NCBI GenBank assembly: GCA_943736015.1
Contig: OX031059.1
Location: 55,687,159-55,751,158 of the forward strand
Reading direction: 5' to 3'
From: Tridacna crocea
Lineage: Eukaryota > Mollusca > Bivalvia > Cardiida > Cardiidae
Length of the DNA: 64,000 bases
Shown here: positions 1 through 64,000 of the stretch, one piece after another
Position numbering within the stretch: position 1 is the stretch's first letter
Layout: every line of letters starts with the position of its first letter
Translations under genes and position numbers: made by a program
The notes under the pieces: model-generated
Seen by the model: the letters and a program-made list of their open reading frames with translations, nothing else
Databases searched by the model: none
What the model was told of the DNA's origin: nothing

Positions 1-50
1 TCTCTGAGTTTGGAAGAGTCTAAAATTTGTCGTTTGGGAAAGTGTCTGGT
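1..50 (+). repeat. TTAA hairpin MITE, right-end fragment
   Basis: Only the tail with TTTGTCGTTTGGGAAAG is present (type B end). Confidence 0.45.
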
Positions 51-495
51 TGCAAACAACTTCTCTGTAAAATGTCACTTGTGTATTATTCATCTCTACT
101 TTGGGACTGACATCGTTGTAAGGAGTAAACTGATATACAGTAAATTTATATAACAAAGTCAGTTTACCTATCCTTGTACTCCCAATATTTCTTTTCTCTG
201 TTACACTCTACAATATCTTAAAAGCTCCAGACATTACAGTTTATACCAATTAATGAGTTAAGAAGTTTTAGATGAAAAACTGTATGTCCATACTTATATC
301 AACTTATGCATGCAGTTGTTCACATGATTTGTACATATGGTCTCTAAACTTTGTAAATATCTTGGAGAAAAAAAAATACAACTCAGATGAAGGGGTTGAA
401 ATAATTATGGCAACTGAAATATGATCAACACAAAGATCCTCAAATACATGTAAACACTGCTTGTCTGACCTCAGTACACAGAAATAAAATCTTAC

Positions 496-588
496 ATTAA
501 TAACTGCTTGAACTTCAGGTAAAACTGAGGCATTTAAGTCTGGAATACTGTGATTCTGTAGAATTATGCGTAATAGGTCTCTGCATCC
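496..588 (-). CDS. MED23: MED23 coding exon (GCRDLLR...)
   Basis: 93 nt, 31 codons, phase 0 at both ends. The acceptor is TTTTATTTCAG and the donor gtaagat. It encodes GCRDLLRIILQNHSIPDL to ...EVQAVIN. It continues the previous exon exactly as in vertebrate MED23. The following exon is not in the window. Confidence 0.9.
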
Positions 589-3500
589 CTGAAATAAAAT
601 AATATACAAGTTATTATAACTTATAATGCCAGTTATTGATTGTACGTTACAGACAGAAAGTATACCAACCTGCAGCAAAAGCCATTACCACACAATCCCT
701 ACTTTTGATGACCTTGAGAAAGAAGCCTTTAGAAAACATTGTTGTCCCACAATGTTTTCTACCCTTCACAAAACAAATTTCAAATTTTCAGTCACTTTTA
801 TTTTGTCGTCTGCAAATGCTTTTTATTTGGACAAGCCTAAAATAATGTCGTTTGGTAATGAGATAACAAGATGCGGTCAAAGATACCAAACCTAGACATT
901 TGTTTTCAATGATAAAAGATGTCTCGCCCCCTCTCCTGTGACCTTTGAATCCTTATTACGACCTTGACCCAGGAAACTGATACATGAAACCTCATCTCAT
1001 AATACTACAGTCATAAGTGAAATAATTTTGAAATCAGACAATGGCTTCATGAGACTTGGAGTGGGCAGTTAGAGTCCTTAAAAAGTACAATTCAGCAGTA
1101 GCATGTGGTGTCCATGGCTGTGAGGTAGAGCGTCGGCCTCCTAGCCATAAGGTCCTGAGTTCAATACCCGTGCGCGGGTGTCAACTTTGGGATTTTTCAT
1201 TGGCCCAAACATTCAGCGTGAGTACTGCTGTAGTTCCCAGGAAGCAGAATCAAGAGAGATTAGTATAAGTTGTTAGAACTTGTTTCTGAATTGATATAAA
1301 ATAAATAAGTTTAACTCTTTACCACACGAGAAAATTTTAGACTGGTCCAAATTGAACGCATTTGCAGACTACAAAATAAAGGTGACTGAAAAATTGAAAT
1401 TTGTTCTGGGAAGGGTAGAAAACACTGTGGGAAAAGGAGAAAATGCTGGTTACCAGCATTTTCTCCTTTTCCCACAGTGTTTTCAAAAGGCATCTTTCTC
1501 GGGGGCGTCAAAAGTAGGGATTGTGTGGTAATGGGTTAAACTAACTAGCACTAGCATCTGTACCAATAAGCAAACCATGGTTGGTTTTGGTAAAGGTAAA
1601 AAGAAAAACTTGAATTTATGTCTACTTTCTCTCTTATATTTTTTTATTTCAATGTCTTCTTATAATAAACTATGATACTACGTGAATCGAATGATTCATC
1701 ATTGATCTTAACTCTTTACCAAACGACAAAAATTTAAACTGGTCCAAATTGAAAGCACTTGCAGACGACAAGTTAAACATAACTCAAAAATTGAAATTTA
1801 TTTCCAGCAGGGTAGAAAACGTTGTGGGAAAAGGAGAAAATGCTGGTTACCAGCATTTTCTCCTTTACCACAATGTTTTCAAAAGACTTCTATCTCAGGG
1901 TCGTAAAAACCCAGGTTTGTTGGGTAAAGGGTTAAATAATGCGACATAATTTTCTCCTGTTATTACTGTCTAGACTAAAGACTGTAAAAAGGCCTAGCAT
2001 TTAATCCATTACCAAACGACAATATTTTAGACTGGTCCAAATTGAAAGCATTTGCAGACGACAAAATAAAAGTGACTGAAAATTTGAAATTTCTTATGTG
2101 AAGGGTTTTCTTTGTGGGAAAAGGAGAAAATGCTGGTTACCAGCATTTTCTCCTTTTCCCACAATGTTTTCTATAGGCTTCTTTTTCAGGGGCATCAAAA
2201 GTAGGGATTGTGTGGTAATGGATTAATACAGGATAGCAAAGTTCAAATACCTTATAATCTACGCCTCCAATGATTTTGCGAACCAGTTGAAAAGTCCTGA
2301 TAAATGTCTTGGAATTCTGATAGATCATCTTCTCATGTTCCAGCATGTTTTCACAGACAAGCCTGTCACAGACAGTAAGTTTAAATTTTTTTACTTTTTT
2401 ACTTTACCACACAATCCTGAGTTAAAGCAACCCTGAAGAACATAGATATTGAAAACATTGTGGGAAAAGGAGAAAATGCTGGTAACCAGCATTTTTTCCT
2501 TTTTCCACCATGTTTTCTACCCCATCGAAGATAGAAATCATCACTGAAATTACATTTTTTTGTTGTCTGCAAATGTTCTCAACTTGGTTTAGTCCAAATC
2601 TTTATTGTTTGGGACAGAGTCAACACATTTACTCTGGTAATTTTCTTCCCTTCAATGAGCAGTTCTCTTTTAAAGACTGTGACAAAAGGAGAAGGATCTC
2701 CACACTAGAAGCTTTTGCTTTTGTCACAATTTCTACATGGGTATTCAATCATGTACATGGATGAAATAATAACCTATATAAGTTATCCTTATTTAAACAG
2801 GAATATTTCTGAAACTAAAAGATTATATAATGAGGTGATACTTTCCTACTTCTCTGATGAAATATTTTGTAACTAAAGCATTGGTAATAATTTTCATCAT
2901 GCTGACATAAATTATGCTGATGCATCTTCAGCCAGTACATTCTCTTTTAAAAAATGTGAAAGAGGATTCTATCATACATAGGAAATTTCATATTCCCCCC
3001 ACCCCCCACAAAAAAAAAGGTCAGGCATCCCACTGTCTCCTATTGTAACACTTTTTTTTTTTTATCATTTGTTGCTTATTTTACAAAATTTTCAAATTCC
3101 ATCTGTTTATATCTATTTACATTTATATTCAAAAAAAAAACTAAATACCTCCTGCATGTAAGTTGTTTGTCTGGCAGACTGCTCGTTACACAGTCTTAGG
3201 AAAAGGAAAAAGTGCTCTTAACAAGCAATAACTTCTCCATTTGCAGTCATGTTTTCACATGTAATAAGACACAGAGCCTGAATTTACATAAACTACTCAT
3301 GTGTGTTTTCATAGCTGTTTTCAAATTTTTCTGCAGCATTCGTTTCAGCTGTAAACAAGTTAACATTATTATTTACATGTAATCTTCTTCCACTTAAAAT
3401 GTTTACTTTACAATGCATGAAAAAATGTAACAATCAAATTAGATATGATCTTATCATTCACATGTTTCTCTTTTGTGTCTCCAATAAGATATATTTTGAT

Positions 3501-6500
3501 ATATCAAAAATCAAACTCTACAATTATGTAAAAACAAGAGGACCATGATGGTCCTATATCGCTCACTTGAGTACTAAGCTGTGAAATCGAACTTGTGACC
3601 CCTAGGCAGGGCCAGTTTTGACCCCTGCGGCATGCTAAGAAAAAACTTAGTAGAGGTCCCCTAGGAGATGCTACTTACAAAATATCAAAGCTCTACGCCT
3701 TCTAGTTTCAGAGAAGAAGATTTTTAAAGTTTTCCTTCTTTGTTCCTATGTTTCAAACTTATGACCCCCGGGGCGGGATCAGTTTTGACCCCAGGGGCAT
3801 CATATGAACAATCTTGGTAGAGGTTCATTAGGAGATGCTACATACCAAATATCAAAGCTCTACACCACCTAGTTTCAGACAAAAAGAATTTTAAAGTTTT
3901 CCTTCTTTATTTCTGTGTTTCAAACTTGTGACCCCGGGGCGGGGCCAGTTTTGACCCCAAGGACATCATATGAATCATCTTGGTAGAGGTCAACTAGCAG
4001 ATGCTACATACCAAATATGAAAGCTCTGCACCTTCTAGTTTCAAAGAAGAAGAATTTTAAAGTTTTCCTTCTTTGTTCCTATGTTTCAAACTTGTGACCC
4101 CTGGGGTGGGGCCAGTTTTGACCCCAGGGGCATCATATGAACAATCTTGGTAGAAGTCCACTAGGAGATGCTACAAACCAAATATGAAAGCTCTGCACCT
4201 TCTAGTTTCAGAGAATTTTTTTTTTAAGTTTTCCTTCTTTGTTCCTAAGTTTCAAACTTGTGACCCCCGGGGTGGGGCCAGTTTTGACCCCAGGGGCATC
4301 ATATGAACAATCTTGGTAGAGGTCCACTAGGAGATGCTACATACCAAAATATCAAAGCTCTCCGCCTTCTAGTTTCAGAGGAGAAGAATTTTATAGTTTT
4401 CCTTCTTTGCTCCTATAATACAAACTTGTGACCCCTGGGGCGGGTCCACTTTTGACCCCAGGGGCATCATATGAACAATCTTGGTAGAGGTCTACTAGGA
4501 GATGCTACATACCAATTATCAAAGCTCTGCACCTTCTAGTTTCAGACAAGAAGAATTTTAAAGTTTTCCTTCTTTGCTCCTATAATACAAACTTTTGACC
4601 CCCGGGGCAGGGCCACTTTTGACCCAAGGGGCATCATATGAACAATCTTAGTAGAGGTTTACTAGGAGTTGCTACATACCAAATATCAAAGCTCTGCACC
4701 TTCTAGTTTCAGAGAAGAAGATTTTTAAAGTTTTCCTTCTTTGTTCCTACGTTTCAAACTTGTGACCCCCGGGACGGGGCCAGTTTTGACCCCAAGGACA
4801 TTATATGAACAATCTTGGTAGAGGTCAACTAGCAGATGCTAAATACCAAATATGAAAGCTCTGCACCACCTAGTTTCGGAGAAAAAGAATTTTAAAGTTT
4901 TCCTTCTTTGTTCCTATGTTTCAAACTTGTGACCCCCGGGGGCGGGTCCAGTTTTGACCCCATGGGCATCATATGAATAATCTTGGTAGAGGTCCACTAG
5001 GAGATGCTACATACCAATTATCAAAGCTCAACGCTTTCTAGTTTCAAAGAAGAAGATTTTCAAAGATTTTGCTTTTTTTTTCCTTTTGGTTGCCATGGCA
5101 ACCAGAATTATGGCTGGTATTCAATCTCTTGAACAATTTTGGTAGAGTTTCACCAAAGGAACATCCCTGCCAAGTTACATCAAGATTGGCCCAGTGGTTT
5201 AGGAGGAGAAGATGTTTAAAGAAATTGTGGACGACGGATGACGCACAACGGACATTGGGCGATCACAAAAGCTCACCATGAGCACTTCATGCTCAGGTGA
5301 GATAACAGTGTTCATAAATATGATGTAATTGAACAGTGAGCTCCAGATAGAGGAAATGATTTCGAGTTCAATATATGAAAAAATTAATTATTCTCAAGTA
5401 AACCCTATGTTATGGGTACTCATTATAATCGTCTCATAACGTAAAATAGACAATTTTAACTAGTATTCACAACATAGGGTTTGGAACAGAAATAATGGAT
5501 TTAGAATACCATCACTCCCTCTTATCTGTAGCTCTGATTAAAAGTCCAAACCTAGGTAGCAGGATGTTTTTCTCAACCATGTTTTCCAACAGCCCAGCCA
5601 GCAAGTCCACCCTATTAGCATTTTTCTGATTGAAATAGCTGTTAGCAAATGCTTTCATTCCAATGCCATGGTTGTCCTACAAAAAGTGAAAAAGTAAATC
5701 AAAATTAAGGTTTAGTGTTCTAAATTTCTTGGTCTGTGCACTGCAAGGTCATAATGATAAGAGCCATACTCTTGCAAAAGGGGCTTTGATGAATCTTTGT
5801 GATGTATTGTATCCCTATATCCATTTTGTCTAACAACCAAATGAAACATGAGGTAGAACAGTCCTTTGACATGCAAAATGTTTTGACCCAGGTCAACCTG
5901 GGTTGATATTTTTTGCAGATGCATTAAGCCTTTACCACAAAATTCCGACTTTAAACTACCCTGAGAAAGAAGCCTTGTGAAAACATTGTAGGAAAAGGAG
6001 AAAATGCTGGTTACCAGCATTTTCTTCCTTTCCTCACAATGTTTTCTATCAATCCCCCCAAAAATATGAACCATCTAGCTTTCCCAGTGACCTAGTTTTT
6101 TATCAGACATTACCCATCATCAAACACTTTTGAGATATCAATAAGACAAACATTCTGACCAAGTTTCATGTGTATTGGACTGAAAATGTGGCCTCTACAG
6201 CGTACAAAAGGTTTTTCTTAGATTTGACCAAGTGACCTAGTTTTGGACCCGACAAACCCATTATCAAACTCTTTTGAGACATCACCAAAACAAACATTCT
6301 GACCAAGTTTGAAGAGTATCAGGAAGAAAATGTGGCTTCTAGAGTGTACCTAAGGTTTTTCTAATATTTGACCCATTGACCTAGTTTTTGACTCAACATG
6401 AGCCATTTTCAAACTCATTCAAGGTATCGCCAGGACAAATATTATGAATAAGTTTTAGGAGTATCAGAATGAAAATGTGTCCTCCAGAGCATATACAAGA

Positions 6501-8086
6501 TTTTTATAATATTTGACCTATTGACCCAGTTTTTGACCCAACATGACCAATTTTCAGTCATCCAAGATATTATCAAGGCAAATATTCTGACCAATTTTCA
6601 AGAGTGTTGGACTGAAAATGTGGCATCCAGAGCATATACAAGGTTTTTCTAAGATTTGACCTGGTGACCTAGTTTTTGACCCGACATGACCTATTTTCGA
6701 ACTCGTCTGAGCTATCATCAAGGCAAACATTCTGACCAACTTACAAGAGTTTTGGACTAAAAGTGTGGCCTCTAGAGCGTACAAAAGGTTTTTCTAACAT
6801 TTGACCTGGCGACCTAGTTTTTGACTCCTCTTGACCCATTTTCAAAATCATCTGAGATATCATCAAGGCAAACATTCTGACCAACTGTCAAGAGTTTTGG
6901 ACTGAAAATGTGGCCTCTAGAGCATACACACGGTTTTTCTAACATTTGACCTAGTGACCTAGTTTTTTACTAAACATGACCCATTTTCACACTCACCCGC
7001 AACATCATCAAGGCAAACATTCTGACCAACTTTCAAGAGTTTTGGACTGAAAATGTGGCCTCTAGAGCGTACACAATGTTTTTCTAAGATTTGACCTACT
7101 GACCTAGTTTTTGACCAAACATGACCCATTTTGAAACTCGTCTGAGATATCATCCAGACAAATACTCTGACCAACTGTAATGAGTATCGGACAGAAAATG
7201 TGGCCTCTAGAGCGTACACAAGGTAAAAGTTGACGACGGATGACTGACGACAGACGACGGACACAGCACTATCACAATAGCTCACTCTGAGCACTTCGTG
7301 CTCTGGTGAGCTAAAAAAAGACTAATGACACCATGGGGAAGACCAGAAAACAGCATAGGAAAAGGAGTAAAAACTGGTGACCAGCATTTTCTTCTTCTTT
7401 TTCAGTGCTTTCAAAGGCTCTTTTCCTTTAAACATGCATCTTTGCGGCTCAAGAGAAAAAAAATGCAGTTGATATTTTCTAGTGTGTATAATGGTTCAGA
7501 TATTGATCAGCCATGTAACCAAAGGTAAATGATCAATAAATATGGTGTTCAGGGCAGGGTCCAAAAAATTTCAGAATTCTTGCTTATCCTCCTGCCATTT
7601 TGCACTCGCCCTACAGTTAGACAAAGAAAGATAATCCACCTGCCCTCTCCAAATTTTTACAAGTAAGGACAAGCGGACGAGTGGATTTTTTTTTTATCCT
7701 GGTTCAGGGTAAGAAACTCAAAACCCAAAACAACAACTGTGATAGCCTGGAAGGTCTCCGAAGCATTATATTCATTTTCTATCTGTTATTGTCTATCACT
7801 CTGTGCAATCTTGCAGCTCTCAGGGGCAACAGTTGGCATAATGACAAAAGAAAAGACAAAGAGAAACTGCCCTTGATGAGCATCATCTCTTCCTAGCACA
7901 ATGGTTACAAAGATGGTCTGCTGTAAGACTAAAAGGTCTGTTGCTGGAAGTAAAGTAAGATTGTACCTGTGGAATACTTGTCCATAGTTTGACCATACAG
8001 TCAATACAATAGTCTCTGTTCCATTGTAATGTCTCCTCGGTGTGACTTATCAGACCACTGAAACCCTCCTCTACAGCCTCCCCTTT
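496..8086 (-). CDS. MED23: MED23, N-terminal part (4 exons, partial gene)
   Basis: Mediator complex tail-module subunit 23 (Sur-2/CRSP130), a nuclear co-activator linking transcription factors to RNA polymerase II. Four exons on the minus strand splice in frame: 8086-7967 (phase 0), 5676-5552 (ends two bases into an Arg codon), 2362-2251 (completes that Arg), 588-496. All have AG acceptors and GT donors. Together they encode about 150 residues, roughly residues 14-165 of the vertebrate protein. Recognition rests on the stretch LVRKIIGGVDYKGCRDLLR, which spans the third and fourth exons and is nearly identical to vertebrate MED23 as I know it, and on the preceding LLPRLVCEN. The 5' coding exon is unresolved and the gene continues beyond position 1. 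Introns are filled with hairpin MITEs, two tandem-array elements and SINEs. An alignment to MED23 would confirm it. Confidence 0.9.
684..868 (+). repeat. TTAA hairpin MITE type A, hairpin core deleted
   Basis: Both arms are present, but the palindrome is reduced to AACATTGTTGTCCCACAATG, a loss centred on the symmetry axis. Confidence 0.85.
1104..1310 (+). mobile_element. tRNA-derived SINE, family S1
   Basis: A tRNA-like head with box A (TGGCTGTGAGGTAGAGCG) and box B (GGTCCTGAGTTCAATACC), then a non-tRNA body with ATTTTTCATTGGCC and an A-rich tail. Four further copies or fragments lie in the window. Confidence 0.75.
1311..1539 (-). repeat. TTAA hairpin MITE type A, full length
   Basis: A reference copy. 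TTAACTCTTTACCACACGAG opens it and TGTGGTAATGGGTTAA closes it. The perfect central palindrome runs from ACACTGTGGGAAAAGGAG through GCTGGTTACCAGC to its mirror. The 5' TTAA abuts the S1 SINE tail. Confidence 0.95.
1708..1935 (-). repeat. TTAA hairpin MITE type A, full length
   Basis: TTAA at both ends; one mismatch in the palindrome (TTACCACAA against TTGTGGGAA). Confidence 0.93.
2001..2226 (-). repeat. TTAA hairpin MITE type A, full length
   Basis: Ends 25 bp from the donor of the MED23 IIGGVDYK exon. Confidence 0.93.
2251..2362 (-). CDS. MED23: MED23 coding exon with the IIGGVDYK core
   Basis: 112 nt: one base completing Arg plus 37 codons. The acceptor is CTGTGACAG and the donor gtatttg. 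It encodes LVCENMLEHEK... to ...LVRKIIGGVDYK. A hairpin MITE ends 25 bp beyond its donor (2226) and another begins about 36 bp before its acceptor (2398), so the exon is bracketed by hairpins. Confidence 0.92.
2398..2624 (+). repeat. TTAA hairpin MITE, diverged
   Basis: Left arm of type A (ACCACACAATCC), right arm of type B (TTGGTTTAGTCC, GTTTGGGA). Terminal TTAA mutated on both sides. Lies just upstream of a MED23 acceptor. Confidence 0.8.
2640..3531. other. MED23 intron without recognisable features
   Basis: AT-rich, with homopolymer runs near 2996 and 3050. No exon, repeat family or RNA gene seen. Confidence 0.6.
3532..5304 (+). mobile_element. Terminal-hairpin element with about nine 168-bp tandem units
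   Basis: The left end has ACAAGAGGACCATGATGGTC (palindrome AGGACCATGATGGTCCT) then ATCGCTCACTTGAG. The core repeats a 168-bp unit (CAAACTTGTGACCCC ... ATCTTGGTAGAGG ... TTTCCTTCTTTGTTCC). The right part has GGTTGCCATGGCAACC and ends with a GAGCACTTCATGCTC hairpin and GGTGAGAT. Shared ends with the elements at 15871, 37646 and 58328 and the right end at 7313 define the family. The Helitron/Helentron label is inference. Confidence 0.75.
5552..5676 (-). CDS. MED23: MED23 coding exon (residues about 54-95)
   Basis: 125 nt, starting in phase 0 after the acceptor TTTTTGTAG and ending in CCTAG before the donor gtttgg. It encodes DNHGIGMKAFANSY... to ...EKNILLPR, with the Arg codon split across the next junction. 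It sits alone between two tandem-array elements (3532-5304 and 6080-7313). Confidence 0.87.
5880..5927 (+). repeat. Palindromic repeat F, fragment (host of MITE at 5924)
   Basis: TTGACCCAGGTCAACCTGGG followed by TTTTTTGCAGATGCATTAA. The MITE to the right starts at this TTAA. Confidence 0.6.
5924..6052 (+). repeat. TTAA hairpin MITE, left half and hairpin
   Basis: Left arm and palindrome are intact. The right arm is lost after TTTTCTATC at the junction with the next array. Confidence 0.85.
6080..7313 (+). mobile_element. Terminal-hairpin element with eight 144-bp tandem units
   Basis: The anchor TGACCTAGTTTTTGAC recurs near 6088, 6231, 6379, 6524, 6664, 6808, 6952 and 7096. The right end has a GACGACGGA-rich spacer, then TGAGCACTTCGTGCTC and GGTGAGCTAAA. 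No left hairpin end is found, so it is 5'-truncated. Confidence 0.75.
7325..7425. repeat. TTAA hairpin MITE remnant (core only)
   Basis: GGAAAAGGAGTAAAAACTGG TGACCAGCATTTTC core with decayed arms. Confidence 0.55.
7430..7966. other. MED23 intron, nothing recognised
   Basis: No supported exon or known repeat; small frames overlap the next exon's shadow. Confidence 0.5.
7967..8086 (-). CDS. MED23: MED23 coding exon (residues about 14-53)
   Basis: 120 nt, 40 codons, phase 0 at both ends. The acceptor TTATTACAG precedes AAAGGGGAGG, and the exon ends in CACAG before the donor gtacaatc. It encodes KGEAVEEGFSG... through ...KLWTSIPQ, which lines up with the vertebrate K-T-E-V-I-E-E-A-F-P-G segment. 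It is the most 5' exon placed with confidence. Confidence 0.85.
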
Positions 8087-8136
8087 CTGTAATAAAAATA
8101 ACCTAGACATGATGATAGTGGTACCAGCGTAAAATT

Positions 8137-8432
8137 TAGGTTACCAAACGACGCTATTTTAGACTGTCAGATCCATATTGAAAGCACTTGCAGACGACAA
8201 CATAAACTTATCTCAAAAATAGAAAATTTGTTTCCAGCCGGATAGAAAACATTGTGGGAAAAGAAGAAAATACTGGTGACCAGCATTTTCTCCAAATTCA
8301 AAGCATTTGCAGACATAAATTTCAAATGTAGCTCAAATGATGGAACTTTTCTATAACTGAGCAGAAAATATTGTGAGATAAGGAGAAAATGCTGGTTACC
8401 AGCATTGTCTCCTTTCCCACAACGTTTTAGTT
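8137..8432 (-). repeat. Two fused TTAA hairpin MITE pieces
   Basis: A left arm plus hairpin ending in CAGCATTTTCTCC is joined directly to a second inner arm (AAATTCAAAGCATTTGCAGA) plus a second hairpin. Confidence 0.8.
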
Positions 8433-8439
8433 TAAACAT

Positions 8440-8628
8440 ATTTATTTCTCATCGATTGAGACACACGTTCTTATAACTTATACTAATTTCTCTTGCTTCC
8501 CCGTAACTACACCAGTACTTGTGTGCTGGCCAATGAAAAATCCCAAAGTTTACACCTGCTCCTAGGTATCAAACTCAGGACCTCATGGTTACAAGGCCAT
8601 TGCTGTACCTCACAACCAAGGAGACCAG
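8440..8628 (-). mobile_element. tRNA-derived SINE, family S1
   Basis: Reverse-oriented copy. The box B complement (GGTATCAAACTCAGGACC) and body complement (GGCCAATGAAAAATCCC) are clear. Confidence 0.7.
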
Positions 8629-8970
8629 ATTCATTCTACAAGTCTATGATCAAAACACACCTGTAGAAATGAGTATATAATTAATATATGACAGTATATG
8701 AAAAATATATTTTTGCTGAAAACAGTAAAAACTCTATCACTTGTCACCATTTGCAACCATGGCTTATTTCTTCTCGATCCATTTGAAAATGATTCAGCTA
8801 CACAAAAATACAAAACCATTTTCAGCATATAGCATGTCTTGGAAATGCCTGATGCTTTACCTATCTTGAGCATTATGATTCTGTCCAATTGTGCACATGT
8901 GTATAACTACAATGACCAATGAAGTCAGAGAACAGCATTACAGGGTAATGGCCATTGGAATTTAGTTTAA

Positions 8971-9178
8971 AACATATTTTATGTTTTACATCGATTGAGA
9001 AACAAGTTCTTACAACTTATACTAATCGATCTCGATTAGTTCCTGGGAACTACACCAGTACTCGCGCCAAGTGTGTGGGCCAATGAAAAATCCAAAAGTT
9101 GACACCCGCCCCTAGGAATCGAACTCAAGACCTTTAGGTTATGAGGCCAACGCTTTATCTCACGACCATGGATACCAC
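8971..9178 (-). mobile_element. tRNA-derived SINE, family S1
   Basis: Reverse-oriented copy from AACATATTTTATGTTTTACA to the head complement CACGACCATGGATACCAC. Includes GAATCGAACTCAAGACC. Confidence 0.75.
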
Positions 9179-9349
9179 ATTGGAATTTCGATATAAGGGT
9201 GAGCTGAAAAGTTGTTTTGTTCATGATGTTGGTTTGTTTTGTTACTTTTAATGCTAGATGTTTGGATAGAAAAAGCATTGTTCTATACAGCCATGTATGC
9301 AAAAAAGAGAATGAGTTTGAAATAAAATATTTTCGCCATCAATGATCAG

Positions 9350-9584
9350 TTAACCCTTTACAAAACAATTAGTGGTTCTGACAACCCAGAGAAAGAAGCC
9401 CTCTGAAAACATTGTGGGAAAAGGTGAAAACGCTGGTAACCAGCAATTTCCTGCTTTCCCACAAAGTTTAATACTCTTCTACAGTCAAGTTTTTGTTTTT
9501 GAGTCAAGTTGGTTTTTTTTTTTGTCATCAGCAAATGCTTTAAATTTGGACAAGTCTAAAATTTTATCATTGGTAAATAGTTAA
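9350..9584 (+). repeat. TTAA hairpin MITE type A, diverged full length
   Basis: TTAA at both ends; hairpin slightly imperfect (CAGCAATTTCCTGC). Confidence 0.9.
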
Positions 9585-9682
9585 GGAGAATATTGAGACT
9601 AACCCCAAGGCTTAGGGACAAGTGGTAGTCTCAATAATAAGACGTGCCAGTGATCTTTTTCATACTTGGACATTTATTGTAC

Positions 9683-9703
9683 ATCGTACTGTCTCAAGTC
9701 CAT
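9683..9703 (-). CDS. MED23: Possible MED23 first coding segment (candidate only)
   Basis: An ATG in good context (ACGATGG) opens MDLRQYD, followed by a GT that would splice in phase 0 to the exon at 8086. A CCGGAA ETS-like motif lies just upstream. The donor is weak and the segment is shorter than the vertebrate N-terminus (about 13 residues before the homologous Lys). Treat it as a guess. cDNA would settle it. Confidence 0.15.
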
Positions 9704-10010
9704 CGTAAATTTTCCGGTAGCAAATATAAAGCGCTATACTGACTTTCTGTTTTGTCAGTTTTATCTGTATTGCAGCGAAATGCAATTAAGTTTCAGTAAT
9801 AAACATGACCAAAAGTAAATTGTTAAACCATTCATTACATAAAGAGCTTGTAGAAGTTGTTTATAACATGTTTATCTCCCGAAAAATCACTGACGAAATT
9901 TGTAGTGCGTGGCGGCCATTTTGTATGTTTTCGGGAACGTAAACAACTCCAGTAACTGATGAAATACACGTTTTATTTCTCACGTTCAGCGTTTAAATTG
10001 AGAGCATTTT

Positions 10011-10209
10011 GTATTTCCAACGAATGAATATTGAATAAGCAAGCAACAGGTATGTTTAAATCCTAGTTTTGTGCTCTATTTGCGAAATTATAAGAGTTCA
10101 AACTTGCGCACAAAATCTGTGCAGAACTTTCAACTGATTTTGTCTGGGTTGTCTCTGTACCTTGAGGCGACCAGTCAAAAAGTAACATCGCCTTTGGGGA
10201 CAGTTATCT
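10011..10209. repeat. Direct duplication, copy 1 (199 bp)
   Basis: About 90 percent like 10507-10705 by eye, 496 bp apart, from GTATTTCCAACGAA to GGGGACAGTTATCT. Origin unknown. Confidence 0.85.
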
Positions 10210-10506
10210 AGGTTAAGAGCAACCACCTGTTGAAGCATTCTATTGGTTGGGGTAATACAAGCCAGCAGTATTGTTGGCAGTTTTTAGTTTTTATCAAATT
10301 TTAGTGTGTACATAAGATGTGTAAGTAGCAATCTAAACATAGTGATTCCGTGGTGAGATGTTTTAAGTGTCGAGCAATCCGAAAGTGTCAACGAAGAAGA
10401 TCAAAAGTATTTAACTGAGGAAAACAACCATGAAAAAGGACCTATAGAAGCACCTTGCTAACACTCTAGGAAGTGTATTTGGTCTCTACAACTATATGAA
10501 CTATTT

Positions 10507-10705
10507 GTATTTCAAACGAAGGAATATTGAATACACAAGCAACAGGTATGTTTAAATATAAGTTTTGTGCTCTATTTGCAAAATTACAAGAGTTCAAACC
10601 TGCGCACAAAATCTGTGCAGAACTTTCAACTGATTTTGTCCGGGTTGTCTCTGTACCCAGAGGCGACCAGTCAAAAAGTATCATTGCCTTTGGGGACAGT
10701 TATCT
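10507..10705. repeat. Direct duplication, copy 2 (199 bp)
   Basis: Second copy. Its plus-strand frame is open (MFKYKFCALFAKL...) whereas copy 1 has stops, so coding is doubtful. Confidence 0.85.
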
Positions 10706-10709
10706 GTAC

Positions 10710-12059
10710 TACGGCAAGTGGATAATTGGTTTCAATTTCTGGAATGTTTTGGGATGAAAGTTAACTTCGGTACCTCCTCGATCTGATTAAGAAGTGCCAG
10801 ACTTATTCACGTTTGAATCAAAGCAGTAGGTCATCCTACAAGGCCTGCCTATAACTTGATTCTGCGGGCTTACAAATTATCTCCCTTCCAGCGCGAATAT
10901 ACAAAACAATGGTAAATTTTACATTACCAGGATATCATAAATGACTCCCAAAACCTGTGCAGATATCTTCTCGTCAACTTCTGTCATTTTTTACAGTTGA
11001 CACTTTATGACCGCCAGTTTTGCATCACTTCTACGCCTAATGCATTAGTCTTATTTTCGGATTCTTATTTTGTAGGAAGCTGCCATGATGACACGATGTT
11101 CATTACTGTAAAAATATTGCAAAATATGACAGGAAAAACAGGTTTTAATTTTATCAGAATTGCTGAGTGAAATATTTAAAAATATCTTAATGTGGTATAA
11201 TATTTTTATTTGACTGTCTTTTTATCAATTTTCAAACTTTATATAGCATTGAACATTACTATAATACTGCGCATGCGCCCTGAGATTGTTCCTTGACTCA
11301 TTTCCTGGTTGAAATATTTCGCATATTTGAAGGTAAAAATTAATTTACTCTTTCAAATACTTTTTTCTTTGACATAAGTCTGTCCCTTTCACTGCACTAC
11401 AGCCTATATGAACCATTATTTAAAGAAACTGAATCATCCTGCCTGTTGCTGTAAAATTTTGTAACGCATGCCACCGAGTGAGAGCCAGAAAAGAGGGATT
11501 TTGGCCGAAATCATTTGTTTTGGTTGCTTTTAAAACTAATCTTCAAGTCATGTGTCTCATTGGCATACCATGAGTATATGCATATTATAGAGTTAAAATT
11601 TCTATCGAGCTGGGTATAATAGATCTACGATACTATGTATACATTTGAACCTGGTCTGTGCAGCTGACACACCCATTGTGATTTGGATGATGGGATTGGT
11701 AAAATAACAAGGAAATGACTGTCCTTTAGCAAGGTCCAAGAATCAAGGCGATTCAAGCGAAGTTGTCGCCGAAAAATGCTGTACTTCGCCTTTTTTCTAC
11801 CAGCGGGCGAAAAAAACTTCGCCCAAAAATTGCGGACTAAAAGAAATATAATAGACTGCCTCTTCATACGCTCGCGGTACTTAGGCTTATGCGACCAATA
11901 TAAACTACGAAAAACAGAAGGCACTAATTATTATCATGAATTCACTTATCATTTCATTCAGTTTGGTCAAATAAGTCGTCATACAACGGTTTTGAAAGGG
12001 AATTCCAGTCTCTTTCGGCGTCTGGACGTGTGTACTCAAACAACAGCCATCTTTGTTGA
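10710..12059. other. Intergenic DNA between MED23 and the light-chain gene
   Basis: No convincing exon. Includes a local inverted motif around a CGCCC/GGGCG pair near 11765-11825. MED23's 5' UTR may fall here. Confidence 0.4.
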
Positions 12060-12067
12060 TGACGTCA
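12060..12067. promoter_or_regulatory. Consensus CRE (TGACGTCA)
   Basis: A perfect palindromic cAMP-response element flanked by CAGCCATCTT and a CG-containing stretch, in intergenic DNA between the divergently oriented MED23 and light-chain genes. It could serve either promoter or be chance. Confidence 0.3.
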
Positions 12068-12587
12068 TGTATTCGCGGTAAATGAGAAAACTTGCGTATG
12101 GTGGCCTGAATGTATCATATATTTATTTTAAGGCAGTTCATGTCATTTATTTGTTTACAGTTTTGTGCAGCCGAACCGTATATCGGTCAGAATTCGATGG
12201 GACTTGTTTTTTTTTTTTTTTCAGAGGGAAAATGGGGTTTGTAGGCGATAAAGGTACTGAATTAGCATATCTACATTGATTTTTTTTCATTGTTTAGTTA
12301 TCGATAAACAAAAGTTTCTTGGGTTTTCTTTTTTCGTTTGACAGTCTCCCGTAACGGTTTTGCATCCATAAACAACCGTTAGGTGCCGCTAGTGTTTGTT
12401 TATATCGGCCGCGAGCATATGACGTTACAGTATACAATGCAAGTTCTATGTATGAAAGTGATTTAAAAAGGGTGACTGCCTGACCTGTTGAAACTTTACA
12501 ATCGCTTTTCATTCATGATCAATTAACTATTGTTATGTAATCCATTGCCATGTGTGACAGTGAAAATCGATGTCATTCCAGGTGGTC

Positions 12588-12867
12588 GTCGCTATATATA
12601 CACCGTGTAAGTTTGTTACTGATTGTGACATTTCAAAGAAACAAGGCGTGGCTTTACAAATTATGGGCGGTGACTAAATTTCGTTCTTGGTTCCTGATTG
12701 GTTCTCAGTAAATATTGTGTGAAAATTATGTCAGACTGATGGAGATGGCGGCATGGCGATCTTTATATTCAAATGATTAGCATCGTACGACATGTATGCA
12801 TGCATGCGTTGTAAAAACTCGACAAAACCAAGTCAAGGTCACACTTACTGAACCTGTTAGCCAGCAG
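12588..12867 (+). promoter_or_regulatory. Candidate light-chain promoter and noncoding exon 1
   Basis: This stretch holds a TATA-like CTATATATAC near 12590, GC-box-like GGCGTGGC and GGGCGG, and an inverted CCAAT (GATTGG) near 12695. It ends in CAG before gttagttt at 12868, a reasonable splice donor. The light-chain gene needs an upstream 5' UTR exon because its coding exon opens at an acceptor. The link is inference. Confidence 0.22.
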
Positions 12868-13456
12868 GTTAGTTTATTTGTTTGGGACACTGCCAAGATT
12901 TAGACTTGTACACCTGTTACTGTCGTGAGGCAACTAAATTTGTCAATCTTATCAAAGGAAAATGTTGGCGTTTTTTAGTATTGTCGCTGCAAACGTGTAC
13001 GATTATGTGTTGGTTAAAGTATTGGGTAACATTGATCGACAAAACTTTGGGAGTCTTAAATTGACAACTAGTAACGTTTTTCTTGTCGTTAACTGATGAA
13101 TACGACGAAACCAAGACCAATCTAGCATAACAACAACCAAAAAAGAAGATAATGCTGTGTTGGAAAATAAAATAATTAATCATCCTTTGTCTTTCCTAAG
13201 AATAAAAAGACTGACAGAATTATAGAATGGTAGAAAATCAACTTGGTGAACCGTATTGAAAGATAAGAGTCCTACGGTATTTGAAATAATAAAAAAATAA
13301 ACTTTAGCGATTTTTTTTTTTTCCAAAGAAATTGATGTTTCGGGCACTTACTGTAACAGCCTTAGTCAGTTTAAATGAGTACCTGCAGCATGTTTTTAAG
13401 AAAAATAAAGCAAGTTATCTTAAAAATATCTCAAGATACACATTGATTTCCTTTTC
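12868..13456. other. No gene recognised
   Basis: AT-rich; short frames only. If the promoter guess is right, this is light-chain intron 1. Confidence 0.4.
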
Positions 13457-13628
13457 CCATTAACACAGAGTCACAATTTTCAAGAATTAGAGAAAGAGGG
13501 TCTTTGAAAATATTGTGGAAAAATAAGAAAATGATAGTAATCAACATTTTCTTCTTTTCTTACAATGTTTTCTATGGAAGACAAATCGCGTTCAATTTGA
13601 GCCAGGCTAAAATTTTGTTGTCCGACGA
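13457..13628 (+). repeat. TTAA hairpin MITE, strongly diverged
   Basis: ATTGTGGAAAAATAAGAAAA ... TTTTCTTCTTTTCTTAC keeps the hairpin outline. Both ends decayed. Confidence 0.6.
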
Positions 13629-13639
13629 AGAATTTAGGT

Positions 13640-14935
13640 TAGCGAAAAAACTTCTCCCTTACTCCACAAAACTTCTACCTAAATTCTCAGGAGGGAGGAG
13701 TCACTTCTCCCTAAATTTCTGGGCTAGCTTGATCCCTGTTTTAGCCTATTGTCCAGCGAGAATGTCATTATTCCTGACTGACACTGAAAGTTTTTCAGTG
13801 TAAATTAAATAAAAAAAACGTGTTCGGTGCATGACTCCAGGGCTCGAATATAATTTTTTAAGTCGCACGTTTGTCAAAACGTTCGACTTTTTGCGATGAG
13901 CTCGAGGAGCTCAGGGTGGGTTGGGGGTGTCTATAGTGGGTTGAAGAATCATGCAAAAAACTGGATCAAAAACGTCGTATATACTTCATAAACTAGGTGC
14001 AGTTACTCTGCTTTTAACCCAATCGCTGTAGAACTACTTTTTCTTTGGTATGTCTGGAATTTGTTCTTTATGATGGGACTGGACCCGGTAACTCATATAA
14101 CTCATATACCTACGCTAGAAAAAGGAGAACGTGACTCAAATTTTAAATTAAAAAAAATGCGGTTATTTTGTATATCATGTGAAAATTTAACATCTATCTT
14201 TGTTTAGACAGGTAAATAAAACACAATTCAGCTAAGATATCCCCCCATCAGTGCTTAATGTGAGTTTAAAAGGGATCGCGGATTAATATGGCTTATCGAG
14301 AGCACCTTACTGTAAATATTCATGTATTATCGAGACCGATAGAGCTTTGCTAATAAGTGGAATTTCGGACTCGAGTGATGTCATTTGAAATCAACTCTTT
14401 TAAACCATGCAAACCATGAATTCAGGGTTAAATATCGTAAAACTCGCTCTAGATTTGAAAATTTGTTTCGTTCCGGAGCTTTGACCTAGTTTGTAACGTA
14501 CATGAAACACCCCAAACCACTCGAAAAATACCCCAAAACAGAGCACTCAAAAACTATTCCATTACACATCAAAAAACTTTTGTAACATATAAAACTGCAT
14601 TCGAAACGCTTACATACACGATTTTATGGAAATTAGACATGAACTTTTGCTATCAATTCTAGTATTTTAGGTCTTTGATCAGCTTAAGTTTGAAGTACAA
14701 AATTGTACTTTGATTAAGAAAATGCAAATGGCGGACGGGATAGAAAACAAACGCACATGGCGATTAACACCAGTAAAGTTAAAATGTTGATTACTGCTTT
14801 TGTTCGGACCCCAAAAGAGTGGCGACAAGGATATTTCATCCCCACTGTATACAGTAAATACAACATGAAATATGAAACGCAAGGTAAAATACAGCAATTA
14901 CGACCGTATATTGACAGTTGCGCTGTTTAGGGGTT
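13640..14935. other. No gene recognised
   Basis: Contains a local inverted pair (GAATTTAGGT / ACCTAAATTC, about 13628-13685) and otherwise nothing I can name. Confidence 0.5.
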
Positions 14936-14938
14936 TAC

Positions 14939-15083
14939 AGTCAAAACGTACTCAAACCGAAACGTACCCAAGTCAAAACGTACCCGAGTGGAGTCTAAAC
15001 GTACCCGAATGGAGTCAAACTTACCCAAATGAAGTCTAGACCTACCCAAGTGGAGTCAAAACGTACCCAATGTGTAGTCAAAA
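14939..15083 (+). repeat. Minisatellite, about seven 20-bp units
   Basis: Degenerate tandem repeat of GTCAAAACGTACCCAAGTGG-like units. No coding sense apparent. Confidence 0.9.
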
Positions 15084-15525
15084 TGAACACATGATTTTTA
15101 TAGTATTTCTAACTTCAATTTGTGTAAAGATTAATAGAAATTATGTATTCGTCATCATGACCATTTATAACTCTTGCTTTATTTTGAATTTGCCTTACAT
15201 GATTAAAACCAATGATGAAACTTAGTTAACAATTAATATAGCGAAGTCAATCAAATGCTTAGTGATAAAATACGTTTTTCTTTCTATTTTTTTTTTAAGG
15301 AAGATAAAGTTACTATTAATAAAAAAAAAAGCATATTGGATACTTGAAAAATATTTATCCATCATTATAAAAATATGTTTTATATATGAAAAAAAAAAAC
15401 CCATAAGCATCAGCACATTTAAAGAAATGATATAACAGAGAAATGTGATACATTAATTACATTGTTTGGATAGCAAAGATACAATTTCAACACTCAAAAA
15501 GAGTGTAACAAATTTAATGTGGTGA

Positions 15526-15745
15526 TTAACCTATTACCACACAATCCCTACTTTCGACTACCCTGAGAAAGAAGCCTTTAGAACACATTGTTGGAAAAGG
15601 AAAAAAATGCATTTTCTCCTTTTCCCACAATTTTTTCTAACCTTCACAAAACAAATTTCAAATTTTCTGTCACTTTTATTTTGTCGTCTGCAAATGCTTT
15701 CAATTTGGACAAGCCTAAAATTGGGCTGGTCTGGTAATGAGTTAA
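15526..15745 (+). repeat. TTAA hairpin MITE type A, shortened hairpin
   Basis: TTAA ends intact. The palindrome centre is lost (AAAAAAATGCATTTTCTCC), leaving a smaller palindrome around ATGCAT. Confidence 0.92.
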
Positions 15746-15870
15746 ACTAATTATTCACAATGGTCTTTAACCTGTTGTAGATTGCATGGTTATTAATTAC
15801 TTTGCAAATATTTTTTATAATTTGAGAGTCAGTTTGGTTGAGATGAAAAACCTTAGGACTGTTTTTTCAG

Positions 15871-17226
15871 CTAACCTGAGCACAACATGCTCAAGGGAAG
15901 CTTTTAGGATCACCTGGTGTCTGTCATCTGTCATGCGTCATCAACAATTCTTTAAACATCAACTTCTCCAAAACCGCTGGGCCAATATGGACCAAACTTG
16001 GCTGGAATGTTCCTTGGGAGGTCCTCTTTGAAAATTGTTCACAGAATTTGATTACGTCAAAAGTTTTGGTTGCAATGGCAACCAAACAGTTTTCTAAGAA
16101 ATTCTTTAAAGATCTTCTTCTCTGAAACAGCTGGCCAGATTTTAAAATAATTTCACAGAGATGTTTCTTAACGTAGTGGATCCGTAATAGAAAACAGCTA
16201 TTTCCACTATAATATTAACCTAGAAAATTTGCTAAGATTAAAAATGAGCACTATTGTACTACTTTCACCGAGCCACTTTTTCTTTTTTGTCCTTCCTTGA
16301 ATTATCATTTATAAATCTATAACTACTATAATTTCATTACAAATGGATATGATAATTACCTCCCTTTTCTGGAAACTAACAAAATTATCAACAAATAATT
16401 TCAAGACGGACCTCGAAGGAATTTCTGTTCGGTTAAAAATGTGCAATAGTATCATATCTGTACAAAATATGTCTTATCAACTGTCCAGAAATTTTATGCC
16501 ATGCTGCACTACGCCTAATATTACGGGACCACTACCTTAAGTGACCCTTTCCAAAACTTTTTCGTGAAATTTTGATCAGTCAAGAAACATGACTCTGGTG
16601 AATGGGGGCTATTTGCACTATACAGGAATGAAGAAATTATAAAAAATTCTTCTTCTCAGAAACCGCTGGTCAGATTTTGAAATAATTTCTCGGGGATGTT
16701 CTATGGGTGACCCTTTTCAAAAATTGTTTGCGAAATTTCAATCTGTCAAGAAACATGGCTCTGGTGAATGGGGGCTACTTGTACTTATATGGACATGCAG
16801 AAATTCTTGAAAATTTTTACTTCTCTGAAACGGCTGATCAGATATTGAAAAAAGTTCACAGAGATGTTCCTTGGGTGACCCTTTTAAAAACCTGTTTGCG
16901 AAATTTTGATTTGCCAAGAAATATGGCTCAGGTGAATTGGGGCTACTTGCACTATATGGAAATGAAGAATTTCTTGAAAATTCACCTTCTCCAAAACCCA
17001 TGATCAGATTTTAAAATAATTTCAAAGCAATGTTCCTTGGGTGACCATTTTCAAAAATGTTTGCGAACTTCTGATCCATCAAGAAACATGGCTCTGGTAA
17101 ATGGGGTCCACTTGCACTATTCGGACATGAAGAAATTCTTGAAAATTCTTCTTCACTGAAATGGTTGGTCAGATTTTGAAATGATTTCACAGAGATGTCC
17201 CTTATGTGTCCCTTTTCAAAAATTGT
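15871..17226 (-). mobile_element. Terminal-hairpin element with tandem units, interrupted
   Basis: Reverse-oriented. The end motif AGCTAACCTGAGCACAACAT is at the left, with a GTCTGTCATCTGTCATGCGT spacer and GGTTGCAATGGCAACC. Units of roughly 170 bp repeat ATGGCTCTGGTGAATGGGG. Interrupted at 16168-16540 and truncated at 17226 without the opposite hairpin. Same core family as 37646-39091. Confidence 0.75.
16168..16540. mobile_element. TTAA-flanked insertion with CGTAGTGG-type TIRs
   Basis: Cuts a tandem unit of the host array. Flanked by TTAA on both sides. TIRs read GTAGTGGATCCGTAATA and TATTACGGGACCACTAC. About 365 bp, no coding. Sequence unrelated to the hairpin MITE but same target. Confidence 0.75.
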
Positions 17227-17229
17227 CAA

Positions 17230-17989
17230 GTGCTAGCATCGGTATGCAGTGGCACTGTTTCAGTAAGTTCCAAGTAATAGAGGTGACCAATGACATACAT
17301 TTAATATTGTTTTGGGTATGTTATGTCTGGCTATATGCCATCATGGATATATTAAAGAAAAAGAAAAATGAAAAGATCTAACTTGGTGGGAAGCTGCCTA
17401 TTACAAGTAACTGCATTTGCTCAACTAAATTGCAGACTAGGCAAAATCGAAGAATTGCTGAAAACTTATCAAATTTGACTTACAGTAAACCATTAAATTT
17501 GAGTCTAATTGGAAGAAAACCTTGAGTAATAAAAAATGAGTTTTTCTTTCTTTCAGCTCTGTTTTCCAAAGCTGTTTGAATTAGGTAAAAGCAAGATTGC
17601 CCTGTAAAAGGGTGATGACCATCTATCAGTCCCAAAATATCAAGGTTTCACCATTAGTGCGACTTTCAGGACCTTCAGTCCTTTGATTATTAACTTGCAT
17701 TGGGTTATTTTGGGTAGTGAGTCCATTCTTTCCAACTTGGTTGTTATTGTTATTTGTGCATGATATTATCTTTTCAGGATAGAATGACAAGTATTTCTGC
17801 TGTATAATCAGAAATTGAATTTGTTTACTGTTTTTTCTGAATGAAAAAACGCGAAATTGTGATAGTGGCTAAGAGTTTGGATGAATTCATTTATCTCGAA
17901 CTCGGATAATGAACGAAAACTCAGATGCTTCAATGGCAACATATTAATTTATTAACAGCAGTCAAAGGGTTTTCTTAGTGTGAAATGAT
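17230..17989. other. No gene recognised
   Basis: AT-rich, upstream of the light-chain coding exons. Nothing supported. Confidence 0.5.
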
Positions 17990-18216
17990 TAACCCTTTCC
18001 CAGACAATCCCTGGTTCTTACGCATCTGGAATAGTAGCCTTTTGAAAACATTGTGGTAAAAGGAGAAAATGCTGGTAACCAGCATTTTCTCCTTTTCCCA
18101 TAATGTTTTCTACCCTATCATAGACAGAAATCATCTTTTCAGGAAGAATTGAATTGTCCTCTGCAAATCCTTTCAATTTGGTCTAGTCCAAAAGTTTGTT
18201 GTTTGGGAAAGGCTAA
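17990..18216 (+). repeat. TTAA hairpin MITE type B
   Basis: Type B arms: CCCTTTCCCAGACAATCCC and TTGGTCTAGTCCAAAAG. Same central hairpin as type A. Confidence 0.93.
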
Positions 18217-18283
18217 ATGTTTATCCAGAACAAAAAGAAATGCCTTATTTGTATTTATACATGTATGTAAAATTAAGAACATT

Positions 18284-18815
18284 TAAAGGTGGCCCTTCAG
18301 ATTTTGGGACAAAATTTTACAAAAAATACAAAAAAATCATCCTTGTACTCCCAAAGCCTTATAGTTTTCATTCAATAAACCCCAGTAGTCGAAAACCTCC
18401 TGACAACTAGATAAATTAGAGATTTACTACAGCCCAGGTCGACACTGAAGGGAAACACGGTCTATTTTTACATGAGCAACTCGCTCATTTACATACCGGA
18501 AATATACAGACGAAGCTTCAAACATAGCATCCGAAGTTCTAGACATTGTAGAAAATAATTAAATGTTTGTTATGTTTAATTTAATAGTCATAAGTCACGT
18601 GCAAGTCACTTAACATTGTTGATTTTGGCGGGAAATCTAAAAATAGCTTAAGAGGCTACGTAGCCTTTTGAGGGAATACCACAAAAAAATTTTTCTTTTC
18701 GTAATTTTATGATTCTTAATTACTGATGATTTGTATTGTTTTTTCATATACATTTCAGTGACATATATATTTTTTAATTTGGTATGATGTGAAAATTCTA
18801 AATACCCACCTTTAA
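18284..18815 (+). repeat. Dispersed element with TTAAAGGTGG termini
   Basis: Opens TTTAAAGGTGGCCCTTCAG and closes CCCACCTTTAAG. The interior has GAGCAACTCGCTCATTTACA and CAGCCCAGGTCGAC. An inverted relative lies at 30760-31112. Confidence 0.7.
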
Positions 18816-19019
18816 GTTATTAACCTAGAATAGTTTGAACTTGTATTTTTTTCAAGTGAGTAAAATTTTTAGCTCGCATTTTCCAACTCTGACTTATATT
18901 TTACGCATAAATACATGGGATTTCAGACCCTGGACTCATATGAGACAATCATTACCTATGATTCAAGGGGTAGTTCGTTTTTGTTTTTCCCATGACCTAA
19001 TATATCATTATTATTACAG

Positions 19020-25263
<6,244 letters not shown>

Positions 25264-25589
25264 ATTGGATAGATGAATGATTGAAAAACTTACCATGACA
25301 GGGGCCAAAGTTGATATAAAATCATGGACAGAGGGAACATGGAGAGGAAAATGGTCATTTCAGCATTTCTTTGAGACATTGTATATGCACTGTAATTGAG
25401 ATTGTGATACTGTTAACGATCCCGTTATTGTTTCTTTATTCTCTTCTAGACAGATTTGTTCTACAGCTGTAAATCTAAACACTTTTTTTCAATAGTTAAG
25501 TTGAAAACTTTGGTATTGGTGATGTAAATTTTTTTAAAGTTTTGGCCTTGTTGGAGTTATATAAAACATACAATTGAAGTTGGTCTTAT

Positions 25590-25676
25590 TAAACCCTTTA
25601 CCACACAATCCTTACTGTTAACAACCCTTAGGAAGAAAGCCTTTGAAAACATCGTAGGAAAAGGAGAAAATACTAG
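25590..25676 (+). repeat. TTAA hairpin MITE, left half (light-chain 3' UTR/flank)
   Basis: Left arm to the hairpin midpoint, abutting the next element's TTAA. Confidence 0.85.
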
Positions 25677-25905
25677 TTAACTCCTCACCAAACAACAAAA
25701 TTTTGGACTAGTCCAAATTGAAAGCACTTGTAGACAACAAAATATGTATTAATTACAATATAAGATTTGATTTGGTATGCTTAGAAAAAATTGTGGGAAA
25801 AGGAGAAAATGCTGGTTTCCAGCATTTTCTCCTTTTCTTACAATGTTTTCAAAAGGCATCTTTTTCAGGGTTGTTAAAAGTCGATATTCTGTGTTAAAGA
25901 GTTAA
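25677..25905 (-). repeat. TTAA hairpin MITE type A (light-chain 3' UTR/flank)
   Basis: Full length with palindrome centre GCTGGTTTCCAGC. Would give a stable hairpin if transcribed with the gene. Confidence 0.93.
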
Positions 25906-26360
25906 ACAACTGAAGAACAAACAAGTTTAGCTACAAATTTGCTTGAACATTCCCAATCATTTTCTGTTTTCCAAGAATTTTTATAATACATCTGAGCTTT
26001 ATTTACAGTCATATTAGTTTACAAATGTTTCTTGCTTTGTCTGCTGTCTGATTTATGTCAAGATTGTTTCTTGTTATTTTTTAAGGTTTTTGTTATCTTT
26101 GTGAAGCAACTGCTTTAGTTCTGTAATCTCTCCCTATTATTCTTTTAGAAACAAATATAATTGTACATAGATGTTTGTCATTTTCATAACTACAACAACC
26201 TTCAAAACTAATTTTCATAGACCTTAAAGCTTTCTTTTTAACCCTTATCATTCTAAAAAAACGTGAAACGAAACTTTCAAATTGATAGTAAAAATTCAAA
26301 TTTTGCTCTGTCAACGGTAATTTTGGGGAAAAGATATGTTCTTATTGGACATTATATATC

Positions 26361-26410
26361 CAAGATCAGAATGCACATTCTGTGCATTCTGATCTTACTC
26401 TGCACTGTCT
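26361..26410. repeat. Short hairpin repeat G
   Basis: AAGATCAGAATGCACATTCT and its mirror TGTGCATTCTGATCTT. Confidence 0.65.
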
Positions 26411-26419
26411 GCAAAAGGC

Positions 26420-27239
26420 CAGTGAGTTGTGCTTAGCAGGCAAAGGATTAATTAGACTGAACTCTGAGTGCCAATTAAGAGAACTTGACACATTCATAAA
26501 AAAAGAAAACAAAAATACACAGTTTCAAAGCTGTGTTAATGAGAATACTTCATGAACTATTTGACAGTGTACATCCAAGATGTATTTGGCTATAAGAAAA
26601 AGTTCCACAAGTTTGTGCTCTATACAGAAAGTACATGTATTAATTTGGCCTGGAAAAAGTTAATTATGCTCTGACAATTGTGGATAGCTAGATGTTTGAA
26701 CTGCTTCATTCTTGCCTGATTACACATAAGTGAGGATGTTGATTCAGTCTAAAGAGTCTTTATAAATCCTCACAATTAAAAATAGGCATATCTTTATTGG
26801 AATAGCCGATGAAACATTATGTTTTTTCTTTGTACATTTCTTAAATTGTATTCAAATCATTCCATTACATATACTCTGTGATCACAAGGTGAGAATTTTT
26901 ATATTAACATTGCTTTATCTCTTTGAATTACTCTTGAAGTGTGGAATAACTCACTCTTTTATTGCATAGCCTTGCCTTTGTGTGCATGGAAGAGAGGATA
27001 GGATTAATGTAAACATTGATATTTTCCATTTGTTAATCACTTAAGATTGCTTTAGTTCTTTTACTATGCAAAGCATGGCAATCGCACTAGCTGTGCTACT
27101 ACAGTCAGACTGAAACCGTCTATTGAATTTAATCAACATTTCAATTCTAAGAAACTAAGTTTTATGGATTCCTTTTAGAATAAGATGATGTTTAATTGAT
27201 TTGGACCAGCATTCGCAAGCCATTCTTATTGACATTCTG
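26420..27239. other. No feature recognised
   Basis: Light-chain 3' flank, AT-rich. An ATTAAA hexamer is near 26775. Confidence 0.5.
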
Positions 27240-27345
27240 AGTTATATTCCAAAAAACCCTAAATTTCAAAGTAAAAGAATTTCTGATTGGCTTTACATAA
27301 TGCTGTAACCAATCAGAAACTGTGTTTCTTTGTAATCTCTGAGTC
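27240..27345. repeat. Inverted CCAAT-type hairpin, diverged repeat D relative
   Basis: GAATTTCTGATTGGC and ACCAATCAGAAACTG form an inverted pair like the centres at 35490 and 45870. Confidence 0.45.
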
Positions 27346-27858
27346 CAAGCAAGAGGTAAATACAGGCCATGCTTTGAAAGAAAGGAGTACTGAATCTGAT
27401 AGTAGAGCATTAGCAATTGTAACATGAAAATTGGTCTGTAAAAAAGGTTAATTTTGGAAACCAGCAGGTTTTGACCTTGTTTCAGTGTCAAGAACAGCGC
27501 CAATTTTAGTGAACAGAGAAATCTTAGTGATACTATTAACTGCATCATAATTTTGACAGGTTCTTAAGCTTATTCTACACCATGAATCTGTATGTGAATT
27601 TGTGAACTATGCTCTGGCTAAAGGTTGTTTAGTACATCTACACAATACATTATACAAAGCAAATTGTCATTATGGTAATAGATATATAAAATCTATTTTG
27701 TCAGGCAACATACTCTATCATGAGGTTGACAGATACAAAAATGTTTTAATCCAGGGTAAGCCTGCATGGACTGCAATGGCTTGCGTGAGTTGATATATTT
27801 TGTCGATGCACTAAGCTTCACATTTACAGAGCATGTACTGTATATGGCAAGCAACACA

Positions 27859-28084
27859 CGAAAAGGGGCATTCGGACATTTGCGTAAAGTGTCATTTTGG
27901 ATCAGCCTGCGCAGGCTAATCCAAAATGACACTTTCAGTTTTTATGCAATTTTCTGTTTTTTGCAAGTGTGCTGTTGCACAAAATCAAATGCAATCGTAA
28001 AGTGCCGTCTTGGATTAGCTTGCGCGGACTGCACAAGCCGATCCGAGACAACACTTTACGCAAATGTCCGAATGCTCCTTTTCC
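27859..28084. repeat. TIR element with nested palindromes
   Basis: Termini GGGGCATTCGGACATTTGCG and CGCAAATGTCCGAATGCTCC. Inside are two further hairpins around GCGCAGGC and GCGCGGAC. Non-coding. Confidence 0.8.
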
Positions 28085-28438
28085 CATGTTGCAAGCCATA
28101 TGTTATGACTGTGTGTGGGGTAATGGTATGTAAATAATATGTGCTGTAGTCTTGTTCATGCATCGCTACTTTATGTAGATGATGAAATAGTTATGATTGT
28201 TATTGGATTTAGTAGGGACCAGTTTAGTATAATACATTCCTATCAGCATTGTGACATTCCTGTTAATGACAGAGGTACAAAAAGGATGATTCTTTTTTTT
28301 TTTGTAAATTCAGAATTGAATATTAGCTTTGTTTTCAACTTAACACTATAGTATGGGTACTCATCACCATTGCCTGGACAAGGCAGCTCTGATAAAGTAT
28401 GCACCCCTTAGGATTTTTGCATTTGCACAAATTGTGTT

Positions 28439-28665
28439 TTAAGTCTTTACCACATGACAAAATTTTAGACTGGTTCAAATTGAAAACATTTGCAGATGAC
28501 AAAATAATGGTGACTGAAAAATTGAAATTTGTTCTGGGAAGGGTAGAAAACACTGGGAAAAGGAGAAATTGCTGGTTACCAGCATTTTCTCCTTTTCCCA
28601 CAGTGTTTTCAAAAGGCTTCTTTCTCAGGGGCGTCAAAAGTAGGGATTGTGTGGTAATGGGTTAA
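28439..28665 (-). repeat. TTAA hairpin MITE type A
   Basis: Full length; left hairpin arm lacks two bases. Confidence 0.93.
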
Positions 28666-28669
28666 GGGT

Positions 28670-29250
28670 GTACCGTATTGCTTCTGTTCTTTATCTCACT
28701 GGTTAATTCAGATTCTTGAAACAATCATGTATGTCTTTGTTACATGATTCTTTCAAATTGTTATCAGATTCATTTGTTATCTGAAGCCAGTGTGAGAATA
28801 CAAAAAGTCATACAAGAAACAGGGGATGCAAACCTGAAAGCATTGTTTAAGCTGGTTAGAATAGTCAAGTTTTCAAAGTGAATTATAGTCCTGGAGAAAT
28901 TTAACTTGATAGAATACAAATATGTTTATTTTTATAGATGACTTTTAAACCATTGTGAAAAAAGAGCAATGACTTGCTACAATCAGTTGACCCCAATCCC
29001 TTGATGTTTCCATATACTAGTAGTTGAGAAAAATATTTTTCTACCATTTTGACAAATGTATATACGTTACTTATGTGGCAATTGCATACCTTTTTAGAAC
29101 ATAAAAACTACTTTTTATTGTCACTAATAAAGCAATTGTTGTACATTTATCTGAAGTTGGTACGTGTAGTTAGTTCACATTTTCTGTACGTGTATATGTC
29201 CGGAGACAAACATTACTCTTGCCTTGCAACATCGTGAAGTGTGAGTAAAA
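28670..29250. other. No feature recognised
   Basis: AT-rich. AATAAA at 29126-29131 could end a long light-chain transcript. Confidence 0.4.
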
Positions 29251-29253
29251 CTG

Positions 29254-29410
29254 TTATCCCTTTACCACACATGTTGTAATGACCTTGTGTAAGGAAGCTC
29301 TGGAAAATATTGTGGCAAAAGGAGAAAATGCTGGTAACCAGCTGGTAACCAGCATTTTCTCATTTTCCTACAATGCTTTCTCTCGCCTGTAAATGCAGTC
29401 AGTTTGGACA
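29254..29410 (+). repeat. TTAA hairpin MITE with duplicated centre
   Basis: The hairpin centre reads GCTGGTAACCAGC twice in tandem, overlapping. Right arm truncated. Confidence 0.85.
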
Positions 29411-30055
29411 GGGGAATATCTTCAATGAATGGTGTGAAAAAATGGGAAAAATAACAATGGCTTTAATGAAGAATTGTTCTTTTTTTCCCCACAGTGTTTT
29501 TAAAGGCTGCCCTCTGCAGAAGCATGAACACTTTTTGTATTGAAATGTGTTGAAAGAACTCTAAAAAAAATATTTCCGTTGTCAACAACCGTTATCGTCT
29601 CTTTTTTTACATACTTACCCAAATAAACTATTTTCAAGACTTGTGGAGTATTATCATTCTTTATACTTCATCATGTACCACTTTGATCTGTTTGATTTGT
29701 TTGTTTATATAAGATTTAATACTGTTTTCAGCATTATTTAGTTATATCACTGTGTCAAGTGCACCTATCCATTCTTACATAGAGGTTCTTTTCCTAGTAC
29801 TTCGCACAATATTCTTCTGTTGGCACTGATTACTTTCCCACATAATCATTAGAAACAAGGATCACTGGGGAAAAAGATTCCTGTTGCAGTGTCTGCCTCA
29901 ATCACAGGGAAGTATTCGACAGAGCTTTCTTCTGTTTTGAACACATTCGGAAATTTTAATGTCATTTATATGGCAAGTTTTCAAACATGGTGGATATGAG
30001 CTTGGCATTTGCAACACAAGTTTTCTGTTATCTAAAAAAGGCTGTCAAATTTGTT
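29411..30055. other. Mostly unassigned
   Basis: AATAAA at 29622. A short S2-SINE-like tail (ATATCACTGTGTCAAGTGCA) is near 29745. Confidence 0.4.
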
Positions 30056-30262
30056 TTTAGTCCTTGATCAGAAAATAACATTTGGACTTGTCCGTATGAA
30101 AAGCACGTGCCAATGACAAGAAGTTACTCAAACGTTGAGATTTGTCTCTGAAAAGTTAGGAAACAGTGTGCAAAAAGGATAAAATGCTGGTTACCAGTAT
30201 TTTCTCTTTTCTTCACAGCGTTTTCCAAAGCCATAACACTCGATTGTTTTGAAAAGGGTTAA
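30056..30262 (-). repeat. TTAA hairpin MITE, diverged
   Basis: Both ends decayed; right TTAA present. Hairpin imperfect. Confidence 0.75.
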
Positions 30263-30471
30263 TGAACGGATACATGAATATATTGCAGGTTTACTGTAGA
30301 CATATCAAAAACTTAAGGAAAGGAATACTGATCCGAATAACAAATATAGTGGAAAAGGAGCAAGTTAATGTCACAAGTAATTACGCTCTTTTCGTTGCTA
30401 CACTTACTTTGACGTCGGGAAGGCGACTTGACAACCATTGATGAGGAGGAAAAGGGAGGGGAAGAGTAAGT

Positions 30472-30700
30472 TTAGCTCATTACCAAACGGCAATATTTTA
30501 GGTCTGTCCAAATCGAAAGCATTTGCAGACGACAAAGTAAAAGTGACTGAGAATTTTAAATTTGTTTTGAGTAAGGAACAAAACATTGTGGGAAAAGGAG
30601 GAAATGCTAGTTACCAGCATTTTCTCCTTTCCCCACAATGATTTCTTAAGGGTTCCTTTTCGGGGTAGTAAAAAGAAGAGATTTTGTGGTAATGGATTAA
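30472..30700 (-). repeat. TTAA hairpin MITE type A, diverged
   Basis: Left end TTAG. Hairpin intact apart from a few changes. Confidence 0.9.
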
Positions 30701-30759
30701 GATGCGGAGTAGAATGTTTCTGCTCGGAGGGATTCGGGAACCTCCTATGAATTTTTATT

Positions 30760-31112
30760 AAATGTGTGTTAACAGACATTGTTAAGTGACTGGCACGTGA
30801 CTAATGACGCTAAACTTCCACAAAACAACAAATAATGTAATTATTTTCCATAATGTCTTCTTCGGACGCTATGTTTGAAGCTTTGACTGTGTATATCCAG
30901 TATGTAAATGAGCAAGTTGCTCATGTAAAAATAGACCGTGTTTCCCGTCGGCGTCGACCTGGGCTGTAGTAAATCTCTAATTTCTCTTGTTATTGGATGC
31001 TTTTCGAGTACTAGGGTTTTATGAATGAAAATAATAAGGCTTTGGGAGAATAAATATCATTTTTGTGCATTATTGAATAATTTTCGTCCCAAAATCTGAA
31101 GGCCACCTTTAA
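30760..31112 (-). repeat. Dispersed element, inverted relative of 18284-18815
   Basis: Shares the complements of CAGCCCAGGTCGAC and ACATGAGCAACT and ends CTGAAGGCCACCTTTAA. Its TTAA is the left end of the following MITE. Confidence 0.75.
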
Positions 31113-31337
31113 CCCATTACCACACAATCCCTACTTTTGACAACCATGACAAAAAAGCCTTTAGAAAACATTGGGGGAAAACGAGAAAATGCTGGTAACC
31201 AGCATTTTCTCATTTTCCCACAATGTTTTCTACTCTTCACAAAACAAATTTCAAATTTTCAGTCACTTTTATTTTGTCGTCTGCAAATGCTATCGATTTG
31301 GACAAGCCTAAAATATTGTTGTTTGGTAATGAGTTAA
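31109..31337 (+). repeat. TTAA hairpin MITE type A
   Basis: Full length. Confidence 0.94.
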
Positions 31338-31342
31338 TATAT

Positions 31343-31485
31343 AACCAGCATTTTCTCCTGTTCCCACAATGTTTTCTACTCTTCACAAAACAAATTTCAA
31401 ATTTTCAGTCACTTTTATTTTGTCGTCTGCAAATGCTTTCGATCTGGACAAGCCTAAAATATTGTTGTTTGGTAATTAGTTAATA
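31343..31485 (+). repeat. TTAA hairpin MITE, right half
   Basis: Starts at the hairpin midpoint (AACCAGCATTTTCTCC) and nearly repeats the right half of the preceding copy, so a tandem half-duplication is likely. Confidence 0.9.
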
Positions 31486-31581
31486 TATATGATGCGTCAT
31501 GTAAGATAGGTCGAATCTTCGAAGAACATGACATGCGCAGACAACGGGGTTTTACGTGTCACAAGTTATTTCTCTTTTTTA

Positions 31582-31823
31582 GCTCGGCCGTGTAGCTCTG
31601 GTTAGCGTATCGGACTCGTGATCTGTAGGTTGCGGGTTTTATAGCCAGTTTTGGCAAACTCTCTTTTCGGCGATTTTTCGCCTCTCAGCTCTGATGCAGC
31701 ATGTGAGATATAGTAGTCAGTGTTTTTTAAAGAAAGTTGTGTTACTACTTGTGTGAGAAAGCCAGGAAATAAATGGGTGCGTCACTGACCGCCATTATAT
31801 GACCTAAGCTGCTAACAGTTTGT
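31582..31823 (+). mobile_element. tRNA-derived SINE, family S2
   Basis: The tRNA-like head TAGCTCTGGTTAGCGTATCG ... GTAGGTTGCGGGTTTTA is followed by a body with TTTGGCAAACTCTC, ending TATATGACCTAAGCTGCT. Homologous to 39297-39527. Confidence 0.7.
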
Positions 31824-31869
31824 GACCGGTAAATACTTGTATTTAAATTAAGGCCGCTAAGACCCACTC

Positions 31870-32276
31870 CATCTTCGCAAGCCAAGGCTGACGATTCACT
31901 ACGCTACTCTACCCTTGGCGGATCGAGCTTGATTTTTGCATTCCCCCGATACGCTTTTTCACTGGATGCAGCCAGCTCCAACTGCAACGAATGAAATCGC
32001 TCGCAGCATTTTATCTTTGATTAAAATGGAATAAAGTCACTACCTTTCGAATAGAAGGTAAACATGGAAACCCACGAGGATGTCTGCTTATTGCTAAATG
32101 TACACGTATAATTCGTAAGCGGTTTAGAAAAAGATATTTCATTGATTTTCAGAAATATGATGAAAAGGGGTAATAACCAACATCCAAGAGAGGGCGCATC
32201 GCAGGAATCTCGAAATTGGGCTCAATCAGCCAAGGTAAGATCCACGTAGTGATCGTAACCTTGGCTCGCGAAGATG
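31870..32276 (+). mobile_element. Mutator-like MITE (CATCTTCGC termini), copy 1
   Basis: Left TIR CATCTTCGCAAGCCAAGG, right end ACCTTGGCTCGCGAAGATG. Flanks GACCCACTC and GACCGACTC approximate a 9-bp duplication. No transposase. Confidence 0.8.
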
Positions 32277-32462
32277 AGACCGACTCACTCGGACCTTAAA
32301 TTACGTACAGTGCACTCCGATCTGGCCTCTTCACTGTCCTGTAAAGAGATATCTTGAAAAAAAAATACCTTTTAAATAGGAAAAAACGAGTTTTTACTAT
32401 CATTTTGAAATTTCCATTTCTTTTATGTAACCTTGGTTAATGCATGAATGATGATAGGTTCA

Positions 32463-32498
32463 ATCAGTAGTAGTCTGTATGACTGCTTCCGAAGTTAA
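32463..32498 (-). pseudogene. Remnant copy of the 342-aa gene's last codons
   Basis: The minus strand reads FNFGSSHTDYY then TGA, against FNVNFGSSSYTDYY then TGA in the gene. The similarity continues a few bases past the stop (TGATTGA). No splice acceptor is visible just upstream, so a partial duplication is likelier than an alternative last exon. Confidence 0.5.
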
Positions 32499-32527
32499 AG
32501 CATGTCGCCACTCACTCGGACCTATTA

Positions 32528-32600
32528 CGGACAGCGTAAATCAAGATCGGACTGCACAGAACGTGCAGTCTGATCTTGGATCCACAGTATCTGATAAGAT
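32528..32600. repeat. Short hairpin repeat G
   Basis: AAGATCGGACTGCACAGAAC and GTGCAGTCTGATCTTGGATC, flanked by GGACAG/CTGATAAG-like ends. Confidence 0.75.
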
Positions 32601-32612
32601 GATTATCTTTTC

Positions 32613-32843
32613 TTAACCCATTACCACACAATCCTTACTTTTTACGACTCTGAAAAAAGAAGCCTTTGGAAAACATTGTGGGAAAAGGAGAAAATGCTTG
32701 TAACCAGCATTTTCTCCTTTTTCCCACAATGTTTTCTACCCTTCACAAAACAAATTTCAAATTTTAAGTCACTTTTATCATGTTGTCTGCAAATGCTTTC
32801 GATTTGGACAAGCCTGAAATATTGTTGTTTGGTAATGAGTTAA
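32613..32843 (+). repeat. TTAA hairpin MITE type A
   Basis: Begins 51 bp past the stop of the 342-aa gene (in its sense), so it probably lies in its 3' UTR. Confidence 0.94.
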
Positions 32844-32894
32844 AAAATTCTTTAAAATAGCAAGATAAAGGTAAAACATGTATGAAAGCATCAA

Positions 32895-33923
32895 TCAGTA
32901 GTAATCTGTATAGCTACTGCTCCCAAAGTTCACGTTGAATGCAGCTTCAAGCTTGTTCATAGCTGTATTATAATGGGAATCTGCTTCGACAACTTGATTT
33001 CGCACAAAAGTATTTTGTCTGTAGGGCTCAGTCTCGTAATAATAATTGTGAAGCTCCGCAGGACGGCTGAACTCTGGGTTTAAATAGTTTGTTGCGTATG
33101 GTAAAGGCTGATAGTTCATCCAAGGTTGCCGCCGTGATTCCTCTGCGATGTATTTTAGCTTCTGTTCTGTTCGGCTAGGTTTGGGTTTCGGACGCATTGA
33201 CTTGGCGTACATGGAATTGGGAAACAACTGACCTTCTAAGTCAATATCTTCGTCTTCGTGTGTGGGTAGCCGAGACTGTCTACCGTATTTTCGCGGTAAG
33301 TGCCTTGGCTCATCCATCTGTTTCGGAAATCCGAGCAAAGTTCTCACATTTTCTCTGTTCCGGTCCGTACAACATGGGCACGAGTTTGCACTTGTCCCTT
33401 CATACACGGGAATGATGTGTCCATATCTCGCGTAGTGTAAATAGTCCGCAACCAAACCATCTACCAAAGTATGATTCACATCGGATGGCGATATTGGAAC
33501 GTCATTTCGTTTAAATTTCAATTTTTCCTCGTACACCGGTTTATGAACCGGTGACGGCGGTGGGGATGGTTCCCGTCTCATTGGTATAACAGGTATCACA
33601 GGTTTTGTACTTGCAGGCACAACTCTAACGTCAGTGGTGCCATCTTTAACGTTGGAAAATCTATTTTTAGCAACACGTCGAATTGGTAGCGGATCACCGG
33701 CTGGAACCGGTGTTGACACTGCGAACCGAGCAGTATATTTAGGGGTATATTTTGGGGTACCACTTTCCTCATGTATAGGCGGAAGCTTACGAACACGTGA
33801 CATAGGGGCAGTGTATTTGGCCTTTTGAGTGGCCATCACTGTTCGGCTCGGGGTTGTTTGGTCATAGTTCATTCTGCTGGGTCTCCTACTCGGATCGTAG
33901 CCAAGTAAAGTTCGAAGTGACAT
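32895..33923 (-). CDS. Uncharacterised Pro/Arg/Tyr-rich protein, 342 aa
   Basis: I do not recognise this protein. The ATG at 33923 (MSLRTLLGYDP) is chosen because an in-frame TAA lies 27 nt upstream; the stop is TGA at 32897-32895. A likely 5' UTR acceptor (TATTTCCAG) ends at 33986, so the coding region seems to sit in one terminal exon. Visible features: basic, low-complexity N-terminal third; two KYTP/KYTA-like repeats near residue 60; a proline run PSPPPSP; a CPCC pair near residue 200; a second RTLLG motif (RTLLGFP) matching the N-terminal RTLLGYD; an acidic HEDEDIDLEG; and a Tyr-rich C-terminus ending YTDYY. No signal peptide or membrane segment is evident. Composition suggests a disordered cytoplasmic or cytoskeletal protein. 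Long open frame, composition and splice context argue it is real. Confidence 0.75.
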   Translation of the reverse strand: MSLRTLLGYDPSRRPSRMNYDQTTPSRTVMATQKAKYTAPMSRVRKLPPIHEESGTPKYTPKYTARFAVSTPVPAGDPLPIRRVAKNRFSNVKDGTTDVRVVPASTKPVIPVIPMRREPSPPPSPVHKPVYEEKLKFKRNDVPISPSDVNHTLVDGLVADYLHYARYGHIIPVYEGTSANSCPCCTDRNRENVRTLLGFPKQMDEPRHLPRKYGRQSRLPTHEDEDIDLEGQLFPNSMYAKSMRPKPKPSRTEQKLKYIAEESRRQPWMNYQPLPYATNYLNPEFSRPAELHNYYYETEPYRQNTFVRNQVVEADSHYNTAMNKLEAAFNVNFGSSSYTDYY

Positions 33924-34231
33924 TTTGAAATGGCTGTACTTCTTCAATTAACGGAATAACGCTGTTTGCCCGTAAAACTGTCATTCTGGAAATATAAACA
34001 AGATTGTTTTATTTATATAAATATACGTGCATGGCATGAAGTTCTCTCGTATTTCTTTTGTGACGCATTTAGTGAGAAAATGTTACCATAAAGAAAAGAA
34101 AAGAAATGAGCCAGGCGCACAGGCAAAAGGGGGCTTAAATTATTGTATCCCCGTGATTCACGGTATAGGCCTACCAAGCCAGCCATCACATACCTATAGT
34201 TCCATTGCAGCCACTTTCTCTTACAACAGAC

Positions 34232-34460
34232 TTAACCCTTTACCAAACGACAAAATTTTAGACTGATCCAAGTTGAAAGCACTTGCAGACGACAAAATAA
34301 ACGTAACTCAAAAATTGAAATTTGTTTCCAACTGGGTAGAAAACATTGTGGGAAAAGGAGAAAATGCTGGTAACCAGCATTTTCTCCTTTTCCCACAATG
34401 TTTTCAAAAGGCTTCTATCTCAGGGTCGTAAAAACCAGGGATTGTTTGGTAAAGGGTTAA
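34232..34460 (-). repeat. TTAA hairpin MITE type A/B mixture
   Basis: Right end GGGATTGTTTGGTAAAGGG. Hairpin perfect with GGTAACC at the centre, opposite to most copies in this orientation. Confidence 0.93.
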
Positions 34461-34497
34461 TCATGAAGTAGGCTGGTTCTTAGACACGCAGAAAATA

Positions 34498-34607
34498 GAC
34501 CAATAGCGAAAGGATCCGGTCCAGGTCAGCCTCCGTGGACTAAGCAGGCTGACCTGAGTCGAAACTTTTCACAGATGTATTAAGCCCCCTTTATCATAGA
34601 GCATGAC
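34498..34607. repeat. Palindromic repeat F
   Basis: CAGGTCAGCCTCC opposite AGCAGGCTGACCTG, then GATGTATTAAGCCCCCTTT. Confidence 0.7.
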
Positions 34608-34711
34608 TCAAATATAATTTGTGAGACTTTAGACCAAGACATCTTTGACCGTGACAATCCGGTTGAAAACGGGTCTCTGGTGCAGCTTCATTAGAATTTG
34701 AACATTTGTAA

Positions 34712-35342
34712 TTAACCCGCTAACACAGTCCAGAGTTTCAACGACCACAACTGGGAGGACTTTTGAAAACATTGTGGAAAAAGAGGAAAATGCTAGTTAC
34801 CAACGTTTTTTCCTTTTCCCATAATGCTTTCTAACCTATTAAAGACAGATATCATCCATCTTCGCAAGCCAAGGCTGACGATTCACTACGTTACTCTACC
34901 CTTAGCGGATCGAGCTTGAGTTTTACATTCCCCCCATAAGCTTTTTCATTGGATGCAGCCAGCTCTAGCTGCAACGAATGAAATCGCTCTTAGCATTTCA
35001 TCTTTGATAAAAATAGAACAAGGTCGCTACTACCTTTCTAATAGAAGGTAAATATGGAAACCAACGTGGATGTCCGCTTATCGCTTCATGTGTATTCGTA
35101 AGCGGTTTGTAAAACGATATTTCATTGACTTTCAGAAATATGATGTAAGGGGGGGGGGGGTTAATAACCAGCATCCAATAGAGGGCGCATCGCAGGAATC
35201 GGGCTCAATCCGCCAAGGTAAGATCCACGTAGTGATCGTAACCTTGGCTCGCGAAGATGGATATCATCATTTGAAATACATTTGATTTCTATATGCTTTC
35301 AGTTCGGTCGAGTCCTAAATTTTATCGATTGGTATAGAGGTA
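34712..35342 (+). repeat. TTAA hairpin MITE split by a Mutator-like MITE
   Basis: Left arm and hairpin at 34712-34856, right arm resuming at 35269 (ATTTGAAATAC...). The insertion is 34857-35259 with its duplicated site. Confidence 0.85.
34857..35259 (+). mobile_element. Mutator-like MITE, copy 2
   Basis: 403 bp. Exact 9-bp duplication GATATCATC at 34848-34856 and 35260-35268. Carries a G run near 35149. Confidence 0.9.
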
Positions 35343-35391
35343 GAAGGACTAAGTTACTCAGAGTTTTCGGAACAATCACAGCGAGGTCAAT

Positions 35392-35820
35392 CAGGGTCTG
35401 TATTCACCTACCATTCTTAAGAACATTCTTAGTCTTATTCTTCAAGATTCTCGTCAATGTGAAAGTAACAGATCATCTGATTGGCTAAACCAAATGGTTT
35501 AGCCAATCAGAAGTTCTGTTGCTTTCACAGTTAGAAAATCTTAACCTTTTACCCCTAAAAGGCATTCCTATGGCATCTCTAATTGACCCTAGATAACAGC
35601 AAGGATGAAGCCGTTTCTTATGTGTAAATGACACCTTTATATAGCATTGAAAACATTGTGACAAAAGGTGAAATTGCTCGTCACGAGCAATTACACTTTT
35701 TGCCACAATGTTTTCCAAAGGCTCCTACAAGCAATGTGTAGAAATGAGTATCTATGGAGTAAAGGGTTAAAGAATAAGACAAAGAATATTCTTAAGAATG
35801 GTTGGTGAATACGGACCCAG
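35392..35820. repeat. Palindromic repeat D, filled by a MITE
   Basis: TIR GTATTCACCTACCATTCTTA and TAAGAATGGTTGGTGAATAC. Centre CTGATTGGCTAAACC / GGTTTAGCCAATCAG. Interrupted at its TTAA by the element at 35541. Confidence 0.85.
35541..35770 (+). repeat. TTAA hairpin MITE type C
   Basis: Same plan and termini (TTAACCTTTTACC ... GTAAAGGGTTAA), but arms unrelated to types A/B (GGCATCTCTAATTGACCC, AGCAAGGATGAAGCC). Hairpin centre GCTCGTCACGAGC. Confidence 0.93.
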
Positions 35821-35847
35821 GATAGGAAAGAAAAAGAAAGATAACTA

Positions 35848-36030
35848 CATTCTTAAGAACATTTTTAGTCCTATTATTCAAGATTCTTGTCATTGTGAAA
35901 GTAACAGAACATCTGATTGGCTAAACGAAATGGTTAAGCCAATCAGAAGTTCTGTTGCTTTCACAGTTAGAAAATCTTAAAGAATAAGACAAAGAATATT
36001 CTTAAGAATGGTTGGTGAATACGGACCCAG
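35848..36030. repeat. Palindromic repeat D, empty-site copy
   Basis: Near-identical tandem copy of the preceding element with uninterrupted GAAAATCTTAAAGAATAAG, the pre-insertion state of 35541-35770. Confidence 0.9.
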
Positions 36031-36109
36031 GATAGGAAAGAAAAAAAGAGATAGCTAGCATAAGTTAATGACTAAGCGGGTAAAATAGCTTCTCTTAAAG
36101 TAATTAATT

Positions 36110-36293
36110 CTGGGTTCACCAATCGTTCTTAGGAATATATTTTGTCATATTCTAGATTAAGGAAGTAACTCGATTTCTAATTGGCTAAACCGAATGGTTT
36201 TAGCCAATCAGAAGTTGTGTTGCTTTCTTATTCAGAAAATCTTGGAGAATAAGACTAAGAATGTACTCGAAAATGGTTAGTGAATACAGGCCG
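36110..36293. repeat. Palindromic repeat D, diverged
   Basis: TGGGTTCACCAATCGTTC ... ATGGTTAGTGAATACAGG with centre CTAATTGGCTAAACCG. Confidence 0.75.
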
Positions 36294-36422
36294 TGAGGTC
36301 AATTTAATGACAATTTTTAAAGTAGTTTCGGTTCGCTAAAATGGGGATCTGTACCTAGTTACTGTAAGTCTGGAATAATTATAGAAAATGAGACAGAGCG
36401 GAAACAAGTCAACGAAAATTAA

Positions 36423-36913
36423 GGGCGTATTCCTTTCACCTGTTCCGACACAATGTTCTGTGATCTGGAATGCTGTTCTGGAACGTTCGAAAGGAATATT
36501 TCAGAGCACAATACACTGTTCCGGAATTATGTTCTGAATAAAGCACATTCGGAACATTATTCTATAACATGTCGAAATAAAAGTTAATTGGCATGATGGC
36601 TATTGCAAGAGCTTCTGTCTTAGCTGTGTTAGTTGAGGATATGATTAGCTGCAGAGAAAGAATAGAGACGCGTCTACTATGCCCCTATTTATGGCATTCA
36701 TATCGTTAAAAAAGACAGTTGCAAATTTTGCCATGAAGAATTGTCCGTCTTTCGGCCATCTTGAATCACCTAGCAAGCGTTCAGCAGGTGAGCTACACCT
36801 CGATTGGATTAGAAAAGTCAGAACATGTTCTGAAGAACACGGCACAGTGTTCCGAAATACTCCGTTGACCTAGAACATGTTCGGAGTGTAGGAGAAGCGA
36901 AAGGAATACGACC
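36423..36913. mobile_element. TIR element, about 490 bp, GGGCGTATTCC termini
   Basis: Left GGGCGTATTCCTTTCACC, right GCGAAAGGAATACGACC. Interior rich in GTTCCG/CGGAAC and GAACATGTTC palindromes. No coding. Superfamily unknown. Confidence 0.7.
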
Positions 36914-37146
36914 TAGGAGTATCAATCCGCAGATAAAATAAGTATGGCCTTTAAAACATTTTTAATTACAGGTAATGTATCAGATCAATTGGGGAAACAA
37001 CGAATTTCAAACCTAGTGGTCTTCTAATGGGCTTTTATGTCGCCTTCGGGCAAAATTTAACCTTTAATATACAGTTTGGTCATCGTAAAACACGTGCCAC
37101 TGTCCGTATAAGTACCTTTACCAAAATGTCCATATTAGTACTTTGA

Positions 37147-37375
37147 TTAACTCTTTACCACACAATGCCGACTTTTGACGACTCTGAGAAAGAAGCATTT
37201 TGAAAACATTGTGGGAAAAGGAGAAAATGTTGGTAACCAGCATTTTCTCCTTTACCCACAATGTTTTCTCTCTCCTTTGATACAAATTTCAAGCTTTCGA
37301 TCATTTTCATTTTGACGTCTTCAAATGGTTCCAGTTTGGACCCATCTAAAATCAGATCGTTTGGTAAAGAATTAA
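37147..37375 (+). repeat. TTAA hairpin MITE type A
   Basis: Full length. Right arm diverged. Confidence 0.93.
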
Positions 37376-37645
37376 TACCTAATAAACCACAAGGTAACTA
37401 ATAGGTTTGGGTCCATCGTGCACAAATGAACAATTGAAGACACCCTTTGGGCATAGTTCATCATCAGGTAGCGAATGGTGTAGACATAAGATCAAACTGT
37501 TTATCTTACAAAGTCTGATCATAGTCTACGTCGTCTGCCAAGGCTTCTTGAATCGCTATCGGCTATTAAAACCAGTCACAAAATAAGAATAAAAAAAAAA
37601 CATGTGTTAAATCCCAATAGCTCGGTTAGGAAAAGGACCAGACTC

Positions 37646-39091
37646 TTTTTAGCTCACCTGAGCACAACGTGCTCAAGGGGAGCTTTTAGGATCACTGGAT
37701 GTCCGTCGTCCGTCGTGCGTCGTCCGTCGTCCGTCGTGCGTCGTCAACAATTCTTTAAACATCAACTCCTCCTAAATCAGTGGGCCAATTTGGACCAAAC
37801 TTGGCTGGAATGTTCCTTGGGAGGTCCTCTTCAAAAGTTGTTCACAGAATTTGATTCCGTCAAAAACTCTGGTTGCCATGGCAACCAAATGGAATTTTCT
37901 AGGGAATTCTTTAAAAGTCTTCTCCTCTGAAAACGCTAGTCAGATTTTAAAATAATTTCACAGAGATGTTCCTTGGGTGACCCTTTTCAAAAATCGTTCG
38001 TGAAAATTTGATACGTCAGGAAACATGGCTCTGGTGAATGGGGGTTTCTTGCACTATGCAGAAATAAAGGAATTCTTAAAAATTCTTCTTCTCTGAAACG
38101 GCTGGTCAGATTTTGAAATAATTTCACAGAGATGTTCCTTGGATGACCCTTTTCGAAAAGTGTTCGCAAAATTTTGATCCGTCAAGAATCATGGCTCTGG
38201 TTAATGGGGGCTACTTGCACTATACAGAAATAAAGGAATTCTTTAAAATTCTTCTTCTCTGAAACCGCTGGTCAGAGTTTGAAATAATTTCACAGAGATG
38301 TTCCTTGGATGACCCTTTTCAAAATTTGTTCGCGAAATTTTGATTCGTCAAAAAATGTGGCTCTGGTGAATGGGGGCTACTTGCACTATAGGGAAATGAA
38401 GAAATTCTTAAAAACTCTTCTTCTCTGAAACCGCTGGTCAGATTTTGAAATTATTTCACAGAGATGTTCCTTGGGTGACCCTTTTCAAAACTTGTTCGTG
38501 AAATTTTTATCCGTCAAGAAACATGGCTCTAGTGAATGGGGGCTTCTTGCACTATAGGGAAATGAAGAAATTCTTAAAAATTCTTCTTCTCTGAAACGGC
38601 TGGTCAGATTTTGGAAAATTTTCACAGAGATATTCTTTGGGTGACCGTTTTCAAAAATTGTTCGTGAAAGTTTGATTCGTCGAGAAACATTGCTCTGGTG
38701 AATGGGGGCTACTTGCACTATATGGAAATGCAGAAATTCTTGAAAATTCTTCTTCTCTGAAACCGCTGATCTGATTTGAAAATTGTTTCACTAAAATATT
38801 TCTTGAATGACCCTCTTCAAAATTTGTTTGCGAAATTTTGATAGGTCAAGAAACATGGCTCTAGTGAATGGGGGCTACTTGCAGTGTACGGAAATTAAGA
38901 AACTCCTAAAAATTCTTCTTTTCTGAAACTGCTGGTCAAATTTTGAAAGGACTTTTACAGGTGACCTTTTAAAAATTGCTTTGCAAAATAATGATTTTGT
39001 TTCCAGTGTTTCAATACCTTCAAAAAAAAAAGGCTATGGTCCTCTCAAAAATTCAGGTGAGCGATCCAGGGCCATCTTGGCCCTCTTGTTT
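37646..39091 (-). mobile_element. Terminal-hairpin element with tandem units, complete
   Basis: Both ends are visible: AGCTCACCTGAGCACAACGT at the left, and GAGCGATCCAGGGCCATCTT with GGCCCTCTTGTTT at the right. A GTCCGTCGTCCGTCGTGCGT spacer, GGTTGCCATGGCAACC, then about six units of roughly 170 bp (CATGGCTCTGGTGAATGGGG). Confidence 0.8.
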
Positions 39092-39221
39092 ACCATTTTA
39101 CGTATATTCGAGAAAGTGTAAAATAAAACAGAAAAAAAAAGCAGAGAAAGAAGATGAACTAGAAGAATAATGGGGAGAATGAACATGTATAGCGATAAAA
39201 ATAATGGTTGAATGAACAGGA

Positions 39222-39275
39222 AGATTGATTGATTGATTAATTGATTGATTGATCGATTGATTGATTGATTGATTG
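39222..39275. repeat. (GATT)n microsatellite
   Basis: About 13 units with two point changes. Confidence 0.97.
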
Positions 39276-39296
39276 TATTGGAGTTCAACGCAGTTT

Positions 39297-39527
39297 TAAC
39301 AGCTTAGGTCATATCACAGCGTCAGTGCACCTACGCATGTGTTTCCTACCTTTCTCACACCAATACTGACACAACTGTCTTTATAAGTCACAGGCTACTT
39401 TTCTCACGTGCATCAGAGGTGAGAAGCGAAAACCCGCCGGAAAGAAAGTTTTGCTCATTCGGGTATCGACCTCACAACCACCAGGTCATAAGTCGGATAC
39501 GCTAACCATAGAGCCAGGCCAGACGAA
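39297..39527 (-). mobile_element. tRNA-derived SINE, family S2
   Basis: Reverse copy. The head complement GGTATCGACCTCACAACCAC and CGCTAACCATAGAGCCAGGC is tRNA-like. Confidence 0.75.
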
Positions 39528-39564
39528 CAGGAAGAACGTGAACAAAGAAAGAAGAATATTTAGT

Positions 39565-39783
39565 TTAACCCTTTCCCAAACGGCAAATTTTGGATCCAGA
39601 CCAAATTGCTGATGACAAATTAACAGTTGCTAAAAAGATGATTTTTCTATATAATAGGGTAGAAAAAATTGTGGGAAAAGGAGAAAATGCTGGTTACCAG
39701 CATTTTCTCCTTTTCCCACAATGTTTTCAAAAGGCTTCTATTCCAGACCCGTAAAAACCGGGGATTGTTTGGGAAAGGGTTAA
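39565..39783 (-). repeat. TTAA hairpin MITE type B
   Basis: A short internal loss removes part of the left arm (ACCAAATTGCTGATGAC). Confidence 0.92.
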
Positions 39784-40000
39784 ACATATTTGTTTTACAT
39801 CGATTGAGAAACAAGTTCTAACAACTTATACTAATCTCGCTCGATTCTGCTTCCTTGGAACTAACGTTACACCACGGTAGTCGCCGAATGTGTGGGCAAA
39901 TGAAAAATCCCACACGGTTGACACCCACTCCCGGGTATCGAACTCAGGACCTTATGGTTACGAGGCCGACTCTCTACCTAACATCTTCGGACACCACTCA
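39784..40000 (-). mobile_element. tRNA-derived SINE, family S1
   Basis: Abuts the MITE's TTAA. Box B complement GGTATCGAACTCAGGACC. Confidence 0.75.
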
Positions 40001-40369
40001 GGGAAGAATACTGAGATCGAATGGTCAAAAAATTAGGAACAGAACGAGGAGATAAAGAGAGAATATGAAATTCTGAAGAGTTAGACAAGAAAGCGACGCC
40101 TTGCTATAAACAGCACTGCAATACTCACGTTCTGTTTGATATTTGAATCATTCCAATACAAGGGGAAAAGTATCCTATGAAACTGGTTTATAATCAGTTA
40201 ATATAATATGATTTTCGTATTCCCTTCTGTTCTATATAAATAGATTCCTTTCATATTCATCTGATAATTATATTCAACAGAAAATTCTACATAAACTCAA
40301 CTTATGCGTCGCGATAGATAAAGATCATGTTTGAAGTTATTAGATAAAGCACAAGTACATGTTATACAC
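40001..40369. other. No feature recognised
   Basis: AT-rich intergenic DNA. Confidence 0.5.
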
Positions 40370-40597
40370 TTAACTCATACCAAACGACAAAACTTTGACC
40401 TGGACCAAATTGAAAGCATTTGCAGACGACAAAATAAATGTGTATCAAAAATTGAAAATTGATTTGGAAAGGGTGGAAAACATTGTGGGAAAACGAGAAA
40501 ATGCTGGTTACCAGCATTTTCTTGTTTTCCCACAATGATTTCAAAGACTTTCTTTCTCAGGTTCGTTAAAAGTCGGGATTGTGTGGTAAAGACTTAA
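40370..40597 (-). repeat. TTAA hairpin MITE type A
   Basis: Shares its right TTAA with the next copy. Hairpin has a G-T pair (AACGAG / CTTGTT). Confidence 0.93.
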
Positions 40598-40822
40598 CTC
40601 GTGCCAAACGATAATGTGTTTGTCCATTCCGATTGAAAGCATTAGCAGACGAAAAATGAAATGTAGCTTAAATTGAGATGTCTGTATTTTGATAGGGTAG
40701 GAAAAATTGTGGGAAAAGGAGAAAATGCGTGTAACCAGCATTTTCTCCTTTTTCCACAATATTTTTTCAAAGCCTTCTCTTTCTCCTTCGCCAAGACTCG
40801 GGATTGTTTGATAAAGAGTTAA
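40594..40822 (-). repeat. TTAA hairpin MITE type A, diverged
   Basis: Same orientation as its left neighbour, joined through one TTAA. Confidence 0.9.
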
Positions 40823-41275
40823 AACATGTCGGTCTTAAAACCCTTGCCATAATGCGGGTGATTTTTATGCATATCTCAGTGTGTTGTTGCAAAGTTTTAA
40901 AATATTTTGACAAATACACGTAAATAAATTGGTATTCGGAGCTTGTATTACATTGGCCAAAATGTTTTCATGGCTCGTCTACCAACTGTTTATTTTTACA
41001 CGCTTATTTTTCGATCCTTTTGTCTCCTTTCTGATTCCAAACGTATATAACGTAATCCAAAGGTAATGTTTACAACGCAGGAAGTTACCCTATCCCCATA
41101 GACATGAATCCCGTTTTTGTACTCAATTCTATTGAAGCTTAACAGATTGAAATTTCAAAGAATTGAATAAAGCCATGTTTTTAAACCCGAAAAGAAATCT
41201 ATGCATGTATCATTTACAGAGTGAGGGTTAAATATTCTAAAAATACATGATATTGTCTTTCATTTCGAACAAGCA
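40823..41275. other. No feature recognised
   Basis: AT-rich intergenic DNA. Confidence 0.5.
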
Positions 41276-41505
41276 TTAACCCTTTACCCCATAAGGCACT
41301 TCTATGGTATCTCTAATTGACCATAAATAACAGCAAGGATGAAGCCGTTTTTTTATGTGTATATGACACCTTTTGATAGCATAGAAAACATTGTGGCAAA
41401 AGGTGAAATTGCACGTGACGAGCAATTTCACCTTTTGCCACAATGTTTTCCAAATGCTCCTACAAGCAATGCGTAGAAATGGGTATCTATGGAGTAAAGG
41501 GTTAA
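41276..41505 (+). repeat. TTAA hairpin MITE type C
   Basis: Second type C copy. Hairpin AACATTGTGGCAAAAGGTGA ... TCACCTTTTGCCACAATGTT around ACGTGACGAG. Joined through one TTAA to a type A copy. Confidence 0.94.
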
Positions 41506-41732
41506 CTCTTTACCACACAATCCCTACTTTTAACGACCCCGAGAAAGAAAGCCATTGAAAATATTTGGGGGAAAAAGGAGAAAATGCTGGTAACCAGCAT
41601 TTTCTCCTTTTTTCCCACAATGTTTTCCACCCTTTCCAAATAAAATTTCAATTTTTGGTTCACATTTATTATGTCGTCTGCAAATTCTTTGAATTTGGAC
41701 TAGTCCAAAATTCTGTTGTTTGGTAGAGTTAA
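41502..41732 (+). repeat. TTAA hairpin MITE type A
   Basis: Full length. Right terminus slightly shortened (GGTAGAGTTAA). Confidence 0.92.
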
Positions 41733-41782
41733 GGATGCAAAAGGGACGTACATATCGTCTTTCTTCCTCCGACAAATGTATT

Positions 41783-42011
41783 TTAACCCATTACCAAATG
41801 ACAGTATTTTAGACTGGTCCAAATTGAAAGCATTTGCAGACGACAAAATAAAAGTGACTGAAAATTTAAAATTTGTTTTGTGAAGGGCAGAAAACATTGT
41901 GGGAAAAGGAGAAAATGCTGGTTACCAGCATTTTCTCCTTTTCCCACAATGTTTTCTAAAGGCTTCTTTCTCAGGGGCGTCAAAAGTAGGGATTGTGTGG
42001 TAATGGGTTAA
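41783..42011 (-). repeat. TTAA hairpin MITE type A
   Basis: Intact, including perfect hairpin. Confidence 0.95.
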
Positions 42012-42149
42012 ATCATCACTCTTCGGTAATGAATTTCTTTGATCTACTTTTTATGGGCAGTATAGGCATAGATCATATCTTAGTGTACAGTGTCCCATAC
42101 TTTATAATTCGAACTATTCGGGGGAAAAATGAACTGGAAATAGATCTAT

Positions 42150-42380
42150 TTAAAACTCTTTACCATTTGACAAAATTTTGGACTTGCCCAATTTGAAAGC
42201 ATTTGCAGATGACAAAATAAATGTGAATCAAAAATTGAAAACAGATATGGAAAGGGTAGAAAACATTGTGGGAAAAGGAGAAAATGCTGGTAACCAGCAT
42301 TTTCTCCTTTTCCCACAATGTTTTCTAAAGGCTTCTTTCTCAGGAGCGTCAAAAGTAGGGATTGTGTGGTAATGGGTTAA
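42150..42380 (-). repeat. TTAA hairpin MITE type A
   Basis: Hairpin centre GGTAACC although the arm order is reversed. Confidence 0.92.
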
Positions 42381-42925
42381 GTCATTGTAAAATTAAAACT
42401 ACCAATTTAACTTGACTTGGTAATTTAAGTGTTTCAAGCAATGTTGTGTCAATACCCCACCCAAATTTCTACTGTTAAAAGTTACTCTTGTTGTTTAGAA
42501 TTACAGGCTGGTAAAAAAGTTGATCAATCAATTTGTTCATAAAAAAAAATTAAAAGGAATTGTCGGTGATAGTCACCGAGGTTTAAGTTTAAAGCGCGAA
42601 GTTTTTCAAGGGTTAAAAGTCAATAATTTGAAGTACGTGTATGTATACAAAAGTAGTCGACTGGATTCGGCTGTTTTTAAAATATAAACTGAAATTGAAG
42701 AAGGATTATTTCGATGACCCGTTCAAGTCTGTTTTTCTTCCAGATGTATTTACATTAATTTTGGCGTTTGTCCATGTAGATCGATAATCGGTTGAAAACT
42801 TTCTGCAAAGATTTGCTGTAGATATTTGTTCTCCATCGTGAGTTCTGTACAGACAGATACTCGTCTTTGTGCTAATCCTCTCTTTAATAATTCTCGACCG
42901 AACGCCAAATTCAAGACCGGACAAT
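42381..42925. other. No feature recognised
   Basis: No repeat or exon supported. Confidence 0.45.
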
Positions 42926-42927
42926 TA

Positions 42928-43678
42928 AACAGCTGTTGCAGACGACAAGTTAACTGTTGCTCAAATGATGAAATTTGTCTCTGAGAGGGTAAAAATCAAT
43001 GTGGAGAACTGAGGAAATGCTGTTTTCAACATTTTTATCCTTTTCCGACAAAATTTTCAAAACGCTTCTTCTTTGGGTCCTCACATCTTTGCAAGCCACG
43101 GGTGACGATCTACTACGCTACTCTACTCTTGGCGGATCGAGCTTGATTTCGACATTCCCCGATACGCTTTTTCATTGGTTGCATCTAGCTCTACCTGCAC
43201 GAATCAAATCGCTCGTAGAATTCGTCTTTGATAAAAGTAGAATAAGGTCGCGACCTTTCGGATAAAAATAGAAGGTAAACATGAATACCTCCATGAATGT
43301 GTGCAGAATCTAAAATGATTTATTACCCGAAAAAAAAACAGACGAACAATATTTACAGCAAGTTCCAGTGTGACCAATCAATTATCAGAGGTTTAAGGCT
43401 ATATCCCAGCACCTGACCATGGAATGTCGAAGTATGTTTTTGGTTATTGCTTCATGATGAATTATTGTATTCGTGAGCGGTTTGTAAAACGATATTTCAT
43501 TGGCTATAAGAAATATGATGTAAAAGGAGATATTAAGCAGCATCCAATAGGGGACGTATTGCGAGGATCTCGAAATCAGGCTCGAATCCGCCAAGGTAAG
43601 ATTCACATATAGTAATCGTAACCTTGGTTCGCGAAGATTGGGGGTCCTCAAGACACGTGATAGTTTGGTAAAGAGTTG
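42928..43678 (-). repeat. Old TTAA hairpin MITE split by a Mutator-like MITE
   Basis: Arm and decayed hairpin at 42928-43083; right end resumes after 43650 (TAGTTTGGTAAAGAGTT). Confidence 0.75.
43084..43641 (+). mobile_element. Mutator-like MITE, copy 3 (long)
   Basis: 558 bp with about 150 bp of extra internal sequence. 9-bp duplication GGGTCCTCA at 43075-43083 and 43642-43650. Confidence 0.85.
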
Positions 43679-43882
43679 CGACCAAAACAAATAGGATAAA
43701 ATAAGAGGGTGAATTTATGATACTCGTATAGTTTAAGCACTCTTCAGTATTCGGCCGATTCCGTGCCTACATCTAACTTGACCACCAGACTGCTCATCCG
43801 AGGTAGCCTATGCCGAATGGTGAATATAGAAACCGAAGACGGAAAGTATTTTGTAGTAGGTCGCTACTTGCAATTTCTTTAT

Positions 43883-44110
43883 TATCCCCCGCCAAAGGCG
43901 AGAGCATATAGGTTTTCCGTTGTCCGTCCCTGTGTCCATCCAGACACTTATCTTCTTTAGACCATGGCGAAAATTGACCTTACTTCATGCATATCTTCCT
44001 TATGATAGTCTGTCGATATATCCTACTTTTAATGTTGCCTTTTTTCCCTTTTCTAATGCCATGTCATGGAAAAAGAAGGCTCCATGTATATTGCCAATTT
44101 GTAGCAATAT
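43883..44110. repeat. Unclassified dispersed repeat (CCCCCGCCAAAGGCG)
   Basis: Starts CCCCCGCCAAAGGCGAGAGC, then TTTCCGTTGTCCGTCCCTGT. It resembles a common molluscan repeat from memory; only one copy here. Confidence 0.4.
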
Positions 44111-44530
44111 CTCTTAGACTGCATTACAAAATTTTATGAAACTTCAAATTTATATTATTTACCATAAGCCACAAACAACCATTACTTCTTTTTAATGTAA
44201 TAAAATACCAAGTTATGGAAAAGGGGGGCTTAATCTATAATTTCATTATGTACCAATAATAAAAAGGCCATGTGTACATGTAGAACACAACACCTCTGAT
44301 AATGTTTCTATCAAAAATGGTCTTTTTTTTCTGCGTGAGATGTCATTTCAACGTAATGATACGTTATTACAATTTTTCGGTTAAAAAAAAAACTATGATT
44401 AACTTTGGCAGATTAGATAAAGTTCTTTATTTTGTAAAAATTCATATATCACTGAAATGGTCGACTGTGATGATAGACGGTTGGCCTATATTAAGTCTTA
44501 GGCTACAAAGCGCGACTCACTGGTCTTTTG

Positions 44531-44604
44531 CGGACAGTGTAGACCAAGATCAGACTACACAGAAAGTACAGTCTGATCTTGGGTCCCCACTTTCCGATAA
44601 GGAG
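44531..44604. repeat. Short hairpin repeat G
   Basis: ACCAAGATCAGACTACACAG and TACAGTCTGATCTTGGGTCC. Confidence 0.75.
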
Positions 44605-44735
44605 ATCTTTCTGCCCTATAAGATAATTTTAAATTGGCGAAATTTGGGTATTTTTTATCAACTTAAAAATTTGTTTTTACTACTTGCCCGAATAAGGTTT
44701 AAATTGCTACAAATTGGGAATTCGAAATGCATTAT

Positions 44736-44968
44736 TTAATCCATTACCACACAATCCCTACTTTTGACGACCCAGAGAAAGAAGCCTTTAGAAAACATTG
44801 TGGGAAAAGGAGAAAATGCTGGTAGCCAGCATTTTCTCCTTTTCCCACAATGTTTTCTACCTTTTCACAAAACAAATTTCAATTTTTCGGTCACTTTTAT
44901 TTTATCGTCTGCAAATGCTTTCAAGTTGGGCAAGCCTAATATATTGTCGTTTGGTAAAAAGGTAATCC
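44736..44968 (+). repeat. TTAA hairpin MITE type A
   Basis: Right TTAA mutated to GTAA. Hairpin centre GGTAGCC. Confidence 0.92.
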
Positions 44969-45084
44969 AATCAAAAGCTGTATACACGAAGCAAAGGCAC
45001 AATTTACTATTTTTGTGCGGATACAAGGGAGGCAACTAGAGCAGCCCTTAAGGGTGAAACCTACTATTATCAACTCGTTACCTC

Positions 45085-45475
45085 CATCTTCGCGAGCCAA
45101 GTTTGCGATCACTACGTGGATCTTACCTTGGAGGATTTCGAGATTCCTGCGATGCGCCCTCTATTGGATGCTGGTTATTAAACCCTCCCCCCCTTTACAT
45201 CATATTTCTAAAAGCAAATGAAGTATTGTTTTACAAACCGCTTACGAATACACATGAAGCGATAAGCAGACATCCACGTGTGTTTCCATTCTATTCGAAA
45301 GGTAGAGACATTGTTCTATTTTTATCAAAGATGAAATGCTACGAGTGATTTCATTCGTTGCAGCTACAGCTGGCTGCATCCAATGAAAAAGCGTATCGAG
45401 TGAATGTAAAAATCAAGTTCGATCCGCCAAGGGAAGAGTAGCGTAGTGAATCGTCAGCCTTGGCTTGCGAAGATG
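45085..45475 (-). mobile_element. Mutator-like MITE, copy 4
   Basis: 391 bp, opposite orientation. Exact 9-bp duplication CGTTACCTC at 45076-45084 and 45476-45484. Confidence 0.92.
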
Positions 45476-45696
45476 CGTTACCTCTTGCAGACGACTATTT
45501 GCATCTCGCAGCAGACTTTTCTTTAAAATCATGGCAAAATCGTAGATCTATTCACAATGGGAAAATATCTCACTTTTGCCACACCGTTTTAATTAAATCA
45601 TACATATCAAACCTAACTTTAGGCAGGTTATCTATATAGATATCTCTTACAAACATGTCTTCAATTTTGATCGTCTGCTTTTTTTTTGTTTATTCT

Positions 45697-46136
45697 TTAA
45701 CTATTTACCACATGACAATATTTTAGACCAGTCCAAATAAGAAGAACACACTGAAGACTTACTGAATGTAGCTCTGGGCTCGTATTCACCAACCATTCTT
45801 AAGAATGTTCTTTGTCTTGTTCTCTAGTATTTTCTGCATTTGAAAATAACACAACTTCTGATTGGATAAACCGAATGGTTTAGCCAATCAGAAGTTGTGT
45901 TACTTACAAATGTAGAAAACCTTGGAGAATAAGACTAAGAATATTCTCAAGAATGGTTGGTGAATACGGGCCCAGATGTTAGTATCTGTGTCTGAGAAAG
46001 AGAGGGAAAAATTGTAGGAAAAGGGGAAAATGCTGGTAAAAAAATGCTGGTTACCAGCATTTTCTCATTTTCCCACAATATTTCAAGTTCAAGAGGCGTC
46101 TTTCTCAAAAGTCGGCATTGTGTAGTAAAGGCTTAA
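45697..46136 (-). repeat. TTAA hairpin MITE split by repeat D
   Basis: TTAA ends intact. Left arm interrupted at 45774-45975. The hairpin has a partly repeated centre (GCTGGTAAAAAAATGCTGG). Confidence 0.85.
45774..45975. repeat. Palindromic repeat D
   Basis: Near-perfect: CTGGGCTCGTATTCACCAAC opposite GTTGGTGAATACGGGCCCAG. Centre CTGATTGGATAAACC / GGTTTAGCCAATCAG. Confidence 0.9.
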
Positions 46137-46486
46137 TATATAGTACCATAAGTTAGGAAGATCTTTATCGGAAAACTGGGAAAACGAAAGTAATAAAACC
46201 AACTGTTGGAATCTGTGTCTGTTTAAATATTTAGCAAGAGTAAGAGTTTGGTGAGCGATATAATCAGAGGGAACGTAATTATTGACTGAATAAGACATGT
46301 GCAAAATATCTTAAAGGCCCAATACCGGTCTCAAAAATCAATATATATTTATAAAGAGACATTCAAATTTAAATCATATTATTTAAAAGCATTGAAAATA
46401 TTGTGAACATGACAAGCTTGTATAGTGTGATCGCTCCAAGTGTTAGTCGCAAAATGAATGTTAAAATCAGGCAAAAAGTACACGAG

Positions 46487-46715
46487 AGATTACCACAAAT
46501 CCCTACTTTTGACGACCCTGAGAAAGAAGCCTTTTGAAAAAATTGTGGGAAAAGGAGAAAATGCTGCTAACCTGGTTAGCAACATTTTCTCCTTTTCCCA
46601 CAATGTTTTCTACCCTTCACAAACAAAATTAAAACTTTCCGTCACTTTTATTTTGTCGTCTGCAAATGCTTTCGATTTGGACAAACCTAAAATTTTGTCA
46701 TTTGGCAATGAGTTT
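46487..46715 (+). repeat. TTAA hairpin MITE type A, altered centre
   Basis: Hairpin centre TGCTGCTAACCTGGTTAGCA is a different, still palindromic sequence. Confidence 0.9.
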
Positions 46716-47804
46716 AAGTGACCTGCCAACTTTTAACCTATTTTTTTAAAATTAATTTCTATGCCAGCGATTAACACTTGGACCGACTGTACGATACCAG
46801 ATTGTCATCGTTTATGATAATTTCCTTACTTCAATTGGTATGATTTATATTTACATACATGTTTTAACATCAGCATTGTTTTTGGCGGCCTTTGAGTTTT
46901 GGACATATCTGGCAGTTTAATTTTTCCCCTTCCCAAAGTTTGATCTTGATCTAAATTGTTAAAAAAAATATATTAAACAATTTATTCTTGTGTCCTCAGG
47001 TTCCTATTGACCAACAGATCGAGACCACGTTCGACCGTACAGTCCAAGACTAGCCGCATTTTGCTGCGAAATGCCTCAGCCTCGTTGTTGGTCTTTCAAC
47101 CTTAACTCAGAAACGAATTTACGTTGGCTGGTAAATACGGGACAGAGTTAGTACTGTTTAAAACGACACAGAGCATTTGCTTACTAACATTGTACCATAG
47201 GCCTCTGAGACTCCATTGTTTTATCATGGGATAACGAAATTTTCAGTATCGGACACTGTTACTATAAATAGCACATTTGAGATTCCTTCTGTATCGTATA
47301 TACATGTATATAGTAAGATAGATGGAGTTACCAATGTGATTTTTATAGAAGTGGCGTTAATGAAAATTTGAGTTTATATTTCGTGATATATAGGCGACCC
47401 ACCAATCTACTATAAGTGTTCGATGATCGAATAAAGACAATTCTAGTGTTCCATGATAGACCGACCAATAGAGATATAAAGGTCTGCAGTTGTACATATG
47501 GTACATAGTTGTACGAGTCCGTCCCAGTCTGGAAAACTTTTCTATGAGCCTGTTTAATTTGAAACCCAATGTCAACAGAACAAGAATGGAAATGTGTATG
47601 CGTACGCAAACTGTGCTATTGTACTACTAAAAACAAACGACAGGTAAGCGTGTTTGCTCACCAAGATCTTGCTGCAATGGGTTCGATCTTGGAACAAGTT
47701 CATTGTCTAGCAGTAAAAATTACAGACTTACCGAAATGCACACTTACGACAGTCTCGGTTGGGCTATGTTAATTAACCCTTAAACTGCTAAGCACGACTG
47801 AAGG
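46716..47804. other. No gene recognised
   Basis: One exon-like fragment (VPIDQQIETTFDRTVQD after TGTCCTCAG, 47000-47053) ends in TAG. Otherwise nothing. Confidence 0.4.
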
Positions 47805-47882
47805 ACCTTTAGCGGACAGTGAGGATCAAGATCAGACTGCACGGAACGTGCAGTCTGATCTTAATCTTCACTGTCCGATATG
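47805..47882. repeat. Short hairpin repeat G
   Basis: AAGATCAGACTGCACGGAAC and GTGCAGTCTGATCTTAAT with GGACAGTGAGGAT / TCTTCACTGTCC flanks. Confidence 0.8.
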
Positions 47883-48023
47883 GATATATTCATTCCCAAA
47901 ATATACCTTTTGAACGGCAACACTTGGGTTTTTATTTCATTTACCCAGAATCAAGTACTCAAGATGAGACGTTTCACGAGATTATACAGTGCATGTCGAT
48001 ATCAGCCTGGCATTTTCAGTGCC

Positions 48024-48312
48024 GGTGTAATGCAGAGAAATGACCCTCCCCTAAAAATGACCCATGGGCCATTTCACTACATACAGGAATGACCCGGGTC
48101 ATTATTCTACGTAGAGAAATGACCCTAGACTGTAAAGATGGACAGCCTGGGGTCATTTCTCTACGTAGAATAATGGTCATTATTCTACGTAGAGAAATGA
48201 CCCTAGACTGTAAAGATGGACAGTCTGGGGTCATTTCTCTACGTAAAATAATGACCCGGGTAATTCCTCTAAGTAGAGAAATGACCCATGGGTCATTTCT
48301 CTGCATTACGCC
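48024..48312. repeat. Compound palindromic element of AATGACCC units
   Basis: Termini GTAATGCAGAGAAATGACCC and GGGTCATTTCTCTGCATTAC. Inside, two tandem units of about 85 bp, each an inverted pair of TTCTACGTAGAGAAATGACC around GACTGTAAAGATGGACAG. Open frames on both strands are by-products of symmetry. Confidence 0.85.
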
Positions 48313-48472
48313 TGCCTAAATGTCGACTGTAAAATATCGAATGCTGAAAATATGCCCTATCAGTCATCACGCTCTTGGGATGGGAAAGACAGTTTATAGA
48401 ACTATTGCGGAAAAATAAGAGAGTGCCTCTTACTCCCAAGTAGCGTTTTACCCACAATATTCCTTTCCTCCA

Positions 48473-48710
48473 GGGGGTCCTGTGTGGCTCAGTGGTAAAG
48501 TGCAGGACCCGTGATCTGGAGGTCCCGGGTTCGAGCCTCACTAGCTCCACTGGGTTTTTTCACAGGGGTGTCCTTGGGCAAGACACTTCAGAGCCTAGCC
48601 TAGTACTGGTGAAACCCAGGAATCATGAATATGTGAACTGTCGCCGTGATATGACTGAAATAACGTTGAAAGCGGCGTAAAACACCATTCAACCAACCAA
48701 CCAACTTTCC
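48473..48710 (+). mobile_element. tRNA-derived SINE with conserved tail (V-SINE-like)
   Basis: The head TGTGTGGCTCAGTGGTAAAG ... GGTCCCGGGTTCGAGCC has good box A and B. Middle GTGTCCTTGGGCAAGACAC. Tail AACGTTGAAAGCGGCGTAAA and an (ACCA)n end. Assignment to the bivalve V-SINE group is from memory. Confidence 0.75.
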
Positions 48711-49529
48711 TGCAGGCCCAATTTATCTATGTTTTAGGTACATGTAAATGGCCTGTTTTCTGATGGGACATAGCCAACTTTCACGGACATGCCTTATCAG
48801 CAGTCTCGCATATCAACAAATCGATGAAAATAATCGATATCATACGTAAAGGTCCGGGAGTTTCCGGAGTTTGGCGAACTTACATCGTGTATACAAGTAA
48901 TCGATATTCAATAGCCTGCAGCGATAAAAGATAAGAGAAACGTAACATTACGTAACAGTGGCCAGCTTCAAATTCGCAATCCTTGCCTAGACGATATATC
49001 TGACCTGGCATTTTGTTTCTGATTTTAACCTAGACACCCTTTGTCTGGTACAGCCAGTGTGGCTCTTTAATATCAGTATCAGACTGCACATAATGCGCAC
49101 CCTTATTAGACTCAACAGCATATTGGAATTACACCCCCAGATAAAGCGAGATTTGTCTTGAGAAAAGAACATTGAAATTGTTATATGTCAGCTTTATTTG
49201 TCGGTTTGTAATTCATTTATCCTCATATTAAGGGTTAAGTTTTGATTCTCTAAGACATAAACTGATCGGTCCTAAAACTGCTCTCGACAAATGCATTTTT
49301 TGTAGTCTAATCCTGAAATCTAATCCGTCCAAATGCACTTTTGATGACATTGTAGATTTATAACAGGCTGCACAAAACAAGCTGCCTGATCTTGGACCCG
49401 ATCGATTCTATAAGTCGAAAATTATTTGGTTAAAAAAATCTTTGATATTCATAGCAAAATCAACAAGTTAAATTCAGCAGAAAATTCGGCATTTTGAGAG
49501 TGCCAGTTTAACACTACAGTAATCATACG
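48711..49529. other. No gene recognised
   Basis: Contains CATAGCCAACTTTCACGGAC, whose complement recurs near 52000 (TCCACGAAAGTTGGCTATG), so part belongs to a dispersed repeat. Confidence 0.45.
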
Positions 49530-49715
49530 TTCCCGAGTCTAACAGACCTGAGAGAAAAGGCTTTTGTAAACTTTGCCGGAAAGGGAGAAATTTTTCTTCT
49601 GTTCCTAAAATGTTCTATCTTTTCAAAGACGTACTTTATCGTTTGAGTTGCATTTCATTTGTTGTCTTGCAAATGTTTTAAACTTGGTAGTGTCCAAAAT
49701 TTCGCCATTCGGTTT
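49530..49715 (+). repeat. TTAA hairpin MITE, strongly diverged
   Basis: Arms recognisable (CCTGAGAGAAAAGGC, TTGTCTTGCAAATG). Hairpin partly lost. Confidence 0.6.
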
Positions 49716-50935
49716 TTTGATGAGGAAATTTTAACCAATCCGACCCTGAGAAAGAAAGACCAATCCGACCCTGAAAAAGCAAGCACGGACAGGAGAAAAT
49801 GCATTTTCAGATTACATATAAAAAAGCATTCATTCAAAGTTGGTTTTCACCGAACAAATAAAAGAAAATGGTTCGTTCCGAACACTCCATGTACTGTGTG
49901 GCGCCGATTTGTATTGGCTTAATGAGCGATGTTGCATTTACTTACAATGTCTACTACTATCAATAAATGTATTAAAATGTTTCCCTTTTCAGCGAGTCTA
50001 AAACCTGTTTAAGTATAAGTATTTCGGAACAACTTAGGTCTATCTATACACTAAACTATATCTTAATACATAAAAGTAGGTCCAAGCTATTATTATCACA
50101 CAAGTTTAAAAACGCTGCCGAAGTATTATATACTTAAGATTCTTTTTATTGCATCCGAAATGGAGGGAAAAAATGTGCTCGAGATGCAACAGAAAGTTAC
50201 TAAAAGGTTCGTGTTGAAAGTATCATAACGTATCAGCACTCGTGAACTGATCAGATGCTACACTCTAGCGCCGCTTACAGGCATGATAAAGATAAAAAGG
50301 TATTTCTTCCTCTAAAAAAGTTATGTATATGGTGTCATTTCAACTAATCACTGGCAAGCTGTGGTAAAACCGGTTTCAAACCAAGATACATGTAGATCAT
50401 TCTTAATACAAGGTTGATAAAATACAATTTCTTGAAGTAATAAATAATGATTACGCAGCAGGTAACTTTTTAGGTTACTGGTAAAGTAGAAGTAGCTTGT
50501 ATTATTCCCATATCCATGTACATGCATAGTCTATGTCAATTTTTTTTCCCATCTTTTATTCACTCTTAGCGGTTATTCTGTTTACAAGTTGCGTCGTTTT
50601 AAAGATGGAAGAACCTTACTGTTTAGGCTAATTCTTCAAATGAACAATTAAAATATTAAAGATGTTAAGGGGAGGGGGGCATTTGAAAGAAGGGAGAAAC
50701 TGTTTGATTGATGTGAAAAAAAGTTGTCAATTTTTATCTAGTGTTGTCATTCTTTGAATGCTAAATACCCTTTGCAGGAGAAACCGATTGAGTGATGCAG
50801 ACAATATTGTTTGAAAAGTAGAAGATAACTTGTAAAAAGATAATGCGCCTGTTTCCATATTTTATCCTAAAAAATCAAGAGCAGGGTCGTTAGATGCCGT
50901 ATTTATATAGTAACAGGTTAAGCTTGTTATTTGAA
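49716..50935. other. No feature recognised
   Basis: AT-rich, no supported exon or repeat. Confidence 0.5.
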
Positions 50936-51130
50936 TCTTTACCAAAAGACAAAAATTCAGACTTGTTCAAAATGAAGTAATTTTCTTAAGACAAATAAAA
51001 CAATAAAAAATGGAACATATCTTTTATCGAGTTAAAAATAGTGCAAGAAAAGGAGGAATTGTTGGTAACCAGCGTTGAAATCTTTTTCTTCAATCTTTTC
51101 AAAGGCCTTCTATATGACATGACAGATCAA
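50936..51130 (-). repeat. TTAA hairpin MITE, strongly diverged
   Basis: TTTACCAAAAGACAAAAATTC arm and GCAAGAAAAGGAGGAATTG core. Confidence 0.6.
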
Positions 51131-51134
51131 AGAC

Positions 51135-51205
51135 CGATGTGAAAAAAAGCGAGGAAACATGAGTTTGTGAGCTGTCGCCAGAAAAAAAATGATACGGCAT
51201 TAATT
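51135..51205 (+). repeat. Decayed tail of the V-SINE-like family
   Basis: ACATGAGTTTGTGAGCTGTCGCC matches the 48473 SINE tail region, then AAGTTGAAAA. Confidence 0.45.
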
Positions 51206-51596
51206 TCAAAAAGTTGAAAAAAAAAAATCATCAAACGTACATTTTCTTATTTCAGATCTCAATCTTGATGATTGTAAAAGGAAATTATCTTATAAGTATT
51301 AAATTCTGGTCTTTTAGATAAATAGGATACATAAAACATCTTTGGCATACTGTCAGGATCAGACGGTATTCGATCTGAAAACAACCCGGGTATAAATTCT
51401 AGTTTATAATCATGTGGATACATGTATATCATAAACATAGCAGGGGGTCCGTTTGTCAATGAAACATTACGTAACACAATTAAGATACCCGGCTGGCTTA
51501 TCTAACAGTAAGACTCGGCCAGTATCGGCAAAGTCCGGCATAATCCGAACGTCCACGGAAAAAGAAAAAAATAGGATAGTGGCATTAAAAAACTGT

Positions 51597-51915
51597 AAAA
51601 AGGACCAAAAGTTTATTTTTTTACATGACTCAAACTTAGACCATTTGAAAGAGAAATGACTAATGTAACTCACTCCACTTGAGATAATTTTGACTTTTCA
51701 ACACAAAAAAAGAAAATTAAACAAATATTACAGTTTTTGACCTCGGAAAATGCGTTTTTCCTCTTTATTCTATATAAACCATACCTACAATTTTTAAGTT
51801 AAAAAAGGACCAAAAGTTCCTTTTCCGAAATTTTTAAAACTAAGTTCATTTGAAAGAGAATAAATTGAATTTTCTTACCTCACTTGAGATAATTTTCAAT
51901 TCTGAAAATTGATGA
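51597..51915. repeat. Two tandem units of about 110 bp, spaced
   Basis: AAAGGACCAAAAGTT ... CATTTGAAAGAGAA ... CACTTGAGATAATTTT occurs at 51597 and again at 51804. Confidence 0.7.
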
Positions 51916-52450
51916 AGTTATAAGCGTTTATTTACCTAGACCCTTCATAATTCTATATAAAAATATGCAGGTAAAATTGGCCAATATCGATTTTTCCATG
52001 TCCACGAAAGTTGGCTATGATACCGGGCAGAGCCATTCAGATCGGGTGGTATCCAGTCAAGTCAAATTAGGCAGAAGCCAACTGGGATGACCACAAAGAT
52101 ATATATAACTACTCACCACGACATGTCTAATCCCTTTTTAATCCGTATTTTAATCCAGTCCTCTTATAGTTTTAATACGGATTTTACATGGCACATTTTT
52201 TTTTTAAACAGTAGAGTATTAGGTTGAAATCATACTACGTCGCATGTGCGAGAAATCGTCAAACAATTTATAAGTATTCTCATCATGTTTTCTGCCAGAA
52301 AGTAAAATATCAGAAATGATAAATTGCTATGGTGGACGAAGGCACTTCGATACGAAAGAAAAACATATTACTCAGTGAAATCCGCCAAGCGAGAAGTATT
52401 GAAGACCCTATAGCCTTATAATGGCCTGAATACTCCTTATTCTTTCAGCG

Positions 52451-52679
52451 TTAACCCTTTCCCAAACAATCCCTGGTTTTTACGGGTCTGGAAAAGTAGC
52501 CTTTTGAAAACATTGTGGGAAAAGGAGAAAATGCTGGTAACCAGCATTTTCTCCTTTTCCCACAATGTTTTCTACACTATCATAGACAGAAATCATCTTT
52601 TCAACAAGAGTTGAATTGTCGTCTGCAAATGCTTTCAATTTGGTCTAGTCCAAAAGTTTGTCGTTTGGGAAAAGGTTAA
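52451..52679 (+). repeat. TTAA hairpin MITE type B
   Basis: Intact, a clean type B reference: CCCAAACAATCCCTGG and TTTGTCGTTTGGG ends. Confidence 0.95.
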
Positions 52680-52767
52680 ATATATAATCTAGACCGTCTT
52701 CGGCGTCTGAAAATAGAATCTACTGAAATTCAGATTTTTTATCTTATAAGCGCAACTAAATATGTGA

Positions 52768-52827
52768 ACGGCATGGATCCAAGATCAGACTGCATGTTTT
52801 GTGCAGTCTGATCTTGATCCATGCCGT
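52768..52827. repeat. Short hairpin repeat G
   Basis: ACGGCATGGATCCAAGATCA opposite TGATCTTGATCCATGCCGT, loop CATGTTTTG. Confidence 0.8.
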
Positions 52828-52829
52828 GC

Positions 52830-53387
52830 GTAAAAGCCGCTGTTTTTTTGCCCCTGGAGCAAAAAAAAAAATGAACTCTTTACCTTCTCCTGGGGACTTT
52901 TTTTTTTGTCTTGCTCACGACCGCTCTTTGAAACATTTTGAAAAGGAGAAATTGCTCGTGATCAGAACTTATCCTTTAGCCAAGATAGTTTCAAATATAC
53001 AGGTATAAAACACATCCTAGTTAGATGATAAATTTAGATAATTGGGGATCCACCTAAATCCCGATTCATTACTTTGATTGAGCAGGGATGTTTCCCGACG
53101 TCGCATGCTGAACGGTGCTTTCACAGATAGTATAGGAATTGTTCTTTCAAGAATCGATTTTACACTAGGTACTGCATAATGTACAGTTTAGTACCTAACT
53201 CGGAATTCCTCTCACAATTGTTGCTCCCTTTCGCGATTAGTTTAAGTCAAATCATGATTTCACCAAAGACCAGTCTCATTTTAAAGCATCCTGTCAGATT
53301 TAATCATAGTACATAATTTGGTTAAAATGACATCGGAGTTTCACCAGTCAAGCGCTTCTTCTTCTCTAGGGTCGAAAAACGTCTTCC
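52830..53387. other. Mostly unassigned
   Basis: A very decayed MITE core may lie at 52868-52985 (GAAAAGGAGAAATTGCTCG). Nothing else. Confidence 0.35.
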
Positions 53388-53616
53388 TGAACCCATTACC
53401 AAACGACAATATTTTAGACTGGTCCAAATTGAAAGCATTTGCAGACGAGAAAATAAAAGTGACTGAAAATTTGAAATTTGTTTTGTGAAGGGTAGAAAAC
53501 ATTGTGGGAAAAGGAGAAAATGCTGGTTACCAGCATTTTCTCCTTTTCCCGTAATATTTCCTAAAGGCTTGTTTCTCAGGGGCGTCAAAAGTAGGGATTG
53601 TGTGGTAATGGGTTAA
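53388..53616 (-). repeat. TTAA hairpin MITE type A
   Basis: Left terminal TTAA mutated (TGAA). Otherwise intact. Confidence 0.93.
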
Positions 53617-53628
53617 CCACTAATTCAA

Positions 53629-53842
53629 GGCCGTCGGAACTGGTCCGGCCGGTCCGGCCATGGCAGTACCAAATTTTCGGCCGAAAATGAAAAATGGCCG
53701 GACCAATTTTCGAAAAAATGCTTCATATAAATCTCAAAAAATGCGCCAGAATGCACCAGAGAGCGTCTTATTTTCAAATTTTTTCCGGGGGAGCATGCCG
53801 AACTGGCCGGACCAAATGAAATTTCCTTCCGACGGGCCTGAC
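53629..53842. repeat. TIR element with GGCCGTCGGAA termini
   Basis: GGCCGTCGGAACTGGTCCGG opposite CTGGCCGGACC ... TTCCTTCCGACGGGCC. Contains GGTCCGGCC palindromes. Confidence 0.6.
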
Positions 53843-53884
53843 TATATAAGCGTCACTTTGGGATAAAACCAACTAGTGGTCCTG

Positions 53885-54062
53885 AAACTCCGTATCAAAT
53901 GACAAAAAAAAAGGATTCATCCAAATTAAAAGCATCTGAAAACAAACCAAGGGTGATTGCTGTCTTTAAAAACAGTACAAAACAAAATGGCGAAAAAGTT
54001 GAAGATGCCGGTAATCAGTGTTTTCTTCTTATCCAAATAGTTTCAAAACGCCCGTTCCGGAA
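53885..54062 (-). repeat. TTAA hairpin MITE, strongly diverged
   Basis: ATCAAATGACAAAAA arm and ATGCCGGTAATCAGTG core. Confidence 0.55.
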
Positions 54063-54305
54063 GGCCGGAAGGTTCGTTTAAACACACAGTTATGTAGAAA
54101 AAAATTAATGGACAGAAATCATATATTTTTCTAAAACAACATTCACGTTTTTGTGTCGACATTTTAGAGATAAGGACCAAGTGGGGAAGAATTACTGCCT
54201 TACTTTGAAAAGAGAATTATTTATTCTATTTGAAGCTTTTCAGAGCGAGTCTTGCTTTTCAATAGCGAGTGTAAATACGATCTATTTTTCCTTTGATAAC
54301 GTATT

Positions 54306-54534
54306 TTAACTCATTACCACACGAGAAAAATTTAGACTGGTCCAAATTGAAAGCATTTGCAGACGACAAAATAAAGGTGACTGAAAAATTGAAATTTGTT
54401 CTGGGAAGGGTAGAAAACACTGTGGGAAAAGGAGAAAATGCTGGTTACCAGCATTTTCTCCTTTTCTCACGGGGTTTTCAAAAGGCTTCTTTCTCAGGGG
54501 CGTCAAAAGTAGGGATTGTGTGGTAATGGGTTAA
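54306..54534 (-). repeat. TTAA hairpin MITE type A
   Basis: Close to the 1311 copy in arms. Hairpin outer stem damaged (CTCACGGGGTTTTC). Confidence 0.94.
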
Positions 54535-54671
54535 ATGAATTTGTATAGAGTAGAAATGATTGAAATAATAATAGGCTATAGCGTAAGAAATACACTGCAT
54601 TCAGTAGGTCTCTATAATATTCCAATGATGTATCACATAACTTCTGTCCCATAGCTTTCATTGCTTTTTGC

Positions 54672-54745
54672 AGCCATTGTAGATCAAAGATCAGAAAACC
54701 CAGAAAGCGCAGTCTGATTTTTCGGTCTACACTGTCTGCTATATC
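54672..54745. repeat. Short hairpin repeat G, diverged
   Basis: GATCAAAGATCAGAAAACCC and GCGCAGTCTGATTTTTCGGT. Confidence 0.6.
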
Positions 54746-54821
54746 GATAGGTGAGTGCAACACTATTCTAAGTGCCTGTACAATGTACAGGCACTTAGAA
54801 TAGTGTTGCACTCACCTATCG
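54745..54821. repeat. Perfect 77-bp palindrome, copy 1
   Basis: Two 38-base arms around one A, with no mismatch: CGATAGGTGAGTGCAACACT ... to the mirror ... AGTGTTGCACTCACCTATCG. Centre CTGTACAATGTACAG. Non-coding. Confidence 0.97.
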
Positions 54822-55170
54822 TATTGTGAGATTATAAATTGTGATCATGAAAGACTTGAAAAGTCTTACAAAGCTTGCAACACGCGTACTCGTATTTGTG
54901 TTTTTAAACTCATTTTCAACAGTATTTTTCGTCATCCCCAGCTCTAGTCTTTCCATTTACACTCCATGCTGACAATATTCTAGGCCAATACGGTTTCGAA
55001 CAAGACCTTTTTTTTTTCTAAACTTTCACTTAGATATCTAGATAAAACATGTGACCACCTAGAACTGTACCGTCTGTACCCTAGAGACAAACTGAATAAA
55101 GTTGATATGGTAGAAAACGATTAATGGACAGAAATCACTTACTATTTACATGAGCAATTGTTTTCTTTTC

Positions 55171-55422
55171 TTAACCCTTTCCCAAACAATCCCTGGTTTT
55201 TACGGGTCTGGAATAGTAGCCTTTTAAAAACATTGTGGGAAAAGGAGAAAATGCTGGTAACCAGCATTTTCTCCTTTTCCCACAATGTTTTCTATCCTAT
55301 CATGGACAGAAATCACCTTTTCAGCAAGAGTTGAATTGTCGTCTGCAAATGGTTTCAATTTGCAGAATCAAATGCTTTCAATTTGGTCTAGTCCAAAAGT
55401 TTGTTGTTTGGGAAAGGGTTAA
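55171..55422 (+). repeat. TTAA hairpin MITE type B with internal duplication
   Basis: A 24-bp piece of the right arm (CAAATG(C/G)TTTCAATTTG) is repeated. Confidence 0.93.
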
Positions 55423-55670
55423 GCAACATTCACGTTTTTGTGTAGACATTTCAGAGATTAGGGCCAAGTGGGGAAGAATGGTACAGACCTATTATCGACA
55501 CAAAGTTTTTTCTTGGCTTGAGACAAGATTTCTATTCCCCTTATTCGACTCTTTGTAATGCATGACAATCATTCGAGCAGGATCGTTGGCCCAGGGACGC
55601 AATTTCATCAAGTTGGAATAAAGGCTTTGAGATGATGCTACACTTCTATAAGCTGTGCCCTGGCATAAGG

Positions 55671-56453
55671 CAGTGTTTCAGCCAGCTATGATAAAAAGGG
55701 GGCCAGTTGGCCCCCCGAAATCCTAAACAGGGGCCAATCGTCTTGAGCATGGGGCGGGGGGGGGGACTGTATTCTTTCAATATTAGACTGAATACATATA
55801 ACATTCTTTTTAAAATACCTTAGGAATTAAAGATCCTCTTTCCTTTCAAGTTTGTTCCTTTCTGTGGAGCTTTGCCGAAGTCAAACATCTTAAAATAATT
55901 GGGGTTTTTATGTCGTTGGGACCTTTCAGATTAATCAGGCTTTCGGTCACCTGAAGTTTGTGATCCTATTACTTTTGCTATTTTTCCAGTATTTGATGGC
56001 CCTAACTCTTCACTTTCATTTGGGCCTGTGAAAAAGTCGGTTAATTCTTCTTTTCATTTTTCCGCCGGTTGTTTCGTAGTTCGTCATGTAAATGTTACTA
56101 TAAACAGATTACCCGCTCTTTGTAGCTTTTTCATAATTTACAAATGATTGCTGTAAAAGGCGAGGAACCAGTACAAAAAAATTATGACTGGTTTTATGCA
56201 TTCGAAAGTTTATGTGGTACTGCATGGTTAAAGAAACTAAGCCAGTCGCGATTTCGTTCCATTAATTTTCGTACGCAATGCAGTTTCGTCCCATACACTT
56301 TCGCACCTTGGCGCGGTCGTGTACAGGTAAATCGATTTTTGGGGGCCTAATATGATTTTTAGCGCCAGATCTGGCGTGCCACGTTTGGAATTGTGCGGGA
56401 ATCATTATTTATTTGCGGGAATCCCGCAAGGGCGCATCCTGGCTGAAACACTG
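55671..56453. mobile_element. Candidate non-autonomous hAT-like element
   Basis: Termini CAGTGTTTCAGCCAG and CTGGCTGAAACACTG are exact inverted repeats of the form seen in many hAT elements. Flanks GCATAAGG and ATAAGGGG share only six bases. No transposase frame. Confidence 0.6.
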
Positions 56454-56599
56454 ATAAGGGGGCTTAATGCATCTCTGTGATACGTCATACCAATCAGGTC
56501 ATCATACAATTCTGGACCAAAACAAAAACAAAAAATCAATTTTGTCCTCTGAAGCATGCGGTAGACTTGTCCTTAAACATGTAGAAAAATTGACCGATT

Positions 56600-56676
56600 G
56601 AAAAAAGGTTTTGGCCCAGGTCAGCCTACGTGGTCTATGCAGGCTGACCTCGTCAATACCTTTTGCAGATTCATAA
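56600..56676. repeat. Palindromic repeat F (host of MITE at 56674)
   Basis: GCCCAGGTCAGCCTACGTGG ... GCAGGCTGACCTC ... TTTTGCAGATTCAT. The MITE follows at the expected TTAA. Confidence 0.7.
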
Positions 56677-56906
56677 ACCCTTTCCCAAACAATTCCTGGT
56701 TTTACGACCCTGAAATAGTTCTGAAGCCTTCTGAAAACATTGTGGGAAAAGGAGAAAATGCTGGTAACCAGCATTTTCTCCTTTTCCCACAATGTTTTCT
56801 ACCCTGCTGGAAACAAATTTCAAGTTTTGAGGCATGTTTATTATGTCGTCTGCAAGTGCTTTCAATTTGGACCAGTCCAGAATTTTTTTGTTTGGTAAAA
56901 GGTTAA
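56674..56906 (+). repeat. TTAA hairpin MITE, B-left/A-right hybrid
   Basis: Left terminus CCCAAACAATTCCTGG (B), right arm with TTGGACCAGTCC and GTTTGGTAAAAGG (A). Confidence 0.92.
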
Positions 56907-56959
56907 GGCTTGTTTAAACAGATCATGGTTCATATGAGTTAATTTCTAGAAAGAGGGGT

Positions 56960-57188
56960 TTAACTCATTACCAAACGACAAAATTCTAGACTGGTCCAAA
57001 TTGAAAGCATTTGCAGACGACAAAATAAAAGTGACTGAAAATTTGAAATTTGTTTTGTGAAGGGTAAAAAACATTGTGAGAAAAGGAGAAAATGCTGGTC
57101 ACCAGCATTTTCTCCTTTTCCCACAATGTTTTCTAAAGGCTTCTTTCTTGGGGTCGTCAAAAATAGGGATTGTGTGGTAATGGGTTAA
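56960..57188 (-). repeat. TTAA hairpin MITE type A
   Basis: Intact. Unit 1 of a tandem segmental duplication. Confidence 0.94.
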
Positions 57189-57325
57189 ACATGTAGAAAA
57201 ATGACTCATTTAAAAAAAAAAGGTTTTTGCCCAGGTCAGCCTCCTCGTCAATACCTTTTGCAGATTCAGTAAGGCCCATTTTAACAGATCATGGTTCATA
57301 TGAGTTAATTTCTAGGAAGAGGGAT
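57189..57325. repeat. Segmental duplication spacer with F remnant
   Basis: Repeats 56575-56672 joined to 56907-56959 (ACATGTAGAAAAATGAC ... GATCATGGTTCATATGAG), lacking the MITE at 56674. Confidence 0.8.
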
Positions 57326-57556
57326 TTAACTCATTGCCATACGACAAAATTCTAGATTGGTCCAAATTGAAAGCATTTGCAGACGACAAAATAAAAATGA
57401 CTGAAAATTTGAAATTTGTTTTGTGAAGGGTAGAAAACATTGTGGGAAAAAGGAGAAAATGCTGGTAACCAGCATTTTCTCCTTTTCTCACAATGTTTTC
57501 TAAAGGCTTCTTTCTCAGGGTCGTCAGAAAATAGGAATTGTGTGGTAACGGGTTAA
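57326..57556 (-). repeat. TTAA hairpin MITE type A
   Basis: Duplicate of the 56960 copy. Shares its right TTAA with the next element. Confidence 0.94.
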
Positions 57557-57781
57557 CCCTTTACCAAAAAATCCCTTGTTTTCACGACCCTGAGAAAGAA
57601 GCCTTCTGAAAACATTGTGGAAAAAGGAGAAAATGCTGGTAACCAGCATTTTCTCCTTTTCCCACAATGTTTTATACCTTTCTCGAAACATTTTTTTATT
57701 TTTAAGTTACCTTCATTTTGTCTTCTGCAAGTGCTTCCAAATTGGACCAGTCTAAAATTATGTCGTTTGGTAAAGAGTTAA
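57553..57781 (+). repeat. TTAA hairpin MITE type A/B mixture
   Basis: Opposite orientation to its left neighbour, joined through one TTAA. Confidence 0.92.
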
Positions 57782-57854
57782 GCCAAATTTAAACAATGGA
57801 TGGCTCATACAAGTTATTTTCTAGGAAGAGGGGTTTAATATATCGATAAAAAAT

Positions 57855-57960
57855 ATCAAACCATATCAGTCTGCACAGCCAGCAAAGGCTGACTTGGGTC
57901 AAAAGTTTCAGCTACAGGTAAATCTTCTATATGTCCAAGGACCATTCTGCCCTATGATTC
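57855..57960. repeat. Palindromic repeat F, diverged
   Basis: ATATCAGTCTGCACAGCC and AAGGCTGACTTGGGTC remain. Confidence 0.5.
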
Positions 57961-57964
57961 AAAA

Positions 57965-58327
57965 GGTTTGCTAAACAGAAATGGATTTTTTATAGATCCA
58001 TACATAAATGATAGTTTGCTTGGTATAAGGCCTTTCAGAGATGCATAAAATGCTTTTGCCAGAGTGCAACTCATAAATTAAATTATAAGTCTAGGCTAAA
58101 TGGTTTCAAGCGTTCCTTTTTGTTTTTTATGTAAAATAGGCCATCCATGGTATTATGTACTTCATTTAACCTGACCCAGGTCAAAATCATTTGCATAAAT
58201 CAATATTCTATTTTTACCCCCAGCATCCCTCGTCAATTGTCCCGAATGATCACGGAAATATTTCGCATGGCATACGCCAATCATTTCTTCATCTACTAGA
58301 TAATTTAATTGAAAAAATTCCAGTAAA
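57965..58327. other. No feature recognised
   Basis: AT-rich intergenic DNA. Confidence 0.5.
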
Positions 58328-61065
58328 ACAAGAGGACCATGATGGTCCTATATCGCTCACCTGAGTACCAAGCGGTAAAGATTTACAATGAAGATAAATA
58401 CCAAATATCGAAGTGCAAGGCCAAAGCTTTAGGTCTTCTTGGTTTAGATAAGAAGATAATCTGTCTTAACCAAATCCGGTTATATAAATATTTAAGAGAA
58501 GTTTGAATGATATTTGTCCAATAGTTGTTGAAAAATAGGGAGAACAAGATATTTCATCAAAGGAAAATGACTTTGTAAAAATTCAATGAACCGTCACCAA
58601 AATATAATATGCACATTCTTGCTTGGCACCGAGTCTCTCTAAAATTTGAATGAAATCTGTCCTGTAGTTGTTGAGAACAAGCTCTGACAAGAAAATGCTA
58701 CAGAAAGACTGCTGGATGGATGGACGGACCAACAAGCTGACTCCTATATACCTCCAGAACAGAGTTTTGAAGGAATAATAACAAAGCCCTAGGCCTTTTG
58801 GTGTGTGGCAAAAAGTTGCCTGATTTGAGCAAACTTAGTAGAGAATGTTTGCCGATTCAAGACTTTCTATACAAGTTAATATTATAATGTTGTTAAATAC
58901 ACCAACAACTACAGTGGTTGTCCAGGGACATGTTCATGGGTAATGGCTATTGTAAACACATCAACAATGTATTTACACTTGCAATAGTCTTGCACCAACC
59001 TTTCAATGCGTCCAGCTTACAAAAATTTGCCCTTCAAGTGTGACACTGACCTTGGCCCTACCTGAACAGATCTTTCAAATGGTACTTCATTTCATGGTGG
59101 AGTATATGCCCAAAATCTTTTTTTTTTTTTTTTTTTTTTTTTGGGGGGGGGGGGGGGATTTCCTTCTTTATCTCTATGTGAAATCTGAGAACCCACAACA
59201 TAGGGCCAATTTCTACACTAGGGCCATTATTTGAAGTCTTTTGGTAGAGGGCCGCTAGATGATACTACATGCCATATATGAGAGCTCTAGCCTTTATGGT
59301 TTGGGACAAGAAGATTTCTAAAGATTTCCTTCTTTATCTCTATGTGAAATCCAAGAACCCACAACGTAGGGCTATTTTCAACACTAGGGCCATAATTTGA
59401 AGTATTTTGGTAGAGGGCCACTAGATGATGCTACATGCCAAATATGAAAGCTCTAGCCCTTAAGGTTTGGGACAAGAAGATTTTTGAAGATTTCCTTCTT
59501 TATCTCTATGTGAAATCCGAGAACCCACAACATAGGGCCAATTTCCATACTAGGGCCATTATTTGAAGTATTTTAATAGGGGGCCACTAGATGATACTAC
59601 ATGCCATATATGAGAGCTCTAGCCTTTATGGTTTGGGACAAGAAGATTTTTAAAGATTTCCTTCTTTATCTCTATGTGAAATCCAAGAACCCACAACATA
59701 GGGCTATTTTCAACACTAGGGCCATAATTTGAAGTATTTTGGTAGAGGGCCACTAGATGATGCTACATGCCAAATATGAAAGCTCTAGCCCTTAAGGTTT
59801 GGGACAAGAAGATTTTTGAAGATTTCCTTCTTTATCTCTATGTGAAATCCGAGAACCCACAACATAGGGCCAATTTCCATACTAGGGCCATTATTTGAAG
59901 TATTTTAATAGGGGGCCACTAGATGATACTACATGCCATATATGAGAGCTCTAGCCTTTATGGTTTGGGACAAGAAGATTTTTAAAGATTTCCTTCTTTA
60001 TCTCTATGTGAAATCCAAGAACCCACAACATAGGGCCATTTTCAACACTAGGGCCATAATTTGAAGTATTTTGGTAGAGGGCCACTAGATGACGCTGCAT
60101 GCCAAATATGAAAGCTCTAGCCCTTAAGGTTTGGGACATAAAGTTTTTTACAGATTTCCTTCTCTATCTCTATGTGGAATCAGAGAACCCACAACATAGG
60201 GCCAATTTCCACACTAGGGCCATTATTTGAAGTATTTTGGTAGAGGGCCACTAGATGATACTACATGCCATATATGAGAGCTCTAGCCCTTATGGTTTGG
60301 GACAAGAAGATTTTTAAAGATTTCCTTCTTTATCTCTATGTGAAATCCGAGAACCCACAACATAGGGCCATTTTCAAACTAGGGCCATAATTTGAAGTAT
60401 TTTGGTAGAGGGTCACTAGATGATGCTACATGCCAAATATGAAAGCTCTGGCCCTTACGGTTTGGGACAAGAAGATTTTTAAAGATTTCCTTCTTTATCT
60501 CTATGTGAAATCCGAGAACCCACAACATAGGGCCAATTTCTACACTAGGGCCATTATTTGAAGTATTTTAATAGAGGGCCACTAGATGATACTACATGCC
60601 ATATATAAGAGCTCTAGCCTTTATGGTTTGGGACAAGAAAATTTTTAAAGATTTCCTTCTTTATCTCCATGTGAAATCCAAGAACCCACAACATAGGGCC
60701 ATTTTCAACACTAGGGCGATAATTTGAAGTATTTTGGTAGAGGGTCACTAGATGATGCTACATGCAAAATATGAGAGCTCTAGCCCTTACGGTTTGGGAC
60801 AAGAAGATTTTTAAAGTTTTTTCTCTCGGTTGCCATGGCAACCAAAGTTCTCCATGGAATTCAAATCTTTGAAGTATTTTGAAAGTGCATCACCTAAGGA
60901 TCATTTCTGTGAAGTTTCACTGAAATCTGTTAGGCGGTTTCAGAGGAGAAGAATTTTTAAGTAATTGTTCACGGACAGACGGACAGACACACGGACGGAC
61001 GGACGCCGGACAACGATCGATCACAATAGCTCACCCTGAGCACTATGTGCTTAGGTGAGCTAAAA
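58328..61065 (+). mobile_element. Terminal-hairpin element with ten 166-bp units in dimers
   Basis: Complete element. Left ACAAGAGGACCATGATGGTC and ATCGCTCACCTGAG; right GGTTGCCATGGCAACC, GACGGACAGAC-rich spacer, CACCCTGAGCACTATGTGC and GGTGAGCTAAA. Array 59118-60800: GAACCCACAACATAGGGC recurs every 166 bp. Units are distantly like those at 3532-5304. Confidence 0.8.
59118..59157 (+). repeat. T25-G15 homopolymer junction
   Basis: 25 T followed directly by 15 G at the start of the first array unit. Possibly a sequencing or assembly weak spot. Confidence 0.9.
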
Positions 61066-61120
61066 AGCAAGCATTGCAATTTCAAAGTTATTTTTGAGGG
61101 AAATATCTCCTCATTGGACA

Positions 61121-61150
61121 GTGTGGATCCAAGATCAGACTGCACATTCT
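61121..61150. repeat. Short hairpin repeat G, half
   Basis: GTGGATCCAAGATCAGACTG CACATTC without its mirror. Confidence 0.5.
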
Positions 61151-61311
61151 TCATCTTTGAACCCAAGAACATAAACAACATGGCTTCATGATGGACGTCA
61201 ATGCAATGCTAAATACAAACTATCAAATACAACAGTCTAAAGTTTGTAGCTTTGTACATGAAAGTCTGTGGAATTCTACATGTATATATAATGTATATGT
61301 ACAAATGTATA

Positions 61312-61485
61312 TGTACAAAATAAAGGTAACTGAAAAGTTGAAATTTGTTCTGGGAAGGGTAGAAAACACTATGGGAAAAGGAGAAAATGCTGGTTACCAG
61401 CATTTTCTCCTTTTCCTACAGTGTTTTCTAAAGGCTTCTTTCTCAGGGGCGTCAAAAGGAGGGATTGTGTGGTAATGGGTAATCA
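61312..61485 (-). repeat. TTAA hairpin MITE, left-truncated
   Basis: Joined at ACAAAATAAAGG to (ATGTACA)-rich DNA. Right end GGTAATGGGTAAT. Confidence 0.9.
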
Positions 61486-61663
61486 GGTTGTGCCATTTAC
61501 CAATTTCAACTTGGTATTCTGTGTACTTTCATTTTGAACGCTTTTCTGTCTTCCTAGAAAATATTAAATACAAAACATGGTATCCTCTTCTTGAGAAATG
61601 TAATTTTTAATTATAATAATGTACATGAGCTTTCGGCGGTACAACCACCTTCTTCTAGTGTGA

Positions 61664-61858
61664 TCACTGGCGGATCCAGGGGGGTTTCATGGGGGGGTTC
61701 AAACCCCCCCCCCCCCAAATTTCCAGATTTTTTGATGGACTTCCAACTCACTGGCGACTGATTTGTGCTTTGGGTCCATGTCTGCATATCTGAGATTGAC
61801 CGAGTTGAACCCCCCTCCCCCTGAAGAAATCCTGGATCCGCCCCTGGTGATCCTGTGA
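61664..61858. repeat. TIR element, CACTGGCGGATCC termini
   Basis: CACTGGCGGATCCAGGGGGG opposite CCTGGATCCGCCCCTGGTG. C-run and G-run interior. Family common in animal genomes by my recollection; superfamily not assigned. Confidence 0.65.
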
Positions 61859-61993
61859 TACAATCACATTTAGTGCTGTTTCTGCTACAACTGTACAGAT
61901 ATTAGCAGACACTACAGACCCAAGATATGACTCCACGTTCTGTACACTGTTCATAAAAGCAACTGAACATTTTGTTTACCTTATCGCTTGTAC

Positions 61994-62221
61994 TTAACCC
62001 TTTACTGCACAATCCCGACTTGTAAAGACCCTGAGAAAGAAGCCGTAAGAAAACATTGTTTGAAAAGGAGAAAATGCTGATAAACAACATTTTCTCCTTT
62101 TAAAACAATGTTTTCCACCCTTTCCAGATTAATTTTCAATTTTTGAGTCACCCTAATTTTGTTGTCTGCAAATGTTTTCAATTTGGGCCAATAAATATTT
62201 TGCTGTTTGGTAAAGAGTTAA
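61994..62221 (+). repeat. TTAA hairpin MITE type A
   Basis: Hairpin changed on both arms (TTGTTTGAAAAGG and CCTTTTAAAACAA). Confidence 0.92.
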
Positions 62222-62262
62222 GATGCTCTCTAAACTGTAGGTTACCTGGGCCAACCACACAT

Positions 62263-62338
62263 CGATAGGTGAGTGCAACACTATTCTAAGTGCCTGTACA
62301 TTGTACAGGCACTTGGAATAGTGTTGCACTCACCTATC
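62263..62338. repeat. Near-perfect palindrome, copy 2
   Basis: Same sequence as 54745-54821 except for a few bases. Arms differ at one pair (T opposite G). Centre CTGTACATTGTACAG. Confidence 0.97.
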
Positions 62339-62359
62339 AACATTTTGTAAACAACATTT

Positions 62360-62566
62360 GTTTTACCACACAGTCTAGAGTTTTAATGAACCTGAGGTGG
62401 ACACCTTTCGAAAAAATCGAGGAAAAAGGAGTATTTTCTCCTTTTTCCACAACATTTTCAGTCCTATCAAAGACAAGTTCCCTCTTTTGAGTCTCATCTA
62501 AATGTCGTCTGCAGATGCGTTAAATTTGGATAAATCCATACTTTTGTCATTTGATAAAGAGTTGTT
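62360..62566 (+). repeat. TTAA hairpin MITE, diverged, shortened hairpin
   Basis: Hairpin reduced to GAAAAAGGAGTATTTTCTCC TTTTTCCAC. Confidence 0.8.
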
Positions 62567-62724
62567 TAACGTAAGCTAAATACAACTAAACTAACTTTTA
62601 TCTATTTCTCATTACTGCCTTGCAACCAAAGCAATACTTGTACCATGATGTCCTTACAGACTGACTCACTTGACCCACCCATCATGTGATTCAACTCAGA
62701 ACCTCTTATGTCAGAGGCTAATGA

Positions 62725-62952
62725 TTAACCCATAACCACACAATCCCTACTTTTGACGCCCCTGAGAAAGAAGCCTTTGGAAAACATTGTGGGAAAAGGA
62801 GAAAATGCTGGTAACCAGCATTTTCTCCTTTTCCCAGAATGTTTTCTACCCTTCACAAACAAATTTCCAATTTTCAGTCACTTTTATTTTGTTGTCTGCA
62901 AATGCTTTTAATTTGGACCAGTCTAAAATATTATTGTTTGGTAATGGGTTAA
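62725..62952 (+). repeat. TTAA hairpin MITE type A
   Basis: Full length. Offers AATAAA on the minus strand downstream of the right-edge gene. Confidence 0.94.
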
Positions 62953-63203
62953 CACAAACACTATTGTCTTCCACTACAGATGTTAACTTCTCCAACCACA
63001 TCTGCAACAGATGGCATGACAATTTGACAAAGTAGCTAAAATAACATTCACCTCTTGTCAGAAACTGCTGAGTACTGTAGGTACTCATATTGATGGGTCT
63101 ACATTTGTAATTACAGACCATGAATGTATTACACATCAGAAAGCTGTCAAAAGCTCTGTTTGGCTGAAAGAAACAATATGCTACCTACTGCAGCTTACAG
63201 TAT
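62953..63203. other. No feature recognised
   Basis: Unique-looking AT-rich DNA downstream of the right-edge gene. Confidence 0.4.
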
Positions 63204-63596
63204 TTAACCCATTACCACACAATCCCTACTTTTGACGACCCTGAGAAAGAAGCCTTTAGAAAACATTGTGGGAAAAGGAGAAAATGCTGGTAACCAGCAT
63301 TTTCTCCTTTTCCCACAATGTTTTCTATCCTTCACAAAACAAATTTCAAATTTTCAGTCACTCTTATTTTGTCGTCTGCAAATGCTTTCGATTTAGACAA
63401 GCCTAAAATATTGTCATTTGGTTTGGTGTTGCAGCAGGCTACTTTTGACATTGGTTACCAGCATTTTCTCCTTTTCCCACAATGTTTTCTATCCTTCACA
63501 AAACAAATTTCAAATTTTCAGTCACTCTTATTTTGTCTTCTGCAAATGCTTTCGATTTAGACAAGCCTAAAATATTGTTGTTTGGTAATGAGTTAA
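63204..63596 (+). repeat. TTAA hairpin MITE type A with right half duplicated
   Basis: A full element to about 63424, a 28-bp bridge, then the right half again from GGTTACCAGCATTTTC to TTAA. Confidence 0.93.
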
Positions 63597-63715
63597 GTCT
63601 TGCATCAGGCTACTTTTGACATCAGTACACAGCCAATAGGAATTTACTGGCAATGAGTAATTTCTAGAATATTTTGTTCAGGAGGGTGAATGACCACAAG
63701 TATTTTCTTTGTTGT

Positions 63716-64000
63716 TCAACCATCATCATCATCATCATCATCAGATGAATCAGAATATGGCAAATTCAATAAATTATCATTCTCTTTACAGTTCATGGAA
63801 GTCAATTTTTCACCATCTGACTTGTTTGATTTTCCAGTTATGATTTTCCCTCTGTTGTTAAATTCTAATGGTTGATTCTGATGACTGTCTGTAGACTCAT
63901 TTATGATTACAGGTATCCTGTTGTCTTGATATCCATATAAATGTTCATAGTAACCATCATTGTCCAACAGTGGGGTTGACAGGGGAGAAAACTCTAACTT
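63716..64000 (-). CDS. Terminal coding exon of an unidentified gene (5' part outside)
   Basis: The frame is open from the window edge to TGA at 63718-63716, about 94 codons. It starts KLEFSPLSTPLLDNDGYY and ends in an acidic tail, SDSSD followed by six Asp and Gly, encoded by a GAT run. The middle is Asn/Lys/Ser-rich and hydrophilic. No family recognised. Non-repetitive sequence and a clean frame support coding; whether it begins with an acceptor cannot be seen. A type A MITE copy at 62725-62952 would supply an AATAAA on this strand. Confidence 0.45.
   Translation of the reverse strand, partial: KLEFSPLSTPLLDNDGYYEHLYGYQDNRIPVIINESTDSHQNQPLEFNNRGKIITGKSNKSDGEKLTSMNCKENDNLLNLPYSDSSDDDDDDDG

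Follow-up and report, generated by a model that had tools for sequence, protein, structure and literature searches.

A 64-kb stretch of Tridacna crocea DNA (the window) carries many copies of family-1, a high-copy, gene-less DNA transposon (MITE) of about 229 bp. A profile built from 37 near-full copies, themselves selected through their blastn match to one copy (the first query, 1311..1539, plus strand; 229 bp, TTAA at both ends, palindrome at 1418-1484), was run with nhmmer and yielded 80 regions without overlap (E no higher than 1). Of these, 71 reach E<1e-3, the two palindromes of a second family, family-2, among them, and 44 of the 80 span at least 200 of the 229 profile positions. The 80 regions cover 13,903 bp, or 21.7% of the window. 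A preliminary description had counted roughly 60 TTAA-bounded hairpin copies in the 64 kb; their presence is confirmed, and the count is to be corrected to these 80 and 71 regions. With its 229-bp length, 71 regions at E<1e-3 and terminal inverted repeats of about 15 bp, family-1 has the make-up of a MITE, and it lacks coding capacity as judged on the 50 ORFs of at least 90 aa in the window: none encodes a transposase, and the sole Pfam match among them is a host EF-hand exon. The claim that no autonomous partner is present therefore holds for these ORFs within the window. The claim of two unrelated arms is also borne out, the left and right arms having no mutual similarity (P 0.73 direct, 0.62 in reverse complement). 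The single-stranded DNA fold of one whole copy (34232..34460, plus strand, with a perfect palindrome) has z = -10.9, and matches to a loosely defined terminus motif number 117 in the window versus 19.5 in mono-shuffled windows, which together rule out chance for family-1. The palindrome core had 0 matches in viral_contigs and in genome_contigs (prokaryotes), and no description of family-1 was found in the titles and abstract openings of the papers listed by literature searches.

Besides those taken up below, family-1 copies lie on the plus strand at 1708..1934, 2002..2225, 23164..23392, 28439..28665, 30473..30699, 40596..40822, 41783..42011, 42154..42380 (with a perfect palindrome), 53390..53616, 54306..54534 and 56960..57188, and on the minus strand at 2402..2622, 9350..9584, 21061..21286, 23820..24047, 32613..32843, 37147..37375, 44737..44964 and 62725..62952. 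A larger piece at 55171..55362 (minus) is adjoined by a fragment at 55369..55422 (minus), and a copy at 20188..20416 (minus) is abutted by one at 20127..20190 (minus). Further fragments are found at 7334..7425, 20820..20915, 45697..45775 and 61315..61480 (plus) and at 5924..6065, 24771..24953 and 35249..35341 (minus), with diverged ones at 13456..13624 and 34713..34855 (both minus); two successive fragments (8141-8293 and 8291-8428) make up 8141..8428 (plus), their junction falling within a palindrome arm. Diverged remnants occupy 17422..17608, 30061..30261, 42889..43084, 50934..51113 and 53886..54067 (plus) and 49524..49713 (minus), another remnant lies at 24330..24517 (minus), and just a palindrome remnant is left at 3197..3256 (minus) and 52931..52995 (plus).

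Among the 37 near-full copies, 26 end in TTAA on both sides, 8 on one side and 3 on neither. We searched for empty sites with 39 joined-flank queries (37 from family-1, two from family-2); the matches across the join came mostly from the flank of the copy itself or from ends of other elements, and the six alignments inspected comprise one clean, one nearly clean, one weakly supportive and three uninformative cases. The family-2 copy at 35541..35770 has a clean empty paralogous site with a single TTAA at 35897-36057, the family-1 copy at 56676..56906 (minus) has a nearly clean one with a single GTAA around 57243-57352, and the alignment of 1311-1539 with 8900-9060 is weakly supportive, matching only right of the site. 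The single TTAA at the clean site argues for duplication of the TTAA target, and the earlier description of the elements as TTAA-bounded is thereby borne out. Insertions also adjoin at TTAA: the copy at 41503..41728 (minus) has its TTAA in common with the family-2 copy at 41276..41505, and those at 57326..57556 (plus) and 57554..57781 (minus) lie tail to tail with TTAA 57553-57556 in common. The right end is mostly CCC(A/T)TTACCA, as had been claimed for both termini; the left end is mostly CTC(A/T)TTACCA, with CCC(A/T)TTACCA in the minority, so the termini are less symmetrical than claimed. The two terminal repeats vary in concert (columns 8/222, P 2e-5; columns 11/219, P 0.002).

These features bear on which transposase moved the element. 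Sola3 targets TTAA as well, so that this target by itself does not single out piggyBac, and a mover from Sola3 or another TTAA-targeting superfamily would also accord with the lack of a transposase among ORFs of at least 90 aa in the window. We nevertheless regard such a mover as improbable: the CCC(T/A)TTACC right ends agree with the animal piggyBac end motifs, which according to a survey include CCCTT and CCCAT (PMC10813416), and insect Sola3 MITEs are given an average of about 428 bp (PMC5199201) versus about 229 bp here. The piggyBac-type source proposed earlier thus fits the target and the ends, and judged by these sequences family-1 likely belongs to the piggyBac superfamily; with no transposase among the 50 ORFs, membership is likely rather than proven.

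The centre of family-1 is a palindrome of 67 bp, an odd length made of two 33-bp arms round one base. The arms are perfect in the consensus and have stayed so in 7 of 37 copies (gapped copies being scored as imperfect); the near-perfect central palindrome of 55-60 bp noted before is thus present and longer than stated. Since the odd centre lacks just one base of GGTTAACC, that form, with its TTAA, was considered as the ancestral centre; it does not occur in the central columns when the 37 copies are aligned, and the idea was rejected. By eye the palindrome arms look like copies of the terminal repeat, but in local alignments scored against dinucleotide shuffles no copy of a terminus is statistically detectable in them (outward arm, P 0.50 for the left end and 0.23 for the right; inward arm, P 0.057 and 0.55, respectively), which leaves a common binding motif unsupported. 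Nor is there one family only, as first described. While the elements are indeed TTAA MITEs, family-1 falls into at least four arm groups plus 10 ungrouped copies, and a second TTAA element, family-2, is present in two 230-bp copies (35541..35770, palindrome at 35649-35715, and 41276..41505, palindrome at 41384-41450, both plus), within 1 bp of family-1 in length. Its left arm has no detectable similarity to that of family-1, and its palindrome is homologous to that of family-1 and sits at the same position in the element; relative to the latter, both family-2 copies have four two-sided base-pair swaps.

Between the four subfamily consensuses of family-1 (27 of 37 copies, leaving out the 10 that, with a cut-off of 0.2, did not cluster into any group of three; three of the four consensuses are built from three copies each), the arms differ by 12.5-29.2% and the palindromes at 0 of 67 positions. 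Private mutations, by contrast, are equally frequent in the palindrome (2.1%) and the arms (2.0% and 1.8%). Counting an allele as private when found in one copy and as shared when found in two or more, the private:shared ratio is 86:136 in the arms and 52:23 in the palindrome region (P 5e-6); in the terminal repeats it is 21:27 (P 0.008 versus the palindrome). These P values are optimistic, since copies of a family are related and not independent. Identity across subfamilies combined with private mutation equal to that of the arms points to free decay after insertion and to source copies that keep the palindrome fixed. In the copy at 39565..39783 (plus) the arms are 26.6% and the palindrome 1.4% from consensus, and in the copy at 52451..52679 (minus) the values are 27.5% and 0%. 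The latter belongs to a subfamily with TTTCCCA ends, as do 17989..18214 (minus) and 21678..21906 (plus). In 7 of 56 copies (56 of the 61 palindrome sequences were compared) the palindrome has diverged at least as much as the arms. The hairpin had been called atypical for piggyBac, which it is; that its conservation exceeds that of the ends had gone unnoticed. By these comparisons the palindrome, and not the ends, is the best-preserved part of the element, a hint that it may itself help the element to spread.

The uniformity of the palindrome could also stem from DNA mechanics and not from selection: a hairpin or cruciform would stall replication or break, and repair by copying arm to arm or element to element would leave all subfamilies with one palindrome. 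We consider this rather unlikely. The conserved zone does fade gradually on the left, where shared variation declines from column 99 to column 108, and partly on the right, where column 175 is variable (15/36) and columns 176-185 are again fairly conserved; a sharp right edge, which rested on column 175, is contradicted by these columns. A pattern of this kind, with no sharp edge at the palindrome, could likewise result from a conversion tract. The hairpin is, moreover, mechanically active. The palindrome core is deleted in the copy at 679..865 (minus) and the centre in those at 15527..15745 and 62362..62563 (both minus); the centre is duplicated in the fragment at 29255..29382 (minus) and rearranged in the fragment at 45986..46136 (plus) and the copy at 46489..46714 (minus). 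Two tandem duplications break at the palindrome centre: in 31196..31489 (minus) a left half (31342..31483) and flank adjoin the full copy at 31109-31337 (minus), and in 63288..63596 (minus) a left half (63452-63596) and flank adjoin the full copy at 63204-63429 (minus). Truncated ends, however, are not significantly enriched at the centre (4 of 33 versus 1.8 expected, P 0.11), and the palindrome centre as a truncation hot spot was rejected. Copy-to-copy correction should, furthermore, erase private mutations, yet the palindrome carries these at the same rate as the arms, and in several diverged copies it departs from consensus by 14-28%. Two half elements end at the palindrome centre, a left half at 23007..23151 (plus) and a right half at 25592..25679 (minus) that abuts the copy at 25677..25904 (plus). 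The best matches of the former (85.5%) are other copies, so that duplication of its neighbour is unsupported; TRF, though, reports a tandem of 158 bp at 85% over 23007-23309.

Changes that affect both sides of the palindrome speak to more than one reading. In an alignment of 33 palindromes (30 distinct; hand-chosen from 61 and mostly of exact length) we counted 16 cells with two-sided changes, 8 of them being the two family-2 rows, versus 1.8 for shuffled data and 2-6 for slid controls. Those in the single copies at 24085..24312 (plus), 40371..40596 (plus) and 61994..62221 (minus) are the expected trace of arm-to-arm correction; such correction alone, however, should by our reasoning make changes symmetric and not slow them. 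The same changes keep the pairing of the arms, as would be expected had the palindrome been selected as RNA, a transcribed hairpin giving a microRNA- or siRNA-like product of benefit to element or host, and a strong hairpin is expected from two perfect 33-bp arms with one base between them. We think this very improbable, given that one-sided changes that would leave a G-U pair (C>T, A>G), at 20, are not clearly in excess of the others (G>A, T>C), at 15, a comparison of weak power, and that the window holds no Rfam family at gathering score.

The explanation we favour, to which we give about an even chance, is that of a piggyBac-mobilised MITE whose palindrome was probably selected as a two-fold symmetric cis-acting site. 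Family-1 would have been moved in trans, most likely by a piggyBac-type transposase encoded elsewhere in the host; the TTAA duplication, the co-changing terminal repeats of about 15 bp, the subfamilies and the insertions abutting at TTAA are consistent with this. As source copies keep the palindrome letter for letter and let the arms drift by 12-29%, the palindrome probably acts in cis in the making of new copies and would not be a by-product. A transposase dimer or a host factor may grip the symmetric site and help to unite both ends; the two half-sites would have changed together between family-1 and family-2, and after insertion the palindrome would be unprotected and sometimes rearrange at its centre. 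In piggyBac itself, each end has 19-bp palindromes to which paired cysteine-rich domains bind (PMC11707139); 67 bp far exceeds this length, which counts against our explanation. A further-reaching proposal, which we regard as possible but doubtful, is that one long internal site of perfect two-fold symmetry is a required amplification module in a TTAA lineage, and that the palindrome and not the ends decides which MITEs spread in this host. Constraint stronger than on the terminal repeats, and a module common to families with unrelated left arms, are the observations that touch on it.

Among known systems, Tc1/mariner hairpin MITEs such as human MADE1 are short, near-perfect palindromes from end to end that target TA; family-1 is likewise a short element with a near-perfect palindrome, but is palindromic in the middle only and targets TTAA. 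The Daphnia piggyBac MITEs mPok1 and mPok2, as described in PMC4912750, also combine a TTAA target with short imperfect terminal repeats (12-16 bp) in a miniature form, but average 760 bp, compared with about 229 bp and a 67-bp palindrome here; other piggyBac MITEs reach 50 to 2x10^4 copies per genome by the same account, against a family-1 density of about 70 regions per 64 kb. The internal palindromic sites of piggyBac and piggyBat are, like this one, asymmetric relative to the tips; theirs, 19-bp or imperfect, lie near the ends and are read by the transposase, (PMC11707139), whereas the element here has a single 67-bp site inside 229 bp. The same piggyBat study reports an internal binding site that is inhibitory, and names Stowaway elements of rice as a further case.

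Family-1 is best read as a MITE of ordinary type, its unusual feature being a two-fold symmetric site that was probably selected and would act in cis. The contrast of constraint in source copies with unchecked decay once a copy has inserted draws attention to a single module of 67 bp. Transposon activity can be tuned by internal sequences, and this bears on why a few MITE families multiply to enormous numbers.

The main MITE family (family 1, approximately 229 bp) was collected by blastn with the copy at 1311–1539 as the query, which yielded 37 near-full copies. Searched at E up to 1 with a profile of these copies, the window yielded 80 regions that do not overlap and that cover 13,903 bp (21.7% of the window); 71 of the 80 had E below 1e-3, two of the 71 being the palindromes of a second TTAA element family (family 2), and 44 of the 80 spanned at least 200 of the 229 positions. 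The family-1 consensus runs TTAA, a terminal repeat of approximately 15 bp, left arm, 67-bp palindrome (two 33-bp arms round one base, centred on column 141 of 229), shorter right arm, terminal repeat and TTAA; the left and right arms of the element show no similarity to each other. The window is AT-rich animal DNA (GC 33.7–40.1% in 4-kb steps), and its repeats look bivalve-like. An exon at 19030–19299 is matched by EF-hand models and resembles the regulatory light chains of animal myosins (best E 1.8e-34). The longest open frame, 350 aa on the minus strand (32898–33947), has no Pfam match at E 0.01. Four tandem arrays of 165–167-bp units (3590–5084, 16541–17223, 37905–38948 and 59157–60820) and one of a 145-bp unit (6086–7224) are reminiscent of satellite-like arrays that have been described in oyster Helentrons (PMC7492417).

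TTAA is present on both sides of 26 of the 37 family-1 copies, on one side of eight and on neither side of three, and a single TTAA (57553–57556) is common to two copies lying tail to tail. When the flanks of the family-2 copy at 35541–35770 are joined, they match 35897–36057 (96% identity over 161 bp), where TTAA occurs once. For the family-1 copy at 56674–56906, the corresponding stretch near 57243–57352 contains one GTAA, with a gap of 20 bases further to the left. The family-1 terminal repeats covary (columns 8/222, P 2e-5; columns 11/219, P 0.002), which is what recognition of both ends by a single enzyme would produce. TTAA with CCCTT or CCCAT ends is what an animal piggyBac survey describes (PMC10813416), and the family-1 ends fit this description; no transposase domain was detected in any of the window's 50 ORFs with a length of 90 aa or more.

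On average the copies diverge from the consensus by 4.8% in the palindrome region; the corresponding means are 14.7% for the left arm, 14.6% for the right arm, and 13.9% and 10.1% for the terminal segments. The palindrome is less diverged than the arms in 49 of 56 copies (in seven it is not). For changes private to one copy, which mostly arose after insertion, the rate in the palindrome is 2.1%, with the arms at 2.0% and 1.8%, the terminal repeats at 1.3% and 2.2% and the TTAA sites at 4.4%. For changes found in at least two copies, mostly inherited from the source copies, the palindrome has a rate of 2.7% (inner 35 bp, 1.1%), whereas the arms have 12.7% and 12.8% and the terminal repeats 14.3% and 8.8%. 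Private-to-shared allele counts are 86:136 for the arms, 52:23 for the palindrome region (P 5e-6) and, for the terminal repeats, 21:27 (P 0.008 versus the palindrome), although these P values are optimistic since related copies are not independent. A weaker second conserved block, ATTGAAAGCATTTGCAGACG, lies in the left arm (columns 41–60, e.g. 1351–1370; about 5% shared variation).

Clustering by arms at a cut-off of 0.2 gave subfamilies of 18, 3, 3 and 3 copies, with 10 ungrouped. The four subfamily consensuses are 12.5–29.2% apart in the arms and 6–19% in the terminal repeats, with no differences inside the 67-bp palindrome; columns 107 and 175, just outside, differ. Of the 666 copy pairs, 49 have arms less than 10% apart, and these differ on average by 7.6% in arms and 7.4% in palindromes; in the 320 pairs with arms more than 25% apart the palindromes differ on average by only 9.2%, which indicates that every copy's palindrome decays from one master, regardless of subfamily. 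Copy-to-copy conversion could be proposed as the cause. It should erase private mutations, and these are not reduced in the palindrome, but the soft edges of the conserved zone leave room for it: shared variation declines on the left side between column 99 (21/37) and column 108 (2/36), and on the right side column 175 varies (15/36), yet columns 176–185 vary in only 0–5 of 37.

The two family-2 elements (35541–35770 and 41276–41505; 230 bp each, mutually 90% identical) have the termini TTAACC(C/T)TTTACCCC and GGAGTAAAGGGTTAA. Their similarity to family 1 is not detectable in the left arm (P 0.25) and weak in the right (P 0.018), while the palindromes are identical at 57 of 67 positions. Four two-sided pair changes, all G-C/C-G or A-T/T-A swaps, separate the palindromes of the two families in both family-2 copies, the remaining differences being the centre and copy-specific changes. 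Both family 1 and the element at 35541–35770 carry AAAGGCT(T/C)CT or near variants immediately to the right of the palindrome, which gives the palindrome a polarity. A set of 33 palindromes picked by hand (30 of them distinct) has 95.9% of its cells paired and 16 cells changed on both sides (eight from the two family-2 rows), versus 1.8 in shuffles and 2–6 in slid controls; in the 37 family-1 copies 11 cells are changed on both sides, eight complementary (four of them one inherited change) and three non-complementary. Unbiased arm-to-arm correction would make changes symmetric, not slower. Selection for symmetry alone should let symmetric changes build up between subfamilies; within family 1 the inherited case is found only at columns 115/167.

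Palindrome centres are deleted, duplicated or rebuilt in several copies. Two head-to-tail duplications of the element's left half plus flank, at 31196–31489 (96%) and 63288–63586 (97%), break at the palindrome centre, and a stalled, restarted replication fork would yield both; across all truncations, those at the centre are not significantly enriched (4/33, P 0.11). Other palindromic repeats are also present. A separate 75–77-bp palindrome is nearly identical at 54745–54821 and 62264–62338, with different flanks; a third, with the core TCTGATTGG, occurs at 35458–35529, 35894–35965 and 45830–45919, and the empty site of the family-2 insertion lies in a repeated segment containing it. At 48097–48287, palindromic units (GGTCATT...AATGACC) are repeated in tandem with a period of 78 bp.

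The reading that best fits these observations is selection, acting on the source copies, for a specific sequence with two-fold symmetry. A search for the terminal motif inside the palindrome found no trace of it. In piggyBac, the transposase dimer is described as using its paired cysteine-rich domains to bind 19-bp palindromes that are placed asymmetrically relative to the tips (PMC11707139). The family-1 palindrome, at distances of 107 bp and 55 bp from the two tips, would as a candidate dyad site be an analogue, rather than a demonstrated homologue, of these piggyBac palindromes.
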